DNA of 64,000 nt from Oxalobacteraceae bacterium OTU3CAMAD1. Lineage in GTDB: Bacteria; Pseudomonadota; Gammaproteobacteria; Burkholderiales; Burkholderiaceae_D. The stretch spans positions 3,162,001 through 3,226,000 of the forward strand of contig CP099650.1 in NCBI GenBank assembly GCA_024123915.1, written 5' to 3'. The number at the start of each line of letters is the position of its first letter. The stretch's first letter is position 1. Made by a program: the position numbers and the translations under genes. Under the pieces are notes generated by a model. That model made no database searches and had not been told where the DNA came from. It saw nothing but the letters and a program-made list of their open reading frames with translations. Positions 1 through 64,000 of the stretch are shown one piece after another.

Positions 1-1845
1 CTGACCTTGCTGGAGCATGACGACCAGCGCGCCGTGCTGCGCTTCGCCGTCACCGACACCGGCATCGGCATCGCCGAGGAAAAGCTGCAGCACATCTTTT
101 CCGCCTTCAGCCAGGCCGACACCTCGACCACGCGGCGCTTCGGCGGCTCCGGCCTGGGACTGACCATCTGCCGTTATCTGGTGGAGCACATGGGCGGCGA
201 GATCGGCGTGACCAGCACGCCGGGGAGCGGCAGCGAGTTCTGGTTCACCATCCCCTTCGAGTGCGTGGCCGCCGGCCATGTCGAACCGGCCGAGTTGAGC
301 AACCTCGATGTGCTGGTGGTCGACGACAGCGACATCTCGCGCGACAATATCGCGCTGATGGCGCGCGCCTTGGGGTGGCGCGCCAGCCAGGCCGTGTCCG
401 GCGCGCTGGCGCTGGATTGCGTGCACCAGCGCCACCTGGCCGCCGGCGGCTTCGACGCGCTGCTGCTGGACTGGCAGATGCCGGGCATGGACGGCATGCA
501 GCTGGCGCGCCAGATCCGCGCCAGCTATCCGGACGACGCCCAGCCGGTGCTGATGATGGTGACCGCGTATGCCCGCGACGAGTTGCTGCGGCACGACGAC
601 ATCGGGCTGGTCGACGGCATCCTGACCAAGCCGGTGACCAGCTCCTGCCTGTACAACGCGCTGGCGAAGGCGCAGGCGCGGCGGCGCCAGGGCGCGCGGG
701 GCGACAGCGCGCCGGAGCGGTCGGCCAGCATGCGCATTGCCGGCGTGCGGGTGCTGGTGACCGATGACAGCGACATCAACCGCGAGGTGGCCTCGCGCAT
801 CCTGAGCGCGGAAGGGGCCACGGTGAGCCTGGCCTGCGACGGCCGCGAGGCGGTCGACTGGCTGCTGCGGAACCCGGACGCGGTCGATATCGTGCTGATG
901 GATGTGCAGATGCCCGTGATGGACGGTTACGAGGCGACGCGGATGCTGCGCCAGTCGCCGCTGTTCGACGACCTGCCGATCGTGGCGCTGACGGCGGGCG
1001 CCTTCAAGAGCCAGCAGGAGGAGGCGCGGGCGGCCGGCATGGACGCGTTTGTCGCCAAGCCGTTCAATGTCGATGAACTGATGGAGGTGGTTCGGAGCCT
1101 CGCGCGCGGCGCATCGGCGCGCAACGCGCCGGCGGATGCGCAGGCGCCCGGCCTGGCCTCGCCCTCGCCGGCGGCGCTGGAGATGGCGTCGACGCCACCG
1201 CCTTTACCTTCGGTCGCGCCGCTGGCCGGCATCGACATCGAGCGCGCGCGCCTGGTATGGAGCGAGTGGGAGCCTTACAGCGCGGTGCTTGGCCGCTTCG
1301 CCGACGACTACGGCGACGTCGCCGACCGGCTCGATGCGGAACTGGCGGCCCGGGGCACGGCCGGCATGGACGCCTTGTGCCATCAACTGAAAGGGGTGGC
1401 CGGCAATCTGGCGTTGCCGGAGATATCCCGGCTGGCGGGGGAGCTGCAAAAGGCGGCCACGCACGGCGGCGACGCCGCCGGGTTGATCGCGCAATTGCGC
1501 GGCGCGCTGGCCACGGCGCTGGAATCGATCGCCGCGCTGGCGTCGCAGGTGGAACGCGGCGCGGCGGCACGGGCGGCGCCGCCCACGGCCGCCAGGATCG
1601 CGGCGGACGACGCGCCCCGGTCCTCCCCATCCACCGAGGAACTGCTGGCCGCCTTGCTCGCATGCCTGGACCAGGACAACCCCGACGTCGCGGTGCCGTT
1701 GTTGGCGGAGTTGGCGCCGATGCTGCCGGCGGACGCGGTAGCGGCCGTGCGTTCGCGGCTGGACCAGTTTGACTTTCGCGGCGCCGAGGCCGAGGTGCGG
1801 GCGCTGATCGCACTGGCGCCGGGCGGCGCGGGGGAGGCGCGATGA
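1..1845 (+). CDS. Hybrid sensor histidine kinase, C-terminal part (HATPase-REC-REC-Hpt), 5' end outside window
   Basis: The reading frame is open from base 1, so the sensor and dimerisation domains lie outside the window. Numbering from the TTG codon at base 7, the C-terminal half of an HATPase_c domain comes first, with DTGIGI (G1), an F box and GGSGLGLTI (G2). Two receiver domains follow, at about residues 100-220 (phosphoacceptor Asp155 in LLLDWQMPG) and 247-365 (Asp299 in LMDVQMPVMDG, conserved Lys in AKPF). A histidine phosphotransfer domain has His459 in the motif CHQLKGVAGN. This is the usual layout of an unorthodox phosphorelay kinase of the BarA/EvgS kind. The stop overlaps the start of the next gene by 4 bases (ATGA), so the kinase and the c-di-GMP-type output protein are probably co-translated and may be signalling partners. 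The input signal cannot be judged from this part. Confidence 0.93.
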   Translation: MTLLEHDDQRAVLRFAVTDTGIGIAEEKLQHIFSAFSQADTSTTRRFGGSGLGLTICRYLVEHMGGEIGVTSTPGSGSEFWFTIPFECVAAGHVEPAELSNLDVLVVDDSDISRDNIALMARALGWRASQAVSGALALDCVHQRHLAAGGFDALLLDWQMPGMDGMQLARQIRASYPDDAQPVLMMVTAYARDELLRHDDIGLVDGILTKPVTSSCLYNALAKAQARRRQGARGDSAPERSASMRIAGVRVLVTDDSDINREVASRILSAEGATVSLACDGREAVDWLLRNPDAVDIVLMDVQMPVMDGYEATRMLRQSPLFDDLPIVALTAGAFKSQQEEARAAGMDAFVAKPFNVDELMEVVRSLARGASARNAPADAQAPGLASPSPAALEMASTPPPLPSVAPLAGIDIERARLVWSEWEPYSAVLGRFADDYGDVADRLDAELAARGTAGMDALCHQLKGVAGNLALPEISRLAGELQKAATHGGDAAGLIAQLRGALATALESIAALASQVERGAAARAAPPTAARIAADDAPRSSPSTEELLAALLACLDQDNPDVAVPLLAELAPMLPADAVAAVRSRLDQFDFRGAEAEVRALIALAPGGAGEAR

Positions 1846-4487
1846 CAGCGCCCATCCTCATCATTGACGACGAACCGAGCAACCTCGCCACGCTGCGCGC
1901 CATCCTCGGGCAGGACCACGTGCTGGCGTTCGCGCGCAACGGCGCCGAAGGCTTGGCGGCGGCGCGCAAGCACAAGCCGGCGCTGATCCTGCTGGACGTG
2001 CAGATGCCCGACATGGACGGCTATACCGTCTGCCGCCAGCTCAAGGCGCAGGCCGACACCAGCGACATCCCGGTGATCTTCGTCTCGGCCATGAGCGAGG
2101 TGGTCGACGAGGCGGCCGGTTTCGCCTGCGGCGCCGTGGACTACATCGTCAAGCCGGTGTCGCCGGCGCTGGTGCGCGCCCGCGTGCGCACCCACCTGTC
2201 GCTGGTCAACGCCAACCGGCTGGCCCACTATGTGCGCGAACTGGAATCGCACCAGCAGAAAATCGCAAGACTCAGTCGTATCAAGACCGTCCTGAGCGGC
2301 ATCAATTCGGCGGTGATACGCATCCGCGACCGCGCCGCGCTGTATGACGAGGCCTGCCGCGTCGCCGCCGAGGACGGCGGCTTCGACACGGCGTGGATCG
2401 CCCTGCGAGACGGCGACGGCGGCGGCATGCGCGCCGCCGCTTGGCGCGGCACCGATGCGGAACGGCTCGAGCGGCTGCTGCAAGCGATGGCGCTCGAACC
2501 GAGCGATGAACTGAGCGTGCCACGGCGCGCGCTGGCGCAGGCGCGCGCGGTCTGCTGCAACGACCTGCGCGCCCCGGGGCAGGAGGGGGCGGCCTGCCGC
2601 GACGCGCGCGAACACGGCTTCCTGTCGCTGACGGCGATACCGCTGATGCAGGGGACTGCGGCGGCCGGGGTGATGGTGCTGTACGCGCGCGACGCCGGCT
2701 ATTTCGACGCCGAGGAGCTGATGCTGCTGGACGATCTGGCCGGCGACATTTCCTTCGCCATGGAGTACATTGCGCAGGAGGAGCGCGTCAACTACCTGTC
2801 CTATTACGACCCGGTGACCGGGTTGCCGAACCAGGCGCTGTTCCACGACCGGCTGGGCCAGATCATCCAGTCCGGCAAGCACGAGGGCGGCCACGCCTTC
2901 GTCTTCATGATCAACCTGGACCGCTTCAAGCGCCTCAACGACACGCTCGGCTCCCGGGTCGGGGACCAGGTGCTGCGCATCGTCGCGCAGCGCCTGGTCG
3001 ACGGCCTGGGGCGCCCGTGCACAGTGGCGCGGCTGGCCGGCGACAGCTACGTCGTCGCCGGCGCCTGCGGCGCCAACGAGAATTTGCTGCCGGTGATCGA
3101 GCACGCGGCCGAATTGATCGGCCAACCGGCGCAGGTGGACGGCAACGACATTCGTCTGAGCGTCCACGGCGGCATCGCCAGCTATCCGCGCGACGGCGCC
3201 GACGCCGAGACGGTGTTCCGCCACGCCGAGGCGGCGCTCAAACAGGCCAAGGCAAGCGGCGAGCGGCTGTCGTTTTATTCGCCCCAGTTGAACGCGGCGA
3301 TGATCGCCAAGCTCGAACTGGAAACCATGCTGCGCCGGGCCAGCGAGCAGCGCCAGTTCGTCATGTACTACCAGCCCAAGGTCGACCTGCGCACCGGCCG
3401 CGTAGCCGCCGCCGAGGCCCTGATACGCTGGATACACCCGGAGCGCGGCATGGTGCCGCCGGCGCAGTTCATCCCGCTGGCCGAGGAGAGCGGCCTGATA
3501 CTCGATATCGGCACCTGGGTGATCGCCGACGTCTGCGCCCAGCAGGCCGCGTGGGCGGCGGACGGCGTGCCGGTGGTGCCGGTGGCGATCAACCTGTCGG
3601 CCCTGCAGTTCGGCCAGGGCGACCTGGCCGCGCAACTGGCGGACCGGTTGGCGGCGCATGGCCTGAGCAGCAATCTGATCGAGCTGGAACTGACCGAGTC
3701 GCTGGTGATGCACGATCCGGCCGGCGCCGAGAAAACCATGCGCCAGCTGCGCGCCCTGGGGCTGCAGCTGTCGCTGGACGATTTCGGCACCGGCTATTCG
3801 TCGCTGGCGCACCTGAAGCGCTTCCCGTTCAACAGCGTCAAGATCGACCGCGCCTTCATCACCGACATCACCACCAATCCAGACGACGCGGCGATTGCCT
3901 CGGCCATCATCGCCATGTCGCACAATCTGCGCATGCTGGTCATCGCCGAAGGGGTGGAGACGGCGGCGCAATTCGAACAGTTGCGCCTCAAGGGCTGCGA
4001 CCAGATCCAGGGCTATTATTTCAGCCCGGCGGTGCCGGCGACTGCGTTCGAGGCCATGCTGCGCGCCGACACGCATATCGACCTGTCGTCGACGGCGGAG
4101 GTGCGCGAGCTGACGCTGTTGATTGTCGATAGCGAGGCGTCGCTGGTGTCGGCCGTCAAGCGCGCCTTGCGTTCGGAAGGCTACCGCATCGTCACGGCGG
4201 GCAGCGCGGAAGAGGCGCTCGATGTGCTGGCGCGCGTGCCGGTGCAGGTGATCCTGTGCGAGCACCGGCTGCCGGGCATGAACGGGCCGAAGTTCCTGGC
4301 CATCGCCACCCGGCTGTATCCCGACACCATGCGCTTGATATTGAGCGGTTACACGGAGTTGGAGTCGGTGCTGGAGGCGGTCAATCGCGGCGAAATCTAC
4401 CGCTTCCTCACCAAGCCCTGGGACGATGTGCAACTGCGGCAAAACATACGGGATGCGTTCAAGCGGCACCAGCCGACGTTGCCCTGA
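1842..4487 (+). CDS. REC-GAF-GGDEF-EAL-REC response regulator, probable c-di-GMP phosphodiesterase
   Basis: An 881-residue protein of five modules. The N-terminal receiver (residues 3-118) has phosphoacceptor Asp52 in LLDVQMPDMDG. A GAF-like region spans about 150-310. The GGDEF domain (about 318-480) is degenerate: AGDSY at 399-403 replaces GGDEF, so cyclase activity is unlikely. The EAL domain (about 490-740) keeps EAL at 525-527, LDDFGTGYSS and IAEGVET, which argues for phosphodiesterase activity. The C-terminal receiver (about 756-875) resembles those of RpfG-type regulators, but Glu807 occupies the phosphoacceptor position (ILCEHRLPG) and its acidic pocket reads VDSE. The start codon overlaps the kinase stop (ATGA), so the kinase is the obvious donor for Asp52. 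The likely output is lowered c-di-GMP. Family assignment is firm; activity is inferred from motifs. Confidence 0.93.
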   Translation: MTAPILIIDDEPSNLATLRAILGQDHVLAFARNGAEGLAAARKHKPALILLDVQMPDMDGYTVCRQLKAQADTSDIPVIFVSAMSEVVDEAAGFACGAVDYIVKPVSPALVRARVRTHLSLVNANRLAHYVRELESHQQKIARLSRIKTVLSGINSAVIRIRDRAALYDEACRVAAEDGGFDTAWIALRDGDGGGMRAAAWRGTDAERLERLLQAMALEPSDELSVPRRALAQARAVCCNDLRAPGQEGAACRDAREHGFLSLTAIPLMQGTAAAGVMVLYARDAGYFDAEELMLLDDLAGDISFAMEYIAQEERVNYLSYYDPVTGLPNQALFHDRLGQIIQSGKHEGGHAFVFMINLDRFKRLNDTLGSRVGDQVLRIVAQRLVDGLGRPCTVARLAGDSYVVAGACGANENLLPVIEHAAELIGQPAQVDGNDIRLSVHGGIASYPRDGADAETVFRHAEAALKQAKASGERLSFYSPQLNAAMIAKLELETMLRRASEQRQFVMYYQPKVDLRTGRVAAAEALIRWIHPERGMVPPAQFIPLAEESGLILDIGTWVIADVCAQQAAWAADGVPVVPVAINLSALQFGQGDLAAQLADRLAAHGLSSNLIELELTESLVMHDPAGAEKTMRQLRALGLQLSLDDFGTGYSSLAHLKRFPFNSVKIDRAFITDITTNPDDAAIASAIIAMSHNLRMLVIAEGVETAAQFEQLRLKGCDQIQGYYFSPAVPATAFEAMLRADTHIDLSSTAEVRELTLLIVDSEASLVSAVKRALRSEGYRIVTAGSAEEALDVLARVPVQVILCEHRLPGMNGPKFLAIATRLYPDTMRLILSGYTELESVLEAVNRGEIYRFLTKPWDDVQLRQNIRDAFKRHQPTLP

Positions 4488-4590
4488 TCGCGGGCGGGGG
4501 AGTAAAAAATGGAATGTATTTGCAAAACGCCATGCTAATATCGCTGCCGATTTACCATGCGAAAACACAATAACATTCTTTGGAGACTAC

Positions 4591-5259
4591 ATGACTGCAT
4601 TTAAAACGCTGACCGCCAACGCTTTGCTGGCCTGCGGCGCCATCCTCGCCGTCCAGGCCCAGGCCCACGCCACGATCGTGGATTTTGAAGACGTGCCGGC
4701 CTATATCGAGGAAGATTTTTCCTCGAACGGCTTCGATTTTGTTCTGGCCGGGGAGGGGGCTACCGTCACCCCCACGGGTACATTCTGCGGTCCGCAATGC
4801 CCGGACAACGGCACCCAGTATGTCGTCGCGCCCTATGGCACGGACTCGGCGTCGCTGACGATGACGAAGACCGGTGGCGGCGTGTTCGGCCTGTCCGGCT
4901 TCGACGGCGCCGGCGGCTTCAACTTCGGCGAAGGCTCCACCTTCATCCCCAATCAGATCGACGTGACCGGCGTGCTGGCGGGCGGCGGAACCGTGTACCA
5001 ATCCTTCCAGATCGATAAATCGACGGGCAGCAGCGGCGGTCTCAATTTCACGTCGTATGCCTTCTCGTCGAGCTTCAGCAACCTGGTGTCGGTCCGCTTC
5101 AGCAGCAGCGGCAGCGCGATCTCCGACTTCAACGGTTTCTCGGTCGATAACGTCAACGCCACAGCCGTCACGGCCGTTCCCGAAGCGGAAACCTACGCCA
5201 TGCTGTTGGCTGGCCTTGGCATGATGGGCTTCGCGGCACGTCGCCGCCGCAAAGCCTAA
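4591..5259 (+). CDS. PEP-CTERM sorting domain protein, secreted
   Basis: A 222-residue exported protein. It has an N-terminal signal peptide (hydrophobic stretch, probable cleavage after AQAHA near residue 26) and a C-terminal PEP-CTERM anchor: VPEAETYAMLLAGLG, a hydrophobic helix and an RRRR tail. The middle is rich in Gly, Ser and Phe with no recognisable catalytic motif. PEP-CTERM proteins are processed by exosortase (EpsH) and released to the surface or an exopolysaccharide matrix; no exosortase gene lies in the window. ATG 4591 is chosen because GGAGA precedes it at 4582-4586 and it begins a clean signal peptide; the frame is open further upstream but lacks one. It follows the c-di-GMP protein by about 100 bases on the same strand. 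The function of the mature domain is unknown. Confidence 0.88.
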   Translation: MTAFKTLTANALLACGAILAVQAQAHATIVDFEDVPAYIEEDFSSNGFDFVLAGEGATVTPTGTFCGPQCPDNGTQYVVAPYGTDSASLTMTKTGGGVFGLSGFDGAGGFNFGEGSTFIPNQIDVTGVLAGGGTVYQSFQIDKSTGSSGGLNFTSYAFSSSFSNLVSVRFSSSGSAISDFNGFSVDNVNATAVTAVPEAETYAMLLAGLGMMGFAARRRRKA

Positions 5260-5309
5260 CGCGGTTCGCGCGCGCGGCGAACCGGCTGGAATCCCGGTAA
5301 GGTTGGGAT

Positions 5310-5783
5310 CTATTCGGTTTGCGATCGCGTCGCCAGCGCCACGATCGCGGCGCCGGCGGCGACGATGAGCGCGTCTTCAATCAGTCCGCTGCGGGTTTGG
5401 CCGATGCTCGCCATGGCCCGCTTGCGGCCCGCCAGCGTCAGATAGGCGAGGGGTACGGCGGTTGCCACCGCGACCGCCGCGCCGGTTTTCTCCTTGCCCT
5501 CGGGCGCCAGGGCCGCACCAGCAATCCCGGCGCTCGCCACCCTTGCCAGCAATCCCAAAAAGACGGTCCGGTCAGGCGCCGTCTTCATCTTGTCCCCCAG
5601 TAGTTCACCCGCCCCCATGGCCAATGCGCCGTACTTGAACAACGGGCGATCCAAAAGTACCAGTTTTCCGCTGGTGTGACGGTGCGCGAGACGTGCTGCC
5701 GAAATGGTGGCCATCGGTGTCATCGATCGTGCACTCGCGACGGCGCCGATCAAAGCGGAAGGAAGCAGGCTGCTAAGTTTCAT
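5310..5783 (-). CDS. Small DUF4126-like membrane protein
   Basis: A 157-residue hydrophobic protein. It starts with a probable membrane segment followed by ASARSMTPMA, then GELLGDKMKTAPDR, an Arg/Gly/Ala-rich helix, and a C-terminal helix after LIEDALIVAAG. The conserved pattern (ARS..P, E..GDK...PDR, IED.L) resembles the DUF4126 family of integral membrane proteins, whose function is not established. About four membrane segments are visible. It converges with the PEP-CTERM gene, leaving a 50-base gap, and its promoter side faces the insertion sequence. ATG 5783 is preceded by AGGAGT. Family assignment is by motif memory and moderately sure. Confidence 0.75.
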   Translation of the reverse strand: MKLSSLLPSALIGAVASARSMTPMATISAARLAHRHTSGKLVLLDRPLFKYGALAMGAGELLGDKMKTAPDRTVFLGLLARVASAGIAGAALAPEGKEKTGAAVAVATAVPLAYLTLAGRKRAMASIGQTRSGLIEDALIVAAGAAIVALATRSQTE

Positions 5784-5943
5784 CTTGTGACTCCTGGTTG
5801 GTCGAGATTGTTGATTCCGGTAATCCGTGCCAGGAAAAGTCTAGCATTCGCGCGGGGCATTACGGCGCGCGGCGGAACGGTCATCCGTCGCGTTGGGTGC
5901 GGTAAGCCACCATACGGATGAGGCTGTGTCCGAATGTCGGACC

Positions 5944-5968
5944 TGAGGTGTTCCGGGTTTCGCGGACA
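5944..5968. repeat. Terminal inverted repeat of the IS3 element, orfB side
   Basis: Read inward on the plus strand it begins TGAGGTGTTCCGGG and ends GGACA. It matches the opposite end at 19 of 25 positions. The stop codon of orfB begins two bases inside it. Confidence 0.88.
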
Positions 5969-5969
5969 G

Positions 5970-6836
5970 TTAATGAAGCACACGAAACTGCGCTTCAAAG
6001 GATGCAGGCGTTTGATAGCCCAAGGTCTGATGCAAGCGCATCCGATTGTAGTACACCTCGATGTAATCGCGAACCACGCCCAGGGCCTCGGCTCTCGTTG
6101 AAAAGAGTTGCCTATGCATGGTTTCGTTTTTCAGGTTTGAAAAGAAGCTTTCCGCCACGGCATTGTCCCAACAATTGCCTTTGCGACTCATGCTCGGCAG
6201 CGCCCCGTGTTTGGCTAGCAGGTTGCGGTAGTCGGCGCAGCCGTACACGGAGCCTTGGTCGCTGTGGAAGATGATCCCGGGCGCAGGTCGCCGGTGTTCC
6301 ATCGCCATGGACAACGCCGCCATCGGTAACGTGGCCGCCTGCCTGGTGTCCGTCGACCAGCCCACCACCCGGCGTGCGAACAAGTCCAGTACCACGGCCA
6401 GATGCAAGAATCCCTCTTTAGTGCGCAGCACTGTCATATCGCCGACCCACACCTGGTTCGGAGCGCCGACCTGAAAGGCGCGCTTGACCAAGTCCGGCGC
6501 TGGTGGCAGCACCCGTTCTTTCGCCTTGCTGGCGCGAAAACGCTTGGCGCGGGTAGTTTGTATGCCCTCCAGCTTTCTCAGCCTGGCCACGCGGTGTTTT
6601 CCACAACAGATGCCTGCGCTATTGAGCAGGCGCCACGTTTTCAATATCCCGGGTGCCGAGCGGTGGCGCATATGGATCTTGACGATCTCTTGGCGCATGG
6701 CCAGATCTTCCCGGCTTCGCAGGCTCGGCGGTGCCGTCTTGAAGGCGTAGTAGCCGCTGCGGCCCACGTCGAGCGCCAGACACAGCGCTTTGACTGAAAA
6801 CTCGCTTCGATGCTCGTCGATGACGGCGTACTTCAC
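5970..6836 (-). CDS. IS3-family transposase OrfB (DDE integrase domain)
   Basis: A 288-residue frame holding an HTH_21-like N-terminal part (YYAFK...) and an rve integrase core. The DDE triad is visible as Asp in VWVGDMTVL, Asp in FHSDQGSVY and Glu in DNAVAESFF. It ends with the usual YNRMRLHQTLGYQTP motif. The first codon of this frame is GTG at 6836, overlapping the orfA stop, but the frame is also open upstream to the A6G heptamer at 6866-6872. The functional product is therefore expected to be the OrfAB fusion made by -1 frameshifting. No internal stop or deletion is seen. Confidence 0.95.
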   Translation of the reverse strand: MKYAVIDEHRSEFSVKALCLALDVGRSGYYAFKTAPPSLRSREDLAMRQEIVKIHMRHRSAPGILKTWRLLNSAGICCGKHRVARLRKLEGIQTTRAKRFRASKAKERVLPPAPDLVKRAFQVGAPNQVWVGDMTVLRTKEGFLHLAVVLDLFARRVVGWSTDTRQAATLPMAALSMAMEHRRPAPGIIFHSDQGSVYGCADYRNLLAKHGALPSMSRKGNCWDNAVAESFFSNLKNETMHRQLFSTRAEALGVVRDYIEVYYNRMRLHQTLGYQTPASFEAQFRVLH

Positions 6837-7192
6837 TTCTTGAGGCGAGTTAAGTACGCATCTAACTTTTTTAGGATGGCCAGCTCCTGTTCGGCCTTGG
6901 CCAGTTGGCGACGCAGTTGCTCGACCTCGCTCAATTCACTGACCGCAGGACGACCTGGCGAGCGCAATTGGCCGCCAGATGGCTGCTCTTCGAGCTGCTT
7001 GGCCCATTTGTAGAGCTGATTACGACGCAAACCAAGCTCCAACGCCAAGGCCGTCGCGCTCTGCTTGTCATCATGTAGCCGGGAGATCGCAGCGCGCTTG
7101 AATTCATCCGTAAACACGGCCCGCTGCTTCGGCACCGGCTCCGCCGATGTCGGAATGATCTCTCGTTTGGAAGGTGACTGTTTCTTTTCCAT
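6833..7192 (-). CDS. IS3-family transposase OrfA (helix-turn-helix, leucine zipper)
   Basis: A 119-residue protein with a helix-turn-helix of the HTH_Tnp_1 type (DEFKRAAISRLHDDKQSATALALELGL split over residues 29-55, then NQLYKWAKQ). A C-terminal coiled coil (SEVEQLRRQLAKAEQELAIL) typically mediates OrfA/OrfAB dimerisation. It binds the IS ends in known family members. ATG 7192 opens the frame inside the inverted repeat at 7229-7253. Its 3' end contains the slippery heptamer. Confidence 0.94.
   Translation of the reverse strand: MEKKQSPSKREIIPTSAEPVPKQRAVFTDEFKRAAISRLHDDKQSATALALELGLRRNQLYKWAKQLEEQPSGGQLRSPGRPAVSELSEVEQLRRQLAKAEQELAILKKLDAYLTRLKK
6866..6872 (-). other. Programmed -1 frameshift heptamer of the IS3 transposase
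   Basis: On the minus strand orfA reads CTA AAA AAG, giving the canonical A AAA AAG slippery heptamer. After a -1 slip the frame continues without a stop (V R C V L N S P Q E V K Y A V) straight into OrfB. This is the standard way IS3 elements make the OrfAB transposase. Confidence 0.88.
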
Positions 7193-7228
7193 GAATATCC
7201 TCTCAGGACGTATTGTCCTCTATTTGGA

Positions 7229-7253
7229 TGTCCATGAAACCCGGGCTATCTCA
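7229..7253. repeat. Terminal inverted repeat of the IS3 element, orfA side
   Basis: Read inward on the minus strand it begins TGAGATAGCCCGGG and ends GGACA. It is the partner of the repeat at 5944-5968, followed outward by ACC, the target duplication. Confidence 0.88.
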
Positions 7254-7279
7254 ACCTGACCCCCGTCGGTTTTGGTGAT

Positions 7280-7347
7280 CGATACTCTTTTTGGTATCGA
7301 AAACCCGAAAAAATTGATTGGTTTGTTTTTTGCTCAGCCCCTAAGAT
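7280..7347 (+). promoter_or_regulatory. Arabinose-locus promoter P0 with inverted-repeat operator
   Basis: An inverted repeat CGATAC-N8-GTATCG (7280-7299, extended by T/A on each side) lies 18 bases before TTGGTT (-35, 7318-7323), which is 18 bases before TAAGAT (-10, 7342-7347). The same spacing occurs at 13728 and 26225. The operator centre falls near -64, where LysR activators usually bind. It drives the TonB receptor gene starting at 7419. Confidence 0.8.
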
Positions 7348-7418
7348 GAAATCCGAAAGTTGCACCCCAGCGTGGCAACTCTCCCATAAGACAGATAACA
7401 GACAAACACTGGAGACCT

Positions 7419-10124
7419 ATGAACTACCCAGCATCCGGGACTTGCGAGTCCCAGGCGAAGCATCGCCTCGTCCTCAAATCCAGCGTTGCAGTACTGGCCG
7501 CGGCCGGCCTTCTGAGCGCCTTCCCTGTTTTGGCACAAGATACATCGGCCGCTCCAGCTGTCACCGCGCCCGCCGCCGCTGAAACCCCGGCTCCCGCAGC
7601 CGCCGACACCACGTCCGCCCCAGCAGCCGTCGTCACCGTGACCGGCGTGCGCCGCGCCGCGCAGACCGCGCAGAAGATCAAGCAGGATTCGGACAACGTC
7701 ATCGATTCGATCGTCGCCGACGACATCGGCAAATTCCCCGACACGAACGTGGCGCAAACCCTGGCCCGCGTCAGCGGCATCCAGGTGCGCCGCAACGGCG
7801 GCGAGGCCGATACCGTGCTAATTCGCGGCTTGCCAGGCATCGCCACCTTGATTAACGGCCGTGAGATGTTCACCACCACCGGCCGCTTTATCAAGCTGGC
7901 CGACATCCCTTCGACCATGCTGCAGCGCGCCGACGTCTACAAGTCGCAGAGTGCCGACCAGGTGGAGGGTGGCATCGCCGGTATCATCGACGTGCGCACC
8001 AACCGTCCGTTCGACTTCAAGGAATTCACCGCCAGCGCGCAGGTCGGCGCCAAGAACAAGGACAAGGCCAAGGCCACCGATCCTGAATTGTCCGGCATGG
8101 TGTCGAACCGCTGGAAAACCGGCATCGGCGAAGTGGGTGCCTTGTTCGGCGTGTCGTCGATCAAGGACCGCTTCCAGGAGGAGCGCGCGTTCCAGACCTT
8201 CCCGATCGATAAAAGCTTTGCCGCGCCCAACCTGACCGGTCCCGATCTGGTCGGCCTGCAGGGCGTGCACGGCCAGCGCAAGCGCCAGGCCGCGAACTTC
8301 GCGCTGCAGTGGAAGCCGAGCGCCGATCTGGAAGTGTATGCCGAGGGCCTGCATTCGGTGTTGAAAAACACCGAGGAGACCGATTTCTTCGTCGGCCTGC
8401 CATGGGCCACGTCGCCGGATCAGATCAGTGTCACCAAGATCCCCGGCACCAACCAGACCGACACCATCACGTCGACCAACGCGTTCACCATCCTGTCGAC
8501 GCAGGGCCGCGAGAATACCAGCACCGCGTCGCAGTACGCGGTTGGCGCCAACTGGCGCATTTCGCCGGGCCTGCGCGCGACCACCGAGCTGGCGACCACG
8601 CGCAGCAAATTCGACTGGGTCAATCCTATCCTGGATACCACTTTCAATGCCGACAACGTGTTCGTCAAGACCAACGTCAACGGCGGCGCGTTCGTGCAGT
8701 ATCAGAGCCCGGCCCTGAACGATCCAAGCAAGATCTTCCTGTCGCAGTTCTTCGACCGCTATGGCAAGGATCGCGGCAAGTCGACCGACTGGCGCGGCGA
8801 CGTGACCTACTCGCCAGAAGCCGACGGCTTCTTCAAGGAGTTCGGCGCCGGCCTGCGCCTGAACGAGCGCACCGCCAACTCGATCAAGTCGTTCGAGGGT
8901 AGCGTGCCGACTCCGGCCGGCATCGCCATGTCCAGCATTCCGGGCCTGTCGTGCAGCACCACGGAGTTTTCCGAGAATTACGGCACGCCGAAGTGGTCCA
9001 CGCCTTGCGCCGGATATTTGATCGACAACGCCTCGGCGATTCGCGCCGCCGCCACCGGCAACGCCGCCGCCAGGGCGCTCGATCCCGCATCCTTCTTCTC
9101 CAACAAGGAGAAGAACTACGCCTTCTACGGCAAAGCGAAGGTCGGCTTTGACCTGGGCCAGTTCCCGGTCGATGGCGTGATCGGCGTGCGTGTGACCAAA
9201 ACCGACTCGGATATCCAGGCCAACGACAGCGTCGACGGCGTCTTGGCGCCAACCACCAAGGACTCGTCCAATACCGAAGTGCTGCCAAGCGCGAATTTCA
9301 AGCTGGCGTTGCGCAAGGACTTGCTGGCGCGGTTCGCCTACGCGAAAACGATGACGCGTCCGGACTTCGGCCAACTCAATCCAGCCACCGCGTACATTAA
9401 ACCGAACGGCACCACCAACGTGGCGACGGCGAGCGGCGGCAATTCGGACTTGAAGCCGTTCACCGCGCAGAACTTCGATACCTCGCTCGAGTGGTACTTC
9501 GCGCCGACCGGTTCCCTCAGCGGCACCGTGTTCCGTCATAACTTCGACGGCTACATCGTGAACCGTGTGGTATCGGAGACCTTCCAGGGCATTCCATACA
9601 ATACCACCCGGCCGTTCAACACGGACAAGGGCCACCTGCAGGGCGTCGAGCTGGCGTACCAGCAGTTCTATGATGGCTTGCCCGGCTGGTTGAGCGGCTT
9701 CGGCTTGCAGGCCAACGTGACCTATAGTGAAGGCGGCGTGACCGCTTCGGACAACAAGGACATCGAAGGCAAGCCCTTTGCCGGCATGTCGCGCCTGTCG
9801 TACAACATCGTGGCGCTGTACGAGAAAGAGGGCTGGTCGGCGCGCCTGGCGTACAACTGGCGTTCGAAGTTCGTCGACACCTACGCGGAGACGCCGGACA
9901 GGAACAACAAGAAGCTGGCGCCTATGGATTTGATCGTCAAGCCGATGTCGTCGCTCGATGGTTCCCTGAGCTACAAGGTTAGCGATCATGTTACTGTCAA
10001 CCTGACCGGCACCAATCTGCTGAATTTCAAGTTCCAGGACTACTGGTCGGATTCGAAGATCTTCCCACGCGACACGCGCCGCTATGACCGCACGGTCGGC
10101 CTGTCGATGAACCTGAAGTATTAA
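7419..10124 (+). CDS. TonB-dependent outer membrane receptor, probable arabino-oligosaccharide uptake
   Basis: A 901-residue outer membrane receptor of the Caulobacter-type TonB family. It has an extended signal peptide (cleavage likely near residue 39, VLA|Q), an Ala/Pro-rich linker to about residue 70, and a TonB-box-like stretch VVTVTGVRR. The plug domain has DNVIDSIVADDIGKFPD, VLIRGLPG and an EGGIAGIIDVRT motif. A 22-strand-type barrel ends in an aromatic residue (NLKY). No SusD partner is present. ATG 7419 is preceded by GGAGA. It is the first gene after promoter P0 and is followed by a symporter, a GH43 enzyme and an aldose epimerase, so arabinan-derived oligosaccharides are the likely cargo. 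Substrate is inferred from context only. Confidence 0.92.
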   Translation: MNYPASGTCESQAKHRLVLKSSVAVLAAAGLLSAFPVLAQDTSAAPAVTAPAAAETPAPAAADTTSAPAAVVTVTGVRRAAQTAQKIKQDSDNVIDSIVADDIGKFPDTNVAQTLARVSGIQVRRNGGEADTVLIRGLPGIATLINGREMFTTTGRFIKLADIPSTMLQRADVYKSQSADQVEGGIAGIIDVRTNRPFDFKEFTASAQVGAKNKDKAKATDPELSGMVSNRWKTGIGEVGALFGVSSIKDRFQEERAFQTFPIDKSFAAPNLTGPDLVGLQGVHGQRKRQAANFALQWKPSADLEVYAEGLHSVLKNTEETDFFVGLPWATSPDQISVTKIPGTNQTDTITSTNAFTILSTQGRENTSTASQYAVGANWRISPGLRATTELATTRSKFDWVNPILDTTFNADNVFVKTNVNGGAFVQYQSPALNDPSKIFLSQFFDRYGKDRGKSTDWRGDVTYSPEADGFFKEFGAGLRLNERTANSIKSFEGSVPTPAGIAMSSIPGLSCSTTEFSENYGTPKWSTPCAGYLIDNASAIRAAATGNAAARALDPASFFSNKEKNYAFYGKAKVGFDLGQFPVDGVIGVRVTKTDSDIQANDSVDGVLAPTTKDSSNTEVLPSANFKLALRKDLLARFAYAKTMTRPDFGQLNPATAYIKPNGTTNVATASGGNSDLKPFTAQNFDTSLEWYFAPTGSLSGTVFRHNFDGYIVNRVVSETFQGIPYNTTRPFNTDKGHLQGVELAYQQFYDGLPGWLSGFGLQANVTYSEGGVTASDNKDIEGKPFAGMSRLSYNIVALYEKEGWSARLAYNWRSKFVDTYAETPDRNNKKLAPMDLIVKPMSSLDGSLSYKVSDHVTVNLTGTNLLNFKFQDYWSDSKIFPRDTRRYDRTVGLSMNLKY

Positions 10125-10159
10125 TATTTCAACTATTGATGTCACCACGTCGTTAAAAA

Positions 10160-10191
10160 CTATCCCGCTTCTGCGGGATAGCTGCATTTTT
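10160..10191 (+). terminator. Stem-loop after the TonB receptor gene
   Basis: Perfect 9-bp arms (CTATCCCGC / GCGGGATAG) around loop TTCT at 10160-10181, followed by CTGC and a run of five T. It is a partial terminator or mRNA-processing hairpin separating the receptor gene from the symporter gene 13 bases downstream. Confidence 0.6.
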
Positions 10192-10203
10192 AAGAGGTCG
10201 TAA

Positions 10204-11559
10204 ATGTCGAATCAAAAATTATCGCTGGTGGAAAAAGTGGGTTTTGGCGCCGGCGACATGGCGCTGAATGTGGTGATTTCGTCGATGATGTTGATCATCA
10301 CGTTCTTCTACACCGATATCTACGGACTGAAAACCTCCGACCTGGCCTTGCTGTTCCTGGTCGTAAAATTCGTCGGCGCCATCGCCGACCTGGTCGTGGG
10401 CCAGCTCACCGACCGCTATGCCAGCGCGCGCATGGGCCGCTATCGCCCCTGGCTGCTGCTGCTCGCCGTCCCTTACGGCATCAGCGTGTTCTTCGTCTTC
10501 ACCACGCCCGACTGGGGCTATGACGCGAAACTGATCTGGGCCTATTCGACCTACATCATCATGACCATCATGACGTCCGGCGTCGGCGTGGCCTACATCT
10601 CGCTGCCGAGCAGCCTGACCAACGATCCGCAGGAACGCCTGTCGGCCAACGGCTACCGCCTGTTCTTCGCCAAGATCGGCGCCTTCATGGTGACAGTAGT
10701 GGTGCCGGTGCTGTCCGAGCGCTGGGGCGGCGGCAACGCGGCCACCGGCTACCAGGCGGCGATGGCGGTGATGGCGGCGATGGGCGTGGCGCTGTTCCTG
10801 TTCTGCTTCTTCACCACCAAGGAGCGCGTCATCCACGTGGTGCAGCGCCAGTCGCTGTGGGCCCAACTCAAGGTGCTGCTGCAAAACGACCAGTGGCTGA
10901 TCCTGTGCGGCGTCTGCGTGACCGGCACCATCGGCTACGTGCTGCGCGCCACGGCGGCGATCTACTATGTCAAATATTATCTGGGCGGCGACACCGCCAC
11001 CGTGGCCACCTTCCTGTCGATCGGCGTGGTCGCCGCGATCCTGTCGATGGTCGCCTCGACCTGGATCACCAAGTTCTATTGCAAGGTCAAGCTGTTCCGC
11101 TGGAGCCAGATCGCCGTCGGCGTGATCAGCGCCGCGATCTACTTCTTCGTCAAGCCGGGCGACATCATGCTGGCGTTTGTGCTGTACTTCGTGCTGTCGT
11201 TCGTGGTGGACTTGCACGCGCCGGTGTTCTGGTCGGCCATCGCAGAGACCATCGACTACGGCCAGGTCAAGACCGGTAAGCGCGTCTCCGGCTTCGCCTT
11301 CGGCGGCATCTCGGTGTGCCAGAAGGCCGGCATGGGCGTGGCCGGCGCGCTGGCCGGCGGCCTGCTGACGTACTTCCAGTATCAGCCGAACCACGAGCAG
11401 ACCGCTTTCGCGCTGCACGGCATCGTGTTGATGATGACCCTGATCCCCGGTTTCTTCCATACCTTGATGGGACTTTTGATGTTCAAATACCGGGTGACCG
11501 ACGAGTATTACACGGAAGTGAAGAAGCAAATGGGAGCCGATTCTTATGTGGCAGTCTAA
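10204..11559 (+). CDS. GPH-family sugar:cation symporter (MFS)
   Basis: A 451-residue inner membrane protein with about twelve hydrophobic segments. Family features are GFGAGDMALN near the N terminus, FYTDIYGL, an AIADLVVGQLTDR loop with RMGRYRPWL, and SAIAETIDYGQVKTGKR in the second half. These match the glycoside-pentoside-hexuronide symporters (MelB/XylP/XynT type). It lies between the TonB receptor and a GH43 enzyme with no export signal, so it probably imports arabinosides or short arabino-oligosaccharides for cytoplasmic cleavage. GGTCGTAA precedes the start. Substrate and coupling ion are inferred. Confidence 0.92.
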   Translation: MSNQKLSLVEKVGFGAGDMALNVVISSMMLIITFFYTDIYGLKTSDLALLFLVVKFVGAIADLVVGQLTDRYASARMGRYRPWLLLLAVPYGISVFFVFTTPDWGYDAKLIWAYSTYIIMTIMTSGVGVAYISLPSSLTNDPQERLSANGYRLFFAKIGAFMVTVVVPVLSERWGGGNAATGYQAAMAVMAAMGVALFLFCFFTTKERVIHVVQRQSLWAQLKVLLQNDQWLILCGVCVTGTIGYVLRATAAIYYVKYYLGGDTATVATFLSIGVVAAILSMVASTWITKFYCKVKLFRWSQIAVGVISAAIYFFVKPGDIMLAFVLYFVLSFVVDLHAPVFWSAIAETIDYGQVKTGKRVSGFAFGGISVCQKAGMGVAGALAGGLLTYFQYQPNHEQTAFALHGIVLMMTLIPGFFHTLMGLLMFKYRVTDEYYTEVKKQMGADSYVAV

Positions 11560-11578
11560 TTTTTTGGAAAACGAAGCA

Positions 11579-12532
11579 ATGGAAAGCAAAGACATACTGC
11601 AGCCGCTGATCGAACAGCGCGCCGATCCTTTTATCATCCGCCACAGCGACGGCTACTACTACTTCACCGCCTCTGTGCCGCAGTACGACCGCATTGAGCT
11701 GCGCCGGGCGAAAACCATCGCCGGCCTGGTCGACGCCGAGAAGGTCGATGTCTGGTTCAAGCCGGAGACCGGCATGTACAGCGAACTGGTTTGGGCGCCG
11801 GAGATCCATTTCAACCAGGGCGCCTGGTACGTCTACTTCGCCGCCGCGCCGAGCCGCGAGATCAAGCACAAGCTTTTCCAGCACCGCATGTACGCGATCC
11901 GCAACCAGAACGCCAATCCGCTGCAAGGCGAGTGGGAGTTCATGGGCCAGATCGACACCGGCATCGATACCTTCTGCCTGGACGCCACCACCTTCACCCA
12001 CAACGGCCAGCTGTACTACCTGTGGGCGCAGAAGGACGTCGCCATCGAGGGCAACTCCAACCTGTACATCGCGCCGATGAAGACGCCGTGGCAGCTGGGC
12101 GGCCCGCCGGTCATGCTGAGCAAGCCGGAATTCGATTGGGAGATCCGTGGTTTCTGGGTCAACGAGGGTCCGTCGGTGCTGAAAAAGAACGGCAAGATCT
12201 TCATCAGCTATTCGGCCAGCGCCACCGACGAGAACTACGCCATGGGCCTGCTGTGGGCGGACGAAAACGCCGACCTGCTGGACCCGGCCTCGTGGACCAA
12301 ACTGAAGGAACCGGTGCTGCAAACCTGCTTCGAGCACGGCGTCTATGGTCCTGGACATAACAGTTTCACCATTGGCGATGATGGCGAAACTGTCATGTTG
12401 GTTTATCATGCACGCACCTATACCGAGATTATCGGCGACCCGCTGTGGAATCCGGACCGTCACACCTATGTCAAGCCGCTCAAGTGGGACGGGCAGGGCA
12501 TGCCGGTCTTCGGAAAGCCGTCGATCGCTTAA
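11579..12532 (+). CDS. GH43 glycoside hydrolase, cytoplasmic, probable arabinosidase
   Basis: A 317-residue five-bladed beta-propeller glycosidase of family GH43. Candidate catalytic residues are Asp16 in ADPFII (base), Asp135 in FCLDATTF (pKa modulator) and Glu196 in WVNEGPSVL (acid). There is no signal peptide, so it should act in the cytoplasm on sugars imported by the preceding symporter. ATG 11579 is chosen because GGAAAA lies 9 bases upstream and it starts just after the symporter stop; an upstream in-frame ATG at 11546 would overlap the symporter. GH43 members are mostly arabinofuranosidases, arabinanases or xylosidases, and the locus favours an exo-acting arabinofuranosidase. Confidence 0.88.
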   Translation: MESKDILQPLIEQRADPFIIRHSDGYYYFTASVPQYDRIELRRAKTIAGLVDAEKVDVWFKPETGMYSELVWAPEIHFNQGAWYVYFAAAPSREIKHKLFQHRMYAIRNQNANPLQGEWEFMGQIDTGIDTFCLDATTFTHNGQLYYLWAQKDVAIEGNSNLYIAPMKTPWQLGGPPVMLSKPEFDWEIRGFWVNEGPSVLKKNGKIFISYSASATDENYAMGLLWADENADLLDPASWTKLKEPVLQTCFEHGVYGPGHNSFTIGDDGETVMLVYHARTYTEIIGDPLWNPDRHTYVKPLKWDGQGMPVFGKPSIA

Positions 12533-12635
12533 CCCAGTTCGGCCGGTCGCTGCGCGACCGCCAAAGAATAATCGCGGCGGCCGGTGGGTTCATTCCCCCC
12601 GGCCGCCGCCCCATTTGAAAGCTGAAAGTCATATC

Positions 12636-13697
12636 ATGCAAGCTTCGATCACTGAATCCCCGTTCGGCCAGATGGCCGACGGCCGCGACGTCACCCGCTA
12701 TACGCTCACCAACGCCAACGGCATGATCGTCAAGATCATCAACCTGGGCGGCGCCATCACCGAAATCCGTGTGCCCGACCGCACTGGCACCCTGGCCGAT
12801 GTCAATTGCGGCTACGACGACGTCGCCGCCTACATGGGCGAATCCCATTATTTCGGCGCGCTGATCGGCCGTTACGGCAACCGCATCGCCAACGCCCGCT
12901 TCACACTGGACGGCGAGACCTTTGCGCTGGACGTCAACAACGGGGCCAATCACCTGCACGGCGGGATCGACGGCTTCCACCGCCGCCTTTGGACCGGCGA
13001 AACCTTCACCACCCCGAATTCGGCAGGCCTGATACTGAGTTACGTCAGCGCGGACGGTGAGCAGGGCTATCCCGGTAATCTGGAAGTCACCGCCATCTAT
13101 GAGCTGCGCAACGATAACGAATTGCGTATCGCTTTCCACGCCATCAGCGACAAGGCGACGCCGGTCAACCTGACCAACCACGCCTATTTCAACCTGGCCG
13201 GCAAGGGCGATATCCTGGGCCACGAGCTGACCATCGTGGCCGACGCCTATACGCCGATCGACGATGTGCAGATCCCGCTGGGCGATCTGCCGCCGGTCGA
13301 GGGCACGCCATTCGACTTCCGTACGCCCCATGCGATCGGCGAGCGTATCGACCAGGATGATGCGCAATTGCGCAACGGCTTTGGCTATGACCACAACTTC
13401 GTACTGAAAAAATCGAAGCCGGGCGCGCTGGAGATGGCGGCCCGTGTGCGCGATCCGGTCTCCGGCCGGGTGCTGGAGGTATGGAGCCAGGAGCCGGGCA
13501 TCCAGTTCTACAGCGGAAATTTCATGAATGACAAGATGACCGGAAAAGGGCAGATCTACAGCTATCGCAGCGCCTTCTGCCTCGAACCGCAGCATTTCCC
13601 GGATTCCCCGAACCGGCCGGACTTCCCGTCGACGATCCTGCACCCAGGCCAGGAATACTCGACGGTGATGGCTTACCGCTTCAGTATCGACGCCTAA
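12636..13697 (+). CDS. galM: Aldose 1-epimerase (mutarotase)
   Basis: A 353-residue enzyme interconverting alpha and beta anomers of aldoses. Motifs include NLGGAITEIRVPD, YGNRIANARF, NHLHGGIDGFHRRLW (catalytic His region), NLTNHAYFNL (second His) and a C-terminal LEPQHFPDSPN with the conserved Glu. There is no signal peptide, so it is cytoplasmic. In this locus it would prepare L-arabinose anomers for the dehydrogenase encoded at 18243. ATG 12636 follows GAAAG and starts the recognisable fold; the frame continues upstream into the GH43 gene but without family similarity. It is the last gene of the P0 unit. Confidence 0.93.
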   Translation: MQASITESPFGQMADGRDVTRYTLTNANGMIVKIINLGGAITEIRVPDRTGTLADVNCGYDDVAAYMGESHYFGALIGRYGNRIANARFTLDGETFALDVNNGANHLHGGIDGFHRRLWTGETFTTPNSAGLILSYVSADGEQGYPGNLEVTAIYELRNDNELRIAFHAISDKATPVNLTNHAYFNLAGKGDILGHELTIVADAYTPIDDVQIPLGDLPPVEGTPFDFRTPHAIGERIDQDDAQLRNGFGYDHNFVLKKSKPGALEMAARVRDPVSGRVLEVWSQEPGIQFYSGNFMNDKMTGKGQIYSYRSAFCLEPQHFPDSPNRPDFPSTILHPGQEYSTVMAYRFSIDA

Positions 13698-13727
13698 GTT
13701 TTCAATAAGCGGCCTTTCGCAGGGTGC

Positions 13728-13795
13728 CGATACCAGTTTTGATATCGAAGTTGATTAATAATTTATTGGAAAGATATCTCAGTCCATCTTAGTAT
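13728..13795 (+). promoter_or_regulatory. Arabinose-locus promoter P1 with inverted-repeat operator
   Basis: Operator CGATAC-N8-ATATCG at 13728-13747, then 18 bases, TTGGAA (-35, 13766-13771), 18 bases, TAGTAT (-10, 13790-13795). Spacing is identical to P0 and P2. It reads into the pentonate dehydratase operon at 13859. Confidence 0.82.
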
Positions 13796-13858
13796 GCTTT
13801 ATCGATGCGGGGGCATGACATTCACGTCCCCGCACAGGAAAATACTGAGGAGAATTGC

Positions 13859-15604
13859 ATGTCGGACAATGACAACAAGAAGGTAAAGCTGCGCTCCGCC
13901 GAATGGTTCGGCTCCCAAGACAAAAACGGTTTCATGTACCGCAGCTGGATGAAAAATCAGGGCATTCCTGATCACGAATTCCAGGGCAAACCGATCATCG
14001 GCATCTGCAACACGTGGTCTGAACTGACCCCTTGCAACGCCCACTTCCGCAAACTGGCGGAACACGTCAAACGTGGCATCCTCGAAGCCGGCGGCTTCCC
14101 GGTCGAATTCCCAGTCTTCTCCAACGGCGAATCGAATCTCCGTCCAACCGCCATGTTGACCCGTAACCTGGCCAGCATGGACGTTGAAGAATCCATCCGC
14201 GGCAATCCAATGGACGGCGTCGTACTGCTGGTCGGCTGCGACAAGACCACCCCTGCGCTGTTGATGGGCGCCGCCTCGGTCGACATCCCGACCATCGTCG
14301 TCACCGGCGGCCCTATGCTGAACGGTAAGCTGAACGGCAAGAACATCGGCTCGGGCACCGCCGTCTGGCAGTTGCACGAGCAGGTCAAGGCCGGCGAACT
14401 CAGTATGCACGACTTCCTCGCGGCCGAAGCTGGCCACTCCCGCTCCGCCGGCACCTGCAACACCATGGGCACCGCCTCGACGATGGCCTGCATGGCCGAA
14501 TCGCTGGGTACCTCGCTGCCGCACAACGCCGCCATTCCGGCCGTCGACGCGCGCCGCTACGTGCTGGCCCACATGTCGGGCATGCGCATCGTCGACATGG
14601 TCAAGGAAGACTTGAAGCTGTCGAAGATCCTGACCAAGGAGAATTTCGAGAACGCGATCCGCGTCAACGCCGCCATCGGCGGTTCGACCAACGCCGTGAT
14701 CCACCTGAAAGCTATCGCCGGCCGCATCGGCGTCGACCTGGAACTGGAAGACTGGACCCGTGTCGGTCGCGGCATGCCGACCATCGTCGATCTGCTGCCG
14801 TCGGGCCGCTTCCTGATGGAAGAGTTCTACTATGCGGGCGGCCTGCCGGCCGTGATCCGCCGCATGGGCGAGGGCAAGCTGCTGCCCAACCCGGACGCGC
14901 TGACCGTCAACGGCAAGACCATCTGGGAAAACTGCCAGGAAGCGCCGATCTACGACGACGAAGTGATTCGTCCGCTGGATAAGCCGCTGCTGAAGGATGG
15001 CGGCATCTGCATCCTGCGCGGCAACCTGGCGCCGCGCGGCGCCGTGCTGAAACCGTCGGCGGCGACGCCGGAACTGATGCAGCATCGCGGCCAGGCCGTG
15101 GTGTTCGAGGACTTTGAACACTACAAGAGCCGCATCATCGATCCGGATCTGGTGGTCGATGCGAACTCGGTGCTGGTGATGAAGAACTGCGGCCCGAAAG
15201 GTTATCCGGGCATGGCCGAAGTAGGGAATATGGGCCTGCCGCCTAAGCTGCTGGCGGCTGGCGTCAAGGACATGGTCCGCATCTCCGACGCCCGCATGAG
15301 CGGAACCGCCTACGGTACCGTCGTGCTGCACGTTGCGCCGGAAGCGATGGCCGGCGGCCCGCTGGGGATCGTCAAGGACGGCGACTGGATCACGCTGGAT
15401 TGCGCAGGCGGTTTGCTGAACCTGGAAATCTCGGACGCCGAAATGGCCGAACGCCAGGCCGCCCGCGTGCCTGGCAGTGCGCCGGGTCCGAAGACCGGCT
15501 ACCAGCAGCTCTACATCGAACACGTACTGCAAGCGGATGAAGGTTGCGACTTCGATTTCCTGGTCGGGAATCGTGGTTCGGCTGTTCCTCGCCACTCGCA
15601 CTAA
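13859..15604 (+). CDS. L-arabinonate (pentonate) dehydratase, IlvD/Edd family
   Basis: A 581-residue iron-sulfur dehydratase. Cys59, Cys127 (LVGCDKT) and Cys200 (AGTCNTMG) are placed to hold a [2Fe-2S] cluster, as in characterised L-arabinonate dehydratases. Ser481 sits in the RMSGTAYG loop where the family has its catalytic serine. The expected reaction is L-arabinonate to L-2-keto-3-deoxyarabonate. ATG 13859 is preceded by TGAGGAG and is the first gene after promoter P1. The next gene begins 17 bases after the stop. D-xylonate or other pentonates remain possible substrates; L-arabinonate is favoured by the surrounding arabinosidases. Confidence 0.93.
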   Translation: MSDNDNKKVKLRSAEWFGSQDKNGFMYRSWMKNQGIPDHEFQGKPIIGICNTWSELTPCNAHFRKLAEHVKRGILEAGGFPVEFPVFSNGESNLRPTAMLTRNLASMDVEESIRGNPMDGVVLLVGCDKTTPALLMGAASVDIPTIVVTGGPMLNGKLNGKNIGSGTAVWQLHEQVKAGELSMHDFLAAEAGHSRSAGTCNTMGTASTMACMAESLGTSLPHNAAIPAVDARRYVLAHMSGMRIVDMVKEDLKLSKILTKENFENAIRVNAAIGGSTNAVIHLKAIAGRIGVDLELEDWTRVGRGMPTIVDLLPSGRFLMEEFYYAGGLPAVIRRMGEGKLLPNPDALTVNGKTIWENCQEAPIYDDEVIRPLDKPLLKDGGICILRGNLAPRGAVLKPSAATPELMQHRGQAVVFEDFEHYKSRIIDPDLVVDANSVLVMKNCGPKGYPGMAEVGNMGLPPKLLAAGVKDMVRISDARMSGTAYGTVVLHVAPEAMAGGPLGIVKDGDWITLDCAGGLLNLEISDAEMAERQAARVPGSAPGPKTGYQQLYIEHVLQADEGCDFDFLVGNRGSAVPRHSH

Positions 15605-15621
15605 TAAAATCCGGAGATACC

Positions 15622-16614
15622 ATGCTACTCGTACAATTCAAGAACGAACAAGGCGCGCGCCAGATCGGCGTGCTGGAACAAGATACCATCCGCGTCATCG
15701 ATGGCTACAGCACCACCTACGCGCTGGCCCAGGATGCGATTCGCAAGTCGACCGGACTGGCCGCATTGGTCGACAAGTCGGTCGGCAGCGCCACCGCCTC
15801 GTTTGAAGCCGTCGCCGCCGCCGGCCGCCTGCTGGCGCCACTGGATCACACCGACGACGCCCACACCTACGTCACCGGCACCGGCCTGACCCACCTGGGC
15901 AGCGCCGACACCCGCGACGCCATGCACAAGAAAATCGGCGGCGACGTCGAAAGCCTGAGCGACTCCATGAAGATGTTCCGCATGGGCGTCGAAGGCGGCA
16001 AGCCTGCCGCCGGCGAAGCCGGTGTGCAGCCGGAGTGGTTCTACAAGGGCGACGGCTCGATCGTCGCCGCCAGCGGCCAGGACCTGAGCATGCCCGACTT
16101 CGCGCTCGACGGCGGCGAAGAGCCGGAAGTGGCCGGCCTGTATGTGATCGGCGACGACGGCCAGCCTTACCGCGTCGGCTACGCCATCGGCAACGAGTTT
16201 TCCGACCACGTGACCGAGCGTCAAAACTACCTGTACCTGGCGCACTCCAAGCTGCGCGCCTGCGGCCTGGGCCCGGCGCTGCTGGTTGGCGAGGCGCCGG
16301 CCAACATCCAGGGCACGTCGCGCATCTACGATGTGGACGGCAAGGTGCGTTGGGAGAAGGCCTTCTTCAGCGGCGAGCAGAATATGTCGCACACCATCGG
16401 CAACCTGGAACACCACCACTTCAAGTACCCGCTGTTCAAACGCGCCGGCGATGTGCATATCCACTTCTTCGGCACCGCCACCCTGAGCGTGGCCGATAAC
16501 ATCGTCGTCAAGCCGGGCGAAACGTTCGAGATCGATTCGCCGCAGTTCGGTCCAGCCTTGCGCAACAAGCTGACCGTGTACAAAACCGAAGTAGCGAAAG
16601 TTAAGACCTTATGA
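15622..16614 (+). CDS. AraD1/GguC-type FAH-fold protein, candidate 2-keto-3-deoxypentonate dehydratase
   Basis: A 330-residue protein of the fumarylacetoacetate-hydrolase-like superfamily. The C-terminal half carries IGNEFSDHVTERQNYLYLAHSK in two pieces, a His-rich segment NLEHHHFKYPLF and VKPGETFEIDSPQFG. It lies between the pentonate dehydratase and the 2,5-dioxovalerate dehydrogenase and overlaps the latter by 4 bases (ATGA). That position is where a 2-keto-3-deoxyarabonate dehydratase is needed. The classic enzyme for that step is a DHDPS-like aldolase-fold protein, and none is present here, so this protein is the best candidate. ATG 15622 follows CCGGAGA. Family call is firm; reaction is inferred. 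Confidence 0.85.
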   Translation: MLLVQFKNEQGARQIGVLEQDTIRVIDGYSTTYALAQDAIRKSTGLAALVDKSVGSATASFEAVAAAGRLLAPLDHTDDAHTYVTGTGLTHLGSADTRDAMHKKIGGDVESLSDSMKMFRMGVEGGKPAAGEAGVQPEWFYKGDGSIVAASGQDLSMPDFALDGGEEPEVAGLYVIGDDGQPYRVGYAIGNEFSDHVTERQNYLYLAHSKLRACGLGPALLVGEAPANIQGTSRIYDVDGKVRWEKAFFSGEQNMSHTIGNLEHHHFKYPLFKRAGDVHIHFFGTATLSVADNIVVKPGETFEIDSPQFGPALRNKLTVYKTEVAKVKTL

Positions 16615-18179
16615 TCATTACCGGCGATTCGCTGATTGGCGGCCAGGCCGTCAAAGGCACCGGCGCCGCTTTCCGCGCCTACAATCCATCGCTGCAGCAG
16701 TCGATGGACCCGGAGTTCACGACAGCCGACGTCAATCAGATCGACCAGGCTTGCCGCCTGGCCGAAGCGGCGTTCGATACCTTCCGCTCGCTGAGCGACG
16801 AGAAGCGCGCCGTGTTCCTGGAAACCATCGGCGAACAAATCATGGCCCTGGGCGATGTGCTGGTGGAGCGCGTGATGGCCGAAAGCGGCCTGCCGCGCGC
16901 CCGCGTCGAGGGTGAGCGTGGCCGCACCGTCGGCCAGTTGAAATTGTTCGCCAACCTGCTGCGCGAAGGTTCGTGGAACGACGTCCGTATCGACAAGGCG
17001 CTGCCCGAGCGCGCGCCGCCGCGTCCCGATATCCGCATGCGCATGATCGGCCTCGGTCCGGTCGCTGTTTTCTCGGCAAGTAACTTCCCGCTGGCGTTCT
17101 CCGTCGCCGGTGGCGATACCGCGTCGGCCTTCGCCGCCGGCTGCCCGGTGGTGCTGAAGGCGCACTTCGCCCACCCTGGCACGTCGGAGCTGGTTGGCCG
17201 CGCGGTCGTCAAGGCGGTCGAGATCTGTGGCCTGCCTGCCGGCGTGTTCTCGCTGCTGAACGGTGTCGGCAACGACATTGGCCAGCAGGTGGTGCGTCAT
17301 CCGGCCATCAAGGCGGTTGGCTTCACCGGCTCGCGTGGCGGTGGCGTCGCGCTGATGGCGGTGGCCGCAGCGCGTCCCGTACCGATTCCGGTGTATGCCG
17401 AAATGAGCTCGATCAATCCGGTGTTCCTGCTGCCGAAGGCTTTGGCCAGCCGCGCCGAGGAGTTGGCCGCCGGTTTCTCCGCCTCGCTGGTGCTGGGCGT
17501 GGGGCAAATGTGCACCAACCCGGGCCTGGTGATCGGTATCGCCGGCCCGGACCTGGACCGCTTCAAGGCCGCCGCATCCAAGGCGCTCGAAGGCGGCGCC
17601 GCTTGCGCCATGCTGTCGCCGGGTATCGCCGGCAGCTACAAGCGCGGCATCACGCAACTGGCGGACAACGCCGACGTCAACACGCTGGCGCTGGCGCCGC
17701 AGTCGGAAGGCAAGGCCGCTCCGGCGCTGTTCGACACGAGCAGCGCGGCATTCCTGGATCAGCATGTCCTGTCGGAGGAAGTTTTCGGCCCGGCCTCGCT
17801 GGTCGTGGCGTGCAAGGATATCGCCGAAATGCGGAAGATCGCCGAAGAGCTGGAAGGCCAGCTGACTGCCACGTTGCTGATGGACGAAGCGGACCTGGAC
17901 GCCGCAGAGCAGCTGCTGCCGGTGCTGGAACGCAAAGTTGGCCGCATCCTGGCCAATGGCTATCCAACCGGCGTTGAAGTATGCAGCGCCATGGTGCACG
18001 GCGGCCCGTATCCATCGACGTCGGATGGCCGCAGCACTTCGGTCGGCACCGGCGCGATCACGCGCTTCCTGCGTCCCGTCTCGTACCAGAACCTGCCGCA
18101 GCCGCTGCTGCCGCAAGTCCTGCGCGACGAGGGTGGCGCGCCTTGGCGACGCCTTGAAGGTGAATTGAACCACAAGTGA
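16611..18179 (+). CDS. 2,5-dioxovalerate (alpha-ketoglutaric semialdehyde) dehydrogenase
   Basis: A 522-residue aldehyde dehydrogenase. The catalytic Cys301 lies in GVGQMCTNPG and the general base Glu264 in VYAEMSSINP. The cofactor region has SASNFPLAFSV and GFTGSRGGG. These variants are those of the 2,5-dioxovalerate dehydrogenase branch rather than betaine or succinic semialdehyde dehydrogenases. It oxidises alpha-ketoglutaric semialdehyde to 2-oxoglutarate with NAD(P)+, the last step of the non-phosphorylative pentose route. The start overlaps the AraD1-type gene by 4 bases, indicating translational coupling. Confidence 0.93.
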   Translation: MIITGDSLIGGQAVKGTGAAFRAYNPSLQQSMDPEFTTADVNQIDQACRLAEAAFDTFRSLSDEKRAVFLETIGEQIMALGDVLVERVMAESGLPRARVEGERGRTVGQLKLFANLLREGSWNDVRIDKALPERAPPRPDIRMRMIGLGPVAVFSASNFPLAFSVAGGDTASAFAAGCPVVLKAHFAHPGTSELVGRAVVKAVEICGLPAGVFSLLNGVGNDIGQQVVRHPAIKAVGFTGSRGGGVALMAVAAARPVPIPVYAEMSSINPVFLLPKALASRAEELAAGFSASLVLGVGQMCTNPGLVIGIAGPDLDRFKAAASKALEGGAACAMLSPGIAGSYKRGITQLADNADVNTLALAPQSEGKAAPALFDTSSAAFLDQHVLSEEVFGPASLVVACKDIAEMRKIAEELEGQLTATLLMDEADLDAAEQLLPVLERKVGRILANGYPTGVEVCSAMVHGGPYPSTSDGRSTSVGTGAITRFLRPVSYQNLPQPLLPQVLRDEGGAPWRRLEGELNHK

Positions 18180-18196
18180 TTGTGGTGGCTGTACCG

Positions 18197-18214
18197 GCCC
18201 CGCCACGGCGGGGC
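18197..18214 (+). terminator. GC-rich hairpin before the SDR gene
   Basis: GCCCCGC and GCGGGGC arms around a 4-base loop, followed by TTTCGTCT. It could attenuate the operon between the aldehyde dehydrogenase and the SDR gene. The T run is short, so it may be only partly active. Confidence 0.5.
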
Positions 18215-18242
18215 TTTCGTCTATAAAAACAACGGAGACTGT

Positions 18243-19010
18243 ATGACCCAATTGGCTAAATTCGCCAGCCTGCGCGGCAAGCGCGTGTTCATCACCGGCG
18301 GCGGCACCGGCATCGGCGAGGCGATGGTGATTTCCTTCGCCGAGCAGGGCGCCAAGGTCGCCTTCGTCGACATCGCCCGCGACGCCAGCCTGGAGCTGGT
18401 TCGCCGCGTCAAGGAAGCCGGCTACCCCGAGCCGGAGTTCCGCGTTTGCGATATCACCGACATTCCCGCCTTGCAGTCCACGATGGCGGAAATGGCCGGC
18501 ATCATCGGCTCCTTCGACATCCTCGTCAACAACGCCGCCAACGACCAGCGCCACGCCACCCAGGAAGTCACCGTCGATTATTGGAACGAGCGTATCGCCA
18601 TCAACCAGCGTCCGATGTTCTTCACCTGCCAGGCGGTCTTCGAGGGCATGAAGGAAAAGGGCGCGGGCTCGATCATCAACGTCGGTTCGATCTCGTGGCA
18701 GGTCAAAAACGCCGGCTATCCAGTGTACGCGACCTCCAAGGCGGCCACCCATGGCCTGACCCGTGGCCTGGCGCGCGAATTCGGCGCCCACGGCATCCGC
18801 GTCAACACCGTCACGCCGGGCTGGGTGATGACCCAGCGTCAGATCGACCTGTGGCTGGACGAAGCGGGCGAGCAGGATATCAAACGTAACCAGTGCATGC
18901 CTACGAAGCTGATGCCGCAGCATATCGCGTCGATGATTTTGTTCCTGGCCGCCGACGACGGCGCCATGTGCACCGCCCAGGAGTTCATCGTCGATGGAGG
19001 ATGGGTATAA
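18243..19010 (+). CDS. SDR-family sugar 1-dehydrogenase (probable L-arabinose/D-xylose dehydrogenase)
   Basis: A 255-residue short-chain dehydrogenase. The cofactor motif TGGGTGIG is at 18-25, NNAAN at 95-99, and the catalytic set is Ser148, Tyr161 and Lys165 (YATSK). Asp42 after the second strand suggests NAD+ preference. It resembles the Caulobacter-type xylose dehydrogenases, which oxidise pentoses to lactones. Here it would supply the first step, L-arabinose to L-arabinono-lactone. ATG 18243 follows ACGGAGA. It ends the metabolic gene block of the P1 unit; a REP-like palindrome follows its stop. An alternative role on a 2-keto-3-deoxypentonate cannot be excluded. Confidence 0.87.
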   Translation: MTQLAKFASLRGKRVFITGGGTGIGEAMVISFAEQGAKVAFVDIARDASLELVRRVKEAGYPEPEFRVCDITDIPALQSTMAEMAGIIGSFDILVNNAANDQRHATQEVTVDYWNERIAINQRPMFFTCQAVFEGMKEKGAGSIINVGSISWQVKNAGYPVYATSKAATHGLTRGLAREFGAHGIRVNTVTPGWVMTQRQIDLWLDEAGEQDIKRNQCMPTKLMPQHIASMILFLAADDGAMCTAQEFIVDGGWV

Positions 19011-19019
19011 GAGTTGAAA

Positions 19020-19053
19020 CACGTAGGGCGGATTAGCGCAGCGTAATCCGCCA
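19020..19053. repeat. REP-like palindrome, single short-type copy
   Basis: CACGTAGGGCGGATTA followed by GCGCAGCG and TAATCCGCCAT: an imperfect palindrome with GGCGGATTA / TAATCCGCC arms. The same sequence recurs at six other places in the window. Here it lies just after the SDR stop codon. Confidence 0.85.
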
Positions 19054-19116
19054 TACGCCGCCAATACAGCAACTAGCAAAGTAGCAGAAGCACAAACACA
19101 AGCAACACCGTTCGCC

Positions 19117-19150
19117 GCCCCGGAGACACCGCCCTTAGAGGCGGCGGGGC
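19117..19150 (+). other. Compound GC-rich stem-loop upstream of GH97
   Basis: Outer arms GCCCCG / CGGGGC enclose inner arms CCGCC / GGCGG with loop CTTAGA. It lies 28 bases before the GH97 start, so it could be a 5' mRNA structure or a processing point. No T run follows. Confidence 0.5.
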
Positions 19151-19178
19151 TAAATAACCCTAAAAAATTGGTGAGAAC

Positions 19179-21113
19179 ATGGTGAATAAATTTATCTCCG
19201 CAGTCGCGGTGGGCGCCACAGCCGCGTCGACCGCTTTCGCGGCTTCCCCCGGCGCGCTGACAAGTCCCGACCGTCATATCAGCGTCCAGCTGAACGAATC
19301 GCCCGGCAAACCCCTGACCTACACCGTCTCCCGCGACGGCAAGCCGGTGCTGCTGGCCTCCGAACTGGGGCTGCAACTGCAAGGCGCCGATCTGGCCGGC
19401 GCGCTGACGATCGCCGCGAGCTCCAAGGTCAGCACCGTCACCGACAAGTACCAGATGGCCACGGGTAAGAAGCGTGACATCATCTACAGCGCCAACGAAC
19501 AAACCTTCTCCGTGCAGAACGCGCAGAAGCAGAAGATGGAAATCGTCTTCCGGGTGTCGAACGACGGCGTCGCGTTCCGCTACATCGTCGCCGAGCCGTC
19601 GCTGCCACGCAAAAAACTGATCCAGGAGCGCACCACGTTCGCGTTGCCGACGTCGGCCAAGGCCTGGTTGCAGCCGATCGCCGTCGCGCAGACCGGCTGG
19701 GGGCGGACCAATCCGTCCTACGAAGAACACTATCAGATGGACATCCCGGTCGGCACGGTTTCGCCGTCGCCGGCCGGCTGGGTATTTCCGGCGCTGTTCA
19801 AGGCCGGCGACAACTGGCTGGCCATCTCGGAAGCGGGCATGGACGGCAGCTTCCAGGGCTCGCGCCTGGCGCCGGATTCCAAGGGCGGAAAATACAGCAT
19901 CGGCAATCCGATGAAGGAAGAGGTCTATCCCGATCGCGGCCTGATGGCCGATGTCGAAGGCACACTGACCTCGCCATGGCGCCTGATGGCGCTTGGCTCA
20001 CTGTCGACGGTGGTTGGCTCGACGCTGGGCACCGACCTGGCCGCGCCGGCGATCGCCTTCGACAAGCAGCTGGTCAAGCCGGGCCACGCCTCCTGGAGCT
20101 GGGCGCTGCTGAAGGATGACGCCACCGTCTACGACGTGCAGAAGAAGTTCATCGACTACGCCGCCGACATGAAGTGGGACTACACCTTGGTGGACGCCGA
20201 CTGGGACCGCAAGATCGGCTACGAGAAGATGAAGGAACTGGCCGACTACGCGGCGACCAAGAACGTCGGCGTGCTGGTTTGGTACAACTCGTCCGGCCCA
20301 TGGAACTCGACCGAGTACTCGCCGAAGAGCAAGCTGCTGACGCACGAGCAGCGCGTGGCCGAGTTCAAGCGCCTGCGCCAGATGGGCATCAAGGGCGTGA
20401 AGATCGACTTCTTCAACGGCGACGCGCAATCGATGATGGCCTACTACGTCGATATGCTGAACGACGCGGCCGCCGCCGGCCTGCTGGTGAACTTCCACGG
20501 CTCGACCCTGCCGCGGGGCTGGACCCGCACCTGGCCCAACCTGATGACGATGGAGGCGGTGCGCGGCATGGAGTTCACCACCTTCGAACAGGCCGACGAG
20601 GACAAGATGCCGACCCACGCGGCGATGATGCCGTTCGCTCGCAACCTGTTCGACCCGATGGATTTCACGCCGATGGTGTTCGGCGACATACCCAAGATCA
20701 AGCGCACCAGCACCAACGGTTTTGAACTCGCCACGTCGGTGTTGTACGTCTCCGGCATCCAGCACTTCGCCGAGGTGCCGGAGGGGATGGCGACCGTGCC
20801 GGCCTACGTCAAGAGCTTCCTGCAGGAGCTGCCGCGCAGCTGGGACGACAGCCGCCTGGTCGACGGTTATCCCGGCAAATACGCGGTGGTCGCGCGCCGC
20901 GCAGGCGACACCTGGTATATCGCCGGTATCAACGCCACCGACTCCGATAAGGCGCTGACGCTGGACTTGTCCTTCGCCGGTGGCAAGCAGGGCACGATCA
21001 TCGCCGACGGTGAAGGCGAACGGAGTTTTAGCCAGCGCAGCATCGCTGCAGGCAAAAAAGCAGCAGTAACCATCAAGCCGCATGGCGGCTTTGTGATAAC
21101 AATAAAACAGTAA
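19179..21113 (+). CDS. GH97 glycoside hydrolase, retaining type; candidate beta-L-arabinopyranosidase/alpha-galactosidase
   Basis: A 644-residue secreted enzyme. A signal peptide (residues 1-21, cleavage near AFA|A) is followed by the GH97 N-terminal beta-sandwich, a TIM barrel from about 270 to 540 and a C-terminal beta domain. Asp410 in GVKIDFFNGD is placed like the nucleophile of retaining GH97 enzymes; inverting SusB-type members use glutamates instead. Glu459 in TMEAVRGME is a candidate acid/base. Characterised retaining GH97 enzymes include alpha-galactosidases and a beta-L-arabinopyranosidase, and the latter suits this locus. It sits 168 bases after the SDR gene and 18 bases before the GH51 gene. 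Substrate is inferred. Confidence 0.88.
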   Translation: MVNKFISAVAVGATAASTAFAASPGALTSPDRHISVQLNESPGKPLTYTVSRDGKPVLLASELGLQLQGADLAGALTIAASSKVSTVTDKYQMATGKKRDIIYSANEQTFSVQNAQKQKMEIVFRVSNDGVAFRYIVAEPSLPRKKLIQERTTFALPTSAKAWLQPIAVAQTGWGRTNPSYEEHYQMDIPVGTVSPSPAGWVFPALFKAGDNWLAISEAGMDGSFQGSRLAPDSKGGKYSIGNPMKEEVYPDRGLMADVEGTLTSPWRLMALGSLSTVVGSTLGTDLAAPAIAFDKQLVKPGHASWSWALLKDDATVYDVQKKFIDYAADMKWDYTLVDADWDRKIGYEKMKELADYAATKNVGVLVWYNSSGPWNSTEYSPKSKLLTHEQRVAEFKRLRQMGIKGVKIDFFNGDAQSMMAYYVDMLNDAAAAGLLVNFHGSTLPRGWTRTWPNLMTMEAVRGMEFTTFEQADEDKMPTHAAMMPFARNLFDPMDFTPMVFGDIPKIKRTSTNGFELATSVLYVSGIQHFAEVPEGMATVPAYVKSFLQELPRSWDDSRLVDGYPGKYAVVARRAGDTWYIAGINATDSDKALTLDLSFAGGKQGTIIADGEGERSFSQRSIAAGKKAAVTIKPHGGFVITIKQ

Positions 21114-21131
21114 ATGAGGAGATTGGCAAAC

Positions 21132-22679
21132 ATGAATCACATCAAACTTGGTGTCCTTACCCTGTGCATGATCGCTTCGGGTGCCGCCTTCGCGGCGCCG
21201 GTTGGCGTGACGATCGACACGACCAAGCCTGGTCCTGTCATCAACAAAAACATCTACGGCCAGTTCGCCGAGCACCTGGGTACCGGCATCTACGAAGGTA
21301 TCTGGGTCGGTCCGAAGTCGAAGATCCCGAACGTCAATGGCTGGCGCAAGGACGTTGTCGGCGCCCTGAAGGCCATGCACGTGCCGCTGGTGCGTTGGCC
21401 GGGCGGCTGCTTCGCCGACGAATACCACTGGCGTGACGGTATCGGCGCGCGCGAGAAGCGTCCGGTCAAGGTCAACACCAACTGGGGCGGCGTGGAGGAA
21501 AACAACGCCGTCGGCACGCACGAATTCTTCGAACTGGCCGAGCAGCTGGGCGCCGAGACCTACGTCAACGGCAACCTGGGCACCGGCAGCGCGCAAGAGA
21601 TGTCGGAATGGGTCGAGTACATGACCTCCGACAGCAAATCGACCCTGGCGGAACTGCGCCGCAAAAATGGCCGCGACAAGCCATTCAAGGTCGATTATTT
21701 CGCCATCGGTAACGAGGCCTGGGGCTGCGGCGGTAACATGTCGCCGCAACACTACGCGAACCTGTACAAGAACGTCGAGACCTTCCTGCGCGCGCCACCG
21801 CAGTATCGTCCGAAGATGATCGCCAGCGGCGGCAACGACCATGACCTGACCTGGACCGAAACCCTGAGCAAAGAGCTCAAGAAGCAAACCTACGGCATCA
21901 GCTTCCACTACTACACCATCCCGACCGGCCAGTGGGAAGTGAAGGGCATGGCGACCGGCTTCAAGGAAGACCAGTGGTTCTCGACCCTGTCCAACACGAT
22001 CAAGATGGATGGCTTCATCAAGAACAATACGGCGGTGATGGACAAGTACGACCCTGAGAAGAAGTTGGGCTTCCTGGTCGACGAGTGGGGCACCTGGTAC
22101 GACGTCGAGAAGGGCACCAACGCCGGCTTCCTGTTCCAGCAAAACACGCTGCGCGACGCGGTGGTGGCTGCGCTGAACTTCAACATCTTCCACGACCACG
22201 CCGACCGCGTGCGCATGACGAACATCGCGCAGATGGTCAACGTGCTGCAGGCGATGATCATCACCGACAAGGACAAGATGGTGCTGACGCCGACGTACCA
22301 CGCGTTCCAGATGTATGTGCCGTTCCAGGACGCGACCTCGCTGCCGTTGAAGTTGACGAACAATCCGCAGTATTCGTACAACGGCAGCAGCATTCCGGAA
22401 ATCAGCGCATCGGCGGCCCGCGCCAAGGACGGCAAGCTGTATCTGGCCCTGGTCAACACCAACCCGACCAAGGAAGCGGAAGTCGCCGTGGACGTGCCGG
22501 GTCAGGCCATCAAATCGGTCAACGGCCGTGTGCTGACGTCCGCCGCGATGGACACGCATAACACCTTCCAGTCGCCGGAAGCGATCAAACCGGCCCCGTT
22601 CAGCGCCACCGCCGGCGCCGACGGCAAGCTGACGGTCAAGATCCCGGCCAAGGCCGTTATCGTGGTCGCCGTGGAGTAA
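21132..22679 (+). CDS. GH51 alpha-L-arabinofuranosidase, secreted
   Basis: A 515-residue retaining arabinofuranosidase that releases terminal L-arabinofuranose. A signal peptide covers residues 1-21 (cleavage AFA|A). Glu195 in the motif AIGNEAWG is the acid/base and Glu318 in LVDEWGTWYD the nucleophile; VRWPGGCFADEYHW is also typical. Most bacterial GH51 enzymes are cytoplasmic, so the export signal is notable. ATG 21132 is chosen because GAGGAG lies 10 bases before it and it starts the signal peptide; an ATG at 21114 lies upstream of that ribosome site. It is followed by a strong hairpin and then the GH43 lipoprotein gene. Confidence 0.94.
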   Translation: MNHIKLGVLTLCMIASGAAFAAPVGVTIDTTKPGPVINKNIYGQFAEHLGTGIYEGIWVGPKSKIPNVNGWRKDVVGALKAMHVPLVRWPGGCFADEYHWRDGIGAREKRPVKVNTNWGGVEENNAVGTHEFFELAEQLGAETYVNGNLGTGSAQEMSEWVEYMTSDSKSTLAELRRKNGRDKPFKVDYFAIGNEAWGCGGNMSPQHYANLYKNVETFLRAPPQYRPKMIASGGNDHDLTWTETLSKELKKQTYGISFHYYTIPTGQWEVKGMATGFKEDQWFSTLSNTIKMDGFIKNNTAVMDKYDPEKKLGFLVDEWGTWYDVEKGTNAGFLFQQNTLRDAVVAALNFNIFHDHADRVRMTNIAQMVNVLQAMIITDKDKMVLTPTYHAFQMYVPFQDATSLPLKLTNNPQYSYNGSSIPEISASAARAKDGKLYLALVNTNPTKEAEVAVDVPGQAIKSVNGRVLTSAAMDTHNTFQSPEAIKPAPFSATAGADGKLTVKIPAKAVIVVAVE

Positions 22680-22691
22680 GCCAGTAGCCCC

Positions 22692-22720
22692 GCAAGGCCA
22701 TGCCGCCGGCATGGCCTTGC
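22692..22720 (+). other. Perfect 13-bp stem-loop between GH51 and GH43 genes
   Basis: Arms GCAAGGCCATGCC / GGCATGGCCTTGC with a 3-base loop GCC. No T run follows, and the next start codon is 21 bases downstream. It may be an mRNA stabilising or processing element within the operon rather than a terminator. Confidence 0.6.
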
Positions 22721-22741
22721 ACAGTGAATCCGAGGTTGTAA

Positions 22742-23767
22742 ATGAAGTATATTTTTTCGACGATGGCTTTGGTGTTGGGCGTGGCCGGCCTGTCGGCCTG
22801 CACCGCCAAGGAAGTCAGCGTGCACGATCCTGTGATGGCCAAGGAAGGCGATACCTATTACGTCTTCAGTACGGGACCGGGGATCACTTTCTACAGTTCG
22901 ACCAATATGAAGGACTGGAAGCCGGAAGGCCGCGTGTTCAAGGACCAGCCGTCATGGGCCAAACGCGCCGCGCCGACTTTCGACGGCCATATCTGGGCGC
23001 CGGATGTGCAGTTCCATAACGGTAAATATTATTTGTATTATTCCGTCTCCGGATTCGGTAAGAACACATCGGGAATAGGCGTCACGGTCAACAAGACGCT
23101 CAATCCCCGCTCGCCGGACTACCGGTGGGAAGACAAGGGCATGGTGTTGCAGTCGGTGCCGCTGCGCGACGACTGGAACGCCATCGATTCGAACATCATC
23201 GAAGATGAAAAGGGCGTGGCCTGGATGTCGTTCGGCTCCTTCTGGAGCGGACTGAAACTGGTCAAGCTGAACGACGCCTGGACCGGGTTGGCCGAGCCGC
23301 AGGAGTGGCACGCGATCGCCAGCCGGACCGCCAACGTCGATGCGCCGGCCGGCGCGGATGCCGGTCCGGGCGAGATCGAGGCGCCGTTCATCTTCAAGAA
23401 GAATGGCTACTACTATCTGTTCGCATCGTTCGGCCTGTGCTGCCGCAAGGGCGACAGCACCTACAACGTCGTCGTCGGCCGTTCGACATCGGTGACCGGG
23501 CCTTATGTGGACACAAAAGGCGTGGATATGATGAAGGGCGGCGGTTCGCTGCTGATTGCCGGCGACAAGGACTGGAAGGGCCTTGGCCACAACAGCGCTT
23601 ATACGATGGACGGCAAGGACTACCTGGTGCTGCACGCCTACGAGACCGCCGACAACTACCTGCAAAAGCTGAAAATCATGGAAATGAAATGGGATGCGAA
23701 TGGGTGGCCGACGGTTGACCAGGCCGACTTGAACAAGTACCGCAGCACGCAGCTGCCCCTCAAATAA
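22742..23767 (+). CDS. GH43 arabinan endo-1,5-alpha-L-arabinosidase-like lipoprotein
   Basis: A 341-residue GH43 enzyme with a lipoprotein signal: hydrophobic residues 2-16 and lipobox LSAC with Cys20. Candidate catalytic residues are Asp29 (VHDPVM), Asp149 (AIDSNII) and Glu213 (IEAPFIF). The layout HDP, IDSN and EAPF is that of the endo-arabinanase branch (AbnA/Arb43 type). It probably sits on the outer membrane and cuts the alpha-1,5 backbone of arabinan into pieces for the TonB receptor. Its stop overlaps the GH127 start by one base. Endo versus exo action cannot be decided from sequence reading alone. Confidence 0.9.
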   Translation: MKYIFSTMALVLGVAGLSACTAKEVSVHDPVMAKEGDTYYVFSTGPGITFYSSTNMKDWKPEGRVFKDQPSWAKRAAPTFDGHIWAPDVQFHNGKYYLYYSVSGFGKNTSGIGVTVNKTLNPRSPDYRWEDKGMVLQSVPLRDDWNAIDSNIIEDEKGVAWMSFGSFWSGLKLVKLNDAWTGLAEPQEWHAIASRTANVDAPAGADAGPGEIEAPFIFKKNGYYYLFASFGLCCRKGDSTYNVVVGRSTSVTGPYVDTKGVDMMKGGGSLLIAGDKDWKGLGHNSAYTMDGKDYLVLHAYETADNYLQKLKIMEMKWDANGWPTVDQADLNKYRSTQLPLK

Positions 23768-26202
23768 TGGCAGCGGCCACCCACAAGCCGGCACGCCGGC
23801 GCACCTTGCGCTACGCGGCCAGCGCGATGGCTGCGGCGGCGGTTCCGCCGATGGCCGGCGCCGCGACGCGTGCAGCCGCCACCGCACCGGTAGCCGACAA
23901 GGCTCCGCTGCGCCTGTTCCCACTGTCGGCGGTGCGCCTCACGGCAAGCCCCTTCCTGGAAGCCCAGCAAACGGACCTGCGCTACATCATGGCGCTGAAC
24001 CCGGACCGCCTGCTCTCGCCGTTCCTGCGCGAAGCCGGCCTGACGCCGAAAGAGGCCACCTACGGCAACTGGGAATCGACAGGGCTGGATGGCCACATGG
24101 GCGGCCACTATCTGACCGCGCTGTCATTGATGTTCGCCGCCACCGGCGATGAGGAAGTTTTGAAGCGCCTGAATTACTGTGTGGCGGAACTCAAGCGCTG
24201 TCAGGCGAGCAACGGCGACGGCTACATCGGCGGCGTGCCGGGTGGCGAGGCCGCGTGGCGCGATATCGCGCAAGGCAAACTCCAGGCCGACGGTTTCTCC
24301 GTCAACGGCAAATGGGTCCCCTGGTACAACCTGCACAAGCTATACGCCGGCCTGCGCGACGCCTACGTCTACGCCGGCAATCAGGACGCGCGCGCGATGC
24401 TGATCGCGCTATGCGACTGGACGGTGGGACTGATCTCGCACCTGAGCGAAGAACAGATGCAAAACATGCTGCGCTGCGAACATGGCGGCATGAACGAAGT
24501 GCTGGCCGATGTCTCCGAGATGACCGGTCAGAAGAAATACATGGACCTGGCGATCCGCTTCTCGCACCAGGCCATCCTGCGCCCGCTGGAGGATGGCAAG
24601 GACCAGTTGACCGGCCTGCACGCCAACACCCAAATCCCGAAAGTGATTGGCTTCAAGCGCATCGGCGACATCACCGGCCGGCCCGACTGGCAAAAAGCCG
24701 CGCAGTTCTTCTGGCAAACCGTGCACGATCACCGCACCGTCGCCATCGGCGGCAATAGCGTCAAGGAGCACTTCCACGATCAGAATGACTTCTCGTCCAT
24801 GATCGAGGAGGTCGAAGGCCCCGAGACCTGCAATACCTACAATATGCTCAAGCTCACCGGGTTGCTGTTCCTCGGCGACGCCAAGGGCAGCTACGCCGAC
24901 TACTACGAGCGCGCGTTGTACAACCACATCCTGGGATCTCAGCGTCCGCACAGCGGCGGCTTTGTCTACTTCACGCCGATGCGGCCGAACCACTACCGCG
25001 TTTATTCGCAGCCGCAGCAGGGCATGTGGTGCTGCGTGGGCTCTGGCCTGGAGAGCCACGCCAAGTACGGCGAGTTCATTTACGCGCATCGGGGCGACAA
25101 CCTGTATGTCAACCTGTTCATCCCTTCGACCTTGAACTGGCGCGAGCAGGGCGTATCCCTCCGCCAGTCCAACCGCTTCCCGGATGAAGGCAGCAGCACC
25201 ATCACCGTCAAGGGCAACAAGACCTTCACCTTGAAGATCCGTTATCCGGAATGGGTGGCGCCGGGGGCGCTGCGCGTCTCCGTCAATGGCAAGCAGGTCG
25301 CGGCCAGCATCGGCGCCGACCGCTATGTCAGCGTCCGCCGCCAATGGCGCGACGGCGACAGGGTCGATATCGCCCTGCCGATGAAAACCCGGCTCGAACA
25401 GATGCCGGACAAGTCCAATTACTATGCCGTGCTGCACGGCCCCGTGGTGCTGGCGGCGAAGACCAATCCCTTCCCGGACGAGAAACTGGATTTCCTGGCC
25501 GACGACTCGCGTATGGGCCATATCGCCTCGGGGCCGGTCAGCCCGTTGCAGGCTTCCCCTGTGCTGGTCGACGACAGCCCGGCGTTCGAAGGCCGTTTCA
25601 AACCGGTGTCGGGCAGGCCGCTGACGTTTGTCGCCCCTGGACTGGTGGAGGGCAAGGATGGCAAGCAAGCCACCACCTTTGTGCCGTTCTTCCGGGTGCA
25701 CGAATCGCGCTACATGGTTTATTGGCCGTATTCGACCGCGGCGGATCTGGCGGCCACGCGCGCCAAAGCCGCCGAGGACGAGAAGGCGCGGCTTGAATTG
25801 GACGCGCGCACCATCGACCAGGTGGCGCCGGGCGAACAGCAGCCGGAGTCGGACCACTTCTTCAAGGCCGAAGGCGGGGAATCCGGTCTGGCCAAGGGAC
25901 GTCACTGGCGGCATGCGACCAACTGGTTCAGCTACGACCTGACCGACAAGAAGTCCGAAGCGCGCGCCTTGCGCCTGACATATTCGAAAGGGGATGCCGG
26001 CCGCAGGTTCGATATCCTGATCAACGGGCAGTTGCTGGCCGAGGTGAAGCTGGACGCCACGGCGCCGCAGGAGCTCTATGCCGTGGATTACCCGATTCCG
26101 CCGGCGCTGGTCGCGGCGGCGGGTGGAAAACTGGTGGTGAAATTTGTGGCCCGCAGCGGCTCCGTGGCCGGTGGGCTGTATGGCCTGCGCCTGCTGCGAT
26201 GA
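23767..26202 (+). CDS. GH127 beta-L-arabinofuranosidase (DUF1680), exported
   Basis: An 811-residue enzyme of the family typified by HypBA1, which releases beta-L-arabinofuranose using a zinc-bound cysteine nucleophile. The metal set is visible as Glu353-x-Cys355 in PETCNTYNM and Cys422-Cys423 in MWCCVGSG; Glu334 is a possible acid/base. The N terminus ARRRTLRYAASAMAAAAV looks like a Tat-type signal, which would fit export of a folded zinc enzyme. A C-terminal beta domain (about 690-811) follows, rich in substrate-binding-type strands. Beta-linked arabinofuranose occurs in plant extensins and pectin side chains. It is the last gene of the P1 unit, one base overlapping the GH43 lipoprotein gene. 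Confidence 0.9.
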   Translation: MAAATHKPARRRTLRYAASAMAAAAVPPMAGAATRAAATAPVADKAPLRLFPLSAVRLTASPFLEAQQTDLRYIMALNPDRLLSPFLREAGLTPKEATYGNWESTGLDGHMGGHYLTALSLMFAATGDEEVLKRLNYCVAELKRCQASNGDGYIGGVPGGEAAWRDIAQGKLQADGFSVNGKWVPWYNLHKLYAGLRDAYVYAGNQDARAMLIALCDWTVGLISHLSEEQMQNMLRCEHGGMNEVLADVSEMTGQKKYMDLAIRFSHQAILRPLEDGKDQLTGLHANTQIPKVIGFKRIGDITGRPDWQKAAQFFWQTVHDHRTVAIGGNSVKEHFHDQNDFSSMIEEVEGPETCNTYNMLKLTGLLFLGDAKGSYADYYERALYNHILGSQRPHSGGFVYFTPMRPNHYRVYSQPQQGMWCCVGSGLESHAKYGEFIYAHRGDNLYVNLFIPSTLNWREQGVSLRQSNRFPDEGSSTITVKGNKTFTLKIRYPEWVAPGALRVSVNGKQVAASIGADRYVSVRRQWRDGDRVDIALPMKTRLEQMPDKSNYYAVLHGPVVLAAKTNPFPDEKLDFLADDSRMGHIASGPVSPLQASPVLVDDSPAFEGRFKPVSGRPLTFVAPGLVEGKDGKQATTFVPFFRVHESRYMVYWPYSTAADLAATRAKAAEDEKARLELDARTIDQVAPGEQQPESDHFFKAEGGESGLAKGRHWRHATNWFSYDLTDKKSEARALRLTYSKGDAGRRFDILINGQLLAEVKLDATAPQELYAVDYPIPPALVAAAGGKLVVKFVARSGSVAGGLYGLRLLR

Positions 26203-26224
26203 GCAATTACCTGGCACTGCAAAC

Positions 26225-26292
26225 CGATATCGAAACCGATATCGTACTTGACCAAAATATCATTGGATAGATATTTGTGTTTCTCATAGTAT
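26225..26292 (+). promoter_or_regulatory. Arabinose-locus promoter P2 with inverted-repeat operator
   Basis: Operator CGATAT-N8-ATATCG at 26225-26244, then 18 bases, TTGGAT (-35, 26263-26268), 18 bases, TAGTAT (-10, 26287-26292). It shares exact spacing with P0 and P1 and drives the ABC importer genes from 26335. Confidence 0.83.
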
Positions 26293-26334
26293 ATGATCGA
26301 TAAAACCATAAAAATCTAATCCGGAGACCTTGCT

Positions 26335-27309
26335 ATGACATGCAATCGCAGAACCGTACTCAAAGCCGGCGTAGCTGCCGCTATCGTCGCCGCCTTCGGT
26401 AACGTCGGCCCGGCCTTCGCCGCCAAACCGCTGGTCATCGGCTTCTCGCAAGTCGGCGCCGAAAGCGAATGGCGCACCGCCAATACCGTCTCGATCAAGG
26501 ACGCGGCCAAGAAGGAGGGCATCACCCTCAAATTCGCCGACGCCCAGCAGCGCCAGGAAAACCAGGTCAAGGCGATCCGCTCGTTCATCGCCCAGCGCGT
26601 CGATATCATCGCCTTCTCGCCGGTGGTGGAATCGGGTTGGGATACCGTTCTGCGCGAAGCGAAGGCAGCGAAAATTCCTGTCATCCTGACCGACCGCGCC
26701 GTCAATGTCACCGATCCGTCGTTGTATGTGACCTTCATCGGTTCCGATTTCGTCGAGGAAGGCCGCCTGGCCGCCCGCTGGCTGCTGGAACGCGCCAAGA
26801 AGACGCCAGACGCCACCTTCAACATCGTCGAACTGCAGGGCACCGTCGGCTCCGCGCCGGCGATTGATCGCCAGAAGGGCTTCGCCGAAGTCATCGCCGC
26901 CAATCCGAAGCTGAAGATCATCCGCTCGCAGACCGGCGACTTCACGCGCACCAAGGGCAAGGAAGTGATGGAAGCCTTCCTCAAGGCCGAGGGCAAGAAG
27001 ATCAACGTGCTGTACGCGCACAACGACGACATGGCCATCGGCGCGATCCAGGCGATCGAGGAAGCCGGCATGAAGCCGGGCAAGGACATCCTTGTGATCT
27101 CGATCGACGGCGTGCGCGGCGCCTTCCAGGCGATGGTCGCCGGGAAGATGAACGTGACCGTCGAATGCAATCCGCTGTTCGGCCCACAGCTGATGCAGAT
27201 CGCGCGCGACGTCGCCGCCAACAAGCCGGTACCCAAGCGCATTACGGTGCAAGAGGGCGTGTTCCCGGCCGAGGTGGCGGCCAAGGAATTCCCGAACCGC
27301 AAATACTGA
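26335..27309 (+). CDS. ytfQ: Sugar ABC transporter periplasmic binding protein (YtfQ type)
   Basis: A 324-residue periplasmic binding protein of the ribose/galactofuranose class. The signal peptide begins CNRRTVLKAGVAAAIVAAF, with a twin-arginine, and cleavage is probably near AFA|A at residue 29. The mature part starts KPLVIGFSQVGAESEWR and contains DAQQRQENQVKAIRSFIAQ, a YtfQ hallmark. It delivers sugar to the permeases encoded downstream. In related proteobacteria this transporter class imports L-arabinose or galactofuranose; arabinose is favoured by the locus. ATG 26335 follows GGAGA. It is the first gene after promoter P2. Confidence 0.92.
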   Translation: MTCNRRTVLKAGVAAAIVAAFGNVGPAFAAKPLVIGFSQVGAESEWRTANTVSIKDAAKKEGITLKFADAQQRQENQVKAIRSFIAQRVDIIAFSPVVESGWDTVLREAKAAKIPVILTDRAVNVTDPSLYVTFIGSDFVEEGRLAARWLLERAKKTPDATFNIVELQGTVGSAPAIDRQKGFAEVIAANPKLKIIRSQTGDFTRTKGKEVMEAFLKAEGKKINVLYAHNDDMAIGAIQAIEEAGMKPGKDILVISIDGVRGAFQAMVAGKMNVTVECNPLFGPQLMQIARDVAANKPVPKRITVQEGVFPAEVAAKEFPNRKY

Positions 27310-27321
27310 TAGCCTCCCGCG

Positions 27322-28887
27322 ATGAGTACATTAGCGCAAGCCGCGTCTTCGACAGCGCCGGTGCTGGAGCTGCGCGGCATCAGCAAAGCCTTCCCCGGCG
27401 TCCAGGCCCTGAGCAACGTGGCGCTGAACCTGTATCCGGGCGAGGTTCACACGTTGATGGGGCAGAACGGCGCCGGAAAATCGACCCTGATCAAGGTGCT
27501 GACCGGCGTGTATGCGCCGGATCAGGGCGAGATCCTGCTCGATGGCCAGGCGATCTACCCGACGTCGACCCTCGATGCGCAGAACCTTGGCATCAGCACC
27601 GTCTACCAGGAAGTGAACCTGTGCCCGAACCTGTCGGTGGCCGAGAATATCTTCATCGGCCGCTATCCGCGCAAGTTCGGCGGCATCGACTGGCGCGGCA
27701 TGCAGCAGCAGGCGGTCGAGCTGCTGGAGCGGATGCAGATCCGCATCGACGTGACCATGCCGTTGGCGCACTATCCGCTGGCGATCCAGCAGATGGTGGC
27801 GATTTCGCGCGCGTTGCTGGTGTCCGCCAAGGTGCTGATCCTCGACGAGCCGACGTCCAGTCTCGATGAGAAGGAAGTCGATCTGCTGTTCAGCGTTCTG
27901 CGCGGCCTGCGCGAGCAGGGCATGTCGATTTTGTTCGTCACCCACTTCCTCGACCAGACCTACGCCATCTCCGACCGCATCACCGTGATGCGCAACGGCG
28001 AGCGGGAAGGGGAGTACGCCTGCGCCGATCTGTCGCGGCTTGAATTGGTGAATAAAATGGTCGGCGCGCCGGCCGCCGCCGCGCCGGACGCCGCACCCGT
28101 GTCGCCGGCCGCAAACGATGACGCGGTCGCCGCCGCGCCATCGAAACTCAAGGCTTTCCTCAGCGCGCGTGGCCTCGGCCGCAAAGGCGCGCTGGCGCCG
28201 ATGGATATCGAGATGCGCGAGGGCGAGCTGCTTGGCCTGGCCGGTTTGCTCGGCTCCGGCCGCACGGAGGCGGCGCGCCTGCTGTTCGGCGCCGACAAGG
28301 CCGACAGCGGCGCCATCACCATCGATGGCAAGGAGCATAGCTTCAATTCGCCGCGCGACGCCATCGCCGCCGGCATCGGTTTCTGTTCCGAGGACCGCAA
28401 GCACGAAGGCGCTATCCTCGACCTGTCCGTGCGCGAGAATGTCATTTTGGCTTTGCAAGCCCGCATGGGGTTGACCCGCGCGATCCCGCTCAAACGCCAG
28501 CAGCAACTGGCGGAAGAATATGTCAAGGCGCTCGGCATCAAGACCGCCAGCATCGAGACGCCTATCGGCACGCTCTCCGGCGGCAACCAGCAGAAGGTGT
28601 TGTTGGCGCGCTGGCTGGCGACGGAACCGAAAATGCTGATCCTGGACGAGCCTACGCGCGGCATCGACGTGCGCGCCAAGCAGGAGATCATGGATTACGT
28701 GGTCAAATTGTGCCGCAAGGGCATGTCGATCCTGTTCATCTCGTCCGAGCTGCCGGAGGTGCTGCGTTGCAGCGATCGTATCGTCGTCATGCGCGACCGT
28801 AAAGCCGGTGGCGAGTATCCGCGTGGAGCGCTTGATGAAACCTCGGTGCTGCACGTGATCGCGGCCGAAGGGGCGCACGCAAAATGA
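27322..28887 (+). CDS. ytfR: Sugar ABC transporter ATP-binding protein, double-domain (YtfR type)
   Basis: A 521-residue ATPase with two fused nucleotide-binding domains, as usual in ribose/arabinose-type importers. The first has Walker A GQNGAGKST (47-55), a Q-loop and a Walker B ending LILDEPTSSLD. The second has the degenerate P-loop GLLGSGRTE, signature LSGGNQQKV and LILDEPTRGID. An Ala-rich linker separates the two. It energises the YtfT/YjfF permeases at the inner membrane. Its stop overlaps the next start by 4 bases. Confidence 0.95.
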   Translation: MSTLAQAASSTAPVLELRGISKAFPGVQALSNVALNLYPGEVHTLMGQNGAGKSTLIKVLTGVYAPDQGEILLDGQAIYPTSTLDAQNLGISTVYQEVNLCPNLSVAENIFIGRYPRKFGGIDWRGMQQQAVELLERMQIRIDVTMPLAHYPLAIQQMVAISRALLVSAKVLILDEPTSSLDEKEVDLLFSVLRGLREQGMSILFVTHFLDQTYAISDRITVMRNGEREGEYACADLSRLELVNKMVGAPAAAAPDAAPVSPAANDDAVAAAPSKLKAFLSARGLGRKGALAPMDIEMREGELLGLAGLLGSGRTEAARLLFGADKADSGAITIDGKEHSFNSPRDAIAAGIGFCSEDRKHEGAILDLSVRENVILALQARMGLTRAIPLKRQQQLAEEYVKALGIKTASIETPIGTLSGGNQQKVLLARWLATEPKMLILDEPTRGIDVRAKQEIMDYVVKLCRKGMSILFISSELPEVLRCSDRIVVMRDRKAGGEYPRGALDETSVLHVIAAEGAHAK

Positions 28888-29936
28888 GCGAAATGAAAAT
28901 GAGCATAGTGCGGCATCCACTTTTCCGGCCGCTGGCGGCGCTGGCGATCCTGCTGCTGATCGACCTGCTGCTGATCCCCGGCTTCTTCCACATCGAGATC
29001 AAGGACGGCCACCTTTACGGCAGCTTGATCGATATCGCCAACCGCGCGGCGCCGCTGGCACTCGCCGCCATCGGCATGACCCTGGTCATCGCCACGCGCG
29101 GCATCGACATCTCGGTCGGCGCGGTGGTCGCCATCAGCGGTACGGTCGCCTCGATGCTGATCGGCGGCACCATGGTGATGAACAACGGCGTGCCCGAATA
29201 CGTCGCTAATACGCCGATGGTGTGGGCGCTGTGCGCCGCCATGGGCGCGGCGCTGCTGTGCGGCGCCTGGAACGGCGTATTGGTCGCGGGCCTCGGCCTG
29301 CAACCCATCGTCGCCACCTTGATCCTGATGGTGGCGGGGCGTGGCCTGGCGCAGTTGCTGACGGACGGCCAGATCGTCACCGTCTACTACGAGCCGTTCT
29401 TCTTCCTCGGCAGCGGCTATCTGTTTGGCCTGCCGTTCTCGCTGTACATCGTCGCCGCCGTCTTCGTCGTGACGTTCCTGTTGATGCGCAAGACGGCGCT
29501 CGGCCTGTTCATCCAGTCGGTCGGCATCAACCCGGTGGCCGCGCGCCTGGCCGGCTTGAAGACCGCCACCCTGATCTTCTTCGTCTACCTGTTCTGCAGC
29601 GCCTGCGCGGGCCTGTCCGGCCTGATGATCAGCGCGAACATCAAGAGCGCGGACGCCAACAACGCCGGCCTGCTGTTGGAACTGGACGCGATCCTGGCGG
29701 TGACCCTGGGCGGCACCTCGCTGGCGGGCGGTAAATTCAGCCTGGCCGGCAGCGTGATCGGCGCCTTGATCATTCAGACGCTGACCTACACCATCTACTC
29801 GCTCGGCCTGCCGCCGGAAGTGAACATGGTCGTCAAATCGGTGGTCGTGTTCCTGGTCTGTATTTCACAGTCGGCCGAGTTCAAAAACATGTGGCGCCGC
29901 GTCTTCCCGGCCCGCTCGAAAGGAATCGCAGCATGA
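28884..29936 (+). CDS. ytfT: Sugar ABC transporter permease (YtfT type)
   Basis: A 350-residue inner membrane permease of the BPD_transp_2 family with about eight to ten hydrophobic segments. Typical motifs are GMTLVIATRGIDISVGAVVA, GRGLAQLLTDGQIV and LGGTSLAGGKFSLAGSVIGA. It forms the translocation channel together with the YjfF-type protein. It overlaps both neighbours by 4 bases (ATGA), so the whole importer is translationally coupled. Confidence 0.94.
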   Translation: MSEMKMSIVRHPLFRPLAALAILLLIDLLLIPGFFHIEIKDGHLYGSLIDIANRAAPLALAAIGMTLVIATRGIDISVGAVVAISGTVASMLIGGTMVMNNGVPEYVANTPMVWALCAAMGAALLCGAWNGVLVAGLGLQPIVATLILMVAGRGLAQLLTDGQIVTVYYEPFFFLGSGYLFGLPFSLYIVAAVFVVTFLLMRKTALGLFIQSVGINPVAARLAGLKTATLIFFVYLFCSACAGLSGLMISANIKSADANNAGLLLELDAILAVTLGGTSLAGGKFSLAGSVIGALIIQTLTYTIYSLGLPPEVNMVVKSVVVFLVCISQSAEFKNMWRRVFPARSKGIAA

Positions 29937-30952
29937 GCGCAACCGTCATGAGCGGCGCCGTCGCCGGCGCCAAGCCTTCCCACCCGCGCGGCCTGACCTC
30001 TTCGCCGTATTTCACCTCGCTGGTGACGGTGATGCTGCTGGCGGTGCTGCTGGTGGCCGGCGGCGCCGCCTATCCGGGTTTCCTGTCGCTGCAGGTGATG
30101 TTCAACCTGTTGATCGACAACGCCTTCCTGCTGGTGATCGCCATCGGCATGAGCTTTGTGATCCTCTCGGGCGGCATCGACCTGTCGGTCGGCTCGGTGC
30201 TGGCGCTGACGACAATGGTGTCGGCCTGGCTGCTGCAAACATGGCACGTGCCGCCGCTGCTGGTGATCGCCATCTCACTAGTGATGGGCGCCGGCTTCGG
30301 CGCGGCCATGGGCGCCATCATCCATTATTTCAAGCTGCAACCGTTCATCGTCACCTTGGCCGGCATGTTCCTGGCGCGCGGGCTGTGCTACCTGATCAGC
30401 ATTAACTCGATCACCATCGAGGACCCGTTCTTCGTCGCCATGTCGCAGACGCAGGTGCCGGTGCTGGGCGGTTTCCTGTCGCCGGGCGCGCTGATCGCGC
30501 TGGCGATGCTGGCCGTCGCCATCTATGTCGCTCACTGCACGCCGTTCGGCCGCGCCATCTACGCCGTCGGCGGCAACGAGCAGTCGGCGCTGATGATGGG
30601 ACTGCGCGTGGCGCGCACCAAGGTCCTGATCTACGCGTTCAGCGGCTTTTGCGCGGCGCTGGCCGGCGTGCTGTTCTCGTTCTATATGCTGTCCGGTTAC
30701 GGCCTGCATGCGCAGGGCACGGAGCTGGACGCCATCGCGGCGGTCGTCATCGGCGGCACCTTGCTGACCGGCGGCTACGGCTATGTCGCCGGCGCGCTGT
30801 CCGGCGTGCTGGTGCTCGGGACCATCCAAACGCTGATCGCCTTCGACGGCACCCTCAGCTCGTGGTGGACCAAGATCGTCATCGGCGGTCTGCTGTTTGT
30901 ATTCTGCGTCGTGCAGCGCCTGATGGCGATTGGCGCGACCGCAAAAAAATAA
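29933..30952 (+). CDS. yjfF: Sugar ABC transporter permease (YjfF type)
   Basis: A 339-residue permease, the second channel subunit. It shows IGMSFVILSGGIDLSVGSVL, AGMFLARGLCYLIS and GGTLLTGGYGYVAGALSGVL. ATG 29933 overlaps the ytfT stop and is preceded by AAAGGA. An in-frame start further upstream would lie inside ytfT without family similarity. It is followed after 19 bases by a secreted GH43 gene, which joins a hydrolase to the importer operon. Confidence 0.94.
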   Translation: MSATVMSGAVAGAKPSHPRGLTSSPYFTSLVTVMLLAVLLVAGGAAYPGFLSLQVMFNLLIDNAFLLVIAIGMSFVILSGGIDLSVGSVLALTTMVSAWLLQTWHVPPLLVIAISLVMGAGFGAAMGAIIHYFKLQPFIVTLAGMFLARGLCYLISINSITIEDPFFVAMSQTQVPVLGGFLSPGALIALAMLAVAIYVAHCTPFGRAIYAVGGNEQSALMMGLRVARTKVLIYAFSGFCAALAGVLFSFYMLSGYGLHAQGTELDAIAAVVIGGTLLTGGYGYVAGALSGVLVLGTIQTLIAFDGTLSSWWTKIVIGGLLFVFCVVQRLMAIGATAKK

Positions 30953-30971
30953 GATCAACCTGGAGAGAGCT

Positions 30972-31958
30972 TTGAAAACGAAACTGATGAAATTTGCCGC
31001 TATCGCAGCGGCGGGGATGGCTTTTGCCGCGATAAACAGCGCAAACAGCGCGCAGGCGGCCAATCCGATGTTCCCGAAACTGTTCACGGCCGATCCGTCG
31101 GCGTACGTCGACGGTGGCACGGTCTACCTGTACGTGGGCATCGACAGCGCCTCGGTCAAGGACAAGGACTACGTGATGAAGGAATGGCGCGTCTACAGCA
31201 GCTGCGACATGAAGAACTGGAAGGATCTCGGCTCGCCGCTCAAACCGTCCGCCTTCAAATGGGCCATCGGCAAAGTGGACGCCTGGGCCGCCGACGTCAC
31301 CAAGCGCAATGGTAAATACTACTTCTATTCGACGGTCGATCATGCGACCATCCCCGGCCGCGCCATCGGCGTGGCGGTGTCCGACAAGCCGGAAGGCCCG
31401 TTCGTCGACGCGCGCGGTTCGGCGCTGGTCACCAACAACATGACCCTCGAAGCGCCGATCGCATGGGACGACATCGATCCGGGCGTGTTCGTCGACGACG
31501 ACGGCCAGGCGTATCTGTACTGGGGTAATACGGTGCTCAAATACGCCAAGCTCAAACCGAATATGACCGAATTCGATGGTCCGATCCACACGGTGGGCAT
31601 GGACCGCTTCACCGAGGCGCCGTATATGCACAAGCACAAGGGCGTGTACTACCTGTCGTATTCGCGCGACTTCCCGGAGACCACTGCCTACATGATGTCG
31701 AACAGCCCGATCGGCCCGTGGAAGTTCGGCGGCGTGATCATGGAGAAGAACGCCAAGGTCAAGACCATTCACCAGGCGATCGTCGAATTCAACGGCAAGA
31801 ACTACATCTTCTACCATAACGACAAGCTGCCGACCGGCGGCGAGTATCGTCGCTCGGTGGCGGTGGAGGAGTTCCAGTACAACGCCGACGGCACCATCCC
31901 GTTCATCAAGCAAACCAAGGAAGGGCCGGCGGCCAATCCTAGTTCGGCTTGCAAGTGA
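30972..31958 (+). CDS. GH43 glycoside hydrolase, secreted
   Basis: A 328-residue GH43 enzyme with a signal peptide (KLMKFAAIAAAGMAFAAI, cleavage probably AQA|A near residue 29). Candidate catalytic residues are Asp in TADPSAYV, Asp in DDIDPGVFV and Glu in FTEAPYMH. The DIDP and TEAP motifs differ from those of the two other GH43 enzymes here, so it is a distinct subfamily, perhaps an exo-arabinofuranosidase or arabinoxylan-active enzyme. TTG 30972 is taken as start because GGAGAG lies 4 bases before it; an ATG at 30987 has no well-placed site. It closes the P2 unit and lies just before the LysR gene. Confidence 0.88.
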   Translation: MKTKLMKFAAIAAAGMAFAAINSANSAQAANPMFPKLFTADPSAYVDGGTVYLYVGIDSASVKDKDYVMKEWRVYSSCDMKNWKDLGSPLKPSAFKWAIGKVDAWAADVTKRNGKYYFYSTVDHATIPGRAIGVAVSDKPEGPFVDARGSALVTNNMTLEAPIAWDDIDPGVFVDDDGQAYLYWGNTVLKYAKLKPNMTEFDGPIHTVGMDRFTEAPYMHKHKGVYYLSYSRDFPETTAYMMSNSPIGPWKFGGVIMEKNAKVKTIHQAIVEFNGKNYIFYHNDKLPTGGEYRRSVAVEEFQYNADGTIPFIKQTKEGPAANPSSACK

Positions 31959-31965
31959 TATTGAA

Positions 31966-32007
31966 ACGATGGGTTTTGATGCAAATTCAATACCCATCGT
32001 GATATCA
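31966..32007 (+). promoter_or_regulatory. Inverted repeat and degenerate operator in the LysR leader
   Basis: Arms of 14 bases (ACGATGGGTTTTGA / TCAATACCCATCGT, 13 of 14 pairing) surround a 7-base loop at 31966-32000. Overlapping its end, CAATAC-N8-ATATCA (31988-32007) matches the P0-P2 operator at 10 of 12 positions. It lies immediately before the LysR start at 32015, where bound regulator would block transcription or translation. It could also end transcription from the GH43 gene, but no T run follows the stem. Confidence 0.6.
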
Positions 32008-32014
32008 TTTTCCT

Positions 32015-32962
32015 ATGGATACTAATTCGAACTGGTTCCTGCGCGCGCGCCTCAAAACGCGCCAGCTGCTGCTGCTGATCGCGCTGGACGAACAACGCAA
32101 CATCCACCGTGCCTCGGAGGATCTGCACATGACGCAGCCCGCCGCGTCCAAGCAGCTCAAGGACCTGGAGGAGATGCTCGGCGTGCAGCTGTTCGACCGT
32201 CTGCCGCGCGGCATGGAGCCGACCATCTACGGCGAGACGATGATACGCCACGCCCGCATGGCGCTGACCAGCCTCTCGCTGGCGCACGAGGACATCGTCG
32301 CCATCAAGGCCGGCCTGACCGGGCAGGTGGATATCGGCACCATCATGACGCCGGGGATCTCGCTGCTGCCGCAAGCGATAACGCGCACCAAGCAGGCGTC
32401 GCCGCGCCTGCGCATCGGCGTCGAGATGGAGCAGTCCAACATCCTGCTGGAGCAGTTGCAGCGCGGCCGGCTCGATTTCATGATCGGCCGCATTCCAGAG
32501 CGTCAAAGCGCGCAGGGGCTGGCCTACGAGGAGTTGGGCGACGAGCCGGCGTGCGCGGTGGTGCGTCCCGGGCATCCGCTGCTCAAGGCGCGCAACCTGC
32601 AGCTGCGCGACATCGCCGGGCAGCCGTGGATCCTGCCGCCGCAGGGCAGCATCCTGCGCGCGCGCTGCGAATTGATGTTCCGCCGCGCGGGCCTGGAAGT
32701 GCCGGGCAACGTGGTCGACACCACGGCGGTGCTGCTGATTAAGCCGCTGTTGCAGCAGACCGACGCGCTCAATGTGATGCCGATCGCGGTGGCCAAGTAT
32801 TACGAGTCGCAGGGTGTGCTCAACATCCTGCCGATCGAGCTGCCGTGCCGCATGGACGCTTTCGGCATCATCACGGTGGACGGCCACCTGATGTCCCCGG
32901 GCGCGGCGCTGCTGCTGCGCTATGTGCGGGAAGTGGCGAAAGACATCTACCAGATAGCCTGA
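32015..32962 (+). CDS. LysR-type regulator, probable activator of the arabinose locus (GbpR-like)
   Basis: A 315-residue LysR protein. The N-terminal winged helix covers residues 12-75 (RNIHRASEDLHMTQPAASKQ, LFDRLPRGMEPT). The effector domain runs from about 95 to 300. The sequence resembles the GbpR group, which controls sugar uptake genes in Azospirillum and Agrobacterium. It is the only regulator inside the arabinose locus. The three shared promoters carry an inverted repeat centred near -64, the usual LysR activation position, so this protein is the likely ligand. The effector may be L-arabinose or a pathway intermediate; this is inferred. Confidence 0.9.
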   Translation: MDTNSNWFLRARLKTRQLLLLIALDEQRNIHRASEDLHMTQPAASKQLKDLEEMLGVQLFDRLPRGMEPTIYGETMIRHARMALTSLSLAHEDIVAIKAGLTGQVDIGTIMTPGISLLPQAITRTKQASPRLRIGVEMEQSNILLEQLQRGRLDFMIGRIPERQSAQGLAYEELGDEPACAVVRPGHPLLKARNLQLRDIAGQPWILPPQGSILRARCELMFRRAGLEVPGNVVDTTAVLLIKPLLQQTDALNVMPIAVAKYYESQGVLNILPIELPCRMDAFGIITVDGHLMSPGAALLLRYVREVAKDIYQIA

Positions 32963-32984
32963 CCCGCTAAGTTAAAGCGATTTT

Positions 32985-33072
32985 CGTAGGGCGGATTGGG
33001 CGCAACGCCGTAATCCGCCATGAGCCGCCGACGGAGCTTGGCGGATTACGCTGCGCTAATCCGCCCTACGTG
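32985..33072. repeat. REP-like palindromes, inverted pair
   Basis: A long-type unit at 32985-33021 (arms around GGGCGCAACGCCG) and a short-type unit at 33038-33072 in inverse orientation, so CGTAGG and CCTACG face outward. It lies between the convergent LysR and copper-storage genes. Confidence 0.85.
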
Positions 33073-33106
33073 ATTTAGATGAGCGCTAAAGTTAGCGACA
33101 TTACGT

Positions 33107-33445
33107 TCAGGCGGCCATTTTTGCCATCTCGCGGCACGAGTGCTCGCATACCTCGCAGGCGCGCAAGCATTCTTCCATCCCATCCAGGTCGCGGCAACTC
33201 AGGGCGCACGCGTGGCATACCTCGGCGCACAGGCCGCACAGGCGGTCGGCGAACGGCGAGCCGCTCAGCTGGAGGTTGGCCGACAGCTCGCACACTGCCG
33301 CGCAATCGAACATCAACCGCAGGTGGTCCGGCGCCACGTGGCGCCCGCCCATTTGCAGGCAGTGCGTCATCGCGGTCTGCAGGCAGGCCTGATGACAGTT
33401 GGTGCAGGCGTCGATACAGTCCTGCATGTTGGTCACGGTATCCAT
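33107..33445 (-). CDS. Four-helix-bundle copper-storage-like protein (Csp3/DUF326)
   Basis: A 112-residue protein with 16 cysteines, at 10, 14, 17, 21, 29, 48, 52, 70, 73, 77, 80, 84, 93, 97, 100 and 104, many spaced CxxxC or CxxC along predicted helices. This is the pattern of copper storage proteins, in which cysteines line a four-helix bundle and bind many Cu(I) ions. No signal peptide is present, so it resembles the cytosolic Csp3 type rather than the exported Csp1 type. ATG 33445 follows AAAGGAA. It diverges from the MarR-GNAT gene across 145 bases. No copper-responsive regulator or pump is adjacent. Confidence 0.88.
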   Translation of the reverse strand: MDTVTNMQDCIDACTNCHQACLQTAMTHCLQMGGRHVAPDHLRLMFDCAAVCELSANLQLSGSPFADRLCGLCAEVCHACALSCRDLDGMEECLRACEVCEHSCREMAKMAA

Positions 33446-33533
33446 GGCGTTCCTTTCTTTTCCACGTTGACTAAAACTACATGGTAGGCCGGCGCGAGCG
33501 AGGCCTCTGTGCGCGGACTCTCTTTAAGAATTG

Positions 33534-33562
33534 TTGACTGAGTCAATCATATTGCGCATACT
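33534..33562 (+). promoter_or_regulatory. Promoter with palindromic -35 upstream of the MarR-GNAT gene
   Basis: TTGACT (-35, 33534-33539), 17 bases, CATACT (-10, 33557-33562). The -35 lies inside TTGACTGAGTCAA, a 13-base palindrome around a central base, a plausible autoregulatory MarR operator. The promoter position supports a start near 33579-33591 rather than further upstream. Confidence 0.65.
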
Positions 33563-33590
33563 TAACCCATCTACATCGATGGGAAAGACC

Positions 33591-34529
33591 ATGCACGACA
33601 CACTTTTCGACGACCGGGTCGCCGACGTCCGGGCCTTCAACCGCTTCTTCACGCGCCAGATCGGCGTGCTCCGCGAAGGCCTGCTGCACAGCGAATACAC
33701 GCTCACCGAAATGCGCGTGCTATACGAACTGGCCAACCAGGGCGACCAGCCGGCGTCCGCTCTGGGGCGCGACCTCGGACTGGATCGCGGGTATCTGAGC
33801 CGCATCCTGGCCAGGTTCGAAAGCCAGGGACTGGTGGCCAAGGTGCCGTCGCCCACCGACGGCCGCGCCAAGCTGCTGCATCTGACCGAACATGGCCGCG
33901 CCCTGTACGAACCGCTGGACCGCCGCTCGCGCGAGGAGGTCGGCGATCTGCTGTCGCGCCTTGAGGAGCCGGACCAGCTGCGCATGCTCGAGGCGATGCG
34001 CACCATCCGCCAACTGCTCGATACCGGCAGCGGCATGAAATACGCCCAGCCCTTCGTCCTGCGCCCGCACCGTCCCGGCGATATGGAGTGGATTACGCGG
34101 CGCCACGGCGCGCTGTACGCGGCCGCGCAAGGCTGGGACGCCAGCTTCGAGACCCTGGTCGGCGGGATCTGCGCCGATTTCGAACGGCATTTCGACCCGG
34201 CGCTGGAGCATTGCTGGATCGCCGAGATGGGCGGTGAGCGGGTCGGTTCGATCGCCGTGGCGCGCGGCGGCGAGGAGGGCGTCGCCAAGCTTCGCTTGCT
34301 GCTGGTCGAGGACAAGGCGCGCGGCGCCGGTCTCGGTTCGCGGCTGGTCGATGAATGCCATCGTTTCGCCAGGGCCGCCGGCTACCGGAAGATGCGTTTG
34401 TGGACCACCGACCAGCAAAAGGAGGCGCGCCAGATCTATGTCGCCAAAGGTTATGTGCTGGTCGCGCGCGAGCCGGTGCGCGCCTTCGGCCACGATATGG
34501 TCAACGAAACCTGGGAATTGACGCTGTAA
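33591..34529 (+). CDS. MarR-GNAT fusion: transcription regulator with N-acetyltransferase domain
   Basis: A 312-residue bifunctional protein. Residues 5-145 form a MarR winged helix (EMRVLYELANQG, LGRDLGLDRGYLSRILARFE, DGRAKLLHLTEHG). Residues about 155-312 form a GNAT domain with an acetyl-CoA loop at DKARGAGLGSRLVDECHRFA and LWTTDQQKEARQIYVAKGY. Such fusions are widespread, and substrates of the acetyltransferase half are mostly unknown. ATG 33591 is used because it sits 28 bases after the -10 box; an ATG at 33579 is also possible. It may repress its own gene and the divergent copper-storage gene, but that is inference. Confidence 0.9.
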   Translation: MHDTLFDDRVADVRAFNRFFTRQIGVLREGLLHSEYTLTEMRVLYELANQGDQPASALGRDLGLDRGYLSRILARFESQGLVAKVPSPTDGRAKLLHLTEHGRALYEPLDRRSREEVGDLLSRLEEPDQLRMLEAMRTIRQLLDTGSGMKYAQPFVLRPHRPGDMEWITRRHGALYAAAQGWDASFETLVGGICADFERHFDPALEHCWIAEMGGERVGSIAVARGGEEGVAKLRLLLVEDKARGAGLGSRLVDECHRFARAAGYRKMRLWTTDQQKEARQIYVAKGYVLVAREPVRAFGHDMVNETWELTL

Positions 34530-34605
34530 GTTCGAGACCCCCGAATTGCCTGCCCGGTGAATTATCTGGCACTATTGCCGGATTGATCTGATTTCCGGGA
34601 ATCGT

Positions 34606-37026
34606 ATGCAAAAGAGCAGGTTGACGGTGTGGTCCAGGCGGATCTTGTTGGTGGCGGTGGCGTTGCTGGTCTTGGCGCTGTTGGGGGTATGGTTGTATTT
34701 GCGCGGAAGCCTGTCTCAACTGGATGGCACGCGGCAGGCGGCGGGGCTGGAAACCACGGCAAGCGTCGCGCGCGACGAGCGCGGCGTACCGGTAATCAGC
34801 GGCGGCAGCCGGCTCGATGTCGCCTACGCCACCGGTTTCGTGCATGCGCAGGAGCGCTACTTCCAGATGGATTTGCTGCGCCGGGCCGCGGCCGGCGAAT
34901 TGTCCGAGCTGTTTGGCGCGCGCGCGCTGCCGATGGACAAAGCGCGCCGGTTCCACCGCTTCCGCGCCCGCGCCGATCTGGCGTTCAAGTCCCTGTCCGC
35001 GCAGGACCGCGCGCTGCTGGACCGCTACGCCGCCGGCGTTAACGCCGGCCTGGGCGCGTTGAGCACCAAACCATTCGAATACGCGCTGGTCGGCATGCCG
35101 CCGCGCGCCTGGTTGGCGACCGATTCGCTGCTGGTGATCTGGGCGATGTATTTCGATCTGCAAGGCAGCCTGCTACCGCGCGAACTCGCGCGCGGTTGGT
35201 TCGCCGAGCATGCGTCCGAGGAGCAGCGCGCCTTCCTGGCGCCGGAATCGACGCAGTGGGATGCGCCGCTCGACGCCGACAAGGTGCCGGGCGAACCGCC
35301 ACCGATTCCGGCGGCGGCGCCGGCGTGGTGGGGCAAACCCGGAACCGCCGGCACGGCGCCGTTGTCGAAAATGGCGTTCGCGCCTTTGCCCGCCGAGATG
35401 CTCAACACCGTCGGCAGCAACAACTGGGCGGTGGCGGGCAGCCGCAGCGACAGCGGCGGCGCCATCGTCTCCGACGATATGCATCTGGGCATACAGCTGC
35501 CCACCATCTGGTACCGCGCCGCCTTGCAGTTCCCGGACGCGAAGGGCGGCCAGCGCCGCGTGGTCGGCGTCACCTTGCCCGGCACGCCGGTGGTGGTGGC
35601 AGGGAGTAATGGCCATGTCGCCTGGGGCTTCACCAACAGCTACGGCGATTATCTGGACCTGATCGCGCTCGAAGCCGATCCGGCCAAGCCCGGGCAAGTG
35701 CTCACGCAGAGCGGCTGGGAGACGCCGTCGGAGCACCAGGAGACCATATTGGTCAAGGGCGCGCCGGCCGAAACGCTGGTGGTGCGCGAAACCTCGCTCG
35801 GCCCGATCCGCGAAGCGATGGGCCGCAGCTACGCGGTGCATTGGACCGCGCACACGCTGGCGGCCGTCAACGTGAACGTCCAGAAGCTGGAGGGCGCCGA
35901 TACGCTGGACCAGGCCTTGGCGATCGCGCCGACCCTTGGCATTCCGGCGCAGAACTTCGTCGGCGGCGACGACAAGGGCAACATCGGCTGGACCGTCGCC
36001 GGTCCGCTGCCGCGCCGCGCGCCGGCCGGCGTGGAGATCACCTATCCATTGAGCGCCGACGACAAGGCCGGCGTGTGGGATGGCTGGCTGACGCCGGCCG
36101 AATATCCGAAGGTGGTCAATCCCGCCAGCGGCCAGCTGGCCACCGCCAACAGCCGTCAGCTGGCCGGCGCCGGCGCGGCGTTCCTCGGCGACGGCGGCTT
36201 CGATCTGGGCGCCCGCACGCACCAGGTGCGCGAGGACCTGACGGCGCTGGGCGCGAAGACCGACGTCAAGAAGGTCTACGCCATCGCGCTGGACGACCGC
36301 GCGGTGTTCCTGACGCCGTGGCGCAAGCGCGCCATCGCGGCGCTCGACGGCAAGGCGGTCGCCGACCATCCGCGCCGCGCCGAAGCGCTGGAGCTGTTGA
36401 AAACCAGTTGGACCGGCAGGGCCAGCGTCGACTCGGTGGGCTACCGCATCACGCGTGCTTATATGTACGCGCTGTACGACATCCTGTTCGAGAACGCCGA
36501 CCAGCAGATGGCCGCGATCGATCCGAAAGCGAGTATGGCGGCCATCAGCGCGCGCTGGCCGGTGGTGCTGGCGCGCCTGCTGGACGCGCAGCCGCCCGGA
36601 TGGCTGCCGCCGCAGTTCGCCGACTGGCAGGTCTTGCAACTGACGGCGCTGGACCGCGTGATCGCCGATCTGACCAAGGACGGCGAGCCGTTTTCGGAGG
36701 CCACCTGGGGCAGGCGCAATACCGCCGCCAGCGCCCATCCGATGGCGTCGGCGCTGCCGGTGGTCGGCCGTTTCCTGAAGGTGGCGCCGGACATGTTGTC
36801 GGGCGACCAGCACATGCCGCGCGTGGCCGGACCGACGTTCGGACAGTCCGAACGCATGACGGTGACGCCGGGGCGCGAGCAGGAAGGCATATTTAATATG
36901 CCGGCGGGCCAGAGCGGCCATCCCTTGTCGCCGAATTTCCTCGGCGGACGCGAGGATTGGCTCGGCGCACGCGAGTCGCCGTTGCTGCCGGGGCCGGTGA
37001 AGCACACGCTGACGTTCGTGAAGTAA
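34606..37026 (+). CDS. Penicillin acylase family protein (Ntn hydrolase), membrane-anchored
   Basis: An 806-residue amidohydrolase of the penicillin G/cephalosporin/AHL acylase family (peptidase S45). A membrane segment at residues 12-32 serves as signal or anchor. The alpha-subunit region contains YATGFVHAQERYFQMDLLRR. Autocleavage should occur before Ser271 in TVGSNNWAVAG, exposing the N-terminal serine nucleophile of the beta subunit. A linker rich in Pro and Ala precedes it. Members hydrolyse beta-lactam side chains, acyl-homoserine lactones or other amides; the substrate cannot be predicted here. It is a single gene between the MarR-GNAT and carbamoyltransferase genes. Confidence 0.92.
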   Translation: MQKSRLTVWSRRILLVAVALLVLALLGVWLYLRGSLSQLDGTRQAAGLETTASVARDERGVPVISGGSRLDVAYATGFVHAQERYFQMDLLRRAAAGELSELFGARALPMDKARRFHRFRARADLAFKSLSAQDRALLDRYAAGVNAGLGALSTKPFEYALVGMPPRAWLATDSLLVIWAMYFDLQGSLLPRELARGWFAEHASEEQRAFLAPESTQWDAPLDADKVPGEPPPIPAAAPAWWGKPGTAGTAPLSKMAFAPLPAEMLNTVGSNNWAVAGSRSDSGGAIVSDDMHLGIQLPTIWYRAALQFPDAKGGQRRVVGVTLPGTPVVVAGSNGHVAWGFTNSYGDYLDLIALEADPAKPGQVLTQSGWETPSEHQETILVKGAPAETLVVRETSLGPIREAMGRSYAVHWTAHTLAAVNVNVQKLEGADTLDQALAIAPTLGIPAQNFVGGDDKGNIGWTVAGPLPRRAPAGVEITYPLSADDKAGVWDGWLTPAEYPKVVNPASGQLATANSRQLAGAGAAFLGDGGFDLGARTHQVREDLTALGAKTDVKKVYAIALDDRAVFLTPWRKRAIAALDGKAVADHPRRAEALELLKTSWTGRASVDSVGYRITRAYMYALYDILFENADQQMAAIDPKASMAAISARWPVVLARLLDAQPPGWLPPQFADWQVLQLTALDRVIADLTKDGEPFSEATWGRRNTAASAHPMASALPVVGRFLKVAPDMLSGDQHMPRVAGPTFGQSERMTVTPGREQEGIFNMPAGQSGHPLSPNFLGGREDWLGARESPLLPGPVKHTLTFVK

Positions 37027-37110
37027 AGGCAGAACTAACCCGGCATCCCGACGCTCTAACCTGCAGGACGCAATGTGCGGTGCGTTGCGTCGCGGCACGG
37101 GGAGGCGGCG

Positions 37111-38802
37111 ATGGATGACGGACCGGTGGTGTTGGGCATAAACCGAACGCAGGACGCCAGCGCTTGCCTGCTGCGCGGCTCGACCTTGCAGTGGGCGGTG
37201 CAGAAGGAGCGGCTGAGCCGTGTCAAGCATCACTGGGGCCGGCCGGGCGATCTGCAAGACTATTACGCGGCGCGCCTGCCGGGACTGGACGCGCCGGTCG
37301 ACGTGCTGGTCGAATGTTATTCGTCCGACGCCGAGATCGACAATCTGGTCGCCTACGAGCGCGAGCTGGCCACGACCCTGAAGCTGGCGCCGCACGCGCG
37401 CCGCGCCCGCATCTCGCACCATGCGGCGCATTTATATAGCGCCTTCCATCCGTCGCCGTTCACGCGGGCCGCGGTCATGGTCATCGACGGCCAGGGCAGC
37501 GCGGTCGTCGATTTCACCGAGCATTGGGCCGACGCGGCCGCCGTGCCGGGCCACTGGCGCGAGGTGTCGTCGTTTTATATGGCCGCCCGCGACCATGTCG
37601 GGCGCATCGATTGCATCGGCAAGCAGCTGTGGGAGCGCGACGAGCAACAGCCCGCCGGCCTCGGCATGTTCTATTTCATGCTGACCCAGGCGATTTTTCC
37701 CGGCGAGGGCAACGAGGGCAAGGTGATGGGCCTGGCGCCGTTCGGCGACCCTTATGCGCTGGGCATGCCGCCGCTCGAAGTCGACGGCTGCCGGGTGTTC
37801 ATGCCGGATCGCTGGCGCGCGCTGCTGGCCGAGCGCGAGCGCTTCCGCTACGCGCCGACGGGCGGCGGCGTCCTCCAGGACATCGCCAATCTGGCGGCGG
37901 CGGGCCAGTCCGCCTTCGAGGACGCGCTGTTGCAGGTGGCGCGCTGGCTGCACGCGCGCACCGGCGCCGACCAGTTGTGCTTTGCCGGCGGCACCGCGCT
38001 TAATTGTTCGGTCAACGAGCGGCTGCTGTGCGAAACGCCGTTTCGCTCGCTGTTCATCCCGCCGACGCCGGGCGACGGCGGCACCGCGCTCGGTTGCGCC
38101 GTCTACGGCCTGACCGAACTGGCCGAACGCCGCTGCGATTTCCGCTGGCGCGACGATTATCTGGGACCGCCGCCGGATGACGCCGATATCGAGGCGGCGC
38201 TGCGCGACGCCGACGACCTGCTGGTCGAGCGCCTGGATAGCCGGGAGGCCTTGTGCGCGCGCATGGTCGATCTGCTGGCCGACAACAAGGCGCTGGCGCT
38301 GTTCCAGGGGCGCAGCGAATTCGGCCCGCGCGCGCTGGGACACCGCAGCATACTGGCCGATCCGCGCGGCGAGCGGATGCGGGACTGGATCAACGCCCGC
38401 GTCAAGCAGCGCGAATGGTTTCGGCCGCTGGCGCCGGCGGTGCTGCTGGAGCGGGCCGGCGAATACTTCGACCTGATGCATCCGGCGCCGTTCATGCAAT
38501 TCGCGGTGCCGGTCACCCCGTTCGGCGCCCAGCGGCTGGGCGCCACCACGCACATCGACCGCAGCGCCCGACTGCAAAGCGTGGGGCCGGATGACGACCC
38601 CTTGCTGCGCGCATTGCTGCTGGCGTTCGAGGCGCGCACCGGCGTGCCGGTGCTGCTCAACACATCGTTCAACCGCAAGGACGAACCGATCGTCGAGACA
38701 CCATCGGAGGCGGTGGAGGCGTTCCGTGCCACGCCGCTGCATGCGCTGGCAATGCCACCCTACTTGGTGCGCAAAAGGGTGGAACCCGATGCACCGTTCT
38801 GA
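37111..38802 (+). CDS. Carbamoyltransferase (NodU/CmcH family)
   Basis: A 563-residue enzyme transferring a carbamoyl group from carbamoyl phosphate to a hydroxyl. The N-terminal Kae1-like domain has GINRTQDASACLL, SHHAAHLYSAF (metal-binding His at 103, 104 and 107) and VIDGQGS. The C-terminal YrdC-like-partner domain includes FQGRSEFGPRALGHRSILA and PVLLNTSFN. Relatives decorate Nod factors, antibiotics or lipopolysaccharide heptose. ATG 37111 has GGAGG 5 bases upstream. It is followed after 9 bases by the dimethylformamidase-like gene and then a GT9 transferase, so a sugar of a surface glycan is a likely acceptor. Confidence 0.93.
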   Translation: MDDGPVVLGINRTQDASACLLRGSTLQWAVQKERLSRVKHHWGRPGDLQDYYAARLPGLDAPVDVLVECYSSDAEIDNLVAYERELATTLKLAPHARRARISHHAAHLYSAFHPSPFTRAAVMVIDGQGSAVVDFTEHWADAAAVPGHWREVSSFYMAARDHVGRIDCIGKQLWERDEQQPAGLGMFYFMLTQAIFPGEGNEGKVMGLAPFGDPYALGMPPLEVDGCRVFMPDRWRALLAERERFRYAPTGGGVLQDIANLAAAGQSAFEDALLQVARWLHARTGADQLCFAGGTALNCSVNERLLCETPFRSLFIPPTPGDGGTALGCAVYGLTELAERRCDFRWRDDYLGPPPDDADIEAALRDADDLLVERLDSREALCARMVDLLADNKALALFQGRSEFGPRALGHRSILADPRGERMRDWINARVKQREWFRPLAPAVLLERAGEYFDLMHPAPFMQFAVPVTPFGAQRLGATTHIDRSARLQSVGPDDDPLLRALLLAFEARTGVPVLLNTSFNRKDEPIVETPSEAVEAFRATPLHALAMPPYLVRKRVEPDAPF

Positions 38803-38811
38803 GGGCGCGCT

Positions 38812-40212
38812 ATGATTCAGCTCTATCCCGCGCCCGCCAGCGTGCTGCCCGGACAGCGGCTGGTGCTGCACGTGTCGACCGACCGGCCGCGCTTTCGCGT
38901 GCATTTCTTCCGCTGGAGCGTGACCCTGCAGCCCGTGCTGCGCTCGGACTGGCTGCGCGGCGAACACGCGCCCCCGCGCGGACCGGACGAGGACTGGGAC
39001 TGGCCCGCCTATGGTTTCGAGATCCCCGGAGACTGGAGCTCGGCCGTCTACATCGCCTGCTGCGAAGCGGACGGCGCGCCGCCGCCGGCGCCATGGATGC
39101 CGCAGGCGGCCGCGCTGTTCGTGGTGCGCGGCGCCGCGCGCGGAGGCCTGCTGGTCAAGCTGCCGTTGGCGACCTGGCACGCTTATAACCACAGCGGAGG
39201 TGGCTGCTTATACGACAATCCACCGCGCTCGACGCATCCTCCGGGCGCGCGACTGTCGCTGCGGCGTCCCGGCGGTGGCACGGGCGGCACGATCTTCGGC
39301 GCGCCGGATCATTACGACACCAGTTCGCCGCGCCAGAGCTTTGCGCACTGGGACGCGCGCTTCATCCGCTGGCTGCTGCGCAACGGATACGAGCCGGAGT
39401 TCTGCACCGACTTCGATGTCCACGCCGACCCCGGTCTGTGCGGACGCTACCGCTTGCTGCTGAGCGCCGGCCACGACGAATACTGGAGCGAGCCGGCGCG
39501 CGACCATGTGGAAGCGTTCATTGCCAACGGCGGCAACGCGGCCTTCTTCGCCGCCAATCTGTGCTGGTGGCGCATCCACTACGTCGACGAGGGCCGGGCC
39601 ATGGTCTGCCACCAGGGCGGTCCGCACGGCGCGCTCGATCACTGGTGGCCGCGCGGCGGCGCCGGCCGGCCGGAGGACGCGCTGGGCGGCGCCAGTTACC
39701 GGCACGGCGGCGGATGGTGGGATGGGCCGCGCCGCAGCCGGGGCTATACGGTGCATGCCGCCGACCATTGGGCCTTCGCCGGTACCGGCCTGCGGCGCGG
39801 GGAGGTGTTCGGCGCGGATACGCGGCCACCGCTGGTCGGCTATGAGTGCGATGGTGTCCCGGTGGAGCGCGAAGCGGGAGCGGTAGCCGGGACGGGAGCG
39901 TGCGCCGGCGCTTCGGATGCCTTGCCGCGCCTGGCGCCCGGGGCGGCCGGTTACGGCACGCCGCAGACCTACGAACTGCTTGCCAGCAGCGTGCTGGATG
40001 AGGGCTGGCAGGAGTTGCCGGCCCGCGAGCGACACGAGGCGGGGCAGGGCATCCACGCCGCCTGCATGGGTATCTTCGTACGTGGCGGCACGGTGTTCAG
40101 TGCGGGCACGACCGATTGGGCGCAGGTGCTCGACAGTGGGCAGGACAGGCACGTGGAACGCATCACCGCCAACGTCATCGAGCGCCTGCTGGCGAACGGG
40201 GAGGCGCGATGA
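38812..40212 (+). CDS. N,N-dimethylformamidase beta-subunit-like protein
   Basis: A 466-residue protein resembling the large-subunit domain of N,N-dimethylformamidase. Recognisable segments are LATWHAYNHSGGGCLYDNPP, DFDVHADPGLC, LLLSAGHDEYWS, NAAFFAANLCWWR and the late AACMGIFVRGGTVFSAGTTDW. The true enzyme hydrolyses dimethylformamide with an iron centre. In this context, between a carbamoyltransferase and a GT9 transferase, a role in handling an amide or carbamoyl-modified sugar is more plausible, but this is speculation. There is no signal peptide. The start is 9 bases after the carbamoyltransferase stop, and its stop overlaps the GT9 start. Confidence 0.8.
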   Translation: MIQLYPAPASVLPGQRLVLHVSTDRPRFRVHFFRWSVTLQPVLRSDWLRGEHAPPRGPDEDWDWPAYGFEIPGDWSSAVYIACCEADGAPPPAPWMPQAAALFVVRGAARGGLLVKLPLATWHAYNHSGGGCLYDNPPRSTHPPGARLSLRRPGGGTGGTIFGAPDHYDTSSPRQSFAHWDARFIRWLLRNGYEPEFCTDFDVHADPGLCGRYRLLLSAGHDEYWSEPARDHVEAFIANGGNAAFFAANLCWWRIHYVDEGRAMVCHQGGPHGALDHWWPRGGAGRPEDALGGASYRHGGGWWDGPRRSRGYTVHAADHWAFAGTGLRRGEVFGADTRPPLVGYECDGVPVEREAGAVAGTGACAGASDALPRLAPGAAGYGTPQTYELLASSVLDEGWQELPARERHEAGQGIHAACMGIFVRGGTVFSAGTTDWAQVLDSGQDRHVERITANVIERLLANGEAR

Positions 40213-41264
40213 ACCCGCCGCTGCTGCAGCGCATAGGCGAAGGTCCCGTGGCAGTATTCCGCGCGTTGTACCTGGGCGACATGCTGTGCGCGGTGCCGGC
40301 GTTGAAGGCGCTGCGTATGGCCTTGCCGCGCTCCCGCATAGTCCTTGTGGGCCTGCCGTGGGCCGAGCAGTTCTCCAGGCGCTACAGCGCCTATGTCGAC
40401 GACTTCATCGCCTTTCCCGGCCATCCCGATCTGCCGGAACAGCCGGCGCTGCCGTACGCGCAGGAGGAATTCTATTCGCATATGCGCGGGCAGGAGTTCG
40501 CGCTGGCGTTGCAGATGCATGGCAGCGGCGAGGTCAGCAATGGAATCGTCGGTGCGTTCGGCGCCCGCGTGCAGGCCGGCTACGGCACCGTCGCCAGGTC
40601 GCCGTGCGGCACCAGGCATGCCTTGCCTTTTCCGGGACACGGGGCGGAGCCGTTGCGTTTGCTGCGGCTGGTGCGGTGGCTGGGCGCCGACGCCATTGGT
40701 TGCCGCATGGAGTTTCCGTTGATGCAGGAAGACTGGGACGAGTTGGCACAGACCGGCGCCGCGCGCGGTCTGCATGCCGGCAGTTACGTTTGCATTCATG
40801 CCGGGGCGCGCACGCGCGACAAATGCTGGCCGCCGGCGCGCTTCGCCGAAGTGGCGGACCGGTTGGCGTTCGAGCATGGGTTGAAGATCGTTCTTACCGG
40901 TTCCGCCAGCGAGGCCGATCTGGCCGATGCCGTGGCCGATCGCATGAGCACGCCCGCGATCAACGCCACGGTGCCGATGTCGGTGGGGGCGATGGCGGCG
41001 TTGATGAGCGGGGCGCGGTTGTTGATCAGCAATGACACCGGCGTGTCCCATATCGCCGCCGGCTTGGGGTTGAGGAGTGTGGTGATCTTCAGCAAAGCCG
41101 ACATGGGGCGTTGGGCGCCGCTGAACCGGCGGCTGCATCGCTGCATCCGCGACCCGGAAGCGCGAAAGACGCAACTGGTGCTGGCGCAGGCGCGCTCGCT
41201 GCTGGTGGCGGCGCGGATGGCGGATGCGGCGCAGCGGCGTCATTGGGCGTGGGTGTATGCATAA
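40209..41264 (+). CDS. GT9-family glycosyltransferase (heptosyltransferase-like)
   Basis: A 351-residue GT-B transferase of family 9, the ADP-heptose:LPS heptosyltransferase group. Motifs are VFRALYLGDMLCAVPALKAL near the N terminus, VCIHAGARTRDKCWPPARFAEV at the donor domain and LLISNDTGVSHIAAGLGLRSV. The start overlaps the preceding stop (ATGA). It is the last gene of this plus-strand unit and is followed by an inverted pair of REP-like repeats. Together with two further GT9 genes and a GmhB-like phosphatase nearby, transfer of heptose is likely. Confidence 0.9.
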   Translation: MNPPLLQRIGEGPVAVFRALYLGDMLCAVPALKALRMALPRSRIVLVGLPWAEQFSRRYSAYVDDFIAFPGHPDLPEQPALPYAQEEFYSHMRGQEFALALQMHGSGEVSNGIVGAFGARVQAGYGTVARSPCGTRHALPFPGHGAEPLRLLRLVRWLGADAIGCRMEFPLMQEDWDELAQTGAARGLHAGSYVCIHAGARTRDKCWPPARFAEVADRLAFEHGLKIVLTGSASEADLADAVADRMSTPAINATVPMSVGAMAALMSGARLLISNDTGVSHIAAGLGLRSVVIFSKADMGRWAPLNRRLHRCIRDPEARKTQLVLAQARSLLVAARMADAAQRRHWAWVYA

Positions 41265-41291
41265 GGCCTGATCGCAGAAAGTCCAACATAA

Positions 41292-41388
41292 CACGTAGGG
41301 CGGATTAGGCGGAACGCCGTAATCGGCCATCTATGGGCCGTCGAGACGCATGCATGGCGGATTACGCTTCGCTAATCCGCCCTACGTG
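41292..41388. repeat. REP-like palindromes, inverted pair
   Basis: A long-type unit (CACGTAGGGCGGATTA, GGCGGAACGCCG, TAATCGGCC) and a short-type unit in inverse orientation ending TAATCCGCCCTACGTG. It occupies the gap between two convergent GT9 genes. Confidence 0.87.
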
Positions 41389-41421
41389 TCTCCGAGGTAT
41401 ATCTGGCTATCTGTCCGATCG

Positions 41422-42576
41422 TCATTTCGTGTCGCGGAAGAGCTCCAAAGCCAGCGCGATCACCTCATCGTGCCCGACATCGGCGACAAAACTGGCATCA
41501 TGCGCGCAGCGCGTACGCAGATTCTCCTCGCCGCACACGGGACAGTGCACGCGCATGGATAAGGCCGGCCGCAGAAGATGCTGCGCCAGCGGACACGACT
41601 CGATCATATTCGTCAGCCAAAACACCCCAACCGCCGGCTTGCCCAGCGCTAGCGCCAGATGCAGCGGCCCGGTGTCGTTGGAGACGATCAGCTCCGCCCG
41701 GTCGAGCAAGCCGCACAGGCCCGCCAACGGCAGCCTGCCGGTCAGGTCGATCGGGCGGTGGCGCATATGCTGCACCAAGGCCCTGGCGGTGTCCGCCTCG
41801 GCCTCGGTGGCGCTGATCACGATCTGTGCGCCGGCATCCGCCAGCGCATCGGCCACGGCGGCAAACCCCGCCGGCGCCCAGCAGCGGCGCGGGTCGCTGG
41901 CGCCGGGATGCATGACCACCAGGCGCGCGCCCGCATGGTCGGGGAGTATCCGGTCGGCCATGGCGCGGTCGGCAGCGGTGACCTCCAGCTCCGGTGAAAC
42001 CAGACTCGGGCGCGCGCCGGCCAGCGCAGCGATCTGCAACAACTCGATGCGGCGGTTCGCCAGGCGGCTGTAGGCGATGGTGCGGTCGAGCGGGGGAGCA
42101 CCCGGCGTGGCGGCGCCGATGCTGACCGTGGCGCCGAGCGAGGCGACGAAGGCGTTCGAGTAAGTGCCGCCGCCGTACATTTGCAGCGCCAGGTCGATGC
42201 GCATGTTGCGGAGCGCCGCCACCAACTGGCGCGCGGAATCGGGAGTCGACCCGTCGGGCGGCGCGCCGATGCCCGGCAGCGCCGGCATGACGATGACGTC
42301 GCTCACGGGCCCGGGCCGCCCGTGCAGGAAACTGGCATGCCAGGGTTTGCCCAGCAGCGTGATGCGGGCAGCCGGATAGCTCGCACGCAGTCCGTGCAAT
42401 GCCGGCAGGGCGAAGACGTAGTCTCCTATCGCGTTCGGACGCAATGCGACGATGTGCCGGACATCCGGCAGCGGCGAGCCCGGCGCCATCAGTTGGGCTT
42501 GCGGCGGGGCTGGCGTTCGCGCTGAAGGCGCCGGTGTCGACATGCCGGTCTCAGCCTCGTCGCGGCCGGGGCGCAT
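41422..42576 (-). CDS. GT9-family glycosyltransferase with C-terminal cysteine cluster
   Basis: A 384-residue GT9 transferase. Typical parts are ALRPNAIGDYVFALPALHGL, VMHPGASDPRRCWAPAGFAAV and ELIVSNDTGPLHLALALGKP. The C-terminal region holds HCPVCGEENLRTRC, three Cys and one His that could bind a metal, a feature of some GT9 proteins. ATG 42576 lies directly after the stop of the GT2 gene, suggesting coupling; an ATG at 42543, with GAGG upstream, is an alternative. It is the last gene of the four-gene minus-strand unit starting at 44344. Confidence 0.88.
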   Translation of the reverse strand: MRPGRDEAETGMSTPAPSARTPAPPQAQLMAPGSPLPDVRHIVALRPNAIGDYVFALPALHGLRASYPAARITLLGKPWHASFLHGRPGPVSDVIVMPALPGIGAPPDGSTPDSARQLVAALRNMRIDLALQMYGGGTYSNAFVASLGATVSIGAATPGAPPLDRTIAYSRLANRRIELLQIAALAGARPSLVSPELEVTAADRAMADRILPDHAGARLVVMHPGASDPRRCWAPAGFAAVADALADAGAQIVISATEAEADTARALVQHMRHRPIDLTGRLPLAGLCGLLDRAELIVSNDTGPLHLALALGKPAVGVFWLTNMIESCPLAQHLLRPALSMRVHCPVCGEENLRTRCAHDASFVADVGHDEVIALALELFRDTK

Positions 42577-42577
42577 C

Positions 42578-43399
42578 TCACTGCGGCGGCGCCGGTTGCC
42601 GTAGCACATGCGGCGCGTTGCATGCACGCTGCGTGATGGTGGTCGGCAGTTCCATGTGGTAGGCGCCCGACGGGATCATCCCGCAGCCGCCGAAGCGGGC
42701 CATGACCTGTAGCTGCGCTTGCGCGTCCTCGCCGCAATGTTCGACTGGCAGCTCCGGCCAGAAGTCGAAACCGCCGGCCGCGCGCAGTTTTTCCGTGTCG
42801 TACAGCACGCAGCCGCCTATCCACGCCACCCGGTAACATCGGCTGTTGGCGCGTGTAAGGCCGAGCCGTGATTGCACATGGAACAAGTTGGCGGCGCTGT
42901 GCAAGCGATGCCGCCGCCATGCCGGTCCGTCCGGGGCGATCGTTTCCGGCGCCACCGACGACTGCCAGAATTCGATGGCTTCCTCATCAGGACGCACGTC
43001 GCCGACGTGGCTCAGGCCGTGCAACGCGCTGCCGACGAAGCCGCATTGCTGCTCGGCGATGGTTTTCAGCAGCCGCTCGATCAGGTTGCTGTCGAGCAGC
43101 ACGTCGTCATCGAGAAACAGGCAGTAGGGCGCGCGCGCCCGGGACAGCAGAAAGGCGCGCTGTTCCGCCATGCCGCGCCGTGGCAGATGGCGCGACGTGC
43201 TGACCTCGTGCCCCTGGGCAAGCAGAAAGCGCAGCGCGGCCAGTACCAAGGGTTGTTCCAGCGAACCGTCTCCGTCCGACTGGTCGGAGACGACCACCCG
43301 CAGATGCGGCGTCGTCTGTGCCGCCAGCGATATCAGCGTGGCCGTCAGCGCATGCGGACGGTTGAACGTGGGCACCAGGACATCGACCCGCCCGCTCAC
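42578..43399 (-). CDS. GT2-family glycosyltransferase
   Basis: A 273-residue GT-A transferase. It begins with [20 protein letters not shown], has the metal-binding motif [11 protein letters not shown], a [20 protein letters not shown] acceptor-side stretch and a conserved EDAQ. GTG 43399 is chosen because it overlaps the DUF4254 stop (GTGA) and has GGAGG 6 bases before it. The product probably adds a sugar to a glycan intermediate in the cytoplasm. Donor and acceptor are unknown. Confidence 0.9.
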
Positions 43400-44061
43400 G
43401 GTCCGCCTCCCTGTTCGGCGGCGCGGGTTGCCGGCCTGCCGTACAGCCACGGGTTGAGCGCCGGGTCGTTGTACATCTTGAACTGGCGGTAGACCTTGAA
43501 GCGGGCGGCGCCCGAGGCCGTCTCGGCCAGCAGCCGGTCGAGGCAACCGGCCAGGTCAGCGCGTTGCGCGACAAGCCGCTCGAGCCGGGCGGCACATTCG
43601 GCCATGTGCGCCGTCCCCGCTTCGGCACGGTGCGCCTGTACGCGCATGTGGAATATTTTCAGCGCGAGTATGGACAGCCTGTCGATCATGGCGCCAGCCG
43701 TTTCACTACTCAGCCGCGCGTCGGCGTGGCCGCCGCCGGGCGGCGGGCGCGTCGACAGGGCCGACAGCCGCGCCAGCAGCGCCTCGTCGATGGCCTCGAC
43801 GGCATCGTTGCGCGACTGGTTGTGGCGGTCGATCGCGCGTTTGCTCGCCGCGATGACTTCGGCGCCGACATCGGTGCGCCGCGCGCGATCTTCCTCGGCC
43901 CACAGCCGGCGGTTGTGATGATGGTTTGCGCGGATGGCGCGCCAGACGATATCCGCCTCGTCGTGGCGGTCATCAGCGCAAGCTTGCGGGCGCAGCAGCG
44001 CCTCGTCGTGGAAGCGGACGATGACGCCGACCTCCGGCAGTGAGAACAAGCGGCCTTGCAT
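43396..44061 (-). CDS. DUF4254 family protein
   Basis: A 221-residue helical protein matching the DUF4254 pattern: [57 protein letters not shown], a CLDRLL helix and a C-terminal [20 protein letters not shown]. The family occurs within lipopolysaccharide and glycan gene clusters but has no established activity. ATG 44061 is the best-supported start by family length; the frame is open upstream into the DUF2795 gene. Translation is coupled to the GT2 gene by the GTGA overlap. Confidence 0.82.
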
Positions 44062-44071
44062 GGGACGCCGC

Positions 44072-44344
44072 TCAGTGGTCGCGACGACGGCCGCCACTGC
44101 CGCCGCCGTCGCTATCGTCGCGCTGCTGGTCGCCACGTTCCGCATGGTCTTGCGACGGCCCTTTGAATGCCGCGCTGACATCGGCCGGTGTCTGGAACTC
44201 CTCGTCCGGGAGCTGGTCGAGCGAAGCGCAGACGCTCTCATCTGCTCCTTGCTGCCTGGCGGTCTCGATCAGCGTCTGTTTGTCCGTGGGATAGTCGACG
44301 CCTTTTAAATACTTCTGAATCTGGATTGGATTTGCGTGTGCCAT
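44072..44344 (-). CDS. DUF2795 small protein
   Basis: A 90-residue protein. It begins [19 protein letters not shown], followed by [19 protein letters not shown] and [18 protein letters not shown]. This is the DUF2795 helical fold seen in many small proteins of unknown function. The C-terminal tail is acidic and Gly/Asp-rich. ATG 44344 has GGAG 7 bases upstream. The frame is also open further upstream (from ATG 44512), but without a good ribosome site. It is the first gene of the minus-strand glycan unit and diverges from the ABC exporter across 232 bases. Confidence 0.75.
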
Positions 44345-44576
44345 ATGAATCTCCTGCATCCTCCGTGGACGCTGACGTGTATTCGACGCTGCCATTTCCA
44401 CCGCGTCTGTACGTATGACCGTCGGTTGGCCGTCCCGGTTCCAGATACGCGCGCCGAACTTCGCCGGATCGAGAAAATAACCTTGATCGGCGGCAGGCAC
44501 TTCTGACGTCATTGCCGGTCTAACCGAGGCGCGTGCGCACCGTGCGTGCCGGATTTGAGCCAAGGGAGCGGCAACG

Positions 44577-46445
44577 ATGAACGAAGGCAAGGAGGGCGCA
44601 CGGGACGGCGCGCGGCGAGCGGCAGAAGACCTGGGGGTGGGTAACGCCGGCCTGCGGTGGAGCGCGTGGTGGCGTCCGCTGCCGGGCGAGGCCGCGTATG
44701 ACATGTGGTGCCTGCTGCTCGGCTACCGCTGGCGCATCGTCGCGGCGCTGCTGGTGCTGGTGCTTGCCAAGGCCGCGACCGTCGCCGTGCCGTTGCTGCT
44801 CAAACGCATCATCGAGGCGCTGTCCGCTCCGGTGCAACTGGCCGCGCTGCCGCTGGCCCTGCTGGCAGGCTATGCGCTGCTGCGCTTCGCCGCCACCTTG
44901 CTCAACGAGCTACGCGACCTGCTGTTTTCGCGTGTGGCGCAAAGCACGGTGGCTTTGTACGCGCAGAAGACCTTCGTTCACCTGCATGCGCTGGGGGCGC
45001 GCTTCCATACGCGGCGCCAGATCGGCGGCTTGCTGCCGGACATAGACCGCGGCACCAGCGCCATCGCTTTCCTGCTGGGCGTCGGACTGTTCACCCTGGT
45101 GCCGACCTTGATCGAGATCGCCATGGTGCTGGCGGTCATGCTGGCGCGCTATAGCGGTTGGTTCGCCGCCACCATCGCGCTGACCTTTGTGGCCTACGGC
45201 GGCTACACGCTGTTGTTTACGGCGCGCCGCAGCACCCACCAGCGCCGCGTCAACAAGCTGGACTCGCACGCCAAGAGCCGCCTGGCCGACAGCCTGATCA
45301 ACTATGAAACCATCAAGTATTTCTGCAACGAGGCGCTGGAGGCGCGCCAGTTCGCGGCCATCATGCAGCACTGGCGCGAGGCGGTCGGCCACAACCAGCG
45401 CGCGCTGTTCATCCTGCATGTCGGGCAGAGCGCCATCATCGCCGCCGGTGTCGCCGCCGTCATGCTGCTGGCCGGCGACGCCGTCTGGCGCGGCCGCATG
45501 ACGGTGGGCGACCTGGTGCTGGTCAATGCCTACGTGTTGCAGGTTTGCCTGCCGCTGAACGCGCTCGGCTTCATCTACCGCGAGACGCGCGACGCCAGGG
45601 TCAACGTCGAGCGCCTGTTCGCGCTGCTGGGCGAGCGGCCCGAAGTGGACGAATCGGCGCCGCTGCCCGCGCTGCGGACGGCCGGCGGCGAGCTGGTGTT
45701 CGAGGGCGTCGGGTTTCACTACGAGGCCGAGCGGCCGCTGCTGAGCGATATCAGCCTGCGCATCGCGCCGGGCCGCACGCTGGCCGTGGTCGGCAGCAGC
45801 GGTTCCGGCAAGTCGACCCTGGCGCGCTTGCTGCTGCGTTTTTACGATCCCACGGCCGGCCGCATCCTGGTCGACGGCCAGGATATCCGCGCCGTCAGTC
45901 CGACCAGCCTGCGCCAGGCGATCGGCGTGGTGCCGCAGGAGACCGTGCTGTTCAACGACACCATCGCCTACAACATCGGCTACGGCCGCGTCGGCGCCGG
46001 CCCGGCGGAAGTGGAGCAGGCCGCCCGCGCCGCCCATCTGCACGATTTCATCGCCGCGCTGCCGCAGGGGTACGACACGCTGGTGGGCGAGCGCGGCGTC
46101 ATGCTGTCGGGCGGCGAGCGCCAGCGCCTGGCCATCGCCCGCATCGTGCTGAAGAATCCGCCGATGCTGATTTTCGACGAAGCCACGTCCGCGCTTGATC
46201 CAGCTTCAGAACACGCGATTCAGCTGGAACTTAACCGCCTGTCAAAAAATCGAAGCATTATGATCATCGCGCACCGGCTCTCGACGGTCGTCGGCGCCGA
46301 CGAAATCATCGTGCTGGAACACGGTCGCATCGAGGAGCGCGGCACCCATGCCGAGCTGCTCAGGCAGCAGGGCTTTTATGCGCGGCTGTGGCAGCTCCAG
46401 CAACGGGTGGAACAGGAAACGGCGCAACGTCACGTGGTGTTTTGA
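44577..46445 (+). CDS. ATM1/HMT1-type ABC exporter (permease-ATPase fusion)
   Basis: A 622-residue half-transporter. Residues about 45-340 form a six-helix membrane domain with ESIKYFxNE-like NYETIKYFCNEALEARQF, the hallmark of the ABCB7/ATM1 group. The ATPase domain has Walker A GSSGSGKST near residue 405, signature LSGGERQRLAIARI and LIFDEATSALD. ATM1-type exporters move glutathione-conjugated or metal complexes, and some bacterial relatives act in metal tolerance. Here it heads a plus-strand unit of glycan genes, which is unusual, so a role in glycan export cannot be excluded. Confidence 0.92.
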   Translation: MNEGKEGARDGARRAAEDLGVGNAGLRWSAWWRPLPGEAAYDMWCLLLGYRWRIVAALLVLVLAKAATVAVPLLLKRIIEALSAPVQLAALPLALLAGYALLRFAATLLNELRDLLFSRVAQSTVALYAQKTFVHLHALGARFHTRRQIGGLLPDIDRGTSAIAFLLGVGLFTLVPTLIEIAMVLAVMLARYSGWFAATIALTFVAYGGYTLLFTARRSTHQRRVNKLDSHAKSRLADSLINYETIKYFCNEALEARQFAAIMQHWREAVGHNQRALFILHVGQSAIIAAGVAAVMLLAGDAVWRGRMTVGDLVLVNAYVLQVCLPLNALGFIYRETRDARVNVERLFALLGERPEVDESAPLPALRTAGGELVFEGVGFHYEAERPLLSDISLRIAPGRTLAVVGSSGSGKSTLARLLLRFYDPTAGRILVDGQDIRAVSPTSLRQAIGVVPQETVLFNDTIAYNIGYGRVGAGPAEVEQAARAAHLHDFIAALPQGYDTLVGERGVMLSGGERQRLAIARIVLKNPPMLIFDEATSALDPASEHAIQLELNRLSKNRSIMIIAHRLSTVVGADEIIVLEHGRIEERGTHAELLRQQGFYARLWQLQQRVEQETAQRHVVF

Positions 46446-46457
46446 ACCGGAGGTGGA

Positions 46458-46502
46458 ATGAAACAACTGGCAATCTCGGGGGAGCGCCCATGCGTGCGCT
46501 AG
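46458..46502 (+). CDS. Possible 14-residue leader peptide overlapping a GT4 start
   Basis: ATG 46458 has GGAGGTGGA immediately upstream and encodes MKQLAISGERPCVR, then a stop at 46500-46502. It ends inside the first codons of the GT4 gene starting at 46490. It may serve to couple translation to the GT4 gene. No similarity is claimed, and it may be fortuitous. Confidence 0.35.
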   Translation: MKQLAISGERPCVR

Positions 46503-47437
46503 ACATCCTGACCTGGCATACGCACGGCAGCTATCTCTTCTATCTGAGCCAGGCGCCGCACCGCTTCCACGTGGTGTCGCGGCCCGGACGTCCGCCGGGG
46601 TATGGCGGACGTTGCGGTGATATGCCCTGGGCAGACAACGTCATCGACCTGCCGTCCGCGCAGGTGCGACGGCGCCATTTCGATTGCATCATCTACCAGG
46701 ACGATCCGCAGTACTTCCGCGACCAGTACGAGCTGCTGACACCCGAACAACGCCATCTGCCGCGTATCTACATCGAACACGACACGCCCCGTCCCCACGC
46801 GACCGATACGGTGCACCCGGTCGACGACCCCGGCCTGCTGCTGGTGCATGTGACGCCCTACAACGCGCTGATGTGGGACAGCGGACGCACGCCATGCACG
46901 GTGATCGAGCACGGCGTGAGCGTGCCGTCCGGGATCGCCTATCGCGGCGGACGCGAGCGCGGGCTGGTGGTGGTCAATCATCTGGCCCGGCGCGGACGCC
47001 GGCTCGGCGCCGACCTGTTCGCGGCCGCGCGCGCCCAGGTGCCGCTGGACCTGGTCGGCATGGGTTCCGACGAGCTGGACGGCCTCGGCGAGATCGCGCA
47101 TGGGCAACTGCCGGATTTCATGGCCGACTACCGCTGGTTCTTCCATCCGGCGCGCTACACCAGCCTCGGGCTGGCAGTGATCGAAGCCATGATGGTCGGC
47201 CTGCCGGTGGTCGGACTGGCCACGACGGAACTGCCGACCGTGATCGAGAACGGCCGCAGCGGCTTCATCGACACCCGGCCCGAGCGGCTGATCGACGCCA
47301 TGCGCGCGCTGTTGTGCGAGCCGGGTCTGGCGCGCGAACTGGGCATGCGCGGCCGCGCCATTGCGCGGGAACGCTTTCATATCGACCGTTTTGTCGCCGA
47401 CTGGAACCGCACGCTGACGCGCGTGACCGGACTTTAA
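46490..47437 (+). CDS. GT4-like glycosyltransferase (GT-B fold)
   Basis: A 315-residue transferase with a short N-terminal domain (LDILTWHTHGSYLFYLSQA) and a C-terminal donor-binding domain with RYTSLGLAVIEAMMVGLPVV and TELPTVIENGRSGFID. The E(x7)E-like site is present as glutamates in VIEAMM and TTELPT. ATG 46490 follows GGGGGAG. It is translated just after the ABC exporter gene and 15 bases before the next GT4 gene. Sugar donor is unknown. Confidence 0.87.
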   Translation: MRALDILTWHTHGSYLFYLSQAPHRFHVVSRPGRPPGYGGRCGDMPWADNVIDLPSAQVRRRHFDCIIYQDDPQYFRDQYELLTPEQRHLPRIYIEHDTPRPHATDTVHPVDDPGLLLVHVTPYNALMWDSGRTPCTVIEHGVSVPSGIAYRGGRERGLVVVNHLARRGRRLGADLFAAARAQVPLDLVGMGSDELDGLGEIAHGQLPDFMADYRWFFHPARYTSLGLAVIEAMMVGLPVVGLATTELPTVIENGRSGFIDTRPERLIDAMRALLCEPGLARELGMRGRAIARERFHIDRFVADWNRTLTRVTGL

Positions 47438-47452
47438 TCAGGAGCCTTTGCC

Positions 47453-48802
47453 ATGCTGAAAATTGCCATCATCAGTGATCACGCCTCGCCGCTGGCCGCG
47501 CCGGGAAGCATCGACAGCGGCGGCCAGAATGTCTATGTCGCGCATCTGGCCTGCCAGTTGGCCCGGCTCGGCTGCGCGGTCGACATCTTCACGCGGCGCG
47601 ACAGCCCGGGCCAGGCGCTGCTGACGCACTGGCAGCGCAATGTGCGCGTGATCCACGTGCCGGCCGGCCCCGCCGGCTTTGTCAGCAAGGAGGACATGCT
47701 GCCGCACATGGAGCAGTTCGCCCGCTTCGTGGTGGGTTTCGCGCGCGACCAGCGGCCCCGCTATGACATTGTGCACGCCAATTTCTTCATGTCCGGGCAG
47801 GTCGCGCGGGAGCTGCGGCGCGCGCTTGGCATCCCGTATGTGGTCACGTTCCACGCGCTCGGCATGGTCAGGCGCATGGCGCAGCGCGGCGCCGACGGTT
47901 TTCCCGACGAACGCGTGGCGCTCGAGCGCGCGCTGATGCGCGACGCCGACCGCGTCATCGCCGAGTGCCGGCAAGACCTGCAGGACATGGTGCGCCTGTA
48001 CGGCGCCCGGCGCGCCAACATCGACATCGTGCCGTGCGGCTTCGATCCGCTGACCTTGTGGCCGGTGCGCGAGCGCGCCCGCGCCAGGCTGGGACTGGCG
48101 GAGGACGACTTCATCGTGCTGCAACTGGGCCGCATGGTGCCGCGCAAGGGCATCGACACGGTCATCGAAGGGGTCGCCGAGCTGGCCGCGCGCCACGGCG
48201 TGCGGGCGCGCCTGCTGGTGGTCGGCGGCGCGGCGCCACCCGGCGGCGGGCACGACACCGCCGAACTGCGCTCGCTGATGGCGCTCACCGATCGGCTCGG
48301 CCTGGGGCAGCAGGTCACCTTCACGGGGCCGAAGGCGCCGGCCGAATTGCGCTACTGGTACAGCGCGGCCGACGTGTTCGTCACGACGCCCTGGTACGAG
48401 CCCTTCGGCATCACGCCGGTGGAGGCGATGGCGTGCGCCACGCCGGTCATCGGCGCGGCGGTGGGCGGCATCAAAAGCACGGTGGTCGACGGCCGCACCG
48501 GCTATCTGATCGCGCCGCGCGACCCGGTGCAGCTGGCCGCGCGGCTGCACCGGCTGTATGCCGACCCGGACCACGCGCGCAAGCTCGGCCGCGCCGGTTG
48601 GCGGCGCGCGCATCGCTACTACACCTGGCGCGGCGTCGCCCAGCGCATCCTGTCGGTCTACGAGGGCGTGGTCGCGAGGAACGCGCGCCAGGCCGCCGGC
48701 GCCGGCAAGACCGAAAGGGCCGCGCAGCTTGGACCGGTTGAGCGGCTGGAGGAGACGGCCAGCGCGCCGACACAGGAGTTTACCTTGGGAGGAACCTCGT
48801 AA
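47453..48802 (+). CDS. GT4-family glycosyltransferase (sucrose-phosphate-synthase/MshA-like)
   Basis: A 449-residue GT-B enzyme. The N-terminal domain shows SDHASPLAAPGSIDSGGQNV, the glycine-rich loop of SPS/MshA-type retaining transferases, and DIVHANFFMSGQVA. The C-terminal domain has LQLGRMVPRKGIDTVI and TTPWYEPFGITPVEAMACAT, with the EPFGITPxE donor site. A charged tail beyond about 410 is not part of the fold. Its stop overlaps the SDR start by one base. Similar proteins occur in betaproteobacterial glycan loci; the donor sugar is not predictable. Confidence 0.9.
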   Translation: MLKIAIISDHASPLAAPGSIDSGGQNVYVAHLACQLARLGCAVDIFTRRDSPGQALLTHWQRNVRVIHVPAGPAGFVSKEDMLPHMEQFARFVVGFARDQRPRYDIVHANFFMSGQVARELRRALGIPYVVTFHALGMVRRMAQRGADGFPDERVALERALMRDADRVIAECRQDLQDMVRLYGARRANIDIVPCGFDPLTLWPVRERARARLGLAEDDFIVLQLGRMVPRKGIDTVIEGVAELAARHGVRARLLVVGGAAPPGGGHDTAELRSLMALTDRLGLGQQVTFTGPKAPAELRYWYSAADVFVTTPWYEPFGITPVEAMACATPVIGAAVGGIKSTVVDGRTGYLIAPRDPVQLAARLHRLYADPDHARKLGRAGWRRAHRYYTWRGVAQRILSVYEGVVARNARQAAGAGKTERAAQLGPVERLEETASAPTQEFTLGGTS

Positions 48803-49542
48803 TGCAAAGCGATCTCGATACTAGTCTGGAGGGCAGGGTGGTGCTGGTGACAGGCGGCGCCAGCGGCCTGGGCGAGGCACTGTGCCGGTTGCTGGCGGGC
48901 GCCGGCGCGTGCGTCACGGTGGCCGATCTCGACGGCGAGAAGGCCGGCGCGCTGGCGCAGGCGCTGCGCAAGAAGGGCTTGCGCGCCGACTCCGCCGGCC
49001 TGGACGTCGGCGACGCCGGCGCGGCCGCGCGTATCGTCGGCCAAACCGTCGGCCGCTGGGGCCGGTTCGATATCTTGATCAACAACGCCGGCACGGACCG
49101 GACCTTGCCGATGACGGAGCTGGCGCCGGCCGACTGGCTGCGTGTCATCGGGACCAACCTGAACGGGCCTTTCTTCCTGGCGCGCGGCGCCGCCCTGCAC
49201 ATGATGGAGGCCGGCGGCGGGCATATCGTCAATGTCGCCTCGACCGCCGCCAAACGCGCCTGGCCCAACGCGTCGGCCTATCACGCCAGCAAGTGGGGAC
49301 TGCTCGGGCTGTCGCATGCGATGCACGCGGAATTGCGGCCGCATGGCATCAAGGTCACGGCCGTCGTCGCCGGCGGCATGCGTACGCCGTTTCTGCTGGA
49401 CCGCTTTCCCGACCTCGATCCGGAAACACTGCAAGACCCGATGAACGTTGCGCGCGCCATCAAGGCCGTGCTGCTGCTGCCGGCCGAATCGGTGGTGGCC
49501 GAACTGACGGTGCTGCCGCTGCGGGAGACGTCATGGCCGTGA
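48802..49542 (+). CDS. SDR-family oxidoreductase
   Basis: A 246-residue short-chain dehydrogenase with TGGASGLG near residue 14, an Asp after the second strand (VADLDG) suggesting NAD(H), NNAGTD, a catalytic Ser in NVASTAAK and YHASK. It sits between a GT4 gene and the GmhB-like phosphatase gene and overlaps both, so it may modify a nucleotide-linked or free sugar of the glycan. Substrate is unknown. Confidence 0.88.
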   Translation: MQSDLDTSLEGRVVLVTGGASGLGEALCRLLAGAGACVTVADLDGEKAGALAQALRKKGLRADSAGLDVGDAGAAARIVGQTVGRWGRFDILINNAGTDRTLPMTELAPADWLRVIGTNLNGPFFLARGAALHMMEAGGGHIVNVASTAAKRAWPNASAYHASKWGLLGLSHAMHAELRPHGIKVTAVVAGGMRTPFLLDRFPDLDPETLQDPMNVARAIKAVLLLPAESVVAELTVLPLRETSWP

Positions 49543-50108
49543 GCGCGGCCGGGGCGGCCATTTTTCTCGACAAGGACGGCACCTTGATCGACGACCTGCC
49601 TTACAACGTCGATCCGGCGCGGATGACCTTGGCGCCCGGCGCGGTCGCGGGGTTGCGAAGGTTGAGTTGCCTGGGTTACCGTTTGCTGGTGGTGAGCAAC
49701 CAGCCGGGAGTGGCGCAAGGCCGCTTCGACGTTGGCGCGCTGGAGCCGGTGCGGCAACGGTTGGCGCAGTTGCTGAGCGAGCAGGGGGCGCATCTGGAAG
49801 GATTTTATTACTGTCCGCACGGCCCGGACGAGGGCTGTGCTTGCCGCAAGCCGCTGCCGGGCATGTTGCTGAAGGCCGCCGCCGAGCACCAGGTCGATCT
49901 GGCCGCCTCGTGGATGATTGGCGACATCCTCGACGATGTCGAGGCCGGAGGGCGCGCGGGTTGCCGCACCATCCTGATCGACAACGGCAACGAAACCTTG
50001 TGGCTGCGCTCGGCGTTGCGCACCCCCACGTGGATCGCATCCGATCTCGATGCGGCCGCGCAGCTGATACAGGCGACCCGGGGGATGCCGTGTCTGGCGT
50101 CGCTGTGA
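49533..50108 (+). CDS. HAD-IIIA phosphatase, GmhB-like (heptose bisphosphate phosphatase)
   Basis: A 191-residue HAD-superfamily phosphatase. The catalytic motif FLDKDGTLID gives Asp13 and Asp15, SNQPGV is motif II, and a zinc-loop CPHGPDEGCACRKP matches the Cys/His set of GmhB. GmhB removes the 7-phosphate (heptose 1,7-bisphosphate) on the way to ADP-heptose. ATG 49533 overlaps the SDR stop and follows GGGAGA. With the GT9 genes it points to heptose chemistry. It could also serve a second, cluster-specific heptose pathway, since a housekeeping gmhB normally exists elsewhere. Confidence 0.9.
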   Translation: MAVSAAGAAIFLDKDGTLIDDLPYNVDPARMTLAPGAVAGLRRLSCLGYRLLVVSNQPGVAQGRFDVGALEPVRQRLAQLLSEQGAHLEGFYYCPHGPDEGCACRKPLPGMLLKAAAEHQVDLAASWMIGDILDDVEAGGRAGCRTILIDNGNETLWLRSALRTPTWIASDLDAAAQLIQATRGMPCLASL

Positions 50109-51244
50109 GCGGCGCGCTGTTTAACGCCAACAAGGCGCGCTCCAGCCACGCGAGCGCCTGGGACGGCGCCCATCGTATTCTATGCCTACGCCTCGACAAT
50201 ATGGGCGACGTGCTCATGTGCACTCCCGCCATGCGCGCGTTGGTGCAGGCGCATCCGGGACGCAGGCTGACGCTGCTAGCCTCGCCGGCCGCTGCCGCCG
50301 TCGCCCGCTTCATTCCCGAGTTGCATGACGTGCTGACGTTTTCCGCACCATGGGTCAAAGGTGGCACGCCGGCGGATGCCGATGAGACGCGTGAGTTTGT
50401 CGGTCGATTGCGCGCGTTGTCGTTTGACGGCGCTGTCATCTTCAGTTCGTTCAGTCAAAGCGCCTTACCGGCGGCGGCGCTGTGCTTTCAGGCGGGTATT
50501 CCGCTCAGATTGGCGCACTGCCGGGAGAATCCGTATCAACTGCTGACGGATTGGGTCGGCGATCCCGAGCCGGAGCAGGGCATCCGGCACGAGGTGCTGC
50601 GGCAGTTGTCGTTGGTCGCCAATATCGGGTGCCGCGCCGACAATGAGCGCCTGTCCTTCGCCGTGCCCGAGGGCGATCTGGATTGGGTTCGGCGGCGGTT
50701 GCGTCCGGTGCTGGCCGGTGGCGCGCGGCCATGGGTGCTGATCCATCCGTGCGCCAGCGCGCCGTCGCGCCGTTATCCGGGGTCGCACTGGGTCGGGGTG
50801 GTCCGCCAGCTGACCCGGGAGCAGGGGCTGCAGGTGGTGCTGAGCGGCGAGGCCGGCGATGCGGAATTGATCGCGGCAATTATTCGGGACTCCGGAGTGT
50901 CCGGGGCCTCGGCATGGATGGGCGCGTCGGCGTACTCGCTGGCCGGCGAGCTGGATTTGGGGAAGTTGGGTGCCGCCATTGCGCTCGCACCGGTGTTCGT
51001 CTCCAATAACACCGGCCCCGCGCACATCGCGGCGGCGCTTGGAACCCCGGTGGTTGATTTGTACGCGCTCACCAATCCGCAGCACACGCCATGGCAGGTG
51101 GACAGTAGGGTGTTGTTCCATGACGTGCCTTGCCGCTACTGTTACAAGAGCGTCTGTCCGCAGGGGCATCATCAATGTTTGGCGGGAGTCGAACCTGAGA
51201 GGGTAGTAGCTGCGGTCAACAGCCTGCTCAACGGCTGTGAATAA
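50105..51244 (+). CDS. GT9-family glycosyltransferase (heptosyltransferase-like)
   Basis: A 379-residue GT9 transferase. It shows LCLRLDNMGDVLMCTPAMRAL, WVLIHPCASAPSRRYPGSHW and VFVSNNTGPAHIAAALGTPV, with a C-terminal PCRYCYKSVCPQGHH cysteine-rich segment like the one in the GT9 at 41422. GTG 50105 overlaps the phosphatase stop (GTGA); a GTG at 50090 with GGGGGA close upstream is an alternative. It ends the plus-strand glycan unit and is followed by a REP-like pair. Confidence 0.88.
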   Translation: MSGALFNANKARSSHASAWDGAHRILCLRLDNMGDVLMCTPAMRALVQAHPGRRLTLLASPAAAAVARFIPELHDVLTFSAPWVKGGTPADADETREFVGRLRALSFDGAVIFSSFSQSALPAAALCFQAGIPLRLAHCRENPYQLLTDWVGDPEPEQGIRHEVLRQLSLVANIGCRADNERLSFAVPEGDLDWVRRRLRPVLAGGARPWVLIHPCASAPSRRYPGSHWVGVVRQLTREQGLQVVLSGEAGDAELIAAIIRDSGVSGASAWMGASAYSLAGELDLGKLGAAIALAPVFVSNNTGPAHIAAALGTPVVDLYALTNPQHTPWQVDSRVLFHDVPCRYCYKSVCPQGHHQCLAGVEPERVVAAVNSLLNGCE

Positions 51245-51253
51245 TTCTGGAGT

Positions 51254-51350
51254 CACGTAGGGCGGATTAGGCGGAACGCCGTAATCCGCCATTTATGAGT
51301 CGTCGACGGAGCGCGCATTGGCGGATTACGCTTTGCTAATCCGCCCTACT
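51254..51350. repeat. REP-like palindromes, inverted pair
   Basis: A long-type unit CACGTAGGGCGGATTA with GGCGGAACGCCG then TAATCCGCC, and a short-type unit in inverse orientation (GGCGGATTACGCTTTGCTAATCCGCCC, given here in two parts at 51320-51345). It lies between the convergent GT9 and acyltransferase genes. Confidence 0.86.
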
Positions 51351-51367
51351 TGGTTTAGTGGATTTTG

Positions 51368-52570
51368 TCACACCGTGGCCGCCTCAGCTGAATAGCCCTC
51401 GCCAACCTTGGGCGGCCGCCGACCCAACCCGAACAGCGGCCGCAACACCCCAACCCGCCGCACCACCTCGAACACCCCAAAGCTGATGCAAAACGTCAGC
51501 ACAACCAATATCAAACCCTCGGTCGCCGGCGCCAGCTTGAGCGGCTTGAAGCTATGCGCCATGGTAACGATCAACGTCTGGTGCAGGATGTAGACCGGGA
51601 ATACCGCCTCCGTCAGATACCGCCGTTTTGCGCTGTCGAACGCCAGATGCCGGTGACCAAAACCGCAAACGGCCATGATCGGCACCCACTGGCACAGGCT
51701 ATACACCAGGCGCATCACCGGCTTCCACTGTGCAACCGCCGGCGACGCCGCCTGTGCCTCGGGAATCGAGTAGTAGCAAACGATCGCCGCCCAACTTGCC
51801 AGCCATAAACCCAGGCTGATCCAGCGGAGTTTCTCCACGTTCGCCCAAAAGCCGCTCTGCGTCGCCATCATCGCGCCCAGCAAGAACAGGTAGAAAGACT
51901 GCGCGTGGTTGTACCAGTCGTCGAACAGTCCATGCGTGGTGGGGAAGCTGTCGGCCAAGGCAAAGCGGGCGATCGCCAGCCCGATTACCGGCAAGACTAT
52001 GATTTTCCATCCCGTCAACAGCCGGCCCAGCGCGTTGGACCAGGATTGCAGGCGCGGACCGGCCAGCCAGGCGATGCCGCAGATCAGCATCGTATAAACC
52101 CACAGGTAGGCGACAAACCACAGGTGGTTCCAGGTCGGCATGTCGAGGCAGTCGTCGCCCCGGCAAAACCCCTTGTAGCTGGTGATGTACAAATGCATGA
52201 ATTCGCCGTAACCGCCCTTGTACGCCACTTTTTCGACGACTTCGAAGTAAGCCTGCGGCGGCACGATGACCAGCATGCCGAACACCAGCGGCACCAGCAG
52301 GCGCCAACTGCGTTGCTTGAGCAGCGCGCCGACGCGGATTTTTTTCAGCATGAAGGCGCTGGCGACGCCGGAAATCATGAACAGCAATCCCAGCCGCCAA
52401 GGCGAGGACAGGATCATCAGCGGCTCGATGGCGTGGCTGGCGTCTGGGCTTTTAACATGCCAGTCCCACGTCACGTAATACATGCCGGTGTGGTACAGGA
52501 TCAGCAGAAAAAACGCGAAGATGCGTATCCAGTCGAGGAAGTACAGGCGGTTGTTGTCCGGGTTGTGCAT
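51368..52570 (-). CDS. Acyltransferase family 3 membrane protein (OpgC-like)
   Basis: A 400-residue integral membrane protein with about ten hydrophobic segments. It starts NRLYFLDWIRIFAFFLLILYH, with the family's catalytic-type His near residue 27, and contains SSPWRLGLLFMISGVASAFM and WNHLWFVAYLWVY. Such proteins O-acylate sugars or glucans, with OpgC adding succinyl groups to periplasmic glucans. It faces the glycan cluster across a REP-like pair, so decoration of that glycan is possible but not shown. ATG 52570 is used. Confidence 0.87.
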   Translation of the reverse strand: MHNPDNNRLYFLDWIRIFAFFLLILYHTGMYYVTWDWHVKSPDASHAIEPLMILSSPWRLGLLFMISGVASAFMLKKIRVGALLKQRSWRLLVPLVFGMLVIVPPQAYFEVVEKVAYKGGYGEFMHLYITSYKGFCRGDDCLDMPTWNHLWFVAYLWVYTMLICGIAWLAGPRLQSWSNALGRLLTGWKIIVLPVIGLAIARFALADSFPTTHGLFDDWYNHAQSFYLFLLGAMMATQSGFWANVEKLRWISLGLWLASWAAIVCYYSIPEAQAASPAVAQWKPVMRLVYSLCQWVPIMAVCGFGHRHLAFDSAKRRYLTEAVFPVYILHQTLIVTMAHSFKPLKLAPATEGLILVVLTFCISFGVFEVVRRVGVLRPLFGLGRRPPKVGEGYSAEAATV

Positions 52571-52682
52571 GGTTGGCTCGTCGTAGGGTGCGATGGAGCC
52601 AGTTTAGGGAGTGCGCCCCGTGCGCGTCCAGCGCGATGGGGCGAAGCGGGATGCCGCCGGGGCGAGCCGGTCGGGACGCGGG

Positions 52683-53183
52683 TTATGGCCCAGCGTAGGC
52701 TTTCTTCAGCCCGGCGATATCGAGTCTTTTCATCTGCAGCAGAGCGGCCATGACGCGGTTGCATTTTTCCGGGGCGGGGTCGGTGATCATGGAGACGAGT
52801 ATCGTCGGCACGACTTGCCATGACACGCCGAATTTGTCGGCCAGCCAGCCGCAGGCTTGGGCCTCCGGCGCGCCGCCTTCGGACAGGCGCTCCCAGAAGT
52901 AGTCGACTTCTTCCTGGCTTTCGCAATTGATCTGGAACGATACCGCAGGGGAAAATTGGAACTGCGGGCCGCCGTTCATCAGGGTAAAGCGTTGCCCGTC
53001 CAGTTCCACGGCGACGGTCATGACGGTGCCGGCTTCGCGGCCGTGGTGTTCCTTGCCGACTTCGGGGTAGCGCGAGATTTCGCAGAGTTTGGCGTTGCGG
53101 AAGATGCTGACGTAGTACTCGGCCGCTTCCTCTGCCCTGTCGTTGAACCAGAGACATGGGGTGATCTTTTGAAGACTGTGCAT
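52683..53183 (-). CDS. VOC-superfamily protein, PhnB-like
   Basis: A 166-residue protein of the glyoxalase/VOC fold, in the branch often annotated as 3-demethylubiquinone-9 3-methyltransferase. It starts LQKITPCLWFNDRAEEAAEYY, has FTLMNGGPQFQFSPAVSFQ and SQEEVDYFWERLSEGG, and a WQVVPTIL segment. The family's methyltransferase label is not supported by a SAM fold. True function is unknown. ATG 53183 follows AGGAGC. Confidence 0.88.
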   Translation of the reverse strand: MHSLQKITPCLWFNDRAEEAAEYYVSIFRNAKLCEISRYPEVGKEHHGREAGTVMTVAVELDGQRFTLMNGGPQFQFSPAVSFQINCESQEEVDYFWERLSEGGAPEAQACGWLADKFGVSWQVVPTILVSMITDPAPEKCNRVMAALLQMKRLDIAGLKKAYAGP

Positions 53184-53285
53184 GACTGAGCTCCTGATCG
53201 TTGATGGTGGCCCTCAAAGGCTAGCAGGATGGGGGGCGTTTGGGCGCACGACAGGGTTCAGGCATGCGCCGCTTGCGGCTCGCAG

Positions 53286-53320
53286 ATGGCGGATTACGCT
53301 GCGCTAATCCGCCCTACGTG
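53286..53320. repeat. REP-like palindrome, single short-type copy
   Basis: ATGGCGGATTACGCTGCGC followed by TAATCCGCCCTACGTG, the inverse of the copy at 19020. It lies after the 3' end of the LytTR gene, upstream of the VOC gene. Confidence 0.85.
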
Positions 53321-53356
53321 TTTCCGCGCGATCCGCCGGCCCCGGGCCATTTGATA

Positions 53357-54133
53357 TTAGTTGGCGCCCGCTTGCAGGCGCGCCATCAGGTCCGGACGGT
53401 ATTGTCGCGAGCAGGGGACGCGGGCGTCGCCGCGCAGTATCAGTTCGCAGTCGCCTTTGTCCAGCGGTTGGACGCTGCGTATCCAATCCAGTTGCACCGC
53501 CGCGCGGCGGTGGCAGCGCATGAAGCGCGGGCCGAGTTTTTCGACCAGGCCGGCGAGCGTCTGCCGCATCAGCGAATCACCGTCGGCCGTGTGCAGGACG
53601 ACGTAATTGTCGGCCGTCTCTATCCACTGTATCTGTTCCACCTTGACGATGCGCGTGCCGCCGCGTTCGGGCACCAGCAACTGGGTGATGGCCGGTAGCG
53701 GCGTCGGCGCGGCGGCCGGTGTCGCCACGGTCAACGCCGCTACCGGCGCTGTCGCGCCCAGCCGATCCCGCACCCGCCGCAACGCCCTTTGCAACCGCTG
53801 CTGGTCGTAGGGTTTGAGCAGATAGTCGATGGCGTTGGCGTCGAAAGCGCGGATCGCGTATTCGTCGTAGGCGGTGACGAAGACCACCAGCGGAGCCGGC
53901 GATGGCAGCGAGGCGGCAACTTCGAGTCCGCCGATCTCCGGCATTTGGATGTCGAGCAGCAGCACGTCCGGGGCGAAGCCGGGCAGCATCTCCAGCGCCT
54001 CGACGCCGTCGCGCGCCTCCTCGATGGCGCCGATGTCCGGTTCCAGTTCCAGCATGCGGCGCAGCTTGTCGCGCGCGGGGCGTTCGTCGTCGACGATCAG
54101 GATACGCATGGAAATCGGCGTGGCTATCGGCAT
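53357..54133 (-). CDS. LytTR-family response regulator (AlgR/LytR type)
   Basis: A 258-residue two-domain regulator. The receiver domain (residues 9-125) has phosphoacceptor Asp61 in VLLLDIQMPEIGG and Lys in LLKPYD. An Ala/Pro-rich linker leads to a LytTR DNA-binding domain (about 148-250) with RIVKVEQIQWIETADNYVVL and FMRCHRRAAVQLDWI. It is paired with the LytS-type kinase, overlapping it by 10 bases. ATG 54133 is used; an internal ATG at 54109 directly before RILIVDDE is an alternative start. Confidence 0.92.
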   Translation of the reverse strand: MPIATPISMRILIVDDERPARDKLRRMLELEPDIGAIEEARDGVEALEMLPGFAPDVLLLDIQMPEIGGLEVAASLPSPAPLVVFVTAYDEYAIRAFDANAIDYLLKPYDQQRLQRALRRVRDRLGATAPVAALTVATPAAAPTPLPAITQLLVPERGGTRIVKVEQIQWIETADNYVVLHTADGDSLMRQTLAGLVEKLGPRFMRCHRRAAVQLDWIRSVQPLDKGDCELILRGDARVPCSRQYRPDLMARLQAGAN

Positions 54134-55191
54134 GGCAATCGCATTTCCGCCCGCACGCCGGCCGGCGCGAGCTGTATCAGGTTGAACGATGCGCGCTCGC
54201 CGTACAAACCCGCCAGGCGCTCGCGCAGATTGCGTACGCCGATGCCGGACGCGCGTTCGGTCCTCACGTCGGCCCCGGGAAGCTCGCCGGCATCATCTTC
54301 CAGCCGCACCACCATGACATCCTGCTCGCGTCCGACCGAGATGGTGATCGCTGTGCCTTGGCGGCGCCGTTCGACGGTGTGCTTGAAGATGTTTTCCAAC
54401 AGCGGCTGCATGCTCATGACCGGGACCGGGCAGGCAAGCAGCGAGTCGTCGACGTTCCAGGCGATGTGCACGCGGTCCGAAAAGCGTTCGGCCATCAGCG
54501 AGGCATAGCCGCGCAGCAGGCGCAGCTCCAGTTCCAGCGGCACCTGGTGCTGCTCGCCCACATCGAGCGTGGCGCGCAGCACGTCGGCCAGTTGGATCAG
54601 CATTGTGTCGGCCCGCGCGACGTCGCTGTGCATCAGCGACGAGATGGTGTTGAGGGCGTTGAACAGGAAGTGCGGCTGCAGCTGCTGCGTCAGGCGAAGC
54701 AGCTGCGCCTCCCGCAGCGAGGCGTTGACCCTTTCCACCCGCAGCTTTTCGTTAAGCATCGCGTGATACGACAGCACGCCGAAGGTGATGGTGGCGAAGA
54801 TGAAGAAGAACACCGTCATCTTCACATCCTCGTACAGATACACCTGCGGCCATGCGTGGTGTGTGTACGTTTCGCCGGCCAGGCGGTAGACCATGTGCCG
54901 GATGCCGAAGGCGATCGGCACGAACGCCACCCAGTAAACCGGCAACCACACAACTTGGCGGGAGAACCAGCGCAGCGGCGATGAGATCAAGTGGTCGTGC
55001 CTGCGCGTAAAGTAACGCTGGAGGACGAGCAGCACCGTGCCGGTGAAGGCCGACGAGGTCTCCCACAGTATCGGCTTCCACACACCGTGATCGTTCTCGC
55101 GCAGGTATTCCTGCACGGCGGTGGTGGTCATCAAGAGCCAGAACAGGACCCAGGCAACCGCGATGATGGTTTGTGTGCGCGTGGGTCGCAT
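54124..55191 (-). CDS. LytS-type sensor histidine kinase
   Basis: A 355-residue membrane kinase. About four membrane segments lie in residues 1-140. The His_kinase domain has His174 in LQPHFLFNALNTISSL, and the ATPase region reads SMQPLLENIFKHTVE and ASGIGVRNLRERLAGLYG. It should phosphorylate the LytTR regulator encoded directly downstream. The signal is unknown; no dedicated sensory domain beyond the membrane part is visible. It starts 8 bases after the CPA1 antiporter gene on the same strand. Confidence 0.92.
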   Translation of the reverse strand: MRPTRTQTIIAVAWVLFWLLMTTTAVQEYLRENDHGVWKPILWETSSAFTGTVLLVLQRYFTRRHDHLISSPLRWFSRQVVWLPVYWVAFVPIAFGIRHMVYRLAGETYTHHAWPQVYLYEDVKMTVFFFIFATITFGVLSYHAMLNEKLRVERVNASLREAQLLRLTQQLQPHFLFNALNTISSLMHSDVARADTMLIQLADVLRATLDVGEQHQVPLELELRLLRGYASLMAERFSDRVHIAWNVDDSLLACPVPVMSMQPLLENIFKHTVERRRQGTAITISVGREQDVMVVRLEDDAGELPGADVRTERASGIGVRNLRERLAGLYGERASFNLIQLAPAGVRAEMRLPCR

Positions 55192-55199
55192 GGCTGGTC

Positions 55200-56834
55200 C
55201 TAGCGGTAGCGCGTTTCCATCAAGTCGATCTCGCGTACCAGCTTGCGCGAGATCGCGTCGGAAATGCGGTCCGTGCGCGCCAGATCAAAGACGGTACGCC
55301 GCTCGGCCGCCAGCGCCGCCAGCCGCAGCTCGTTCTCGGCGTGGTCGGTCTTGCGCCACTCCGATTCGCCGTCGGGATCGACCTCCTTGAGCTTATGCTC
55401 GTAAAACGCGATGACCCGCGCCGCCGCCTGCGGATATACCTCGGGATCGACGCAGCTTTCCGACTCCATCAGCGACACCTGGGTTCTTTCGATGGCCATG
55501 ATCGCCGCATTGGCGGCTTCGCGGCGCGCCAGGTCTTCCTCCTGCTGTTCCTCCGGCTCGGCCGGGAAGGTCATGCCGGCCAACAGGCGGGGCAGGGCGA
55601 TGCTGGCGGTCAGCAGCGAAATCAGGATCACCGAGCAGGCCAGGAAAATGACCAGCGCGCGCGCCGGGAAGGGGGCGCCATTGGGCAGGGCCAGCGGCAA
55701 GGTCAGCACGCCGGCCAGGGTGATGGTGCCGCGCGCGCCGGCCAGGGTGGTCGCCAGCAGCAGGCGCGGATTGATCTTCTGGCGCTCCTCGTGGCGGATT
55801 TTCTGCTTGAAGATGGTCAGCCGCAGCGAGGCCCACACCCACGCCATGCGCAGCATCAGCAGGCCGGCGGTGATGGCGAAGGCGTACACCAGCAGCCACC
55901 ACGGATTCAGGCGGCCGCTTTCCATGATCGACAGGCTGGCGCCACGGAAGATGTCCGGCAACTGCTCGCCGAGCAGCACGAACATCACGCCGTTGAGCGC
56001 GAACTGCACCGTGTCCCACACGGCCGAACGCTGAATGCGGGTGTTGGCCAGCGCGTGGCCGCTCAATTCCACGTAGCTCATCGTCACGCCGGCGGCGACG
56101 GCGGCCAGGATGCCCGAGCCGTGCAGGCGCTCGGCCACCAGATAGGCGCCGAACGGCAGCAGCAGGTTGACCAGGATCGGCGAGCCTACGGGTTCGCCGA
56201 AGCGGCGCGACAGCCAGCGCTGCGCCCACGTCACGGCCAGCGTCACGCCCACGCCGGCGCCGATGCCGGCCACCACCAGCCAGACAAAGGTGATGGCGGC
56301 GGTGCCGACCGAGAAGCTGCCGGTCATCGCGGCGGCGACGGCGAAGCGGAAGCACACCAGGCCACTGGCGTCATTCAGCAGCGATTCGCCCTCCAGGATG
56401 TGCATCAGGCGTTTGGGGATGGGCGTGTTGGAGGCGATCGAGCTGACGGCGATCGGATCGGTCGGCGAGATGATGGCCGCCAGCGCGAAGGCGACCGGCA
56501 GCGGCATCGCCGGAATCAGCCAGTGGATCAGGAAGCCGGCGCCGACGACGGTGAAGATGACCAAGCCGAGGGCCAGCTCCAGGATCGTGCCCTTGTCGCG
56601 CAGCAGGCCGCTCTTGGGAATGCGCCAGCCGTCGAGGAACAACAGCGGCGGCAGGAAAGCGAGGAAGAACAGCTCCGGTTCCAGATCCACGCCGTGCGAC
56701 GATTTGGCGGCGATCAGCGCGCCCAGCGCGATTTGCACCAGCGGCAGCGGGATCGCCGGCGGCAGCAGCCGCTTGATATAGGCACTGGCCACCACCGCCA
56801 ACAACATCGCCAACACGACTTCGATCGAATCCAT
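55200..56834 (-). CDS. CPA1-family Na+/H+ antiporter
   Basis: A 544-residue antiporter with about twelve membrane segments. Key motifs are LFFLAFLPPLLFLDGWRIP, the ion-binding IISPTDPIAVSS and EGESLLNDASGLVCFRFAV. A cytoplasmic tail after about residue 410 is charged and helical. It exchanges Na+ or K+ for protons at the inner membrane. ATG 56834 is chosen because AAAGG precedes it by 6 bases; two in-frame ATG codons lie just upstream. It is the first gene of a minus-strand run with LytS and LytTR. Confidence 0.93.
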   Translation of the reverse strand: MDSIEVVLAMLLAVVASAYIKRLLPPAIPLPLVQIALGALIAAKSSHGVDLEPELFFLAFLPPLLFLDGWRIPKSGLLRDKGTILELALGLVIFTVVGAGFLIHWLIPAMPLPVAFALAAIISPTDPIAVSSIASNTPIPKRLMHILEGESLLNDASGLVCFRFAVAAAMTGSFSVGTAAITFVWLVVAGIGAGVGVTLAVTWAQRWLSRRFGEPVGSPILVNLLLPFGAYLVAERLHGSGILAAVAAGVTMSYVELSGHALANTRIQRSAVWDTVQFALNGVMFVLLGEQLPDIFRGASLSIMESGRLNPWWLLVYAFAITAGLLMLRMAWVWASLRLTIFKQKIRHEERQKINPRLLLATTLAGARGTITLAGVLTLPLALPNGAPFPARALVIFLACSVILISLLTASIALPRLLAGMTFPAEPEEQQEEDLARREAANAAIMAIERTQVSLMESESCVDPEVYPQAAARVIAFYEHKLKEVDPDGESEWRKTDHAENELRLAALAAERRTVFDLARTDRISDAISRKLVREIDLMETRYR

Positions 56835-56909
56835 TCCCATCCTTTTCCATTGCAAATCGCTATCAAGCTTACACTATTGCCCGTTCTGGAAAAAGTTGGC
56901 CGCGAGCAC

Positions 56910-56938
56910 TGGTCAGGCGGCTATCTTTCTGTCATAAT
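56910..56938 (+). promoter_or_regulatory. Promoter of tRNA-Gly
   Basis: TGGTCA (-35, 56910-56915), 17 bases, CATAAT (-10, 56933-56938), then a GC-rich discriminator. The tRNA starts 13 bases after the -10 box. Confidence 0.7.
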
Positions 56939-56951
56939 CTGGCCTCTCCAC

Positions 56952-57027
56952 GCGGGAGTAGCTCAGTTGGTAGAGCGCAACCTTGCCAAGGTTGAGGTCG
57001 AGAGTTCGAGACTCTTCTCCCGCTCCA
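56952..57027 (+). tRNA. tRNA-Gly (anticodon GCC)
   Basis: A 76-base tRNA. Acceptor arms GCGGGAG / CTCCCGC, D-stem GCTC / GAGC, anticodon stem CAACC / GGTTG with loop TTGCCAA giving anticodon GCC at 56985-56987, T-loop TTCGAGA, discriminator T and encoded CCA (57025-57027). All stems pair, with one G-U pair in the T-stem. Confidence 0.96.
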
Positions 57028-57067
57028 GAATTCTTCAAGCTGAAACACATGCCATGTTCGGCTACCA

Positions 57068-57096
57068 AAAAGAAACCCTCGAGGTTTCTTTTTTTT
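57068..57096 (+). terminator. Rho-independent terminator after tRNA-Gly
   Basis: Arms AAAAGAAACC / GGTTTCTTTT around loop CTCGA, then a run of T. It lies 40 bases after the tRNA and should end its transcript. Confidence 0.85.
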
Positions 57097-57173
57097 ATGC
57101 CAATGTTTTACCATCCGGCGACCAACAACCGTTGTAAATCGTGCTTTAAATCAATATCTTGGGGCCCAAAATG

Positions 57174-57240
57174 TGACGCGGGCGTGTTGCTCCCGCTATA
57201 CTTGGACAGCAATGGAAGCTAGGCCCACAGTGGGCCTTTT
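57174..57240 (+). promoter_or_regulatory. Promoter and leader hairpin upstream of cheV
   Basis: TGACGC (57174-57179), 17 bases, TATACT (57197-57202) form a sigma-70-like promoter. The leader then contains AGGCCCA-CAG-TGGGCCT (57221-57237) followed by TTTTCC, which resembles an intrinsic terminator lying 30 bases before the cheV start, a possible attenuator. Confidence 0.5.
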
Positions 57241-57270
57241 CCTATCAGCGGACCCCGTGGAGAAGAATCT

Positions 57271-58245
57271 ATGAAATCAGTTCAGCAGGAAGTGGATGAG
57301 CGCAGTAATTTAACAAATTCCAACAAGTTCGAACTGCTGCTGTTCCGTTTGGGCGGCGACGCCAACGGCCAACACTCCGAGTTGTTTGGTATTAACGTCT
57401 TCAAAATCCGCGAGATCGTCGCGATGCCGGAAGTAACCGCAGTGGCCGGGTCCCCGCCACATATGCTGGGCGTCGTCAATCTGCGCGGTCAAATCATTAC
57501 GGTGCTCGATTTGCCGGGCATCGTGGGTGTGACCCCAAAAACCGGTCTGAATATTATGTTGGTCACCGAATTCGCGCGCACCACGCAGGCGTTCGCGGTC
57601 GAATCGGTGGATGAAATCGTGCGTCTGGACTGGAGCCAGGTGCTGACCGCCGAAGGCACGGCCGGCGGCAAAGTCACCAGTATCGCGCGCGTCGACGGCG
57701 ACGTGCAGAACACCCGCCTGGCGCAGGTGCTCGACGTCGAAACCATTTTGCGCGAGCTGGTGCCGCCCGAGGGCAAGGACATCGACCCGGAAACCATCGG
57801 CCCGAAAGTGCTGTTGAAACCGGGCGCCGTGATCCTGGCTGCCGACGACTCGGTGGTCGCGCGCAACCTGATCGAAAAAGGTCTCGATGCGATGGGCGTC
57901 CACTTCATCATGACCAAGTCGGGCAAGGAGGCGTGGGAGCGCCTGCAGCACATCGCCGACGGCGCCAAGGCCGAAGGCGTGGCCATCACCGACCGCGTGG
58001 CCATGGTGCTGACCGATCTGGAGATGCCGGAAATGGACGGCTTCACGCTCACGCGCCTGATCAAGCAGGACGCGCGCTTCTCCAAGATTCCGGTGGTGAT
58101 CCACTCCTCGTTGTCGGGCAAGACCAACGAGGATCACGTCAAGGGCGTGGGCGCCGACGCGTATGTCGCCAAGTTCTCGGCCGAGGATCTGGCGGGCACC
58201 ATCCGTACCGTGATCGCCAAAGCCACCGGCGCCGCTGCCGCGTAA
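57271..58245 (+). CDS. cheV: Chemotaxis protein CheV (CheW-REC)
   Basis: A 324-residue coupling protein. The CheW domain (residues 18-165) includes INVFKIREIVAMPEVTAVAG, VVNLRGQIITVLDLP and AQVLDVETIL. The receiver domain (185-315) has ILAADDSVVARNLIEKGL and phosphoacceptor Asp249 in LTDLEMPEMDGF. CheV links chemoreceptors to CheA and tunes adaptation by phosphorylation. GGAGAAG precedes ATG 57271. No other chemotaxis genes are adjacent; a clear terminator follows. Confidence 0.96.
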   Translation: MKSVQQEVDERSNLTNSNKFELLLFRLGGDANGQHSELFGINVFKIREIVAMPEVTAVAGSPPHMLGVVNLRGQIITVLDLPGIVGVTPKTGLNIMLVTEFARTTQAFAVESVDEIVRLDWSQVLTAEGTAGGKVTSIARVDGDVQNTRLAQVLDVETILRELVPPEGKDIDPETIGPKVLLKPGAVILAADDSVVARNLIEKGLDAMGVHFIMTKSGKEAWERLQHIADGAKAEGVAITDRVAMVLTDLEMPEMDGFTLTRLIKQDARFSKIPVVIHSSLSGKTNEDHVKGVGADAYVAKFSAEDLAGTIRTVIAKATGAAAA

Positions 58246-58286
58246 GTGTCGGTGTAAGCGTCCGCGAACGAATCAGGGTAGTATCG

Positions 58287-58321
58287 AAGGGCCGTGACGG
58301 CGACGTCGCGGCCCTTTTTTT
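58287..58321 (+). terminator. Rho-independent terminator after cheV
   Basis: A 13-bp stem (AAGGGCCGTGACG / CGTCGCGGCCCTT with one G-T pair), loop GCGA, then seven T from within the stem end. It lies 42 bases after the cheV stop. Confidence 0.9.
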
Positions 58322-58359
58322 ACGACCCTCTCTACAACCCGTTCTCGAAAGGACACACC

Positions 58360-58941
58360 GTGGCTGCTAAGAAAATTTTGTTTCTGACTGGCGATTTTGC
58401 GGAAGACTACGAGACCATGGTGCCGTTCCAGGCCCTGCAGATGGTGGGCCATGTGGTGGACGCGGTCTGCCCCGGCAAGAAGTCCGGCGACACCATCAAG
58501 ACCGCGATTCACGATTTTGAAGGCGACCAGACCTACACCGAAAAGCCGGGCCACCTGTTCGCGCTCAACGCCAGTTTCGACGACGTCGACGTGGCCAAAT
58601 ACGACGCGCTGATGATCGCCGGCGGCCGCGCGCCCGAGTACCTGCGTCTCAATCCGCGCGTGATCGCCATCGTCCAGGAGTTCGCGGCCGCGTCCAAGCC
58701 GATAGCGGCGGTGTGCCACGGCGCGCAATTGCTGGCGGCGGCGGAGGTCATTCGCGGCAAGAAGATCTCGTGCTATCCGGCCTGCTCGCCGGAAGTCAAA
58801 CTGGCAGGCGGCGAGTACGCCGACATCGCCGTCGACCAGGCGGTCACCGACGGTAACTTCGTCACCGCGCCGGCGTGGCCGGCACACCCGGCGTGGCTCG
58901 GCCAGTTCCTGCGCGTGCTCGGAACCGAAATCAAACTGTAG
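58360..58941 (+). CDS. DJ-1/PfpI family protein
   Basis: A 193-residue class I glutamine-amidotransferase-like protein. It has [20 protein letters not shown] with the family's acidic residue, [14 protein letters not shown] and the nucleophile elbow [13 protein letters not shown] (Cys119). Family members act as glyoxalase III, deglycase-like stress proteins or proteases; the activity here is not established. GTG 58360 is chosen because GAAAGGA lies 6 bases before it. Its 3' end overlaps the convergent fghA gene by 11 bases. Confidence 0.9.
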
Positions 58942-59800
58942 CGAGGTTGCGGGCGTGGAAGCGAATGTGGTCTTCCATGAACGTCGAGATGAAGTAGTAG
59001 CCATGGTCGTAGCGCGCGTGCCGCCGCAGTTCCAGCGGCTGCGCGGCGCTGCGGCAGGCTTCCTCGAACGTTTCCGGATACAGCTGCTCGGCCAGGAATT
59101 TATCGCCCAATCCCTGGTCGATCAGGATACCGGCGGGGAAGGGCGTTTTCAGATCGGCCATCAATAAGCTGGCGTCGTACTGCGCCCACGCGGACTTGTC
59201 GTCGCCGAGGTAGCCGCTGAATGCTTTGTGGCCCCACGGGCACTTCGACGGCGCGGCGATTGGCGCGAACGCCGACACCGAGCGGAATACGTCCGGCCGT
59301 CTCAACGCCATCGTCAGCGCGCCATGTCCGCCCATCGAATGGCCGAAGATACCGAGGCGCGCGCCGTCGACCGGCAGCTCTTGCACCACCAGTTCGCGCA
59401 GTTCGTGAATGTAGCTGTACATCCGGTAGTGCCGCGACCACGGCTCCCGTGTTGCGTCCAGATAAAAGCCGGCGCCGACGCCGAAATCCCAGCTGTCCGC
59501 TTCACCGGCGACACCGGCGCCGCGCGGGCTGGTGTCGGGAGCGATCAGGATCAGCCCCGCTTGCGCCGCAGCGCGCTGCGCGCCGGCCTTGATCATGAAG
59601 GTCTCTTCGTTGCACGTCAGTCCCGCGAGATAGAACAGCGCCGGCATGCGGCTATGATCGCCATCGGCACCATCGGCACCATCGGCACGCTCGGGAATGA
59701 AGACCGAAAAGCGCATCGGCAGGCCGATCTCGCGCGAGTCGTGGCGGTAGAAACGCTGGGTGCCGCCGAAGCAGGCGTGTTCACTGATTAGTTCAAGCAT
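58931..59800 (-). CDS. fghA: S-formylglutathione hydrolase
   Basis: A 289-residue alpha/beta hydrolase that cleaves S-formylglutathione to formate and glutathione in formaldehyde detoxification. The serine elbow is [10 protein letters not shown] with Ser155, the oxyanion region reads [12 protein letters not shown], and DQGLGDKF plus YDHGYYFI carry the Asp and His of the triad. An Ala-Asp-Gly repeat insertion (residues 39-47) comes from a 9-bp tandem repeat. The partner formaldehyde dehydrogenase gene is not adjacent. Confidence 0.95.
59662..59688. repeat. 9-bp tandem repeat, three copies, inside fghA
   Basis: CATCGGCAC occurs three times in perfect tandem. In fghA it encodes repeated Ala-Asp-Gly in a surface loop near residues 39-47. 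Copy number can vary without shifting the frame. Confidence 0.85.
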
Positions 59801-59886
59801 GTGTTTTTCCTATGTTCCCTAGCGAACAGTCGTGGTGCGGTTTATCGGCCATAATAATCGAAGTATGGTTTACAGAGGAGAAGTAC

Positions 59887-61074
59887 ATGCCGGATATTCA
59901 GGTCATCATGGCTGATTTGGGCTGGCCGCTCGCGATTGCGCTGGCTTGGCTGTCGGGAGAATTCCTGCATCGCTGGACGAAGCTTCCACGCATCAGCGTC
60001 TACGGCATCGTCGGATTTTTACTGGCGCAGGCTTTCCCCGCAGCGCTCAGCAGTGGCGCGTCGAGCACCGTCACCACTCTGGCCAATCTGGCTTTCGGAC
60101 TGATACTGTTTGAATTCGGTTATCGCATCAATCTGCGCTGGCTGAGGATTAATCCGTGGATCGCGGTCAGCGGCCTGGCGGAATCGGCCGCCACTTTCGG
60201 CGTCGTCTATTTCATCGCATATCTCACCGGCATGCCGTCGCTGACGTCGCTGCTGCTCGCGTCGCTGGCCATGTCGACATCGCCGGCCGGCGTGCTGCGC
60301 GTGATCAATGAGCAGAACAGCTCCGGCCAGGTGACAGAGCGCGTGCTCCACCTGGTCGCGATCAATTGCGTGCTGGCGGTGTTCGTGTTCAAAGTGGTGG
60401 TGGGCTTCTGGGTGTTCCAGACCTCGGGCAGCCTGCCGCAGGCGATTTCGCACAGCCTGATCGAACTGGTGGTGTCGGCCGTCATGGGCGCCGTGATGGG
60501 CTTTATGGTGCCGGCCTTGCTGCGCCGCCTCGGCGCGCTGGCGCAGGACGGCACCGTCGCCTTCGCGCTTGGCGTGGTGCTGCTGGTCGCCGCCGCCGGC
60601 GCCTTCGATGTCTCGCCGGTGCTGGCCACGTTGACCTTCGGCCTGGCCGCGCGCCATAGCCGCGTCGCCTTCAGCCGCACCGAACGCAATTTCGGCGGCA
60701 TCGGCGAATTGCTGACGGTGCTGCTGTTCGTGTTCGCCGTCTCCACCCTGGAGTGGGAGCGCGTGGTTGACGGCGCCGGTCTCGGCATCGTGCTGCTGCT
60801 GGCGCGCTTCCTGGTCAAGACGGCCAGCGTGGCGCTGTTCGCCAAGGTGGGCGGCATCTCGTGGCGCAAGGGCGTGCTGACCGGCGTCGCGCTGGCGCCG
60901 ATGTCGGTGTTTGTCACGCTGCTGCTCGAACAAACTAAATACATGGGGATCGTGCTGGTCGACGAACTGGCGGCGCTGGCGGCGATGACGCTGCTGCTGG
61001 AAGTGGTCGGACCGATCGTCACGCAACGTGCGCTGATCTGGGCCAACGAAACCCAGGTCAGGGAGGAAAAGTAA
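59887..61074 (+). CDS. CPA2-family cation:proton antiporter
   Basis: A 395-residue membrane protein with about twelve segments of the Na+/H+ exchanger fold (KefB/GerN-like CPA2). It includes LPRISVYGIVGFLLAQAFP, FGLILFEFGYRI and LLASLAMSTSPAGVLRVINE. There is no C-terminal TrkA-N/RCK domain, unlike KefB/KefC. ATG 59887 follows GAGGAGAAGTAC. The ybdK gene starts at the very next base after its stop, so the two are co-translated. Confidence 0.87.
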   Translation: MPDIQVIMADLGWPLAIALAWLSGEFLHRWTKLPRISVYGIVGFLLAQAFPAALSSGASSTVTTLANLAFGLILFEFGYRINLRWLRINPWIAVSGLAESAATFGVVYFIAYLTGMPSLTSLLLASLAMSTSPAGVLRVINEQNSSGQVTERVLHLVAINCVLAVFVFKVVVGFWVFQTSGSLPQAISHSLIELVVSAVMGAVMGFMVPALLRRLGALAQDGTVAFALGVVLLVAAAGAFDVSPVLATLTFGLAARHSRVAFSRTERNFGGIGELLTVLLFVFAVSTLEWERVVDGAGLGIVLLLARFLVKTASVALFAKVGGISWRKGVLTGVALAPMSVFVTLLLEQTKYMGIVLVDELAALAAMTLLLEVVGPIVTQRALIWANETQVREEK

Positions 61075-62193
61075 ATGCCATTAGAACCATTCAACACATC
61101 GCAACCGCTGACGATGGGCGTGGAGCTCGAGCTCCAGCTGATCAGCCTTTCGGATTACGACCTGACGGCGTCCAGCCCGGACCTGCTGCACCTGCTGGGA
61201 CGCAAGCCGTTCCCCGGTAACGTGACGCCGGAAATCACCGAGAGCATGATCGAGATTAACAGCGACGTGCATACCAATCACACCGAACTGGTGGCGCAGT
61301 TGCAGCTGATCCGCGACACGCTGGTCACCGCCGGCGAGCAGCTGAACATCGGCATTTGCGGCGGCGGCACGCACCCGTTCCAGAAATGGTCGGACCGGAA
61401 GATCTTCTCCAAGCCGCGCTTCAAGGAAGTGTCGGAGTTGTACGGCTATCTGGCCAAGCAGTTCACGATTTTCGGCCAGCACGTGCACATCGGCTGCGCC
61501 AACGGCGACGACGCGCTGTTCCTGCTGCATTCGCTCAGCCGCTACGTGCCGCACTTTATCGCGCTGTCGTCATCGTCGCCGTATGTGCAGGGCAACGACA
61601 CCTTGTTCAATTCCGCGCGTCTGAATTCGGTGTTCGCGTTTCCGATGAGTGGACGCGCGCCGTTCGTGCAGAACTGGGCCGCCTTCGAGAACGAGTACTT
61701 CGCCAAGATGGAACACACTGGCGTGATCAAGAGCATGAAGGACTTTTACTGGGATATCCGTCCCAAGCCGGAATTCGGCACCATCGAGCTGCGCGTGTGC
61801 GACACGCCGCTGACGGTGGAGCGGGCGGCGGCGCTAGCGGTGTATCTGCAATCGTTGTGCAGCTATCTGCTGGAGCGCCGGGAAGAGGCGCCGGCCGAGG
61901 ATGACTATCTGGTGTATAACTACAACCGCTTCCAGGCTTGCCGTTTCGGGCTGGATGGCACCTTGGTGCATCCGAAGAGTTACGACAGCTTGTCGCTGCG
62001 CGAGGATATTTTGACCACGCTGCGCAAGATGGAGCCGTATGGCGCCAAGCTGGGCGCCACGGCGGGCTTGCAGCATCTGATGCAGGTCACGCACGAGGGC
62101 AGCGACGCGCATTATCTCCGGCAGCAGTTCGATCGCAGCGGTAGCGCCGAGGGCATGGTCGACGCGGCGATCCACCGGTTCCGTGGGCGATAG
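61075..62193 (+). CDS. ybdK: YbdK-type carboxylate-amine ligase (GCS2 family)
   Basis: A 372-residue ligase of the glutamate-cysteine ligase type 2 family. It opens [19 protein letters not shown] and contains [38 protein letters not shown] and [14 protein letters not shown]. YbdK proteins have weak gamma-glutamylcysteine synthetase activity in vitro; natural substrate is uncertain. It follows the CPA2 antiporter gene without a gap. A REP-like pair follows it. Confidence 0.92.
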
Positions 62194-62212
62194 TTAGCGG
62201 TATTGGCGGACC

Positions 62213-62251
62213 ATGGCGGATTACGGCGTGCCGCCTAATCCGCCCTACGTG
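62213..62251. repeat. REP-like palindrome, long type
   Basis: ATGGCGGATTACGGCGTGCC followed by GCCTAATCCGCCCTACGTG. It is the first of two copies between the convergent ybdK and puuD-like genes, with its CTACGTG edge facing the second copy. Confidence 0.85.
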
Positions 62252-62287
62252 TCTCCGTTGTTACGCGGCCGTCGATAAATTCTGAAC

Positions 62288-62320
62288 CACGTAGGGCGGA
62301 TTAGCGTAGCGTAATCCGCC
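62288..62320. repeat. REP-like palindrome, short type
   Basis: CACGTAGGGCGGATTA followed by GCGTAGCG and TAATCCGCC. Its CACGTAG edge faces the copy at 62213-62251, the opposite arrangement to the other three pairs. Confidence 0.85.
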
Positions 62321-62354
62321 ACGATCCGCCAGCGGCCCACGCCCAAATCCACGA

Positions 62355-63359
62355 CTAAAACCGCGTCTCCCGCGCAACGCGCAGGAAGTTATCCAGAATG
62401 CCCGTGCAATCGAGCAGCTCCACGCCGCCGGCGCTGTGGAACTCCGGGTGCCACTGCAAGCCCATCACAAACGGCGCCTTGCGATACCTGATCGCTTCCA
62501 CCATATTGTCCGGCACCGACAGCGCCTCCACCACCATATCGCGGCCCAGGGTCTTGACGGCCTGATGGTGGATCGAATTGACCAACCCGGTCTGATGCCC
62601 CTTGAACAGCTTGCTCAACGACGACCCGGCCGGAAAACTGATCTCATGCCGGTTGCGGTCATACTCGTCATTCACGTGCGCCAGCGAATCGGGCACGTCC
62701 GACGCGATGTCCTGATACAAGGTGCCGCCGAAGGCCACATTGATCAGCTGGCATCCACGGCAAATCCCCAGCACCGGCTTGCCGGCCTCGACGAATTCGT
62801 GCAACAACTCCAGCTCGTACATGTCGCGCGCGCGGTCGCCGCCCCATTCGGGCCGGGTCGGCGTTTCCGAGTAACTCTGCGGCGAGACGTCGGCGCCGCC
62901 CTGCAGCACCAGGCCGTCGAGGTGGCGCGCATAGTCGCGCAGGCGGATGTTGGATGGGTGCAGCAGACCATCGGTATTGACGGTGGGGATCATAAACACC
63001 AGCACGTCGCGCGACATGACCCATTGCGCAATCGATTCCTCCAGGTATTGCAGGTTCTTGCTGCGCAGGCCGGTGGCGCCGGCTTCCGGGTGGAAAATCC
63101 GCGCCGACACGCCGATGTGCAGCGGCCGCTGAATGATGTGGCGCGTGATCGATGCGGCGACCCGGCGGTAGCGTGCCATGACGACCCGGCCCCACAGGCT
63201 GAAGACGTTGTCGCCCGGGTCGAGGTAGCGGGGCGTGCCCACCTCGGGGCGCGTCGAGCGGCGCTCGTGGTCGCTGGCGCGGCGGTGAGGCGTTTCCTGC
63301 ACGTGCACGTCTTCTGGCGGTACGTCTATGATGTCCTTATCGTCCGGCCCGGTGCTCAT
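62355..63359 (-). CDS. PuuD-like gamma-glutamyl hydrolase (peptidase C26)
   Basis: A 334-residue class I glutamine amidotransferase-like hydrolase. The nucleophile is Cys200 in GICRGCQLINVAFGG, and LQWHPEFH carries the His-Glu pair. PuuD cleaves gamma-glutamyl-GABA in putrescine degradation; relatives cleave other gamma-glutamyl amides. It has an N-terminal extension of about 80 residues before the usual start at HIGVSARI. ATG 63359 has GAGGGA just upstream; an ATG at 63371 lacks a site. It faces ybdK, which forms gamma-glutamyl bonds. Confidence 0.9.
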   Translation of the reverse strand: MSTGPDDKDIIDVPPEDVHVQETPHRRASDHERRSTRPEVGTPRYLDPGDNVFSLWGRVVMARYRRVAASITRHIIQRPLHIGVSARIFHPEAGATGLRSKNLQYLEESIAQWVMSRDVLVFMIPTVNTDGLLHPSNIRLRDYARHLDGLVLQGGADVSPQSYSETPTRPEWGGDRARDMYELELLHEFVEAGKPVLGICRGCQLINVAFGGTLYQDIASDVPDSLAHVNDEYDRNRHEISFPAGSSLSKLFKGHQTGLVNSIHHQAVKTLGRDMVVEALSVPDNMVEAIRYRKAPFVMGLQWHPEFHSAGGVELLDCTGILDNFLRVARETRF

Positions 63360-63425
63360 GCTGTCCCTCATTTACTATTGACATGATGCCAGTGTGCCAT
63401 ACACCGGCGTCGACGGTCGCCCGGT

Positions 63426-64000
63426 TCACAAATCCTTACAACTGTCGGTTGTGACCAGGTCGAGCAGACCGTCGGCGAAGCCGGCCACCAGAGGATCGGC
63501 CTCGCGCAGGCAAACCAGACCGACGGCCGACAGTAGCTTGCCGTTTGCCAGTGGCACGAAACACACGCCGTCCGGCGCCATCAACCGCATGCATTCCGGC
63601 ACGATGGCGATGCCCAGGCCGGCCGCGATCAGGCTCAGCTGCGACGATTTGCGCGACAGCGCCCGGGCCGGTGTCGGAAAGAAACCCTGTTCCAGGCACA
63701 GGTTGGCGACCAGGTAGCTCAGGCCGCCCCGGTCCTTGTGCGGTATCGAGATGAACTTTTCCTTGCTCAGGCTGGCCAGTTCGACGTTGTCGAGCGCGGC
63801 CAGCGGCGAGTGGTGCGACACGGCCACCATCAGCCGCTCGGTCGACACTTGCCGCACATGGATGTGCGGATATTTGCGCAAGGTGGGCAGGCGGATCAGG
63901 CCGATGTCGGCGCGGCCTTCCTCGATATCGAGGGTCTGGTTGTCCGACGGCGCCATCGATACTTCCAGGGTCACGCCGGGGGACAGTTCGAGCAGCCGGG
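63426..64000 (-). CDS. LysR-type regulator, effector domain, N-terminal part outside window
   Basis: The frame is open to the right edge, so the DNA-binding domain lies outside. The visible part is a LysR substrate-binding domain: LLELSPGVTLEV, EGRADIGLIRLP, VAVSHHSPLAA, SLIAAGLGIAIVPECM. It lies just upstream of the puuD-like gene on the same strand, 66 bases away, so it may regulate it. Effector unknown. Confidence 0.88.
   Translation of the reverse strand, partial: RLLELSPGVTLEVSMAPSDNQTLDIEEGRADIGLIRLPTLRKYPHIHVRQVSTERLMVAVSHHSPLAALDNVELASLSKEKFISIPHKDRGGLSYLVANLCLEQGFFPTPARALSRKSSQLSLIAAGLGIAIVPECMRLMAPDGVCFVPLANGKLLSAVGLVCLREADPLVAGFADGLLDLVTTDSCKDL

Follow-up and report, generated by a model that had tools for sequence, protein, structure and literature searches.

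A LysR-type regulator and a promoter element of fixed geometry predicted to govern arabinan and L-arabinose use in Oxalobacteraceae

We propose that three promoters, here called A, B and C, in a 64,000-nucleotide stretch of the genome of Oxalobacteraceae bacterium OTU3CAMAD1 (the window; the genome is one contig of 7.48 Mb) are activator-dependent promoters of a single arabinan and L-arabinose regulon, in all likelihood switched on by the LysR-type regulator encoded at 32015. The regulon would provide a proposed regulator and a signature by which arabinan and arabinose use can be searched for in Duganella, Massilia, Janthinobacterium and their relatives; the promoter signature also lets unannotated receptors and glycosidases be linked to arabinan. 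To our knowledge, few LysR proteins govern sugar use. No LysR arabinose regulon in this family was found in the open-licence PMC literature, among the matches listed, and the regulon, which sequence comparison supports well, appears to be new and of ordinary LysR type.

The sequence-only reading had described an inverted repeat CGATAY-N8-RTATCG followed at 18 bp by TTGGWW and, after another 18 bp, by TAAGAT or TAGTAT, at 7280, 13728 and 26225, and every base is as it claimed. The composite unit is stricter than this first description, consisting of the palindrome, an A-tract, ATTGG and TANNNT, all at fixed distances. Its parts in the window are as follows.

7280-7299, plus strand: operator A, CGATAC-N8-GTATCG
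7309-7323, plus strand: promoter A, A-tract, ATTGG and -35-like TTGGTT (TTGGTT at 7318)
7342-7347, plus strand: promoter A, -10-like TAAGAT
13728-13747, plus strand: operator B, CGATAC-N8-ATATCG
13757-13771, plus strand: promoter B, A/T tract, ATTGG and -35-like TTGGAA (TTGGAA at 13766)
13790-13795, plus strand: promoter B, -10-like TAGTAT
26225-26244, plus strand: operator C, CGATAT-N8-ATATCG
26254-26268, plus strand: promoter C, A-tract, ATTGG and -35-like TTGGAT (TTGGAT at 26263)
26287-26292, plus strand: promoter C, -10-like TAGTAT

The window has no exact palindromes besides operators A, B and C, and the whole genome has seven, these three included. The full arrangement, observed three times, did not occur in any of 200 simulated sequences with the window's trinucleotide make-up, and the palindrome, counted on both strands, was observed six times against a simulated mean of 0.05 and a largest value of 2 in 200 sequences. 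When up to two mismatches are allowed, the window holds 15 palindromes against a shuffled mean of 5.1, so that the palindrome by itself carries less weight than the arrangement as a whole. A near match at 31988 (two mismatches), which ends 8 bp before the LysR start, and the one-mismatch palindromes at 13112 and 45746, both inside ORFs, fail the composite pattern and were treated as chance. If transcription begins about 7 nt after the conserved -10-like hexamer, as we infer, the operator centre falls at about -64, near the -65 usual for LysR recognition dyads. An IS3-family transposase pair on the minus strand (5970-7192) stops 88 bp short of operator A, and an insertion sequence thus seems to stand directly upstream of a regulated promoter.

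The genes behind the three promoters, with the LysR gene that closes the third unit, are these; the extent of unit A rests on ORFs and family matches, with starts taken from the mechanical ORF list.

7419-13697, plus strand: unit A
7419-10124, plus strand: unit A, TonB-dependent receptor
10204-11559, plus strand: unit A, GPH-type sugar:cation symporter
11546-12532, plus strand: unit A, GH43
12345-13697, plus strand: unit A, aldose epimerase
13859-26202, plus strand: unit B, beginning with an arabinonate-dehydratase-like IlvD/Edd enzyme (likely start 13859, after GAGGAG), followed in order by a GguC/AraD1 family protein, an aldehyde dehydrogenase, an SDR sugar dehydrogenase, GH97, an ArfA-like arabinofuranosidase, an AbnA-like GH43 and GH127
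26335-31958, plus strand: unit C, YtfQ-YtfR-YtfT-YjfF (GafABCD-type) ABC transporter and GH43
32015-32962, plus strand: LysR-type regulator of 315 aa, last gene of unit C and proposed activator

Unit B is presumably transcribed as a single message. Its dehydratase scores 829 bits against a cut-off of 882 for the arabinonate dehydratase model, below NCBIfam's own rule, and its SDR sugar dehydrogenase 324 bits against 400; the ArfA-like enzyme and the AbnA-like GH43 are both below cut-off, the GguC/AraD1 family match is above it, and the aldehyde dehydrogenase was identified by Pfam. Among the components of the unit C transporter, YjfF alone exceeds its NCBIfam cut-off, and no lactonase was found among the window proteins scanned. 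Beyond the three units, the ORF directly after the LysR gene (33531-34529) gives weak MarR-like and then GNAT-like matches, and the region 37075-46445 gives NodU-like, heptosyltransferase-like and MsbA-like matches, all of them below cut-off; the latter suggest, as judged by family resemblance, a cluster for the export of a glycan or lipid.

The geometry of the element is held constant across relatives. We searched 31 genomes of the genus with free spacing, allowing 5-11 and 12-22, and obtained 61 matches, 47 of them at exactly 8 and 17; three more, at 10 and 17, represent the identical geometry read from the upstream GAT, and the other 11 are scattered over the remaining 75 spacing combinations. 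Within the resulting set of 50 sites (47 plus the three re-read matches, the window's three included), TANNNT stands at the predicted -10 offset (columns 63-68) in 46, a feature that the search pattern did not use, compared with 0-3 of 50 at 41 other offsets. Outside the pattern, the same sites favour C7/G14, an A-tract at columns 30-34 and T36. A symmetric second dyad (AAATATC-N8-GATATTT) is perfect at site C only; as a general downstream activation site, such a dyad was set aside, since pairing at columns 40.5-41.5 was a weak 0.42-0.43 against a column expectation of 0.37-0.38 over the 50 sites. Mechanical selection of the first ORF behind each of the 50 sites gave Pfam matches to a TonB plug (20), an IlvD/Edd dehydratase (10), a periplasmic sugar-binding protein (9), GH43 (4), GH3 (2) and, once each, GH97, GH95, GH39 and SDR, tallies that sum to 49 and may overlap. 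The expectation that the motif would be enriched before sugar genes in related genomes is thus borne out, with fixed spacing, a fixed -10, and sugar genes and TonB receptors downstream.

The same unit is found when one starts from the regulator. In 62 of 76 named LysR loci (80 in all, four omitted for too little upstream DNA), the full unit precedes the LysR gene on the same strand, in 48 of the 62 at a distance of 5.5-6 kb, which is also the arrangement in the window; controls over the 76 loci gave 0-4 for shifted palindromes, 0-4 for shifted -10s and 3 for the reverse strand. Three of the 14 loci without an upstream unit on the LysR strand have the unit divergently, and a second scan of the 76 loci found no unit at the remaining 11. 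Reading the pattern backwards alters its CG content, and we rely on the spacing shifts instead; the backwards pattern matched none of 294 family genomes and two of the 31 genus genomes (one match each), and in a mismatch-tolerant composite search it gave 34 and 33 matches against 173 and 151 forward.

In this genome, the fixed-spacing pattern finds sites A-C, places at about 1245506 and about 1232650, and one unlikely place at 4164776. Allowing the composite pattern up to two mismatches yields 25 places, which we scored on four features outside the pattern (A/T tract, T36, A38 and -10): eight have all four, two have three and 15 have two or fewer. The two three-feature places are 3674246, which lacks T36, and 4694233, which has TTAG and no -10. 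Seven of these ten places lie outside the window, and together with one three-mismatch place they make a minimum of eight additional imperfect sites, which stand before genes for arabinanases, other glycosidases, TonB receptors and a sugar symporter.

about 1245506: precedes GH43 with a lectin domain
1249150: precedes GH39
3643631: precedes GH43 (the mechanical ORF begins upstream of the site, and a later start is assumed)
3674246: precedes GH31
4612662: precedes a TonB receptor, then GH43-CBM6
4694233: precedes an AbnA-like GH43
5279155: precedes a GluP/FucP-type symporter
about 1232650, with three mismatches: precedes a TonB receptor

This list is a minimum; of the 299 places with three mismatches, five were scored on the extra features, none passing. 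The three units recognised from the sequence are real, and as a count of the regulon they fall short, because the unit recurs elsewhere in the genome. The predicted further matches before sugar genes exist as arabinan-type sites outside the window, and the suggestion of a small regulon that can be searched for genome-wide has given positive results both here and in relatives.

The protein encoded at 32015 has an N-terminal HTH_1 domain (PF00126, 4.8e-19) and a C-terminal substrate-binding domain (PF03466, 2e-33), and its gene follows the GH43 of unit C after a gap of 57 bp in which no terminator-like match is listed. It had been called the single LysR gene, which holds inside the window, where it is the only HTH_1 match, and fails for the genome, where it is one of 108. 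By this protein, the closest named relatives are Duganella species, with 100% identity in Duganella sp. CF517, in a comparison that may omit the window's own record; the next-best-scoring LysR in this genome is 42% identical, and in several genomes there is an additional LysR, about 59-64% identical. A protein search returned no informative name. Searched by sequence, the PDB held nothing similar at E 1e-20; relaxing the threshold to 1e-5 brought in distant LysR structures.

Its candidacy as the regulator is supported by co-occurrence with the site. Across the same 294 family genomes, we compared the presence of the exact pattern ATAYN8RTATCGN17ATTGG (106 genomes) with that of the LysR protein at E up to 1e-90 (122 genomes): the site is present in 92 of the 122 genomes with the LysR and in 14 of the 172 without (Fisher p 5e-34). 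The association holds within genera (Mantel-Haenszel p 8e-12 over 173 genomes of genera having any LysR), for instance with the site in 10/11 genomes with the LysR against 1/6 without in g12, 10/12 against 0/14 in g19 and 3/3 against 2/22 in g33; the genomes are related, and these p-values overstate independence, even within genera. Thirty of the 122 LysR-bearing genomes have no exact match; in genera entirely without the LysR, 10 of 121 genomes match, and the two such places that were read (L157 and L158) lack the -10. The mismatch between LysR and site presence probably reflects in part the strictness of the pattern and chance matches in coding DNA. Outside the family, a search of the order with a slightly stricter pattern gave matches in five of 290 genomes.

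In 22 genomes, counted among 31 places chosen by hand, site and LysR gene are divergent, with 27-117 bp between the site and the LysR start, and this arrangement is found in all 17 g27 genomes having both site and LysR. The gene faced by the divergent site at one g27 and one g29 locus encodes a porin distantly resembling PorB (scores of 62 and 68 bits, the cut-off being 480), and at the g27 locus L239, arabinonate-dehydratase-like and SDR genes stand on the other side of the LysR gene. Co-occurrence, its persistence within genera and this divergent adjacency together point, by comparison of genomes, to the LysR at 32015 as very probably the activator of the predicted sites. Separately, the g29 genomes L160, L161 and L163 carry a CAATAY variant site with a -10 (1499, minus strand), far from the LysR gene or on another contig, and in L160 the gene behind it weakly matches an exo-beta-glucosaminidase. 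In L241 (G022), a 64% identical LysR has a site 65 bp downstream on the same strand.

Other explanations have to be weighed against LysR-dependent activation. Another LysR-type or a non-LysR protein might bind the sites, the gene at 32015 being a mere neighbour with correlated inheritance. Linked genes do co-occur regardless of function, the exact pattern occurs in those 14 LysR-negative genomes, the variant site of the three g29 genomes lies far from the LysR, and with 108 HTH_1 matches in the genome another LysR could be responsible for the scattered sites. We nevertheless regard this explanation as improbable, given that site and LysR co-vary within genera, that the divergent adjacency recurs in 22 genomes with the two scanned downstream genes porin-like and seemingly not of the same operon, that the window holds no second HTH_1 gene and that the genome's next-scoring LysR is so much less similar. 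The three copies, which lie inside 19 kb, might be recent promoter duplications, alike through copying and not through a common regulator; this we judge extremely unlikely, as the spacers and flanks of A, B and C differ and the unit recurs at scattered loci. Moreover, by eye, the flank upstream of operator A is unrelated DNA in five of the six relatives shown, the sixth, L233, having a short GACCCC...CGGTTTT stretch in common with it.

It is also conceivable that the LysR is mainly a repressor here, or acts only at its own divergent promoter, with a global factor providing activation. In keeping with this, a simple sigma-70 scan at promoter C does not pick out the hexamers we propose and reports two other weak ones close by. 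A repressor would, however, have no need of a fixed phase to the -10, and a centre at about -64 at a fixed distance from a poor -35 fits activation, so that we consider such a role very unlikely. Taken together, the presumed position of the centre, the half-sites and spacing shared with PcaQ (see below) and the poor -35 make an activator the natural reading.

In our model of activation, drawn from the anatomy of the sites and general LysR biology, a LysR tetramer would bind the palindrome GATAYC-N6-GRTATC as a recognition site centred at about -64 of the inferred start, while its other two heads would contact the A-tract and ATTGG over the -35 region. With inducer bound, most likely L-arabinose, L-arabinonate or 2-keto-3-deoxy-L-arabinonate, the heads would shift and RNA polymerase would be recruited to the promoter, whose -35 (TTGGWW) is poor and whose spacer is 18 bp long. 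The operon products, with functions predicted by family, would comprise an outer-membrane receptor, a symporter, arabinan- and arabinose-releasing glycosidases and an ABC importer of the arabinofuranose type, together with the enzymes of an oxidative route via arabinonate dehydratase toward 2-oxoglutarate. The LysR gene closes unit C, and positive feedback is therefore expected, since activation would raise the level of the LysR itself. Elsewhere in this genome, the LysR probably acts at a minimum of eight scattered promoters as well. A more specific idea, which we offer tentatively as a possibility against the balance of our expectation, is that A-tract-N-T-N-ATTGG serves the LysR activation heads as a sequence-specific contact, taking the place of the -35, and is not a weak sigma-70 -35, the 68-bp element being a portable activator promoter of a single geometry that spreads one arabinan regulon over scattered loci of a bacterial family. 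The presence of ATTGG in 65 of 65 promoters at the 76 LysR loci, in related genomes and with sites found without columns 38-42, favours such a contact, because a drifting -35 would wander towards TTGACA; the relatedness of the genomes and the TTAG of some other candidate sites (4694233 in this genome and the second sites of L076 and L086) count against it.

Several known systems resemble parts of the predicted regulon. GbpR of Agrobacterium is a LysR-type regulator of the chvE sugar-uptake locus, and by this description offers a parallel in LysR-type control of sugar uptake. In Herbaspirillum, a non-phosphorylated arabinose route has been described, in an account whose available part does not mention LysR (PMC3093359). 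For the LysR-family AraR of Halomonas, divergent from its target operon, the predicted targets are genes of oxidative L-arabinose use and an ABC transporter for arabinose (PMC5507952); we set it beside the 32015 LysR by description, not by motif, and arabinan-degrading genes and TonB receptors are not named in the available description of its regulon. The unit C transporter is of the same type as GafABCD (YtfQRT-YjfF) of Shewanella sp. ANA-3, which belongs to a predicted AraR regulon and whose YtfQ relative GafA binds L-arabinofuranose, so that predicted arabinose control is common to both; the Shewanella regulator is named AraR in a main text that, as available, is without the word LysR (PMC10191376).

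In site geometry there is a likeness to PcaQ, a LysR-type activator of protocatechuate genes in Sinorhizobium meliloti with the site ATA-N10-TAT (PMC5002191). The spacing at our sites, fixed by the free-spacing search, is T-N12-A and departs from the classical LysR T-N11-A box; the one extra spacer base relative to ATAC-N7-GTAT, pointed out in the sequence-only reading, is confirmed and has its precedent in the PcaQ site, which departs likewise, and T-N12-A thus does not exclude a LysR protein. The PcaQ model TIGR02424 is also the best-scoring named NCBIfam model for the 32015 LysR, at 191.3 bits, below the equivalog cut-off of 303.8 bits. The two differ in that the genes here are for sugar and those of PcaQ for aromatics, and in that the sites here add an outer G/C pair and the A-tract and ATTGG part. 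The ATAY-N8-RTAT of sites A-C nevertheless has the half-sites and spacing of the PcaQ site, and such spacing in a predicted sugar regulator ties site geometry to protein subgroup.
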